DNA of 35,233 nucleotides from a bacterium (GTDB lineage: Bacteria; Ratteibacteria; UBA8468; B48-G9; DTJG01). The translations under genes were made by a program, and so were the position numbers. The notes beneath the pieces are model-generated. The model was not told the origin of the DNA, searched no databases, and saw only the letters and a program-made list of their open reading frames with translations. The stretch is taken from the NCBI GenBank assembly GCA_029552985.1, contig JAKPDB010000061.1, positions 1 through 35,233 on the forward strand, in the 5' to 3' direction. Of the stretch, positions 1-35,233 are shown one piece after another (the first letter of the stretch is position 1; every line of letters begins with the position of its first letter).

Positions 1-441
1 CTTTATGTTCCATGGGAACGCGATTGTTTGATAAGAGATTATCATCGTCAGAATATGTTTCTTGCAACACATCCCCTTGTGACAATTGTGGCCCATCCAT
101 GGTGGTTTCATTCAGGTTACTGGAAAAAATATGTAGCACAATTTGAACCATGGTTTAGTGATTTTAATGTGATACCAAAGAGTATGCACGAAGAATTTGC
201 TGATGCTGTGGTCGAAAACAAAAAAATTGTTGAGATAAATCTGCATGCAATAATTTTGCATCCTTCGTATCCAGAAAATTTCAAGATGCAGTATCTTGAA
301 TATCTTTCATTTTTGAAATCCAGGGGAGTGAAATTTTCTATTGGTACTGACTGCCATCAATCGTATAATTTTGATTTTGAAAAGGCTGCTTCAATGATTG
401 AAAAAGCTGGGATAACAGAACATGATATCTGGACGATTTGA
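1..441 (+). CDS. PHP-domain metal-dependent phosphoesterase-like protein, C-terminal part (5' truncated by window edge)
   Basis: Frame is open from base 1 (LYVPWERDCLIRDYHRQNM...); the listed TTG start at 28 is probably internal. Motifs TIVAHPWW, VEINLHA and FSIGTDCH resemble PHP metal-ligand motifs. Confidence 0.7.
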   Translation, partial: LYVPWERDCLIRDYHRQNMFLATHPLVTIVAHPWWFHSGYWKKYVAQFEPWFSDFNVIPKSMHEEFADAVVENKKIVEINLHAIILHPSYPENFKMQYLEYLSFLKSRGVKFSIGTDCHQSYNFDFEKAASMIEKAGITEHDIWTI

Positions 442-463
442 AAAGATAACAGCACTATCTGAT

Positions 464-2356
464 TTACTGTATCACGATAATCTTTTTGTTTTTCTTTAAA
501 TAATTCAAAATTTCAGGGATGTCAGTGATTTTTAATATGCCTCTGGGAAAGTTGGCAGAGGGAAGTGGTGTTGACACAGTTTTGCATAAGTTGAAAAAGG
601 ATTCTGGAAGATTTTTAAGATAAATAGTTTTTACAACATCAGAAAGAAAAGCAACAAAAAGTCCGAGTAATGCGCCCTGGTGATTTCCATAAAGGTTGAT
701 TGTTTTGCAGTTTTTGTTTTTCAACAGTTCAATTGTTGAAAGCACATCAAAAATTCTTTTACCAATGTAGGATTCTCCAAACATTGTGTAGCACATATCC
801 ATCATGAAATCATAGCCATACGGTCTAAAGAAATTTTTCTTTTCTTCAGGCATTGATTCACCAAGACCCCTTACTTCAACAAAGTATTCAGTCACATCTG
901 GCAAAAAATTCTTTTTTTCAAAGATTTCATTTTCTGTAGATAAGTCAGGTATACATAGGTTTATTTCGTCTTCTAATTGAAGATTGTAAATGAAGTCAGG
1001 GTTCTCTATTTTCCTTTTAAGGATCACCCATATATCTTGCTCTGTTTCCACTGCATACCTTGCAATTATGGATTTTTTTATCATACAAGGCCGGAGAACC
1101 CTGTAATGGGGAACTGTTATTATGCCCGGAATTTTCAAAAGTTTCCTTATCCTACTTTTTAACTCTCCCTCTGTTAACTTTTGCCTCGCTTTTTCAATTT
1201 CTTCTGCCTTTTCTTTTATTATCAAGTACATCGGTTTTGAACCTGCAGAAATCACATTACCACTTTTTGTAGCAAATAGTGTCTCAGGTTTTTCAATGTT
1301 TATTTCTGGGTCTGGGGCAACAACTTTTTTCCCGGCGATTTTACAGAAAAATGACACCATGGCTTTCTGTGCATCTGAATAATAACCATGAGGATTATTA
1401 CCGATAAAAAATGAAAAATTGTTCTCAGCATCAAAAATTTTATAAAATTTTTTTACTTCCTTGCATATTTCGTGAAATCCTCTAATGTCAAAGTAGTCGT
1501 ACTTCTGACCAAGCAGTATTAGAGGTTCGGGTGCGCGTGATATAAAAAAGTCAGCAATTTCAACATCGCTACCAAGTACTCCTGGTGGACATTGTTCAAT
1601 ATCCTGCGGCATTTCATTTTCAATGTTGTATCTGAAAGGAGTGATAAAACAACTTGGCGCGGCAGCAGTAAATCTTTGTTCATTACCCCATAACCATGTT
1701 GTCATTGTTCCACCGCCTGAATTGCCGGTAACTCCTATGAAATTTTTATCTATATCCTGCCTTGTTAAAATATAGTCAAGTGCCCTTATTCCATCCCATA
1801 GCCGCCATGCTCCAAAAAACTCACCAATTAACTGTAGTTGTTTTCCCATCATATTATGCGCTGCACAGCAACTGCGCCTTAAAGAGGAATTTTTTGGCAG
1901 TTTTGTATACTGGTCTCTTTCACCCTGGTTGAATGGATCATAGATAAGTACGAGAAAGCCGTTGTGCACAAGACGTTGACAGAATTCCTGATATCTTGGT
2001 TCTGCTTTGCCTGCCGCTGAATGACCGCAGGTTCCAATCACTACTGGAAATGGAGCACTGAAATTTTCGGGAATATAAAGGTTTGCTGTGACAAGACATT
2101 CTGGTCTGCTTTCAAAAATGATTTTTTCAATGCGATAGTTTTTTCTTTTTACAATCCCAGTGATTCTGGGATTAAGGGGTGTCTTTTCCGGTAGAGGAGA
2201 AAATGCTTTTTGTATGACATTTCTTACCTGTTTTTGATATAGCTGCGCGTCTTTGACTGTTTTTATCTGTTTTAACAATGCTTTTCTTTCGATTTCAAGT
2301 TTCCTCATTCTTCTAATAAAGTGGTCAAGCAGCATATGCGAATAATCATTCTTCAT
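464..2356 (-). CDS. Tandem alpha/beta-hydrolase, acetyl-xylan-esterase/dienelactone-hydrolase-like
   Basis: 630 aa; N-terminal hydrolase with GNSGGG nucleophile elbow, KYDYFD acid region and NPHGYY His; second C-terminal hydrolase-like segment with LYGNHQGALLG. ATGA overlap with the upstream gene. Confidence 0.7.
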   Translation of the reverse strand: MKNDYSHMLLDHFIRRMRKLEIERKALLKQIKTVKDAQLYQKQVRNVIQKAFSPLPEKTPLNPRITGIVKRKNYRIEKIIFESRPECLVTANLYIPENFSAPFPVVIGTCGHSAAGKAEPRYQEFCQRLVHNGFLVLIYDPFNQGERDQYTKLPKNSSLRRSCCAAHNMMGKQLQLIGEFFGAWRLWDGIRALDYILTRQDIDKNFIGVTGNSGGGTMTTWLWGNEQRFTAAAPSCFITPFRYNIENEMPQDIEQCPPGVLGSDVEIADFFISRAPEPLILLGQKYDYFDIRGFHEICKEVKKFYKIFDAENNFSFFIGNNPHGYYSDAQKAMVSFFCKIAGKKVVAPDPEINIEKPETLFATKSGNVISAGSKPMYLIIKEKAEEIEKARQKLTEGELKSRIRKLLKIPGIITVPHYRVLRPCMIKKSIIARYAVETEQDIWVILKRKIENPDFIYNLQLEDEINLCIPDLSTENEIFEKKNFLPDVTEYFVEVRGLGESMPEEKKNFFRPYGYDFMMDMCYTMFGESYIGKRIFDVLSTIELLKNKNCKTINLYGNHQGALLGLFVAFLSDVVKTIYLKNLPESFFNLCKTVSTPLPSANFPRGILKITDIPEILNYLKKNKKIIVIQ

Positions 2357-3402
2357 ATATTTCCTTTCGTCCGTTCAATGATAATACCTTTCGTTTTTGC
2401 AAAGTCAATATAATCTGAAAGCATTTCATTCAGTAATTCTGGTACATTAAGTCCATATGGACATCGACACTTACATACTTCGCAATTTTTACAGTGTTCT
2501 ATTTTCAGCATGTTCTTCTGCCACTGAACTGTTAAAAATTTTCTGTATGGTGCCCTCCTTAATAGATACTTCATTCTTGCTGCCATTGGAATAGGAATAT
2601 CAGCAGGGCAGGGTAGACAATATCCACAGCCCCTGCAAAAGGATGAGCCAAGTAATTTTCTTTCTTCTGATATTTTTTTTCTTAATTCTGCGTCTAATGG
2701 GGGCGGGCTTTTTGAAAGATTGATAATCTGATTCAATTCTTTCATTCTCTGAATACCCCATACTGGAACAAGGTTTTCAAATTGCCAGAGGAAAGCAAAT
2801 GAAGTTTCAATATCAGCCAGTAATCCACCACAGAGAGGTTTCATTGCAATAAGACCAACATGGTGTTTTTTTGCTAATTCTATCAACTCAATTTCTTTTT
2901 TTGAAGAAAGCATCGAAAATGGATATTGCAGGGTATCATAAAACCCTGATTCTATGGTCGCTATTGCATTTGTTAGCTTGTGGGCAGTAATTCCAATAAA
3001 CCTTGCCATACCTTTCTTTTGGGCTTCTATCAATCCTGTGTACTGAGAGTCCTTATCATCAGGGTCTGGCAATTGCTGTGGATTGTGTAATTGTAGGATA
3101 TCTACATAGTCGGTCTGAAGTTGTTTCAAGCTTTCCTCGAGAAGCGATAGAATGTCTTTTTTATTCTTTCCATAAAGTTTTGTTGCCAGAATGATTTTAT
3201 TTCTTTTGCCTTTGAATGCAATCCCAATCTTCTTCTCGCTATCAGTGTAAGACCTTGCTGTATCAAAAAAGTTGATACCATGATCAAATGCTACGTGCAG
3301 TATCCTGACAGCTCTTTTCAGTTCTGTTCTTTGAATGGGTAATGCACCAAAACCAATCCGACTTACTCTTAATCCTGTTTTGCCAAGTTCAGTATATTCC
3401 AT
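2353..3402 (-). CDS. Aldo/keto reductase with C-terminal ferredoxin-type [4Fe-4S] domain
   Basis: MEYTELGKTGLRVSRIGFGALPI, FFDTARSYTDSE, DYVDILQLHNP; C-terminal Cys clusters CRGCGYCLPCP and CKNCEVCKCRCPYG. Confidence 0.93.
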   Translation of the reverse strand: MEYTELGKTGLRVSRIGFGALPIQRTELKRAVRILHVAFDHGINFFDTARSYTDSEKKIGIAFKGKRNKIILATKLYGKNKKDILSLLEESLKQLQTDYVDILQLHNPQQLPDPDDKDSQYTGLIEAQKKGMARFIGITAHKLTNAIATIESGFYDTLQYPFSMLSSKKEIELIELAKKHHVGLIAMKPLCGGLLADIETSFAFLWQFENLVPVWGIQRMKELNQIINLSKSPPPLDAELRKKISEERKLLGSSFCRGCGYCLPCPADIPIPMAARMKYLLRRAPYRKFLTVQWQKNMLKIEHCKNCEVCKCRCPYGLNVPELLNEMLSDYIDFAKTKGIIIERTKGNI

Positions 3403-5813
3403 TATTTTGGTGACCAGACAAATCCTCTACGGTAAAGACCACCAATTTCCTGAGTATTCCATACCCTGATTGTGATAAGATTTTTGGTACCAAACCTGAC
3501 AAATTTTGTGATGTCAAGATCAAAATCATGGCCACCCATCCACCAGAGGGCATGTGGCTTATGTCCCACATATTCTCCATTTACCCAGACCCACCCTTCA
3601 TTGATGACGCCACCACAGTAAAAGTGGATTGGTTTTCCTTTCCAGTTTGAAGGGATATTAACCCAGAATCTATACCATCCATAACCGTCATAGTCATGTC
3701 CGGCAGCATCGAGGGGTTCATCCTGCTGGTCCCATAGATAATATGTATTTTTCATTTCCCAGTTTTTGTCATTAAATTCTGGCAGATACCATTGCGCGAT
3801 AACACCTTCATTGAATGGGTCTTTTGAGAATCTTGCTTCAAGAGGTACAGGTGCGATCATAATGCCTGATTCACCATTTGTCATTTGATAAAGTTTACCC
3901 AATCGTATTTCTCTCCCTTTTGTGTAACATTCCCATTTATTGGTCAGCGCGCCTTTTCCGACAAGAAATTCTGAAATTTCATGAAGTTTTCTTTGGGCAT
4001 CAAGCATTCTACTTGCTGATTCCTTTGCTGTTTTGTAATCGAGGTTTTTTTCAGCTTCATGCATCTGCGTCCATGCCTCGAAATTTTCAACAATGAGCTC
4101 AAAGATTCTGAAGTGGTTCTTTTGTTCATCTGTCATATGACATTTTTTTGCTTGCTGGTAGAACTTATGGATTGAATTTGCAAATTCTTTGGTGTAAAGA
4201 TTATTCACGAGCCAGTCCTCGTGAACATGTTGTTTTCCTTTTAATAGTTGCGCTTCACACGCATCCCACCATGCTTGAATATACGGTGCTGCTTCTCTTC
4301 CAAAAAAGTTTTCATAGAAATCTTTTTTAATTGCTTCAATATCTGCATTGACATCCCACATTAGTTTTGCTGAAGTATAGTAACTGATCCAGGTTGCCAT
4401 CATGGTGTTGCTTCCCTGTCTTCCGAAGCCCTTGAGTCCTATTTGTTTGTAGATGGCCGCGTTAATTGCAAAGTTTGCGACATCCCTTTCGGGAATAAAA
4501 CCACTTACGAGAAAGCCAGGCGTATAATCGTAAAGCCACACATGCGGAGTAAGTTTTATCCATTGTTTCAGAATTTTTACCATTTCAATTCTACGCCAGC
4601 AATCAGTGGCATTATTGGGATGAAGAACGCAGCAACTGATTGGAGCATACATTACCACCATATTGGGTCGCAGTTCTACTGCCTGGGGTGGCATTTCTCT
4701 TAAGGCATATGCAGCAACAGCAACCCATTTATCAGGGAATGCATCTGCGAGTTTTACAGCAAAACTGAATACTTCCTCACTTTGCATTCTCTCGTGAATG
4801 TAGTTTGGATAATTAAAATTCTGACTTTGCGCAAGGCAGGTCTCACAATAACAATAAGGAACTCCGTCAGGTGGAGAGATACCAATACCAAGTTCACTTA
4901 CATTGGGAAACTGTCTTTTTCCTTCAAATGCTTCTTTGACATTTTTTAAGTATTCTTCCTGCATTTGTTTATTTGATAGACACAGCATTGTAAAAGATGG
5001 ATGACTTTTGGAAGTCACATTTCTTTTACCTGTTTTGTCCATCGCATAGAATTCAGGATGACTTTCAGCATACTCCTTGGGCGGAAGAGGCCAGGCAAGA
5101 TAACCGTCTCCAGGAATGGGATAAAGCTTTTGACCCCCCGTATAATCAGAACTGAATCCAACTTTTTTCGCCCATTGGGCGTAAATTTTCCTGTTTTCTG
5201 AAGAAAGTCCCCATCTTCCGTCAATCCAGATGCCACGCATTGCAAAATCAGGTTTTGCCTCAATATTAATTGCAGGCGCAATAATCGTTTTTGTTTGTGG
5301 TACTATTTCTCCCCAGGCACCCGGGAAATACCAGCGGCAGCCAAGTTTTTCAAGGAATGCATAAGCAGCATAAACTGTTCCCTGATAAGGCCCATCTTCG
5401 TTTCCGGCGATAAAAATATCGTTTCCAACTGTTGTGATGATATATCCTTCTTCTTGGTAAACATCAGGTCTGATTGCTGGATTGAAACCAGAAGGAATAT
5501 TGATTTTTTTCTTTTTTGCTGCTTCTGTATGGCCGACGTATAGGACTGTTGAAATGTCCTCGGGAATTTTTTCTGTTTCAGCAATTATCTTCAGTTCTGC
5601 GCCAGACATTTTTTTAATATAATTTTGTATTTCCTTTGCCGCTTCAGTGGCTTTGGGCGTTATGGATTGCTGCTTTGGAACAACAATTACTGCAGTTGGT
5701 ACGCCATCTTTTACTATTAAAATGTTTCCAGGTCTTGTTCTGTCTTTAATTCCTGCCTGGACGAAAATTGAAAAAACCAGTGCTGTTAAAAAACAAACAA
5801 AAAACCTTTTCAT
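3402..5813 (-). CDS. Secreted DUF4838-type protein (GH20-like/alpha-glucuronidase-like N-terminus, C-terminal jelly-roll-like domain)
   Basis: Signal peptide MKRFFVCFLTALVFSIFVQA; EIQNYIKKMSGAEL, EDGPYQGTVYAAYAFLEKLGCRWYFPG, ISPPDGVPYCYCETC; C-terminus WVWVNGEYVGHKPHAL. Confidence 0.85.
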   Translation of the reverse strand: MKRFFVCFLTALVFSIFVQAGIKDRTRPGNILIVKDGVPTAVIVVPKQQSITPKATEAAKEIQNYIKKMSGAELKIIAETEKIPEDISTVLYVGHTEAAKKKKINIPSGFNPAIRPDVYQEEGYIITTVGNDIFIAGNEDGPYQGTVYAAYAFLEKLGCRWYFPGAWGEIVPQTKTIIAPAINIEAKPDFAMRGIWIDGRWGLSSENRKIYAQWAKKVGFSSDYTGGQKLYPIPGDGYLAWPLPPKEYAESHPEFYAMDKTGKRNVTSKSHPSFTMLCLSNKQMQEEYLKNVKEAFEGKRQFPNVSELGIGISPPDGVPYCYCETCLAQSQNFNYPNYIHERMQSEEVFSFAVKLADAFPDKWVAVAAYALREMPPQAVELRPNMVVMYAPISCCVLHPNNATDCWRRIEMVKILKQWIKLTPHVWLYDYTPGFLVSGFIPERDVANFAINAAIYKQIGLKGFGRQGSNTMMATWISYYTSAKLMWDVNADIEAIKKDFYENFFGREAAPYIQAWWDACEAQLLKGKQHVHEDWLVNNLYTKEFANSIHKFYQQAKKCHMTDEQKNHFRIFELIVENFEAWTQMHEAEKNLDYKTAKESASRMLDAQRKLHEISEFLVGKGALTNKWECYTKGREIRLGKLYQMTNGESGIMIAPVPLEARFSKDPFNEGVIAQWYLPEFNDKNWEMKNTYYLWDQQDEPLDAAGHDYDGYGWYRFWVNIPSNWKGKPIHFYCGGVINEGWVWVNGEYVGHKPHALWWMGGHDFDLDITKFVRFGTKNLITIRVWNTQEIGGLYRRGFVWSPK

Positions 5814-6787
5814 TTTCCCTCCATTGTTTTGATTGTTGCAAGATAAATTCCAGATGCGTTTTTTCCCACCAAACTTTCTTTCCTGTCAAGTTCGTGTTGT
5901 GAATAATAGCTGATATAAAGTTTGCCGTTGTCTATAATTGAACCACAATAGGAAGTGTCTCCACCACTTGGAAGAATGAGAACTGGTCGCAAAATCATAT
6001 CTTTTGTATCAAGCTCAAGTATGGCTGTTTTTGGCTCGTATACAGTTTCATTCTTAATGTATGAATAAATTTTGCCATCAGGTCTTAAAAAAACTCTTCC
6101 TGCACAATATATTTTTCCATCATACTTGAAAATATGGGGACCTCTGACAACAAGATTTGTAGTATATCGTTCCCATTTTTTGTATGGGTATTCAGATACT
6201 GCCATGACAGGGGTTTTACAATCCTCCCTCCTGACAAATGCAAAGCATCTATCGTTTTCAAACAAAAGGTCAGCTTCATTGGCATGGTCATCTTTCACAA
6301 TAGTGGAAACAAACTCAAATTTTATACCATCTTCAGAGGCGAAAAGAAAACTACCTTTTTCTTCAGGCATTGACCTGCAGGCAGTTGCATAGGCAATATT
6401 ATGATAGATCCTTATTCTCCAGAACCTGAGGTTATAGTTTTCAATCCTTATTGGTTCAGAAAAACTTTGTCCATCATCAGAATACGCGACGTAAGAATGA
6501 ACCCAATGTCCGGTCATTTCTGGGTCATCAGAAATAGAAAAAAATACAACTCCAAGTTTATTTTTGAAAACAAAAAGTTTCGGGTCTCTGCTGTCTGGAA
6601 GTGCGGGAAATTTACATAAGAGTCGCCAGTTTTCGCCATCATCTGATTTTACTACATAGATTTCACCTCTGCCTGCAGGAGCATGTTGAGTAGCATGTCT
6701 GAACGTGATAAAAAAGTTACCCATAAATTTCGCAATATCTGTAAAGGCATTATGATAACCATCCCACCATACGCACCTGATGTTCAT
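5810..6787 (-). CDS. Beta-propeller glycosidase/sialidase-like protein (GH43/GH33-type fold)
   Basis: ORF listed to 6841; ATG at 6787 (MNIRCVWWDGYH) is preceded by AAAGGAG and removes the overlap with the upstream gene. Repeated propeller-like strands (KSDDGENW, AYSDDGQSF, ASEDGIKFEF). Confidence 0.65.
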   Translation of the reverse strand: MNIRCVWWDGYHNAFTDIAKFMGNFFITFRHATQHAPAGRGEIYVVKSDDGENWRLLCKFPALPDSRDPKLFVFKNKLGVVFFSISDDPEMTGHWVHSYVAYSDDGQSFSEPIRIENYNLRFWRIRIYHNIAYATACRSMPEEKGSFLFASEDGIKFEFVSTIVKDDHANEADLLFENDRCFAFVRREDCKTPVMAVSEYPYKKWERYTTNLVVRGPHIFKYDGKIYCAGRVFLRPDGKIYSYIKNETVYEPKTAILELDTKDMILRPVLILPSGGDTSYCGSIIDNGKLYISYYSQHELDRKESLVGKNASGIYLATIKTMEGK

Positions 6788-6827
6788 ACAAGCTCCTTTT
6801 TTAATGTTTTTCAATATACCAGAACTT

Positions 6828-7748
6828 TTATTGAAAAGCAAATGATGTATTTTGAATGATGATATTCTTGAGACCTATGCCTCTTGCAAATTCTATTGCC
6901 TCTTGATATTCCTTCTGAGTAATGGGTCTATTTATTTGTTCTGGTATTTTTCCGTATGGCCGATATTGAGCCATTATATTGACAAAAACCCTGTCTGAAA
7001 GCTCATTTTTTATAAAAAGAAAAATGTCTTCACTGCCTGCTACATGGTCTGGAAGTACAAGATGCCTGATTAACAATCCTCTTTTCGCAATACCATTTTC
7101 AATCTGCATTTCTCCTACCTGTTTGTACATTTCTTTTACTGCCATTTTGCATTTTTCAAAATAATCTGGTGCATTTGACAGAAGTTTCGCTGTTTGTGAT
7201 TTTGAATACTTTATATCAGGCATGTAGATATCAACGATTCCTTCAAGTAGTTTAATAATTTCTAAATTTTCATATCCGCCGCAGTTCCAGACAATTGGCA
7301 GGTTAAGTCCTTTATTAGAAGCAATTTTTATTGCTTTTATAAGTTGTGGTGTGTAATGAGTTGGAGTTACAAGGTTGATATTGTGGCAATTTCTTTTTTG
7401 AAGATAAAGCATAATTTCAGCGCATGTTTCAATTGAAGTGTGTTGTCCGGCTCCCTCGATAGAAATATCATAATTCTGGCAGAATAAACATCTGAGATTG
7501 CACCAGGTGAGAAAAATGGTTCCTGAACCGTGTCTACCAACAAGTATGCTTTCTTCCCCAAAGTGTGCGCCATAACTTGATACGTAGAGATTTGCATCCG
7601 CTCTGCAATAACCTGTTTCACCCTTTATTCTGTTGACACCACATTTTCTTGGGCAGAGCTCACACTTTAAAAGAATTTTTTCAAACTGCTCAATTCGCTC
7701 GCGAAACTCTTTTTCAGATAAATTTTTATAAGCAGGAATAAATGCCAT
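6828..7748 (-). CDS. Radical SAM protein, PflX/COG1313-type (pyruvate formate-lyase-activating-enzyme-like)
   Basis: CxxxCxxC radical SAM motif in LTWCNLRCLFCQNYDIS; N-terminal CELCPRKCGVNR...GYC cluster; NLVTPTHYTPQL; MPDIKY. Confidence 0.92.
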   Translation of the reverse strand: MAFIPAYKNLSEKEFRERIEQFEKILLKCELCPRKCGVNRIKGETGYCRADANLYVSSYGAHFGEESILVGRHGSGTIFLTWCNLRCLFCQNYDISIEGAGQHTSIETCAEIMLYLQKRNCHNINLVTPTHYTPQLIKAIKIASNKGLNLPIVWNCGGYENLEIIKLLEGIVDIYMPDIKYSKSQTAKLLSNAPDYFEKCKMAVKEMYKQVGEMQIENGIAKRGLLIRHLVLPDHVAGSEDIFLFIKNELSDRVFVNIMAQYRPYGKIPEQINRPITQKEYQEAIEFARGIGLKNIIIQNTSFAFQ

Positions 7749-7751
7749 TTT

Positions 7752-10307
7752 TTAAAATTCAATCATCACGATATCATTAATATCAAGCGGCATGGAAAAG
7801 TCAACTTTATATCCTTTACCAGATGGTTTTGCATTGAATTTTAATATGCCGGATTCACAGGAGATCACTTTTGACGGCTTTTTTGTCACTTCAATTACAG
7901 CATTCAGCTTTTCTATTGGCTGGTAAGTGAAATTTGCCAGTACAAGGCAGGTTCCGTTTTGAGAATCATAAACACCTGCCTCAACAACAGGATGAGAAAT
8001 GTCCACAAGTTTTTTCCCATTTTTAATGATTTCGCCAAGCACCCATTTCCTTATATTATCCTGCCACTTTTCTTTCAGGGCATTTGCGATAAACTTTGCT
8101 TCTTTTCCATAGGCAATGGCTGGACAACTTCCAATATATTCAGCAATTCCTTTACCATACTGGTTCCTGACACCTGCCGGGCTTCCATCATCAAAGGTTG
8201 CGATGACTTTGCCAGTTGAAACCCTGAAATTGATTTTTGCTCCTATCGCACCGATTTTGCACTCGTACGAGGTATTCGAACCTGGAGTAATGGTATCGAG
8301 GTAGTTTATTTCGTTCAATGCACCACGGATATGCCATCGACCCTGTTGAACAAGGACATCCGGATGTGGTCTTATTCCAAAAACTTCAGCGAGCCCCGGA
8401 ATTTTTTCATTGAATTGATTCCTCGTTCCTGCACCGCAACTACCGCGTATGTAACCACCGTTTTTTACCCATCTTTTTATTTCTTCAATCGCTTGCTGGT
8501 GAATGCAAGGATCTGTCACATAAAGAACTGAGTAATTTTTCAGTTTTCCAGCAATGATATCTTGTTCTGTTAGCATATCCACAAGATATTGCTGATGGGT
8601 GAGTGCAAGGTATGTCAGGCGTCTTTCAAGCATATGAACATACCCGTATGGTTGCCAGAGGTCAGAAGAAATACTATACAGAAGAGCAACATTTGTTGGT
8701 CTTGTTCTGCCATCAGCAAGGATATGTTCTGCCCGGGCTAATTGTTTTGTGATTTTTGCAATTCCATCATATTCGCCGCGCAGGTCAGACCAGTAATTTT
8801 CTGTGCTTGTTGCGGTTGGCCCGTATGTCCAGTAAAAGAAATGTTTTGCTCCCTGACATAGTGCTGAGGCAGTTTTCAATCTGAGGTTGATTTCATCACT
8901 TGGGGTAATCCATGCCATAATTGGCATTGTTGAATTACTGCCACTTCTAAAGATTGATGCTTGAAATCCCATCAGTTGAAATCCCTCCCATGTCCAGTTA
9001 GGACCATACATGTATTGAAGTCCCATCCAGTCCTCAATGCCTGCCATATCTACTGCTTTCCGCCTTGCCATGTCAAACCAGTCACAGGCAAGTGGAGTAG
9101 AACCCCAGGCAGGATTGGGTCCCATTCCCATACCCAGACCTGTTCCTGCAAAATAGGGATGGTCTGCGACAAGAGTTGAGGTATAAACATCGTTTGAAAT
9201 ATATTTGTGGACTGCTTCAGTAAGCCATCTAAACCTTTCATTTGTTGAAATCTGTCTGAATCTTGATGTATAGTAGAATAACCTGTTGGCAGCCGATGAA
9301 TTTTTCTTTTGTTGTTCTTTCAGTGCATCTGGCGTTTCGATCGGGACTGCTTCTTCAATTTTTTTTACTCCGATGTCCTCTGGTCTTACTTTTTGCTGTT
9401 TTAAATATGCGTGGAAGTTTTCAATCGCCACTGGATTATTTTTGATTTGTGGGCATGTGACTTCGTCTGAAAAATTGAAAGGTGAGCCTGGTTCTATTAC
9501 GATATTCTGCTTCCTGTACTGCTCTGCAATTTTTTTCACCTGTGTTTCTGTATCATCTTTTGATACTTCTGGTCCGAAATTTGCCCACATGTGTCCTGGT
9601 GACCTAAATTTATAATTTTCTTTTACTTCTTTTGTTTGATTACCTACAGTGTTAAAGCCGAGTAACCAGAGAACTTTTGCTTCTTTCAGGTTCAATTCTT
9701 CGCGCTGGGGTGCCCAAAATGATGTTTGAATTATGAGCGTTTGAGGGGAATATCTTTTGCCGCCTGTTGCCTGATTTGCCCATGTGAGATGTCTTTCTGT
9801 CATCTGACTTGCTGTTTCAAGAGATTCAGCATCTTTCTTAATATCGTTTGAGACAAGAAAACTTGTTAAACTTCCTTTGTAGGATTCTTCAAATTTTTTT
9901 ACTACCTTTGTTTCGTCAGGCAAAGTGGCAAGTTCAATAATGACCTTTCTTTCGGGATATGGCTTATCAGTAATAAAGTCAGCTGTGATGTTTGGAAATT
10001 CAGCAATCCCGCCAGAGCGGTTAAGTCGGCCATGCAGAGATTTTCCTGCGTGTCTTTTTAAGTCAAACCATGGTGTAAAGGTTCCTGCTTTCACCCAAAA
10101 TTGAGAGTTTTGATGAGCATTTCCTGGTACATAAGCAGAAGGAATATACCAGTTTGGAATGTGAATATAACCGCCAATTTTCACATAATAATTTGCATCT
10201 TTTGGTTCTATCATTTTAAATCTGACATATATTGATTCTTCATCTTGAGCAAGGATAAGTGATGTGAAAGAGGCAATCATGAGAGCAAAAGTACTTAAAA
10301 TTTTCAT
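7752..10307 (-). CDS. Large secreted glycoside-hydrolase-like protein with beta-galactosidase-trimerisation (GATase-like) C-terminal domain
   Basis: N-terminal signal-like MKILSTFALMIASFTSLILA; TIM-barrel-like centre (EPGSPFNFSDE, GIEDWMGLQYMYG, GAKHFFYWTYGP); NVALLYSISSDLWQPYGYVHMLERR...YSVLYVTDPCIHQQAIEEIKRWVKNGGYIRGS. Confidence 0.6.
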   Translation of the reverse strand: MKILSTFALMIASFTSLILAQDEESIYVRFKMIEPKDANYYVKIGGYIHIPNWYIPSAYVPGNAHQNSQFWVKAGTFTPWFDLKRHAGKSLHGRLNRSGGIAEFPNITADFITDKPYPERKVIIELATLPDETKVVKKFEESYKGSLTSFLVSNDIKKDAESLETASQMTERHLTWANQATGGKRYSPQTLIIQTSFWAPQREELNLKEAKVLWLLGFNTVGNQTKEVKENYKFRSPGHMWANFGPEVSKDDTETQVKKIAEQYRKQNIVIEPGSPFNFSDEVTCPQIKNNPVAIENFHAYLKQQKVRPEDIGVKKIEEAVPIETPDALKEQQKKNSSAANRLFYYTSRFRQISTNERFRWLTEAVHKYISNDVYTSTLVADHPYFAGTGLGMGMGPNPAWGSTPLACDWFDMARRKAVDMAGIEDWMGLQYMYGPNWTWEGFQLMGFQASIFRSGSNSTMPIMAWITPSDEINLRLKTASALCQGAKHFFYWTYGPTATSTENYWSDLRGEYDGIAKITKQLARAEHILADGRTRPTNVALLYSISSDLWQPYGYVHMLERRLTYLALTHQQYLVDMLTEQDIIAGKLKNYSVLYVTDPCIHQQAIEEIKRWVKNGGYIRGSCGAGTRNQFNEKIPGLAEVFGIRPHPDVLVQQGRWHIRGALNEINYLDTITPGSNTSYECKIGAIGAKINFRVSTGKVIATFDDGSPAGVRNQYGKGIAEYIGSCPAIAYGKEAKFIANALKEKWQDNIRKWVLGEIIKNGKKLVDISHPVVEAGVYDSQNGTCLVLANFTYQPIEKLNAVIEVTKKPSKVISCESGILKFNAKPSGKGYKVDFSMPLDINDIVMIEF

Positions 10308-10315
10308 GTTCCTCC

Positions 10316-12163
10316 TTATTGAGAAGTATAAAAATTTATTATGGATTGACTGTGTCTAATCATGTAATCAACATTGACAAAGTCTTCAAGAAACAAACGA
10401 TTGTCTTCAAAAAATGCAATGATCTTTTTTTCTGTTTCAATCATACTGCTGATGTTTTGTTGTTTCAATTCTTTCCAGGAATTTTTGCCAAGTAAAACAT
10501 ATTCAAGCCACAACTGGTATTTTTGTTTTAATGGTTCTTCCAGTGAATTAAAAATCCCTTTTGCAAGATTCACAATATCTAATGGGATTTCATTGTTTTG
10601 GTCGCTAATAGCATTTGATATGGTTCTTAAAATATTTTTCAGCACTTCTGCTCTTTCTCCTGCAATTGCTCTGTAATATTCCATCACAAGTTTGTCAGTG
10701 CTTTGAGAATTTTCCCACAGTTGTTGCGGAAGATAGGAGTAAAATCTTCCATCAGGCCAGAAGCCAGGGTAGGGTGGAGAGCAGTCGTAAAATACCTTCA
10801 TTCCAGATTTTACAAACCAGTTAATTTCATCTTCAACAACAGCAGGTTCAGGTTGATAAAGATACCGTGACCTATCAGACTTTTCTGTTTGGTCGTGAAA
10901 TACAAGCTGGTAGTAAGAAAACACTCCGAAAGATGAACCAGTTTTTTCCAGGTAAGGAAGCCATTTTGATAGCAAAATTCCGTATTCTCTGTCATCAACA
11001 GGATTTATTGGTTCTTCATCGGGATATTTTGTGCCCAGAGTTAATTGTGATTGAGAAAATCCCGGATCGAAAACCCTGTATTGATAATGTCTGAGATAAG
11101 GGCAAAAAATTGTATAAGTGTTTGAAGAAACAGGAAGGTTCTTACCAGGAAGATGAAGCATGTTTGAGTAGCAAAGAAGTTCAATAGGAATAAATCTACC
11201 AAGTTTTTCCGAAACTTCAAGGGCAATCCGATACATCATTTCATACGGTGATTGTTCTCGGCAATTCTGGCACTGGCACCAGTTGTTAATGCCATCGTGT
11301 GGCCAGAGAGAAAAAATATAGGTTTCAGGATGGTTATTAATGAATTCAACGACTGCCTTAACATAAAGTTCTCGCATCTTCGAATTTGTATAACATGGCT
11401 GTATTTTTGACCGCCATCTTTTTTTAATATCAGGAGAACTTACTACGGATGTGATACAGCGATTTCCATTCCTCATGCCGAATATGTCTGGCATCACGTG
11501 ATAAATGGATTCAGGAATGAAAAAATCAATTGCATGACAGCCAATAGCGAGCCTTATTCCAAATCTATCGCACCATCTTATAAACTCCTGTTTTCTCGTA
11601 TAATTTTCCCAGCGGGAAGCATTGATATCAAGCAGGTTCCATCCATTTCTGACCATCCATTTTAAGAATTTCTCTGAAAATTGATAGTTTTCATTTTTTG
11701 GCGAAAATTCAAAACCTCTGAACGGGACTCTGGGTCTGTATGTTTTTTCAATTTCTAATACTGGTTTTGCAAATGCTATGTCACGTTCACTGGTCCCATA
11801 CCACCTGATACCAGTGATGTTTTTAATAGTCTGGTAAAAACCATAGATTGCTCCTTCTGCGCCGCCACCGACCACCCAGATGCTGTTGGCATCTTTGATT
11901 ACCTGGCTTGTTTGAATGTCATTTTCATAATCACACATCTGGCTGAAACTAGTGAGATGTTTGTTTTTTGAAGGTACCTTGATGGAAATTTTGTTTTGTA
12001 CATGCTGCGGTATCTGATACGACTCCAATAAAGAGATAACATTGATATTCAACTCAGGTACAGGGATTTTTTTTCTTCTGCAGAGATATAAAATATCTGC
12101 AAGTTCCCTGTTAAGAAAGATTTTCTTACCATCATCAAGATTTGAGTATTCTATTATTATCAT
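10316..12163 (-). CDS. DUF4838-type protein without an obvious signal peptide
   Basis: SIWVVGGGAEGAIYGFYQTIKNITGIRWYGTSE, RVPFRGFEFSP, IFSLWPHDGINNWCQCQNC; ATG at 12163 preceded by AAAAGGACC. Confidence 0.8.
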   Translation of the reverse strand: MIIIEYSNLDDGKKIFLNRELADILYLCRRKKIPVPELNINVISLLESYQIPQHVQNKISIKVPSKNKHLTSFSQMCDYENDIQTSQVIKDANSIWVVGGGAEGAIYGFYQTIKNITGIRWYGTSERDIAFAKPVLEIEKTYRPRVPFRGFEFSPKNENYQFSEKFLKWMVRNGWNLLDINASRWENYTRKQEFIRWCDRFGIRLAIGCHAIDFFIPESIYHVMPDIFGMRNGNRCITSVVSSPDIKKRWRSKIQPCYTNSKMRELYVKAVVEFINNHPETYIFSLWPHDGINNWCQCQNCREQSPYEMMYRIALEVSEKLGRFIPIELLCYSNMLHLPGKNLPVSSNTYTIFCPYLRHYQYRVFDPGFSQSQLTLGTKYPDEEPINPVDDREYGILLSKWLPYLEKTGSSFGVFSYYQLVFHDQTEKSDRSRYLYQPEPAVVEDEINWFVKSGMKVFYDCSPPYPGFWPDGRFYSYLPQQLWENSQSTDKLVMEYYRAIAGERAEVLKNILRTISNAISDQNNEIPLDIVNLAKGIFNSLEEPLKQKYQLWLEYVLLGKNSWKELKQQNISSMIETEKKIIAFFEDNRLFLEDFVNVDYMIRHSQSIINFYTSQ

Positions 12164-12180
12164 TTCAGGTCCTTTTTTAT

Positions 12181-12209
12181 ATCATACCAGAGTTATAATA
12201 CTGTTTCAA
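12181..12209 (-). promoter_or_regulatory. Putative sigma70-type promoter for the minus-strand gene run
   Basis: Reverse strand TTGAAA (12204-12209), 17-bp spacer, TATGAT (12181-12186), just upstream of ATG at 12163. Confidence 0.45.
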
Positions 12210-12258
12210 TAATAAACAATTTACCTTGTTGGCCGTCAAATTTTCAGAAGTATTCTAT

Positions 12259-12287
12259 CTGTCAAACCTGAGATATGTTAATATAAA
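12259..12287 (+). promoter_or_regulatory. Putative sigma70-type promoter for the plus-strand gene run
   Basis: CTGTCA (12259-12264), 17-bp spacer, TATAAA (12282-12287); AAGGAG at 12294-12299 and ATG at 12306. Confidence 0.35.
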
Positions 12288-12305
12288 TACATCAAGGAGA
12301 ATAAA

Positions 12306-13832
12306 ATGAAGATAAATGTGAATCCTAAAAAAAGAATTTTTCTTAATACAGACGGCCTTACTCAATGGGACCTGAATATTTATCAGAGATTTCCAGAACC
12401 TGAAAAGGTGAAAATAAGCGGTCTCGAACCAGGTAGTTGTGGGTCCTGGGATAGTGGGCTTACCACTATCTGGGGCACTGTTTTGAAAGAAAAGAATCTT
12501 TTCAGAATGTGGTACTGGGGACAGCCAGAAACTCCTTCCTATGATGTCAGTCCTGATTTGCCTTTTGTTTGTTATGCAGAAAGTGAAGATGGTATCGACT
12601 GGAATAAGCCAGACCTTGGCATTACCGGGAAAAATAAGTACCCGGGAAATAATCTGTTAACCTTACCTGGTTGCTGTATGGGGGTTGTTCATGCTCTTCC
12701 AAAAACAGATGCAAAATATCTGATGGCACTTATTCGCTATAATGTTCCTCTGGTCCCTGATGTTACTGACATTCCTGAAAATAAACTGGATTGTCCAGGA
12801 GGTACCTATATATACGCATCAGATGATGGGTTGCACTGGAGATTACTGACAAAGGTGTTTATGCACGGTGACTGGGCTTGCCTTTATGCGGATAAAGAAA
12901 CAAACAGATACCTTCTTTACAATAAAGTTGGGGCAATGCATGGGCTTACCTCGCGCAGGTCAGCCATTGTGGTACAGAGTGAAGATGGTATACACTGGGA
13001 GGGCTATGACGGAGTAGGTGCCTGGCATGAATGCTTTGTTCCTGATGATTATGATGACGTAATCGCGAAACAGTATGGTGGAATACTTGCTGAATATTAT
13101 GGGGTTGGTATATATAGATGCGGGGATATTCTTGTTTCAGTGGAAGACATTTTCATTGTATGGCCTCCATTACGACAATGTTTTGCTCAGAATCCAAACG
13201 GTCTATGCCACTTTAGATTAGGTTTTTCTCATGACGGTTTAATATGGAGGCATCCACCAGGTAGACCAGTATGGCTATCTTTAGGATGTCCGGGAGAATT
13301 TGATGCCGGATTTATGGTTCCATCAAGCTCATTTGTTGAACATAATGACGAATTATTCTTTTATTATGGTGGTTCAAGATACGATCATGGCTGGTGCATC
13401 AATTCTGATTTTAGCTTGAACAGAAACATTCCTCTGTCTGACCATAAAAACACTGCAAAAATTATGATGGCAAAAATAAAGAAAGATAGATTTGCAAGTC
13501 TTTCATCTACCTATTCAGGCCGTTTTGATGTTGATGCAGAACATAGGTATGGAGATTTTCTTTATATTAACTGTCGCTGTAACAGTCCTGATAGTTATAT
13601 CAGAGTAGCCATTGCTGAAAAGCAGGGTCCATATCACGGTGCATTAAGAAAATCCGAGAATTTGCCTGGTTTTGGTTTTGATGACTGCATTCCTGTAACA
13701 GGCGACCATATTCGTGGTTGTGTAAAATTCAAAAACAACCACCTCACCAGTATTTCAACTGATATGCCGATAACATTGCGGTTTGAATTGAATAAAGCCG
13801 AGATTTTTGGCTATGAATGGGATGATGAGTAA
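12306..13832 (+). CDS. Five-bladed beta-propeller glycoside-hydrolase-like protein (GH43/GH32-type fold)
   Basis: YAESEDGIDWNKPDLG, IYASDDGLHWRLL, VQSEDGIHWEGYDG, FSHDGLIWRHPPGRPVW; RBS AAGGAG. Confidence 0.7.
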   Translation: MKINVNPKKRIFLNTDGLTQWDLNIYQRFPEPEKVKISGLEPGSCGSWDSGLTTIWGTVLKEKNLFRMWYWGQPETPSYDVSPDLPFVCYAESEDGIDWNKPDLGITGKNKYPGNNLLTLPGCCMGVVHALPKTDAKYLMALIRYNVPLVPDVTDIPENKLDCPGGTYIYASDDGLHWRLLTKVFMHGDWACLYADKETNRYLLYNKVGAMHGLTSRRSAIVVQSEDGIHWEGYDGVGAWHECFVPDDYDDVIAKQYGGILAEYYGVGIYRCGDILVSVEDIFIVWPPLRQCFAQNPNGLCHFRLGFSHDGLIWRHPPGRPVWLSLGCPGEFDAGFMVPSSSFVEHNDELFFYYGGSRYDHGWCINSDFSLNRNIPLSDHKNTAKIMMAKIKKDRFASLSSTYSGRFDVDAEHRYGDFLYINCRCNSPDSYIRVAIAEKQGPYHGALRKSENLPGFGFDDCIPVTGDHIRGCVKFKNNHLTSISTDMPITLRFELNKAEIFGYEWDDE

Positions 13833-16146
13833 AAAAATCTTGATGTTTATCGTGATCTTGTTTTCTGCAATAGTGTTCAGCCAGGAAAAGAAGGTTGAAT
13901 TAAGGGATATCATTCAGGCATTTCAGAAAAACGAATTTGATTTGACAATTGAACTTGCAAGTAGAGCAATCAAGGAAGGTTTAGACCAACCTGATTTGTA
14001 TTTTTATCTTGGTATGGCGTATGCAAAAATTGGAAAAAACCAGGAAGCAATTCAAGCATTCAGAACATTTCTCAATAATACCGATTATTCAAAAAACCAA
14101 TGGAACATAAGACAGGCATTTCAGAATCTTGTTAATATTTACAGGGACGCTAAAAAGTTTGAGTCCACTGTTGAAGATGGCGTCATTTTCCTTGAAAAAA
14201 TGAAGGTCGCTAACAACACAGAACAACTCCAGTTATTCTGCAAAAACATTATTGCAGAGGCGCTGAAGGAAATAGGAAATCAAAGAAGTACCAGTAATGA
14301 TTTTGTCGGAGCAATAGAGGCATACAAGAGAGCTCTTGAATATAAACCGGATGACCCTTCATCCTATGTGAGAATCGCGATATATTATAAGAATCTGGGG
14401 GAAAATGAACTTGCAGCCAAATATTTTTTGAAATCCGCAACCCTCTGGAGTGCCTGGTCCGGCAAGATCTCACCATTGTTTTCTGCTACTGAACTCATAT
14501 GGGAATCAGGAAAATTTGAGGAGTTTGCAGGAATAGTAGAAAATGACCCGTTTTCATACAATTTTCTTCTCGCGATGGCAGAAATGAAAAAACACAAATT
14601 TCAGGATGCGTTTTTGAGGATAAAAAAAATAGAAGAAAGCGCTGGCTCTAATGGAAATGTATCAGAAAGAATTTTGAAAAACTGGTATAAATGGTTTGGA
14701 GAGGATGCAAACTTTTTTTATTGCTTTGTCGTTGCTTTCCCCGAACATCAGACGGCATCGTGGGCTATTGATATGATGACAAATGTCGCGACAAGAGATT
14801 CTGACACAGCAAAAGTAATAAGAGAAAAAATTGTGCCATCGTTGGCTGAATTTTTTGAAAAAAACAAACAATCTCCAGGCGTGAAAAAACTTTTCCCAAA
14901 ATTGGTTGACTTAAAATTCGCAGGGATTCCTGAGACCGCGGAAACAGCCAGAGAAAAAATCAAAATGTATGAAGAATTGAAAGAAAAAGTTTCTGATGAA
15001 GATGTGATTCAGGATATTATTCGAAGGGAAGCATCGCTTTATGCTGATATCCTTTCTGATTATGCGAAAGGGAAGGAACTTTATGAATTACTTGTTAACA
15101 GGTACAAACAGAAAAGTGCGATTCAACCATTTGCGAAATGCTTGATAAATCTTGAACAATTTGACCAGGCATATCAAATTCTTACACAGTATCTTTCTGA
15201 TAAAAGTGTTGGTGAATACGGCAGATTTCAGGCAGCACAGCTTTTAATTCAGGCGAATTTTTTTGATGAAGGAATAAAAATTCTTAATGAAATTGCTTCA
15301 GCTACGAAAAACAGGTCAATGATACAACAGGTGAAGGATATATTGAAAAATTTTAAACTGTATTTGAAAGACGATACGATGATTGAAAGTGCCACAAAAT
15401 TTGTTGTTCTCAATCTAAATAAGAAAAAATACTATTTCACCAATTTTACTTCCCTTACAGAGGATTGCGCACTCCTTTTTCAGGAAACTGAAATGCTTGA
15501 AATTATTCCTTTTGCCACTGAAAGGAAGTATGTTGATTGCGATATCGAATGTATTTCTGACGATGAAATTTCTTTAACAGAGCCGTACACGATGATATTT
15601 CAGAAGGATAACAAATATTTTGTTAAATTAAAAAGAAGAATTTCATTTAGCCCTGATAGATGGAGGAAATCAGAAGGTATTTCACTGATTTTTCCATGGC
15701 ACGACATTACCACAAACCAGATAAAGGTCGTGCGCAACTATTCAACAGAAGGGGAATTTGGAATATCTTCGATATCTTTTGAAAAATTGAAGCCGGGGAT
15801 GAGAATTGAGGTGTATTTTTCAACAAGAGCTGGAAGATTTGAATCTGTTCTGCCTGAATCATCTGAACCAGGTCCTGGTGGCGCAATGATTTTTCAACCA
15901 TCAGATGAGAAATTCGAAGTAAAAATCAAATTCAAGCCAAATGCTGATTTACTTGCATATTATCCAAGAGTGAGAGTTATCATGGAAGACAAAACAGAAC
16001 CAAAAAAAGATGAGAGTAGTTTCCCACTGTCTTTGAGAACAGATAAGACAGAATTTCGGATTACATTTGGTACAGATTTAAGAGTGCATTCCATTTTACG
16101 GACAGATGAGATTGTTTATGAAATTGATGAGAAAATTGACATTTAA
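13822..16146 (+). CDS. Secreted TPR-repeat protein with uncharacterised C-terminal region
   Basis: Start chosen at MMSKKILMFIVILFSAIVFSQ (signal peptide); ORF extends to 13807. TPR-like repeats (DLYFYLGMAYAKIGKNQEAIQAFRTFL, GAIEAYKRALEYKPDDPSSYVRIAIYYKNLGENELAAKYF). Overlaps the upstream stop codon. Confidence 0.8.
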   Translation: MMSKKILMFIVILFSAIVFSQEKKVELRDIIQAFQKNEFDLTIELASRAIKEGLDQPDLYFYLGMAYAKIGKNQEAIQAFRTFLNNTDYSKNQWNIRQAFQNLVNIYRDAKKFESTVEDGVIFLEKMKVANNTEQLQLFCKNIIAEALKEIGNQRSTSNDFVGAIEAYKRALEYKPDDPSSYVRIAIYYKNLGENELAAKYFLKSATLWSAWSGKISPLFSATELIWESGKFEEFAGIVENDPFSYNFLLAMAEMKKHKFQDAFLRIKKIEESAGSNGNVSERILKNWYKWFGEDANFFYCFVVAFPEHQTASWAIDMMTNVATRDSDTAKVIREKIVPSLAEFFEKNKQSPGVKKLFPKLVDLKFAGIPETAETAREKIKMYEELKEKVSDEDVIQDIIRREASLYADILSDYAKGKELYELLVNRYKQKSAIQPFAKCLINLEQFDQAYQILTQYLSDKSVGEYGRFQAAQLLIQANFFDEGIKILNEIASATKNRSMIQQVKDILKNFKLYLKDDTMIESATKFVVLNLNKKKYYFTNFTSLTEDCALLFQETEMLEIIPFATERKYVDCDIECISDDEISLTEPYTMIFQKDNKYFVKLKRRISFSPDRWRKSEGISLIFPWHDITTNQIKVVRNYSTEGEFGISSISFEKLKPGMRIEVYFSTRAGRFESVLPESSEPGPGGAMIFQPSDEKFEVKIKFKPNADLLAYYPRVRVIMEDKTEPKKDESSFPLSLRTDKTEFRITFGTDLRVHSILRTDEIVYEIDEKIDI

Positions 16147-18400
16147 CATCATCATAGCATTTTTTGCCTGTTTTGTCTGGCATGCGACAGCAGAAGTCCT
16201 TTTTGATTTTGAAAATGGCACGCAGAACTGGACATCTGTTTATGAGCAGCAAACATTAAAAGTTTCAAAGAATTTTGTTTCAAGTGGAGCAAATTCGCTG
16301 GCTATCGATGTGCCGGGTATGAAAGAGTCCTGGATAAAGGTTGATACTGATTTTGACCTGACTCATTCTGACGCGTTATCACTGGATATTTACATACCAT
16401 CAAAAACCAAAAACTATGTTTCTTTTATCTGCTATATCAAGGATAAAAACTGGACATGGTTTCAGACGGGTCTTTATCAAATTAACCTGAATGAAAAGAA
16501 AAGATTTACAATTGACATCTCTGATACAAGTTCTCAATGGCAGCCTGCCGCAGGACTGGCTTGCTGGGACGGATACACAAAGAGAAATATTCGGGAATTT
16601 GGAATAAAATTTTTCTTCTATTTTCCTTTTTCCGGTACCGTTTATATTGACAATATTCAAGCAATTCCAGGACAGAACGAGCAACAGATTTTTCTTTTTA
16701 ATTTTGAAACAAATGCTGAGACAATCCCACAATACGACAAATTCGAGGTATCATTTGAAATTCCTCTTGTTTTTGACAATCCATTTGACCCGGATGAGAT
16801 TGATATTTCCGGGATTTTTTATTCTCCATCAGGTAAGAAAATCTCAGTTCCTGCGTTTTTTTACAGGGACTTCATTAGATGTCTCGAGGAAAATGGTGAG
16901 AAATTGTATCCATATGGGAAACATCGCTGGTGCATAAGATTTGCGCCTGAGGAAATCGGTGATTACAGATACGAAATTGTTTTAAGTTTTGCTGGAAAGA
17001 CGAAAAAATTTGACTGCGGTTGGTTTAAGTGTGTGGCTGGCACAAATCCAGGATTTATTAGATGGGATAATCAAGATCCACAGTGCCTTTCTTTTTCAAA
17101 CGGTGACTTTTTTTATCCGATCGGACATGTACTTCGTTCTCCTGATGACGTACGACAGCCATATAAATATGAATTTACTCCTGACAAGGGGAAAGGGACA
17201 TTTGCCTATGACGATTATTTCAAAAAAATGAAGGATAATTTTGAAAATTACATTAGAATGTGGATGGGTGCATGGTGGGTGGGTATTGAATGGACACCTG
17301 CTTATGCGCAGCACTACGAAGGTATTGGTCGATATAGTCTGGAAAATTCCTGGAAACTTGATTATGTACTGGATATAGCAAGACAGAATGGTATATACAT
17401 TGTTCTAACTCTGATTAACCATGGACAGTTTAGTATCAGACCTGACGCAGAATGGTGGGATAACCCATATAATGTTATCAATGGTGGTTTTTTGAGTTCT
17501 CCAGATGAATTTTTTTATAGCAGTGAAGCGGAAAAATGGTTTTTAAAACGGCTCAGATATATTGTGGCACGCTGGGGATATTCAACTCAGATCGCCTTCT
17601 GGGAAATGTGGAATGAAGTGGACCTTACTGGATATTATGATTCAAAAAATATCAGGCAATGGCATGAGCGACTGATTCCTCTTTTGAAAAAAATGGACCC
17701 GTACAAACATCCTGTTACCAGTCACATTTGCAGGCCAAATGCTGACCCGATGGTCTGGATAGTAAAAGACATTGAAACACTTGTCAGCAATGCATACAGT
17801 CAAACCGTGGTTGATACCATGCGAGAGTATTATTTTAAGAGAAAACCTTTTGAAAAACCAATGCAGATCCATGAATTTGGCGTGGGAAGAAACAGCAGGG
17901 AACTTGAAAATAATCTTCACGCAGGATTATGGACATCATCCTTATCACCAATGCTTGGAACAGCGTTGTTCTGGTGGTGGCCATTTATTGATAAAAAGGA
18001 CTTATACTTTCATTACAAAGCACTTGCCCTGTTTCTTAAAGGAGTGGATAGAAGAGGCAAGAATTTCCAAATTTCCACAGCAAAACTTATGTCAACGACA
18101 GGCAGCGTGACTTCAAAAGCTGGTGTTACTGGCATGCAAAATATGAGTTCAGCGTATCTATGGATTTATGATAACTCAATTTTCAACTCAAGAGTGCCAT
18201 CAGAAAAGGAACAGTTGATAGATGACGTAAAACTTGTTGTTGAGGTTTTTGAACCCGGAATTTATAAAGTAGAATTCTGGGATACTTACAATGGCAGGAA
18301 ATTTTCAGAATTTGAAAAAAAATTGGATAAGGGTGAATGCGAAATTTTACTTCCTGCTTTTACAAAAGACATTGCAATCAAAATAGAGAAAAAATTATGA
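16127..18400 (+). CDS. Secreted DUF5060-containing GH5-like glycoside hydrolase with N-terminal carbohydrate-binding-like domain
   Basis: Start chosen at MRKLTFNIIIAFFACFVWHATA (ORF from 16106). FDFENGTQNWTSVYEQ CBM-like; FEVSFEIPLVFDNPFDPDEIDISGIFYSPSGKK DUF5060-like; WEMWNEVDLTGYYD and MQIHEFGVG as candidate acid/base and nucleophile. Confidence 0.8.
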   Translation: MRKLTFNIIIAFFACFVWHATAEVLFDFENGTQNWTSVYEQQTLKVSKNFVSSGANSLAIDVPGMKESWIKVDTDFDLTHSDALSLDIYIPSKTKNYVSFICYIKDKNWTWFQTGLYQINLNEKKRFTIDISDTSSQWQPAAGLACWDGYTKRNIREFGIKFFFYFPFSGTVYIDNIQAIPGQNEQQIFLFNFETNAETIPQYDKFEVSFEIPLVFDNPFDPDEIDISGIFYSPSGKKISVPAFFYRDFIRCLEENGEKLYPYGKHRWCIRFAPEEIGDYRYEIVLSFAGKTKKFDCGWFKCVAGTNPGFIRWDNQDPQCLSFSNGDFFYPIGHVLRSPDDVRQPYKYEFTPDKGKGTFAYDDYFKKMKDNFENYIRMWMGAWWVGIEWTPAYAQHYEGIGRYSLENSWKLDYVLDIARQNGIYIVLTLINHGQFSIRPDAEWWDNPYNVINGGFLSSPDEFFYSSEAEKWFLKRLRYIVARWGYSTQIAFWEMWNEVDLTGYYDSKNIRQWHERLIPLLKKMDPYKHPVTSHICRPNADPMVWIVKDIETLVSNAYSQTVVDTMREYYFKRKPFEKPMQIHEFGVGRNSRELENNLHAGLWTSSLSPMLGTALFWWWPFIDKKDLYFHYKALALFLKGVDRRGKNFQISTAKLMSTTGSVTSKAGVTGMQNMSSAYLWIYDNSIFNSRVPSEKEQLIDDVKLVVEVFEPGIYKVEFWDTYNGRKFSEFEKKLDKGECEILLPAFTKDIAIKIEKKL

Positions 18401-20424
18401 AAAAGTTTATTATACCGATTATCGTTATTGCCTGTTTTGTTAACTGCGGTTCTGGCTACACATTACGAGCCAGAGTAAAGATTCAGCAACCGCAACTTAA
18501 ACAGTTTCAGCAGATAGCAAAAGTTAATTTGCCTTTACCTGAAAAAGGTTATGTGTATGTGGCAGATACCACTGGTTTGAAGGTACCATGTATCAGGGTT
18601 AAATCCAGTCAACAACAGAGAGATTCTATATATTTCAAGACAAACGAAAATGATATTTATTATGTTTACTGGCTTTCAGAGGAAAAGAAACAGGAGACCG
18701 GAATTTTTGAGATTCCAGATGGTAGAGTGATACTTGATGATTTTGTTAATCCTTCTGCAAGAACCTCTGGATTCTGGTACTGGAGTTCTCATCCCTGTTT
18801 AAGTGGAAGGTTTTCTCACTCTGGCAGAAGTTCACAGAAGATTAATTCCCATTATACAGCGATTACACCAGGAGAAAAACTGAAACCTTTGGATATTTTC
18901 TATCAATATGTTTTCATTGATAAAAACCAGCCAGCATCTGAAATTATGCTTGAAATACAAACACAGAAAAGGAAATCTATCTATTTTTCATGGGGTTCTG
19001 ACATTATTAAGTGGAAAAATCTTAACAAGATTCATATGGGTGAGCTTCCTGAGGCAGGTAAATGGATACAGCTGTTAATTCCTGTTGATAAAATTGATAA
19101 AGGTGTTGAGATTACTGGTATTGGTTTTTACCATGCTGATGGTAGGGTACTGTGGGATTATACAACAATTGGTAATCCTCCTCTTGAGGCAAATATTCTT
19201 CAATGGAATCAGGGAAATAAGAAAATAAATGCTTTTTTCGATAGTGAAATTTTTGGGCCATTTGCGTTTTCAGAAAAAGTGTTCAATCTCGTTTTATTAA
19301 ATGCTTCAGCATCGTCTGGCGCTGACACTTTTGAATGGTTTATTGAGGGGCAAAAGTACTCGGGTGATAGGATATTAAAAAAATTCGACAGCAAGGATAA
19401 GACACATGTCATGCTGACTTCTAAAAGTATGGCTTTGAAACAATCAGATACATTTTCTGAAACAATCGTTTTTCAAAAAAAATCTCCTGAACAATTAAAT
19501 CTTTTTCTTGAAATCCTTCCTCACAAAAATCTTATTAATCAAGGAGAAAGATTTTTCGTGCCAGTTCGGGTAGGGTCTTTAATCTCAGGGATTGTTCCTG
19601 TTGAGCTTTCCATAGATGGACACAACCATTTACTAAAACTCTTCCCAGGACAGGAAAATTCAGAAATTACCAATGTGTTTTATTCTCCAGAAACAACAGA
19701 AATTCATGATATAGAAATTAAACTTGATGACCTTGTTGTCGCTAAGAAAAATTTACGCTTTGTTCCTGTTGACCATCTTGATATGAAACATCTTGATGGT
19801 CCTTATCTCAGAGACGAAAACAATAACAATCTGGTGGCGTTTATTCCTGATTATAAATATTCTGATATTTCCACTGAAACGCAAATTAAACAGTTGACAG
19901 TTATTGGAGACATACCTGAAAACTTTCTTAAAAAATTGAAGGAGAAATTGTCGAAAAATATAGAAATTAAATGGCTAAAATATCCTGAAACCCAGGCATA
20001 CCACGCAATTTCAAATGTATTGTGGCTGAAACAAGAAATTGAAAACCGTAATATGGAAACAGTAATTTTATTTCCTTCTATTGAAAGTTTATTGAGGAGA
20101 ACACCGATTGACCAGTATATCGTTTGTCTTGATGCAGAAATATGGTTTTTGAGTAAAAAAGCAAGAAAAATTATATGTGTTGGTCCTTTTCCCTCTGCTC
20201 CAATTCCAGAGATGTTTAAGATTTATGCTGATGCCACAGTTGACCTTTGTAAAAAAAGGAATGTGACCTGTCTTAATCTTTATGACCTTTACACCAGTTT
20301 GCCAGACTGGACAGAGCTATTCAGTCCATCCCGTGGTATTTACAAAATCTTTCCATCAGAAAAAGGGTTAGGAATTCTTATTGATGAGATAATAAAAATT
20401 GTGGGTGCCAGCAGGCAAACTTAG
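18397..20424 (+). CDS. Putative exported protein with carbohydrate-binding-like N-terminus and degenerate SGNH/GDSL-like C-terminus
   Basis: ATGA overlap with the upstream stop at 18400; signal MKKFIIPIIVIACFVNCGSG (lipobox-like Cys). C-terminal ADATVDLCKKRNVTCLNLYDLYTSLPDW...FPSEKGLGILIDEI matches the end of SGNH folds. Confidence 0.6.
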   Translation: MKKFIIPIIVIACFVNCGSGYTLRARVKIQQPQLKQFQQIAKVNLPLPEKGYVYVADTTGLKVPCIRVKSSQQQRDSIYFKTNENDIYYVYWLSEEKKQETGIFEIPDGRVILDDFVNPSARTSGFWYWSSHPCLSGRFSHSGRSSQKINSHYTAITPGEKLKPLDIFYQYVFIDKNQPASEIMLEIQTQKRKSIYFSWGSDIIKWKNLNKIHMGELPEAGKWIQLLIPVDKIDKGVEITGIGFYHADGRVLWDYTTIGNPPLEANILQWNQGNKKINAFFDSEIFGPFAFSEKVFNLVLLNASASSGADTFEWFIEGQKYSGDRILKKFDSKDKTHVMLTSKSMALKQSDTFSETIVFQKKSPEQLNLFLEILPHKNLINQGERFFVPVRVGSLISGIVPVELSIDGHNHLLKLFPGQENSEITNVFYSPETTEIHDIEIKLDDLVVAKKNLRFVPVDHLDMKHLDGPYLRDENNNNLVAFIPDYKYSDISTETQIKQLTVIGDIPENFLKKLKEKLSKNIEIKWLKYPETQAYHAISNVLWLKQEIENRNMETVILFPSIESLLRRTPIDQYIVCLDAEIWFLSKKARKIICVGPFPSAPIPEMFKIYADATVDLCKKRNVTCLNLYDLYTSLPDWTELFSPSRGIYKIFPSEKGLGILIDEIIKIVGASRQT

Positions 20425-20444
20425 CGTTCCTCACTTTTTGAGAG

Positions 20445-20745
20445 GCAAGAAAGAAGGAGAGGAAAAATAGGAATAACTCTGGTTGTCCCTGGAAATAGCC
20501 ACCTGTAGAAAAGCAAGAAAAGAAAGGAACGATAATTTGTTCAGACACCTGGCGAGGCTATACCCAAGTAGCAACAGAGTGATACCCACACAGATTAATT
20601 AATCATGGGAAAAGACAGTACAGCGACAGAAAGGGAATTCTACCTTTCGGAATATGTTTGGAGATACAATAATAGAAAAGCAACAACAGATGAAAAGATA
20701 AATAATTTGATTGAGTTGATAAAACAATTTGGAAGGTTAAATTAA
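20445..20745 (+). pseudogene. Decayed IS1595/ISXO2-like transposase remnant
   Basis: Frame from 20529: TIICSDTWRGYTQVATE*YPHRLINHGK, typical ISXO2 core (SDxWRGY...HxxVNHGK); shifted frame from 20605: MGKDSTATEREFYLSEYVWRYNNRKATTDEKINNLIELIKQFG, the transposase C-terminal end. In-frame stop, frameshift and loss of the usual HTNxIExxWxxxKR block. The 5' limit is approximate. Confidence 0.78.
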
Positions 20746-20799
20746 CATGATAAAATATTTACACGTAAAAAATTTAGTGGTTAAAAAAGAACATAATCC

Positions 20800-21873
20800 A
20801 TGATTATTGGGCTTTTAAAAGAGATTAAAACTGAAGAGTACAGAGTTGGACTTGCACCAATGGGGGTAAAGGAACTTGTGAAACATGGCCATAAGGTTCT
20901 TGTCGAAAATAATGCAGGAACAGGGTCCACATTTGCTGACACTTTTTACAAAGAATGTGGGGCTGAAATTGTGTCGAGGGAATATATTTTTGAATCTGCA
21001 GAACTAATAGTGAAGGTGAAAGAACCACAGAGTTCAGAAATCGCAATGATGAAACCTGGCCAGATTGTATTTACTTTTTTTCATTTTGCTTCAAATCCTG
21101 AAATGGCACGTGCTCTTGCAAGCAAAAAAGTTACATGCATCGCCTATGAACTGATTGAAGAAAATGGTATATGGCCGATTCTCAAACCCATGAGTGAGAT
21201 TGCGGGTAAATTAAGTATACAGCAGGGAATGAAATATCTTGAGAAGGAATATGGCGGTAAGGGTGTGCTTTTGATGGGAACAGAAACTGTTCCACCGGGT
21301 CGTGTTGTTGTACTCGGTGGTGGAGTTGTAGGTAGTTGCGCTTCAGACGTTGCAATCTCTCTTAATGCGAAACTTACGATTATTGAAAAAAGTCCGGAAA
21401 AACGGGAATTTTTAAAAAAGAAATTTCCTGGTTGTAGTGTAATGGAAGCAAAAAGAGATATTATTCTTGAATGTTGTCAGAAAGCAGACATCATTGTTGG
21501 CGCTGTTCTTATTCCAGGGCATAGACCACCGATTCTCATCAGGAAATCAGATCTTGAAGTACTTGAAAAAGGAACTGTCCTGGTTGATGTCTCAATTGAT
21601 GAGGGAGGAGTTTTTGAAACAAGCCGTCCCACGACTCACAAAGAGCCAATTTTTATTGACTCAGGGATTGTGCATTACTGTGTACCGAATATGCCGGGGA
21701 TTGTACCAAAAACATCCACGATAGCACTCAGTTTTGCAACAATGCCATATCTGAGAATACTGGCAGATAAAGGCGAATCCGCACTGAAGGAAAATTTGGC
21801 ATTAAAATCTGGTTGTGCAATTCTACGCGGAGATGTGATACATCCGGCAATAAAAGAAATTGTAAATTCGTAA
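20800..21873 (+). CDS. ald: Alanine dehydrogenase
   Basis: MIIGLLKEIKTEEYRVGLAPMGVKELVKHGHKVLVENNAGTGS; KVKEPQ; VVVLGGGVVGSCA; NMPGIVPKTST. Confidence 0.96.
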   Translation: MIIGLLKEIKTEEYRVGLAPMGVKELVKHGHKVLVENNAGTGSTFADTFYKECGAEIVSREYIFESAELIVKVKEPQSSEIAMMKPGQIVFTFFHFASNPEMARALASKKVTCIAYELIEENGIWPILKPMSEIAGKLSIQQGMKYLEKEYGGKGVLLMGTETVPPGRVVVLGGGVVGSCASDVAISLNAKLTIIEKSPEKREFLKKKFPGCSVMEAKRDIILECCQKADIIVGAVLIPGHRPPILIRKSDLEVLEKGTVLVDVSIDEGGVFETSRPTTHKEPIFIDSGIVHYCVPNMPGIVPKTSTIALSFATMPYLRILADKGESALKENLALKSGCAILRGDVIHPAIKEIVNS

Positions 21874-21875
21874 AA

Positions 21876-23264
21876 CTACAGGGTTTTCAGGATTTTCCTG
21901 AACATGCTCACAGTATAATCAAGCACGTTCTTTGACACCGACAGGGCGAACTTTGTCAGGGCAGTTGAATGTCCTTCATAATAGGCATGAACCCTGAGCC
22001 AAATTCCCTTTTCAATGCATTTTTGATGAAATTTGAGAGCTGTTTGCTGGTTTTTTAGTTTAAGTCCAGATAGTAGTCCCTTACCCTGCACAGAAACAAT
22101 CAAATGTGGAAATTCACAGGCAAGATTTTTCAGACAATTCTCATAGTAATTGGCAAGCATTTCAATTCTTTTTACATTGTTTTCTATCAAATTTAAACAG
22201 CACAAGGCCATTAGTGAAGGTAGCGGCGCATTTCCATTTGTGCTGATCGCATCATATTGTTTGAGGGAGTCAAGTTTTCTTTTGTAAACGACTGCTGAAA
22301 GTGGATGAAATCCAGCAGTGAGTCCTTTCCCGAGAATTAAAATATCAGGAGTAATATCAAATTGTTTGTACATAAAAATTTCAGGATACCAGCAACATGT
22401 TTGTATTTCATCTACAATCATGAGTGCATCAACAGATTCAGTAAATCTTCTTGCTGCCTGAATGAATTCTCCTGTTAATAGTATTGCCTCTCTATTCATC
22501 ATCACTGGTTCAAAAAAGAATGCGGCAATGTCTTTCCCATGTTTGTCGAAAATTTTCTTCAATTCTTCAATATCATTGGGCTCTACCAGTTCAAAAACGA
22601 GTTTCTCAGAGAAAATCTCATTCCACATTCCCCTAAGCCGCTGCATTAGAAAGTCAGTACCGTGATAATTGCCTCTTAGCGAAATAAACACGATTTTTTT
22701 ATTGTGGGGTTTTTGTTTCTTGAAATAATTTAAGGCAAGTTTCATTGCTGTTGAACACGCAACAGAGCCTGTGGCGATACCGAGTAAAACAGTATTCAAA
22801 CAATTTTCATCATGTAGCAAATTCTGAGATTGACATCCAGGATTGCATATTTCAACAAGTTTTTCAGAAAGTTTTTTTACGAAAAAGCCAGGGATGTTAC
22901 TGTGACAATCCCAGGGAATTCCCAGTTTTATTGCTTCATCAAGGCACTTCATCAACGATGGGTGATTATATCCCCACGTCATTTGATAATGCCCTGCTGT
23001 GGTATCAAGGAATAGTTTTCTGCCTTCAGTAATATAAAAGACACCCTTTCCAGCAAGAAAGTCATTTTGTTCTGATCCAAGAACATAGGATTTTTGAAAC
23101 CATTTTTTTGTAGTTTTCGGTGGAGATGGAATATTTTTGATGATTTTTCCAACATTACCAAGAAGCAGTGTTTCCTTATTCTTAATTAGAAAGCTATTCG
23201 CTGCTCTAATGCTTTTTACGAGTTTCTTTTCTGTCTCTAATAAGTGATTCATTTTTTTCTTCAC
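21876..23264 (-). CDS. Class III PLP-dependent aminotransferase
   Basis: GNYHGTDFLMQR, AFFFEPVMMNREAILL, MIVDEIQTCCWYPEIF, DILILGKGLTAGFHPLSAVV (PLP Lys). Confidence 0.93.
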   Translation of the reverse strand: MKKKMNHLLETEKKLVKSIRAANSFLIKNKETLLLGNVGKIIKNIPSPPKTTKKWFQKSYVLGSEQNDFLAGKGVFYITEGRKLFLDTTAGHYQMTWGYNHPSLMKCLDEAIKLGIPWDCHSNIPGFFVKKLSEKLVEICNPGCQSQNLLHDENCLNTVLLGIATGSVACSTAMKLALNYFKKQKPHNKKIVFISLRGNYHGTDFLMQRLRGMWNEIFSEKLVFELVEPNDIEELKKIFDKHGKDIAAFFFEPVMMNREAILLTGEFIQAARRFTESVDALMIVDEIQTCCWYPEIFMYKQFDITPDILILGKGLTAGFHPLSAVVYKRKLDSLKQYDAISTNGNAPLPSLMALCCLNLIENNVKRIEMLANYYENCLKNLACEFPHLIVSVQGKGLLSGLKLKNQQTALKFHQKCIEKGIWLRVHAYYEGHSTALTKFALSVSKNVLDYTVSMFRKILKTL

Positions 23265-24364
23265 AGTAACTGGAGTTTACCTGTTTTTGAAGATTCATAT
23301 GAAGCTTCTATAATTTTCTGTACCATCAAACCATCCTCAAAAGAAACACTGACTGGTTTGTCATGCACAACCGAATGAAGGAATGAATAGAGACACGCAA
23401 CGTGTGCTCTGATCCATCCAATGCTAAATTTGGAAAGCGGAATACCGGCTGCATCAGGATATCTCTGCACTGTTTCTATTTTTTTGAATCCTCTCAAGCC
23501 ACCGATTGGTGTATCAGGGTCATCCATACTATAAACATTTAGCCAGTTTGGTTCCATTGAATTAAAAGAAAGCGCGCCATCTGAACCATAAATTTCAAAC
23601 CTGACTTCATCATTTGCTCCTGTTGCCATTTTTGATGCCTCAAGGATTCCCATTGCTCCATTTTTGGTTTCGGCTTCGATGATTGCCAGGTCGTCTGTTC
23701 TTTTGTCAGGGGACGTGTAATTTCTTGTTTTTGCATGAACGCTGCCGAATTCTCCAACAAGATATCTTGCCAAGTCAATGATGTGTGAACCAAGGTCAAC
23801 CATTACTCCTCCTCCTACTTTTTCGTATTCTGCCTTCCAGCTATATGCCTTTGCAGATTGTCGTACACATGAAGAATGCAGATAAAGAAATCTGAAAAAA
23901 TTAATTTTTCCAAGAAATCCCTCATCAATAAGTTGTTTTGCCCTCATGACAGCAGGGAAAAATCTTAATTGATACACGATTTGAGATTTCACATTCACAT
24001 CTTTTGCAATGGAAACAAGTTCTTCAGCTTCTTTTACATTAAGAGCAAGTGGTTTATCGCAATACACATGTTTACCGTGGTTAAGCGCAGCTTTCACCAG
24101 TTGGTAGTGAAGATCATTGGGAAGGCAACAATTAATAATGTGAATGTCTTTACATTTCACAAGTTCTAAAGGATCACTGGTAGCAAACTGGAAGCCCGCC
24201 TGTTGTATTGCAATGGCTTTCGTTTTTTCAGAGTGTGCGGCAACGCCTACTAACTGCACTGATACCGGCAGGTTTCCGTAATAAAAAGGAATGGTTTTGT
24301 ATGCATAGGCATGAACTCTGCCGATAAATCCATAACCCGCAATTCCAACGCCAAGTGTTTTCAT
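23261..24364 (-). CDS. Gfo/Idh/MocA family NAD(P)-dependent oxidoreductase
   Basis: GVGIAGYGFIGRVHAYAY; HVYCDKPLALNVKEAEELVSIA; GGGVMVDLGSHIIDLARYLVGE. Confidence 0.96.
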   Translation of the reverse strand: MKTLGVGIAGYGFIGRVHAYAYKTIPFYYGNLPVSVQLVGVAAHSEKTKAIAIQQAGFQFATSDPLELVKCKDIHIINCCLPNDLHYQLVKAALNHGKHVYCDKPLALNVKEAEELVSIAKDVNVKSQIVYQLRFFPAVMRAKQLIDEGFLGKINFFRFLYLHSSCVRQSAKAYSWKAEYEKVGGGVMVDLGSHIIDLARYLVGEFGSVHAKTRNYTSPDKRTDDLAIIEAETKNGAMGILEASKMATGANDEVRFEIYGSDGALSFNSMEPNWLNVYSMDDPDTPIGGLRGFKKIETVQRYPDAAGIPLSKFSIGWIRAHVACLYSFLHSVVHDKPVSVSFEDGLMVQKIIEASYESSKTGKLQLL

Positions 24365-24410
24365 GAGTATATTCTAACATGCAATCTGCAAAAAGTCATC
24401 CTTATGAATT

Positions 24411-26465
24411 TTATTTCACCGCGTGCAAAATAAGAAACAATGGCGCAAATACCAGTGTTAACGTAGAAAGAAGTTTTACGACAACGTGTAGCGATGGTCC
24501 TGCTGTGTCTTTGAATGGGTCTCCTACTGTATCTCCGACTACTGCAGCTTTGTGAGCGAATGAACCTTTCCCGCCATAAGCACCTGCTTCAATATATTTT
24601 TTTGCATTATCCCATGCGCCGCCGCCATTATTGAGGACAAGCGCCAGTATGATACCTGCGATTGTTCCCACCATCAGTGTTGCGCCGACTGCCTCTGGGC
24701 CAAGAAGTATGCCAACAAGAAGTGGTACAATGACAACCGTTAGTCCTGGTAGGACCATTTCTTTTAATGCACCTCTTGTGCAAATATCAACTGCCTGTGC
24801 ATAATCAGGTTTCTCTTTTCCTTCGAGAATTCCGGGTTTTTCCTTGAACTGCTTTCTCACATTATTAATGATGTAATATGCCGCGCTGCCAACCGCCCTT
24901 ATGGCAAATGCAGAAAATACAAATACAAGCACAGCACCCATCATTGCGCCAATAAAGACAACCGGTTTTGCAAGATCCACTGATTCAATATGAACATCAG
25001 TTAGATAAGCGGAAAAAAGTAAAAACGCCGCAAGCGCAGCAGAACCAACTGCATATCCTTTTGTCAGGGCTTTTGTGGTGTTTCCTATTGCATCAAGTCG
25101 GTCAGTTCTTTTTCTGATGTTTTCACTTGCTCCTGACATTTCAACGATTCCACCTGCATTGTCAGTGATAGGCCCAAAGGTGTCCATTGCGAGAATATAG
25201 GCGCATGTCGCCAGCATTCCCATAGTGGCAACAGCAGTTCCATAAAGTCCACCGTGAGGTAGCCCGGTTGCCTGTCCAAGAAAATATGCCAGCAGCAGTG
25301 CGATAGAGATCACAACCACTGGTATGCCGGTACATTCAAGTGCAACGGAAAAGCCAGTAATTATGTTTGTCGCTGGTCCTGTTTCAGATGCTCTCGCAAT
25401 TGATTTTACTGGGCGATATCGATATTCAGTGTAATATTGAGTAATGGAAACAAAAGCGAAACTAGTGAGAATCCCCACCAGTCCAGCAAGGAAGAATAAT
25501 GTATGGTATTCAGTCAGAAGAAGTTTTGTTGATAGCCAGAACCCTGCAGTGGCAAGAATTGTTGTAACGAGATAACCACGGTTTAATCCTTTAATCGGGT
25601 CTTCATCTTCTTTAATTCTTACGCTCAGAACACCGATGATGGAAGCAATAAGCCCAAAAGCGCGCGCAACGAGTGGAAATATAATTCCATAGATTCCAAA
25701 CACAGGAAACAGAGCAATTCCAAGAATCATTGCTCCTATATTTTCTGCTGCTGTTGATTCAAACAGATCTGCTCCACGGCCGGCGCAATCGCCAACATTG
25801 TCTCCAACAAGGTCAGCAATGACTGCTGGATTTCTCGGGTCATCTTCAGGTATTCCTGCCTCAACTTTTCCAACAAGGTCAGCACCCACATCAGCAGCTT
25901 TTGTATAGATACCGCCACCAAGTTGCGCGAAAAGTGCCACAAATGATGCACCAAAACCAAAACCAACGATCAGAAGTGGCACTTCAAGTGGATTGGCACT
26001 TCCTCCATAAAGAAGAAATATGCCAGCCACGCCAAGAAGTGAAAGAGCCACAACAAGAATGCCTGAAACAGCGCCGCCCTTTAAGGCAGTGACAAGTGCT
26101 TCGTTCATACTTCGCCCTGCTGCAGACGCAGCGCGAGAGTTTGACCTGACAGATATGTACATTCCCACATAACCTGAAATTGATGAGCAAAGTGCGCCGA
26201 GAATAAAGGCAAGAGACGTATGCCATCCATATGTGATTTTTCCACTGAGTGCGTAAATGAGAAATATGATGATTGCCAGTGTGATTGAAAGAACCGTTAT
26301 TGTTGTGTACTGCCTTTTGAGAAAGGCGCCTGCACCCTCTTTTATTGCATTTGCAATTTCCTGCATCTTTTCGTTTCCTGCGTCCTTCCTTAAAATTTCA
26401 AGAGCGAACAGGAAAGCAATGATGATACTTCCAATACTGACCAGCATTACCAGATTGAAATACAT
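24411..26465 (-). CDS. hppA: Membrane-bound H+-translocating pyrophosphatase, K+-independent type
   Basis: Start chosen at 26465 (MYFNLVML) with GGAGG just upstream; ORF listed to 26477. YTKAADVGADLVGKVEAGIPEDDPRNPAVIADLVGDNVGDCAGRGADLFES; GNTTKA signature; DTVGDPFKDTAGPSL. Confidence 0.97.
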   Translation of the reverse strand: MYFNLVMLVSIGSIIIAFLFALEILRKDAGNEKMQEIANAIKEGAGAFLKRQYTTITVLSITLAIIIFLIYALSGKITYGWHTSLAFILGALCSSISGYVGMYISVRSNSRAASAAGRSMNEALVTALKGGAVSGILVVALSLLGVAGIFLLYGGSANPLEVPLLIVGFGFGASFVALFAQLGGGIYTKAADVGADLVGKVEAGIPEDDPRNPAVIADLVGDNVGDCAGRGADLFESTAAENIGAMILGIALFPVFGIYGIIFPLVARAFGLIASIIGVLSVRIKEDEDPIKGLNRGYLVTTILATAGFWLSTKLLLTEYHTLFFLAGLVGILTSFAFVSITQYYTEYRYRPVKSIARASETGPATNIITGFSVALECTGIPVVVISIALLLAYFLGQATGLPHGGLYGTAVATMGMLATCAYILAMDTFGPITDNAGGIVEMSGASENIRKRTDRLDAIGNTTKALTKGYAVGSAALAAFLLFSAYLTDVHIESVDLAKPVVFIGAMMGAVLVFVFSAFAIRAVGSAAYYIINNVRKQFKEKPGILEGKEKPDYAQAVDICTRGALKEMVLPGLTVVIVPLLVGILLGPEAVGATLMVGTIAGIILALVLNNGGGAWDNAKKYIEAGAYGGKGSFAHKAAVVGDTVGDPFKDTAGPSLHVVVKLLSTLTLVFAPLFLILHAVK

Positions 26466-26672
26466 ATTCGCCTCCATGTTGAAAAAATCGCATTATTTTA
26501 ACACCCAAAAAAAATTATTTCAAATGAATTTTTGACGTGTCTACCATTTGTAAGCCCCTGTGATGGATACTAACATAGAATTGCACAAACGAGCAGAAAC
26601 TTTTTAGTATGCTATTAACAGGTTATAATAATTATCAATCTAAACACGAAACATTTTGCAGAGGATTGAATA

Positions 26673-29219
26673 ATGCCGCGATTACCAGAATCTGGAATAG
26701 TTGAATTTGTTTGGCTCACGCAGGAACAGATTTTATCACGACTCAACACATTAATAAAGGGTCTGAGCGATGAAGAAGCAGAGCTGAGGCTTCAGGAGTA
26801 TGGCTTCAATGAGCTTTTCAGACCCAAGAAGCACTCAATTATATTTCAAATTGCTTCAAAGTTCTTGAACCCTTTGGTCATCGTTTTACTGATTATTGCA
26901 ATTTTCTCCATTATTTTTGGGGAAATAGCCAGTGCGGTACTGGTAATCTTGATGGCCATAGGGAGTGTTTCTCTATCATTTTTTCAGGAACATCGCGCTG
27001 GAAAAGAAGCAGAAAAACTCAGTGAAATGGTCAGGCCAACTGCTACTGTTTATAGAAATGGCGTCCCGAAAGAAATACCAATAAGAGAAATCGTTCCTGG
27101 TGATATTGTATATCTTTCTGCTGGGGACATGGTTCCTGCTGATTTAAGAATTATTTCCTGTAAAGATTTGTTTGTTAATCAGGCGTCACTGACAGGTGAG
27201 TCCTTTCCTGTTGAAAAAACCGCAGCACCTGTTATTACTACAAATCATCAACCGTCAGAGCTGAAAAATATCGCGTTTATGGGTTCAAGTATTGTTAGCG
27301 GTACAGGTCTTGGAGTTGTAATTAAAACAGGATTGTCCACTCAATTCGGAATGGTTTCCTACAAAATGGCAACACTGTCAGCTGAAACAAATTTTGATAG
27401 AGGAGTGCGTTCTTTTACCTGGTTGATGATCAGGTTTATGCTTGTCCTGGTTGTGATTATATTTTTTATCAATGCGATGACAAAGGGCGATTTTCTGCAA
27501 TCCTTTCTTTTTGCTCTTGCTGTTTCTGTTGGGCTTACCCCTGAAATGCTTCCGATGCTTGTGGCTGTTAACCTTTCAAAGGGTGCTATCTCCATGTCTA
27601 GAAAGGATGTCATTGTAAAACAGTTGAGCTCTATTCAAAATTTCGGTGCAATGGATGTACTGTGTACAGATAAAACCGGCACATTAACCCTTGATGAAAT
27701 CATTCTTGAAATTTATTGTGATGTGACAAGACAGGAGAACGAAGATGTATTACAATTTGCCTATATTAACAGTTATTACCAGACCGGATTAAAAAACATC
27801 CTTGATAGAGCGGTGTTGAAATATAGAGAATTGTCGATTCAGCAGTACAGAAAAATTGATGAAATTCCATTTGATTTTTCAAGGAAGATGATGTCGGTTG
27901 TCGTGGAAATCGATGGCAAACACCGACTGATTACGAAAGGTGCTCCAGAAGAAGTTTTCAAAAAATGTGTAAAGTATGAATTGGACGGAGAAATATTTGA
28001 CATCGATCCCCTTGTTCTTACTGACCTGAAGCTTGAATATGAACATTTGAGTGCTCAGGGGTTCAGGGTTCTTGCGATTGCTTACAAAGATTATGAAATA
28101 CCAAAAGAAGCATACACAAAAAACGATGAAGTTGAAATGATTCTCAAAGGTTATGTTGCATTTCTTGACCCACCCAAGCCAACAGCAGAGGAAACAATTC
28201 AGGCACTAAGAAAAAGGGGAATTGAATTAAAGGTGTTAACTGGTGACAATGAACTGGTTACCAGGCACATATGTAATGAAGTTGGGCTTGATGTAAGAAA
28301 CATGTTGACTGGTGAGCAGATAGAAATGATGAGTGATAAAGACCTGATTGAGGTTGTAAAAAATGTGACTGTATTTTCAAGATTGTCGCCATTGCAAAAA
28401 GAAAGAATTATCAGAGCATTACATAAAAATGGTCATACAGTGGGCTATCTTGGAGATGGCATCAATGACGCTTTGGCTTTAAAGGCAGCTGATGTTGGAA
28501 TTTCAGTTGATAATGCTGTGGATATCGCAAAAGAATCAGCAGACATTATTCTTCTGCAGAAAAGCTTAACGGTTCTTGAAGACGGCGTGATCGAAGGAAG
28601 AAAAACATTCGGAAATATTTTGAAATATATCAAAATGGGTTCGAGTTCGAACTTTGGTAATATGTTCAGTATGACAGGCGCAAGCATATTTTTGCCTTTT
28701 CTTCCAATGCTTCCAATCCAGATCCTGCTCAATAATTTTCTGTATGATATTTCACAGGTTGCCATACCAACAGATGATGTTGATGAGGAATACCTTAATA
28801 AGGCAAGGCCATGGAACATTGAGTACATCAAAAGATTTATGATTGTGATGGGACCTGTCAGTTCCCTTTATGACTTTATCACTTTCGGTGTCTTGTGGTT
28901 TATATTCCATGCATCAGAACAGCTTTTTCATACTGGTTGGTTTCTTGAATCCCTTTTAACTCAAACACTTGTCATTCATGTAATTCGTACAGGTAAGAAA
29001 CCATTTATTGAAAGTAAACCCAGTCCTTTTCTGATATTCACTTCAATTTATATTGTTACTGTTGGATTGTTTATTCCATTTACACCACTGGGCTCGCGTC
29101 TTGGTTTTGTAATTCCTCCCTTTTTGTATTTTGTCGCTCTGTTTATTATTTTATTCAGCTATTTGTTTACTGTGCAGCTGGTAAAGCAGTGGTTTATCAA
29201 CAGATACGGATACGAATAG
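26673..29219 (+). CDS. mgtA: Magnesium-translocating P-type ATPase
   Basis: LTGES, CTDKTGTLT, GDGINDALALKAADVGISVDNAVDIAKESADIILL; MgtA-type YDISQVAIPTDDVD and FLESLLTQTLVIHVIRTGKKPF. Confidence 0.95.
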   Translation: MPRLPESGIVEFVWLTQEQILSRLNTLIKGLSDEEAELRLQEYGFNELFRPKKHSIIFQIASKFLNPLVIVLLIIAIFSIIFGEIASAVLVILMAIGSVSLSFFQEHRAGKEAEKLSEMVRPTATVYRNGVPKEIPIREIVPGDIVYLSAGDMVPADLRIISCKDLFVNQASLTGESFPVEKTAAPVITTNHQPSELKNIAFMGSSIVSGTGLGVVIKTGLSTQFGMVSYKMATLSAETNFDRGVRSFTWLMIRFMLVLVVIIFFINAMTKGDFLQSFLFALAVSVGLTPEMLPMLVAVNLSKGAISMSRKDVIVKQLSSIQNFGAMDVLCTDKTGTLTLDEIILEIYCDVTRQENEDVLQFAYINSYYQTGLKNILDRAVLKYRELSIQQYRKIDEIPFDFSRKMMSVVVEIDGKHRLITKGAPEEVFKKCVKYELDGEIFDIDPLVLTDLKLEYEHLSAQGFRVLAIAYKDYEIPKEAYTKNDEVEMILKGYVAFLDPPKPTAEETIQALRKRGIELKVLTGDNELVTRHICNEVGLDVRNMLTGEQIEMMSDKDLIEVVKNVTVFSRLSPLQKERIIRALHKNGHTVGYLGDGINDALALKAADVGISVDNAVDIAKESADIILLQKSLTVLEDGVIEGRKTFGNILKYIKMGSSSNFGNMFSMTGASIFLPFLPMLPIQILLNNFLYDISQVAIPTDDVDEEYLNKARPWNIEYIKRFMIVMGPVSSLYDFITFGVLWFIFHASEQLFHTGWFLESLLTQTLVIHVIRTGKKPFIESKPSPFLIFTSIYIVTVGLFIPFTPLGSRLGFVIPPFLYFVALFIILFSYLFTVQLVKQWFINRYGYE

Positions 29220-29228
29220 TTTTATTAT

Positions 29229-29256
29229 TTGGCAAATTGATAAAGTGATGTAAAAT
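29229..29256 (+). promoter_or_regulatory. Putative sigma70-type promoter upstream of the third DUF4838 gene
   Basis: TTGGCA (29229-29234), 16-bp spacer, TAAAAT (29251-29256), followed by AAAGGAGGAG RBS and ATG at 29282. Confidence 0.4.
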
Positions 29257-29281
29257 ACAATTCAAAAACCAAAGGAGGAGT

Positions 29282-31699
29282 ATGAGACGAATCTCAGCAA
29301 TCGTGGCAGTTGTTTTATTATCATTTTGTTTTTCTGCAAGTGGTTTTACAGTAGTCAAAGATGGAAAACCAATGGCAACAATTGTAGTGAGTAAGGCAGT
29401 ATTCGATGAAGCGACAGGACAATTGTCCAGATATGCAAAATTGAAGCCAGAACAGAAAGTTAAAATGGCCGCATTGGACCTTCAAAAATATATTGAAAAA
29501 ATGTCAGGAGCAAAAATTGACATGGTTTCTGAAGAATCACAGATTTCAGGAAACATGATTTGTGTTGGTAAGAGTAAGTTTACGAAAAATGTCAAAAATT
29601 TGAAAATTCCTTTAGGGCTTACAGCAGAACGAAATGAAGAAGGTTATACAATTTTCTGCAGTGGAAATCGGCTTGTCCTTGCGGGGAATGATGAGGGACC
29701 GTATTTTGGTACATATTACGCAGTCGCTGAGTTTTTAAGAAAACTCGGGATAAAATGGATTTTGCCAGGAGATTTTGGAGAGGTGGTTCCCGGTAAAAAA
29801 GATATTGAGATTGCTGAGATGAATCTTGTTGATAGGCCTGCATTCAGGGTACGGTCGTGGTGGTGCAATGAACCAGCGGACATGGCTGCCATTCATGCTC
29901 TGTGGAAGATACGCAATAAAATGACAATCTATGATAGGGATATTATTTGCATCCCGGGTGATAGCTGGCTCAGAAAATATCTTCCTGACCCTAAGCTTAA
30001 AGATACGAAACCAGAATTGTTTGGCAGAAATTTTGATGGAACAGTGAACGTGTACATGGCAAATCTTACAAACCCTGAAACAATAAAAATCGTTGCAGAC
30101 AAAGTCGTTCAGGAATTCAAGAAGTCAGAAGAAAAAGGGGAGAAAATCAATTCAATTGGTTTTGCACCTGATGATGGTCTACCTATGGACCACACGCCTG
30201 AGACAATGAAACTTAATCAAGGTTTTACTGATGTTTTTGGCAGGGAAGGTGTTGTGACTGAACTTTCAATCAGCGAAGAATGGTTTAATTTTGTAAATAA
30301 GGTGACAGAGGAAGTGGTAAAGGTATATCCTGACGCTATCATTACCACAAATGGTTATGCCAATCGTTCTCTACCGCCTGAGGGAATTGAACTTCATCCC
30401 AATTTAGGGGTGATGACTGCTTTTATCTGGGCAGATACATTGAAGCCAGTTACAAGTCCAAAATCATGGCAGGGCCAGGTTATGGGAGCGCAACTGAAGA
30501 GGTGGTGTGAGTTATGCAAGCGGGTGTTTATTTATGAATACAACTTAACGATGCTTGTTTCTGCTCTGACGCCGGTTCCTCAGGTTAAAAAAATGGCTAT
30601 CAATTATTCGCTGTTCAAAAAATGGGGACTTATTGGATTTATCAATGAGACCAAATTACCATTTTTTGAAGAAGGAATTGTTACAAGATATGTTAGAGCC
30701 CAATTGATGTGGAATCCAGATGTTGACATTAATGCGCTTCTCGACGATTTTTATAGCAGCTGGTACGGGCCTGCGTCAAAACCAGCAAGAAATTTCTGGG
30801 AATCTATTGAAGAATGTCTTTTGGAGACACCACTTCTTGGACACGAAGACAGAATTCTTCCATTTGTTTATACAAAAGAACTGATAGAAAAACTTGAAAA
30901 ATATGTTTCAGAAGCAGAACGAGTTGCAAACACAGATGTTATTAAAACCCATGTATTAGTTGACAGATTAACGCTTGAACATTTGAAAGCGTATATGGCG
31001 ATGAAAGATGCTGAATTCAACGCAAAATGGTCAGACGCGGTCAAGTATGCCGATAAAATGATAGAATGCAGGCTTGCTCTGAACAAAATCAGTCCATTCC
31101 TTGCCATGCCCCCATCTCTTGTCGCCAGAGAAAGATATTATTCAGGGGATTCGTATTTTGGGATTTTGAAACGGAAGGCACTTTATCAGAAACTTGATGG
31201 TATGACGAATGGAGAAACCGGTATACTTGTTGCTCTTGCACCCAAAAATGTTAAATTTGCAATTGACGAGTACGGTTTTGGTAAGCATTTCAGGTGGTAC
31301 ATGCCTGATTTTGATAGAAGCATGTGGCGATTGATTGACACGACAAAACCTTTTTATATACAAGGGTATCTTTCTCCAGATGGTATGCCGTATATGGGAA
31401 AAATGTGGTATATTTTTGACCTTGATATTCCAAAAGGTGTTGCTGGGAAACAAATAAAATTGTATGCACCCTTTGTAACATGTGAAGCATGGGTGTGGGT
31501 CAATGGTCAGTATGCAGGACATAGAAAGTACCTTGAGGCATACATCAGTCCTGCTGAAATTGATATCGACATTACGCCATTTACCAGACCAGGGCAGAAA
31601 AATACTATTGCTGTGTGGGTCAGTACAGGATTGAGTCCTGCGCAGGCAGCAGATGGTTTTCTTGGAAGATTGTTCCTTTATTCACCTATAAGCCGATGA
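29282..31699 (+). CDS. Secreted DUF4838-type protein, paralogue of 3402-5813
   Basis: Signal MRRISAIVAVVLLSFCFSASG; DLQKYIEKMSGAKI, GNDEGPYFGTYYAVAEFLRKLGIKWILPGDFGEVVPG; shared C-terminal MTNGETGI and WVWVNGQYAGHRK. Confidence 0.87.
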   Translation: MRRISAIVAVVLLSFCFSASGFTVVKDGKPMATIVVSKAVFDEATGQLSRYAKLKPEQKVKMAALDLQKYIEKMSGAKIDMVSEESQISGNMICVGKSKFTKNVKNLKIPLGLTAERNEEGYTIFCSGNRLVLAGNDEGPYFGTYYAVAEFLRKLGIKWILPGDFGEVVPGKKDIEIAEMNLVDRPAFRVRSWWCNEPADMAAIHALWKIRNKMTIYDRDIICIPGDSWLRKYLPDPKLKDTKPELFGRNFDGTVNVYMANLTNPETIKIVADKVVQEFKKSEEKGEKINSIGFAPDDGLPMDHTPETMKLNQGFTDVFGREGVVTELSISEEWFNFVNKVTEEVVKVYPDAIITTNGYANRSLPPEGIELHPNLGVMTAFIWADTLKPVTSPKSWQGQVMGAQLKRWCELCKRVFIYEYNLTMLVSALTPVPQVKKMAINYSLFKKWGLIGFINETKLPFFEEGIVTRYVRAQLMWNPDVDINALLDDFYSSWYGPASKPARNFWESIEECLLETPLLGHEDRILPFVYTKELIEKLEKYVSEAERVANTDVIKTHVLVDRLTLEHLKAYMAMKDAEFNAKWSDAVKYADKMIECRLALNKISPFLAMPPSLVARERYYSGDSYFGILKRKALYQKLDGMTNGETGILVALAPKNVKFAIDEYGFGKHFRWYMPDFDRSMWRLIDTTKPFYIQGYLSPDGMPYMGKMWYIFDLDIPKGVAGKQIKLYAPFVTCEAWVWVNGQYAGHRKYLEAYISPAEIDIDITPFTRPGQKNTIAVWVSTGLSPAQAADGFLGRLFLYSPISR

Positions 31700-32796
31700 C
31701 ACCAAGGGAAAGGCTCATTAGAGTTTTTCAATGTCTTGATGTTGACAGGATGCCTATCAGATTGTGGGGTGTTGACCCTATGTTTCCTGTAAGGGATGAC
31801 TGGAAACCATTAATTGAACTTACAGAAAAACACCAGATTGAAATTATTAGAACCTGGGCCCCTTCAGGTGAAGAAATTCCAGAACCTGTTTGTAAACAAT
31901 ATGATACTGAAAAAACAATTCCTGGAAAAGAAATAAAGGAAATAATCACGACCATTGAAACACCTGCTGGTTTGCTGACCCAGATTTTTTATCAGCCACT
32001 TTCAGGTGCTCCTGGATATATTAAAAAACACTTCATTGGGGATACAACTGATGCAAAAAAGTGGCTTTCAATTCCAGATAGCAGACTGCCGAAAATTGAT
32101 TCTTATTTTGAACTGGAGAAAAAAACTGGCTCAAGAGCAATGCTGATGATTGGTATAGATGAGGCGATGTATATGGTTCAAAGGTTGATGGGTTCAGAGG
32201 TTTTCGGTTACTGGCTTTATGATGAAAGGGAACTTTTGAAAGAAATGATAGATAGGGCATACAGGAAAATAGAAAAACTTGTAAAACATTATCTATCATC
32301 AAAACTTGGTGATGCATATGGATGGGTTGGACCTGAACTTTGTATTCCTCCTCTTGCATCAGTGAAAGATTTTTATGAATTTGTTGTAGAATATGATAGA
32401 AAAATCATTGACCTGATTCACGAGTCAGGAAAGCTAAGCTGGATTCATTGCCATGGAGATATGAAACCTGTATTAGAGGGATTTATTGATATGGATCTTG
32501 ATTGTTTGAATCCAATTGAGCCACCACCAGTTGGTAAAATTACTCTTGCCGAAGCAAAACATATTTGCAAAGGGAAAATGTGTCTTGATGGTGGCATAGA
32601 AGATGGAATTTTTTATACCTGCAAACCAGAACAAATAAGGCAGATTACAATAGAAACGATTCAACAAGGAAAGCCAGGAGGTGGCTTTATACTCTGTCCA
32701 TCATCTTCTCCGAATACTGCAGCAGTGTTGCCTGAATATGTGATAGAAAATTACAAAATTTTTGTAGAAACTGCTGTTGAATTGCGGAATTATTGA
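31696..32796 (+). CDS. Uroporphyrinogen decarboxylase (UroD/MtaA) superfamily protein
   Basis: MTPRERLIRVFQCLDVDRMPI start overlapping the upstream TGA (ATGA); ORF listed from 31615. WIHCHGDMKPVLEGFIDMDLDCLNPIEPP; CLDGGIE; GGGFILCPSSSPN. Confidence 0.85.
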   Translation: MTPRERLIRVFQCLDVDRMPIRLWGVDPMFPVRDDWKPLIELTEKHQIEIIRTWAPSGEEIPEPVCKQYDTEKTIPGKEIKEIITTIETPAGLLTQIFYQPLSGAPGYIKKHFIGDTTDAKKWLSIPDSRLPKIDSYFELEKKTGSRAMLMIGIDEAMYMVQRLMGSEVFGYWLYDERELLKEMIDRAYRKIEKLVKHYLSSKLGDAYGWVGPELCIPPLASVKDFYEFVVEYDRKIIDLIHESGKLSWIHCHGDMKPVLEGFIDMDLDCLNPIEPPPVGKITLAEAKHICKGKMCLDGGIEDGIFYTCKPEQIRQITIETIQQGKPGGGFILCPSSSPNTAAVLPEYVIENYKIFVETAVELRNY

Positions 32797-32945
32797 GTTA
32801 CAGTTATGCCAGGTTACTAATGAATGTTGTTTCATTGATTTTTTCTCTCGTGATGGAAGAAGGTGGGACTGAGAGTAGAAAGAGGAAAAATTGTCCATTT
32901 GTGCAAAGTTTCTGACAGAACCAGATTTTTTAAAAGGGGCTTGAT

Positions 32946-33431
32946 ATGCAAATCATCACTGTAAAGATTGAAAAGCCAGAATCCATCAATGTAATTCTTG
33001 GACAGACACATTTTATTAAGTCAGTTGAAGATATTCATGAAGGGCTTGTTTCGGCAGTGCCTGGGATCAAATTTGGTATGGCGTTTTGTGAAGCTTCAGG
33101 CAAATGTCTTGTGCGATGGTCTGGAACAGATTCTGCAATGATTGAACTTGCAAAGTCAAATGCAAAAAACATTGCTGCAGGCCACAGTTTTATCATTTTT
33201 CTTGGTGAGAATTTTTACCCAGTCAATGTGTTGAATACAATAAAAATGGTGCCAGAGGTATGCAGAATTTTTTGTGCGACAGCAAATCCAGTGGAAGTGG
33301 TAATTGCTGAAACAGAACAGGGAAGAGGCATTCTTGGTGTAATCGACGGATTTTCAACAAAAGGCATAGAGGATGAGGAAGAGATAAAATGGCGGAAGGA
33401 TTTACTAAGAAAAATTGGATATAAATTTTAA
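32946..33431 (+). CDS. Adenosine-specific kinase family protein
   Basis: KIEKPESINVILGQTHFIKSVEDIHEGLVSAVPGIKFGMAFCEASGKCLVRWSGTD; GHSFIIFLGENFYPVNVLN; CRIFCATANPVEVVIAET. Confidence 0.93.
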   Translation: MQIITVKIEKPESINVILGQTHFIKSVEDIHEGLVSAVPGIKFGMAFCEASGKCLVRWSGTDSAMIELAKSNAKNIAAGHSFIIFLGENFYPVNVLNTIKMVPEVCRIFCATANPVEVVIAETEQGRGILGVIDGFSTKGIEDEEEIKWRKDLLRKIGYKF

Positions 33432-33492
33432 TTTTAAGATTTTTGATGATTTTTTGACAGCATCATAATTTTTGATTAAACTAGTAGGCCGT

Positions 33493-34929
33493 ATGGAACC
33501 ATCTTTTTTTGCTCTCGGGACGATTTTTGTGCCAGTGCTTGGCTGTATCACGGTACCACTGGCTGACCTGGTTTCTGCCAGATTCAGAAATTTGTGGGCT
33601 CTGATTCTTGGTATTGCCACGTTTGTCTTGCCCCTTTTTTTGATTCCAGCAGTACTCCAGAGTCCTGTTGGTGAAATAATTTATAGTTATCCGTCCATTT
33701 TGAATCTCAACTTTATACTTCTCATAGATGGGCTGTCGGTTTTTGTCGCTCTTGTTTCTTCTTTTATCGGCGCCTTAATAATTTTATACTCATTTGACTA
33801 TGTGTCTCACAACGATTTTCAAACAGAATATTACACAATGGTGGTACTGTTTATTGGCTCAATGATGGGACTTGTTTTTTCCGGAAATTTGGTTTTTATG
33901 TACCTTTTCTGGGAAATTGCAGCAATATGTTCTTGGAGATTAATTGGCTTTTATCGTGTTCCATCTCATGTTGTGAAGGCAGATAAATCCTTCCTGATTA
34001 CATTTTTTGGCGCAGTCGTGATGCTTTTTGGTTTTATTCAGATTTATTGTACAACAGGCACTTTTGATATGACAGCGATGAGAAGTGTACCGGTGTCATC
34101 TCTTGCAGTGTTTCTTATACTGATTGGAATGTTTTCAAAATCTGCTACATTCCCACTTCATACCTGGCTACCTGATGCAGGTGTTGCGCCTTCAACAGTT
34201 ACTTCTCTTCTTCATGCAGCGGTTCTTGTAAAAATAGGAGTTTATGCCTATGCACGGCTTTTCTGTTATACCTTTAATATCCCATCTGAATGGAATGTCA
34301 CGATTCCTGTGCTTGTAATGTTTTCAAGTTTTGTTTCTGCTGGAGCTGCCCTTGTTGAGCACGACATAAAGAGAATTCTTGCGCTTTCAACTGTCAGTCA
34401 GATTGGATATATTTTTCTTGGTTTCTGGACAAGAACCTTAATTGGAGTAACAGGTGGAGCTCTTTTTATACTGATGCACGGACTTGCAAAGGCAGGATTG
34501 TTTCTATGTGCGGGCATCATAGAACATGGAACAGGAAAAAGGGATATAAGAGAACTGGGAGGGCTCTTTCGCAGTATGCCTGTGACTGGAGTCAGTTTTC
34601 TTGCGTGTGTGCTTTCAGTGATCGGGATACCTCCGTTTGGTGGATTTTTTTCAAAATTTATGGTTATTTCAGGAACAGTTGAAACTGGAAGAACAGCAGT
34701 AGCAGGCATGGGACTTTTCGTGGCAGTGATGACAGCAATTTACCTGTTCAGACTTTTTCATGCTGTATTTTTTGGCGAAGAAAAAACAAAAGGACATGAG
34801 GGAACATCCTTAATGGTTTCAGTTGTTTTTACCCTTGCATTTTTATCCTTGCTTGCGGGAATTTTTATCGGATTTTCAGGTAATTTTGCCCAAGCAGCAG
34901 CTGCGCATATTCTGGAGAAGGTGAGATGA
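33493..34929 (+). CDS. Proton-conducting antiporter-like membrane subunit (NuoL/MrpA/complex I subunit 5-like)
   Basis: FVALVSSFIGALIILYSFDYV; FSKSATFPLHTWLPDAGVAPSTVTSLLHAAVLVKIGVYAYAR; HDIKRILALSTVSQIGY. ORF also open to a TTG at 33472. Confidence 0.92.
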   Translation: MEPSFFALGTIFVPVLGCITVPLADLVSARFRNLWALILGIATFVLPLFLIPAVLQSPVGEIIYSYPSILNLNFILLIDGLSVFVALVSSFIGALIILYSFDYVSHNDFQTEYYTMVVLFIGSMMGLVFSGNLVFMYLFWEIAAICSWRLIGFYRVPSHVVKADKSFLITFFGAVVMLFGFIQIYCTTGTFDMTAMRSVPVSSLAVFLILIGMFSKSATFPLHTWLPDAGVAPSTVTSLLHAAVLVKIGVYAYARLFCYTFNIPSEWNVTIPVLVMFSSFVSAGAALVEHDIKRILALSTVSQIGYIFLGFWTRTLIGVTGGALFILMHGLAKAGLFLCAGIIEHGTGKRDIRELGGLFRSMPVTGVSFLACVLSVIGIPPFGGFFSKFMVISGTVETGRTAVAGMGLFVAVMTAIYLFRLFHAVFFGEEKTKGHEGTSLMVSVVFTLAFLSLLAGIFIGFSGNFAQAAAAHILEKVR

Positions 34930-35233
34930 ACAAAGAATGGATGTTATTTTTCCCGATTATAATGCCCGTTGTATCAGGAGTCATTTGTTTTTGTATTCCT
35001 GACTCGTTGAAAAAATTGAGAAGTGCAATTGCACTCTTAAGTGGCATTGTTTTAATATGGATTGCTTCACTTATCTACAGGGCAGGGGATATTACCTACA
35101 TTTCGCCCTGGTTCATTTCAACAATAAACTTTTCTTTAAAATCAGGTTCACTCAGCAAATTTATTGTACTATGGATTTCAATTTTCAGTTTTCTTATTAC
35201 GCTTTATGTTACTGAAAAAATGACCTCTGAACG
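34926..35233 (+). CDS. Antiporter-like membrane subunit, N-terminal part (3' truncated by window edge)
   Basis: ATGA overlap with the upstream stop; translation MNKEWMLFFPIIMPVVSGVICFCIPDSLKKLRSAIALLSGIVLIWIASLIYRAGDITYISPWFISTINFSLKSGSLSKFIVLWISIFSFLITLYVTEKMTSE, open to the window end. Confidence 0.75.
   Translation, partial: MNKEWMLFFPIIMPVVSGVICFCIPDSLKKLRSAIALLSGIVLIWIASLIYRAGDITYISPWFISTINFSLKSGSLSKFIVLWISIFSFLITLYVTEKMTSE

Follow-up and report, generated by a model that had tools for sequence, protein, structure and literature searches.

Do the eleven genes that diverge from one short intergenic region of this bacterial DNA form a single saccharide-processing system, and is their lack of transporters and regulators what sets them apart? 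Both were proposed in a sequence-only reading of the window, i.e., the whole stretch of 35,233 nucleotides that was analyzed. The window is an entire contig (C39) of a 2.2-Mb genome assembly (178 contigs, 86% complete), and the genome-wide statements below are family searches of that 86%-complete assembly. Metagenome assemblies labelled Candidatus Omnitrophota and a TA06 bacterium are its closest named relatives.

Layout and conservation of the locus

The locus spans positions 464–20424 and contains 11 ORFs, seven on the minus strand and four on the plus strand, flanking a 142-bp gap (Table 1). Ortholog alignments moved the start of g4 from 6841 to 6787 and reset those of g9, g10, and g11 to 13822, 16118, and 18397, respectively. 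As a result of these corrections, g10 and g11 overlap by ATGA and the gap between g5 and g4 becomes 40 bp. ATGA overlaps also join g2/g1 and g4/g3, the g3/g2 junction is TAATG, g8/g9 and g9/g10 overlap, and 8 bp and 3 bp separate g7 from g6 and g6 from g5, respectively. The divergent arrangement with overlapping or near-contiguous junctions was thus confirmed. Two operons, each presumably co-transcribed, are supported by conserved synteny in the genus. Judged by hydropathy, g3, g6, g9, g10, and g11 carry export signals and g1, g2, g4, g5, g7, and g8 do not.

Table 1. Features of the divergent locus, with ortholog-corrected starts
Feature	Coordinates	Strand	Description
g1	464–2356	-	Tandem alpha/beta-hydrolase (esterase-like), cytosolic; Pfam Peptidase_S9 7.6e-6, Abhydrolase_7
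g2	2353–3402	-	Aldo/keto reductase with C-terminal 4Fe-4S domain; Pfam Aldo_ket_red 1.3e-33, Fer4_17 2.1e-6
g3	3402–5813	-	Exported GH67N-DUF4838-GH2 sugar-binding-domain protein; Pfam 3.7e-46
g4	5810–6787	-	Asp-box-like propeller protein, cytosolic; SxDG repeats
g5	6828–7748	-	Radical SAM, PflX/AmmeMemo-like; Pfam Radical_SAM 3.6e-12, NCBIfam
g6	7752–10307	-	Exported GH42-like protein with trimerisation domain; Pfam Glyco_hydro_42M 5.6e-6
g7	10316–12163	-	Short cytosolic DUF4838 protein, xDG..CxCxxC motif; Pfam 3.4e-11
Divergent intergenic region	12164–12305		Weakly conserved within the genus
g8	12306–13832	+	Cytosolic propeller protein; missing from two sister genomes
g9	13822–16146	+	Exported TPR protein (Pfam TPR); first gene of the class-wide trio
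g10	16118–18400	+	Exported DUF5060/GH5-like protein; Pfam DUF5060 7.9e-12; N-terminal Mann_GBD domain
g11	18397–20424	+	Exported protein, SGNH-like C-terminus without catalytic Ser and His; Pfam, no match

Each of the other seven genomes of the genus keeps the gene order (8/8 with this one); the genes are not scattered. As far as the contigs extend, no sister genome lacks more than one or two of g4, g5, g6, and g8: g8 is absent from G003 and G006, g6 from G002 and G007, g5 from G004, and g4 from G001. Therefore, a chance assembly of the gene set is rejected, and some of its members are dispensable. Where contigs extend, one flank of the locus has genes for alanine dehydrogenase, an aminotransferase, Gfo/Idh, and H+-pyrophosphatase, and the opposite flank has a PHP phosphoesterase gene. 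Three sister genomes have an additional gene 3' of g11 (L049:9228-10394, L047:7242-8483, and L111:2803-3984), which is absent here; it precedes the alanine dehydrogenase gene in G007 and G005, and the L049 copy is weakly BNR_2-like. An extra gene in G005, URO-D-like by eye, is inserted in the divergent intergenic region (L045:8644-9663).

The DUF4838 proteins and their neighbors

Both g3 and g7 passed the gathering cut-off of DUF4838 (PF16126), with 158 and 43 bits, respectively, against 26.6. Structure prediction, which the sequence-only reading had recommended, gave a confident AF2 model of g3 (pLDDT 90.2, pTM 0.89, 39 aligned sequences). Its nearest folds in a Foldseek search were GH115 (E 1e-17), followed by GH138, GH84, and GH67, and a viral fold library yielded no useful match. 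The model and the Foldseek matches indicate a GH20b-type N-domain followed by a TIM barrel, which is the arrangement of the GH67/GH115 fold group. A profile of g3 matched GH67 at two collinear places, the N-domain and a Y..a.L.W signature after barrel strand 8. For the GH67 N-domain, the profile match against 1k9d is 6.6e-15 and the Pfam score stays below the cut-off (GH67N, 20.8 bits against 24.3), and neither g3 nor g7 matched the Pfam GH67 catalytic domain. The GH20b-type N-domain, barrel, and signature are shared with the GH67/GH115 alpha-glucuronidases (1k9d, 4c90, and 7pxq). However, the identity is about 12%, and a Cys4 motif and one invariant Asp are features of DUF4838. The DUF4838 proteins look like uncharacterised relatives of alpha-glucuronidases.

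The invariant residue, Asp316, is found in 39/39 DUF4838 sequences and is the sole strictly invariant carboxylate; strand counting in the g3 model places it after strand 4. In the related families GH20, GH84, and GH67, this position carries acid catalysts, and Asp316 may play the same role in DUF4838. Position 429, near strand 7, is Asp or Glu in 31 of the 39 sequences. Cys321, Cys323, and Cys326 are present in 32–33 of them, and column 278 is Cys (or His) in 88% of the members with this Cys trio versus 14% of those without it. This covariation in the alignment suggests that Cys278, Cys321, Cys323, and Cys326 form a structural metal site adjacent to the active site. A third DUF4838 protein, g17 (29282–31699), lies outside the locus and belongs to a subfamily in which all four motif Cys have been lost together. 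In a separate arrangement, g17-type DUF4838 is repeatedly paired with a GH42-like protein, partly together with a ~610-aa protein of unknown function and URO-D; this is seen in several named assemblies (Omnitrophota, TA06, and others; L013, L056, L057, L058, and L059). The literature searched, 5.4 million papers, contained a single mention of DUF4838 and neither activity data nor a function for PF16126.

The families named in the sequence-only reading were confirmed by Pfam for the Fe-S aldo/keto reductase, the two DUF4838 proteins, and the radical SAM, TPR, and DUF5060/GH5-like proteins. For the esterase g1, Pfam support is weak and the Ser/Asp/His set is conserved: the first domain keeps Ser213/Asp/His322, with GNSGGG and the His conserved, the Ser of the second domain is not conserved, and homologs match AXE1/GCE_fung. 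The propeller assignments found no counterpart in Pfam (g8) or in Pfam and NCBIfam (g4); a profile of g8 has weak similarity to GH130-type phosphorylases (7.5e-4). Like AmmeMemoRadiSam radical SAM proteins and PflX, g5 has a CxxxCxxC motif plus an N-terminal Cys set. It scored 23.2 bits against the AmmeMemoRadiSam NCBIfam equivalog (cut-off 220), and the locus contains no Memo/AMMECR1 partner. The profile of g6 matched GH42 structures, and g6 shares the trimerisation domain and two catalytic Glu that characterize GH42 with the beta-galactosidases 9ta3 and 3tts; Glu282 and Glu425 are invariant in 20 homologs. Unlike those enzymes, g6 has a longer N-terminus, a signal peptide, and no Pfam match to the GH42 catalytic domain, only to Glyco_hydro_42M.

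The WNE and HEF/YG glutamates are conserved in g10, which matched the solved DUF5060 structures 9gmj/9gpc over 560 residues (E 2.7e-74) and differs from them by its added Mann_GBD domain. Prediction of its structure from a single sequence failed (pLDDT 34.7), and no function or activity of DUF5060 or the 9gmj series was found in the literature searched. The SGNH assignment of g11 did not survive as an enzyme. The catalytic Ser (GDS) and His (DxxH) are not conserved, with GDxP lacking the Ser and PSxxG lacking the His in 11/11 aligned orthologs; a working SGNH hydrolase is ruled out, and the likeness is at best a degenerate fold resemblance.

Two modules with different distributions

Orthologs of g10 with about 50% identity are present in other families (61 genomes searched). 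Their neighborhoods contain g9-g10-g11 in the same order in G026, G031, G017, G023, and G018, and g9-g10 in G016. None of g1–g8 adjoins the trio in the stretches read around g10 orthologs of other families, and DUF4838 has no match at all in G016 (g9-g10 only), G023, G026, and G031. Outside the genus, g3 has no match above about 33% identity among 37 relatives. These distributions make the trio the older, independent unit and confine the DUF4838 operon to the genus. The locus is a composite of a class-wide exported trio, g9-g10-g11 (module B), and a younger genus-specific cassette, g7 to g1 plus g8 (module A). In G031, the trio adjoins Memo/AMMECR1 and DsbD_2 genes (L104:3-2012); g5 here is an AmmeMemo-like radical SAM protein.

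We consider it fairly probable that the two modules, a glycan-degradation cassette and an ancestral exported unit, share one divergent control region. In the reading that we favor, a glycosidase/esterase cassette with secreted and cytosolic members, probably for an acidic or acylated glycan, was hitched to an ancestral exported complex. The exported g3, a putative exo-glycosidase of the GH67/GH115 type, and the exported g6 would trim the polysaccharide outside the cytoplasm. The oligosaccharides would be imported by shared transporters encoded elsewhere and finished in the cytosol by g7, the propellers g4 and g8, and the esterase g1, with redox steps by g2 and g5. The older TPR/GH5-like/pseudo-SGNH unit of module B probably processes glycans as a complex in the periplasm or on the outer surface, which is our guess, and module A would have been linked to it later. 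Plain hydrolysis offers no obvious role for the radical SAM, reductase, and TPR genes, and this counts against the explanation, as does the absence of g4, g5, g6, or g8 from some sister genomes. A shared operator in the intergenic region was rejected, as conservation there is patchy and weak within the genus; joint control of both modules therefore remains a proposal.

Genome context and alternative explanations

No transporter or regulator was seen among g1–g11, directly beside them (g12–g14), or in the ortholog contigs read, where not every flanking ORF was scanned against Pfam. A canonical gene of either kind just outside, which could have made this an ordinary described locus, was thus not encountered. 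As in Bacteroidetes polysaccharide utilisation loci, glycosidases, exported plus cytosolic, are clustered with an esterase. Unlike those loci, it has no SusC/SusD, regulator, or transporter; it contains neither the SusC/SusD pair of a Sus-type locus nor the transporter or regulator adjacent to a CAZyme that marks a CAZyme gene cluster. The genome has no TonB-dependent receptor, and family searches found three ABC permease pairs and about eight MFS genes against 18 DUF4838 and at least 15 GH42-like genes. Four Peripla_BP_3 regulators are encoded, one of which lies two genes away from another DUF4838 gene. Because the scarcity is genome-wide, the lack of transporters is a property of the lineage and not, as had been supposed, a peculiarity of the locus.

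The genome also brings in the best-surviving alternative, which overlaps our explanation: an ordinary CAZyme cluster of a glycan-specialist genome, whose families are uncharacterised because the lineage is unstudied. We regard this as evenly balanced. The number of DUF4838 and GH42-like genes in one 2.2-Mb genome and the transporter scarcity agree with it, but it leaves the conserved trio and the Cys4 site of DUF4838 unexplained. Speaking for our own two-module explanation, six of the 15 GH42-like genes lie within 6 kb of a DUF4838 gene (1.3 expected, P 0.001), a radius chosen after inspecting the positions; at 3 kb, the association is not significant (P 0.18). Also in its favor, the genes of paralogous DUF4838 loci include those for a fucosidase, a sulfatase, an AXE1-like esterase, and Hepar_II_III; URO-D is present there as well. 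In a more distant locus, DUF4838 stands together with a PcRGLX-like lyase and a homolog of g10.

That all 11 genes act jointly on one modified glycan, as first proposed, appears unlikely. The order is fixed across the genus and the overlapping g8-g9-g10 are probably translationally coupled, but other families of the order and class have the trio with none of g1–g8 next to it, among them genomes with zero DUF4838. Still less probable is a role in envelope or exopolysaccharide synthesis and modification. The TPR protein, the glycosidase, and the SGNH-like partner may resemble the TPR, hydrolase, and SGNH components of synthase-dependent export, hydropathy predicts export of g9 and g11, and in other families the class-wide trio has a GT9 heptosyltransferase-like gene and a T2SS-C/PDZ gene nearby; however, the locus has no polysaccharide synthase or glycosyltransferase, its SGNH-like domain is without catalytic residues, and the paralogous loci contain sulfatase, fucosidase, and heparinase-like genes.

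The locus is a real, conserved glycan locus of uncharacterised families in two modules. An uncharacterised saccharide-processing system, as originally suggested, is supported by the conserved catalytic residues, the synteny, and the fucosidase, sulfatase, and heparinase-like genes of the paralogous loci. The DUF4838 fold and the separable trio are of more interest than the missing transporters. DUF4838 proteins are numerous in uncultured glycan degraders, as the copy number here illustrates, and the fold assignment, the candidate catalytic Asp, and the predicted metal site make them a tractable enzyme family. The trio is a class-wide target whose function can be approached independently of glycan catabolism. 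A bolder, joint proposal has two parts. DUF4838 would be a so far undescribed family of glycosidases within the GH67/GH115 group, in which a metal knuckle of the four Cys buttresses the active-site Asp, and g9-g10-g11 would encode an exported complex, likewise undescribed, that a whole class of uncultured bacteria conserves and that the DUF4838 cassette joined in one genus. We give the two parts together slightly less than an even chance.

The esterase and the alpha-glucuronidase-like fold fit the acylated or uronic glycan of the sequence-only reading as a candidate substrate class. Its methylated alternative is unsupported, because URO-D genes, considered as demethylation partners, show no significant clustering with genes of the DUF4838 or GH42-like kind (7 observed against 5.0 expected within 6 kb, P 0.23). 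The 2.2-Mb genome contains 34 URO-D-family matches, an unusual expansion, with one region in the window (31615–32796), and a single clear MtaC-like corrinoid protein (C116:70805).
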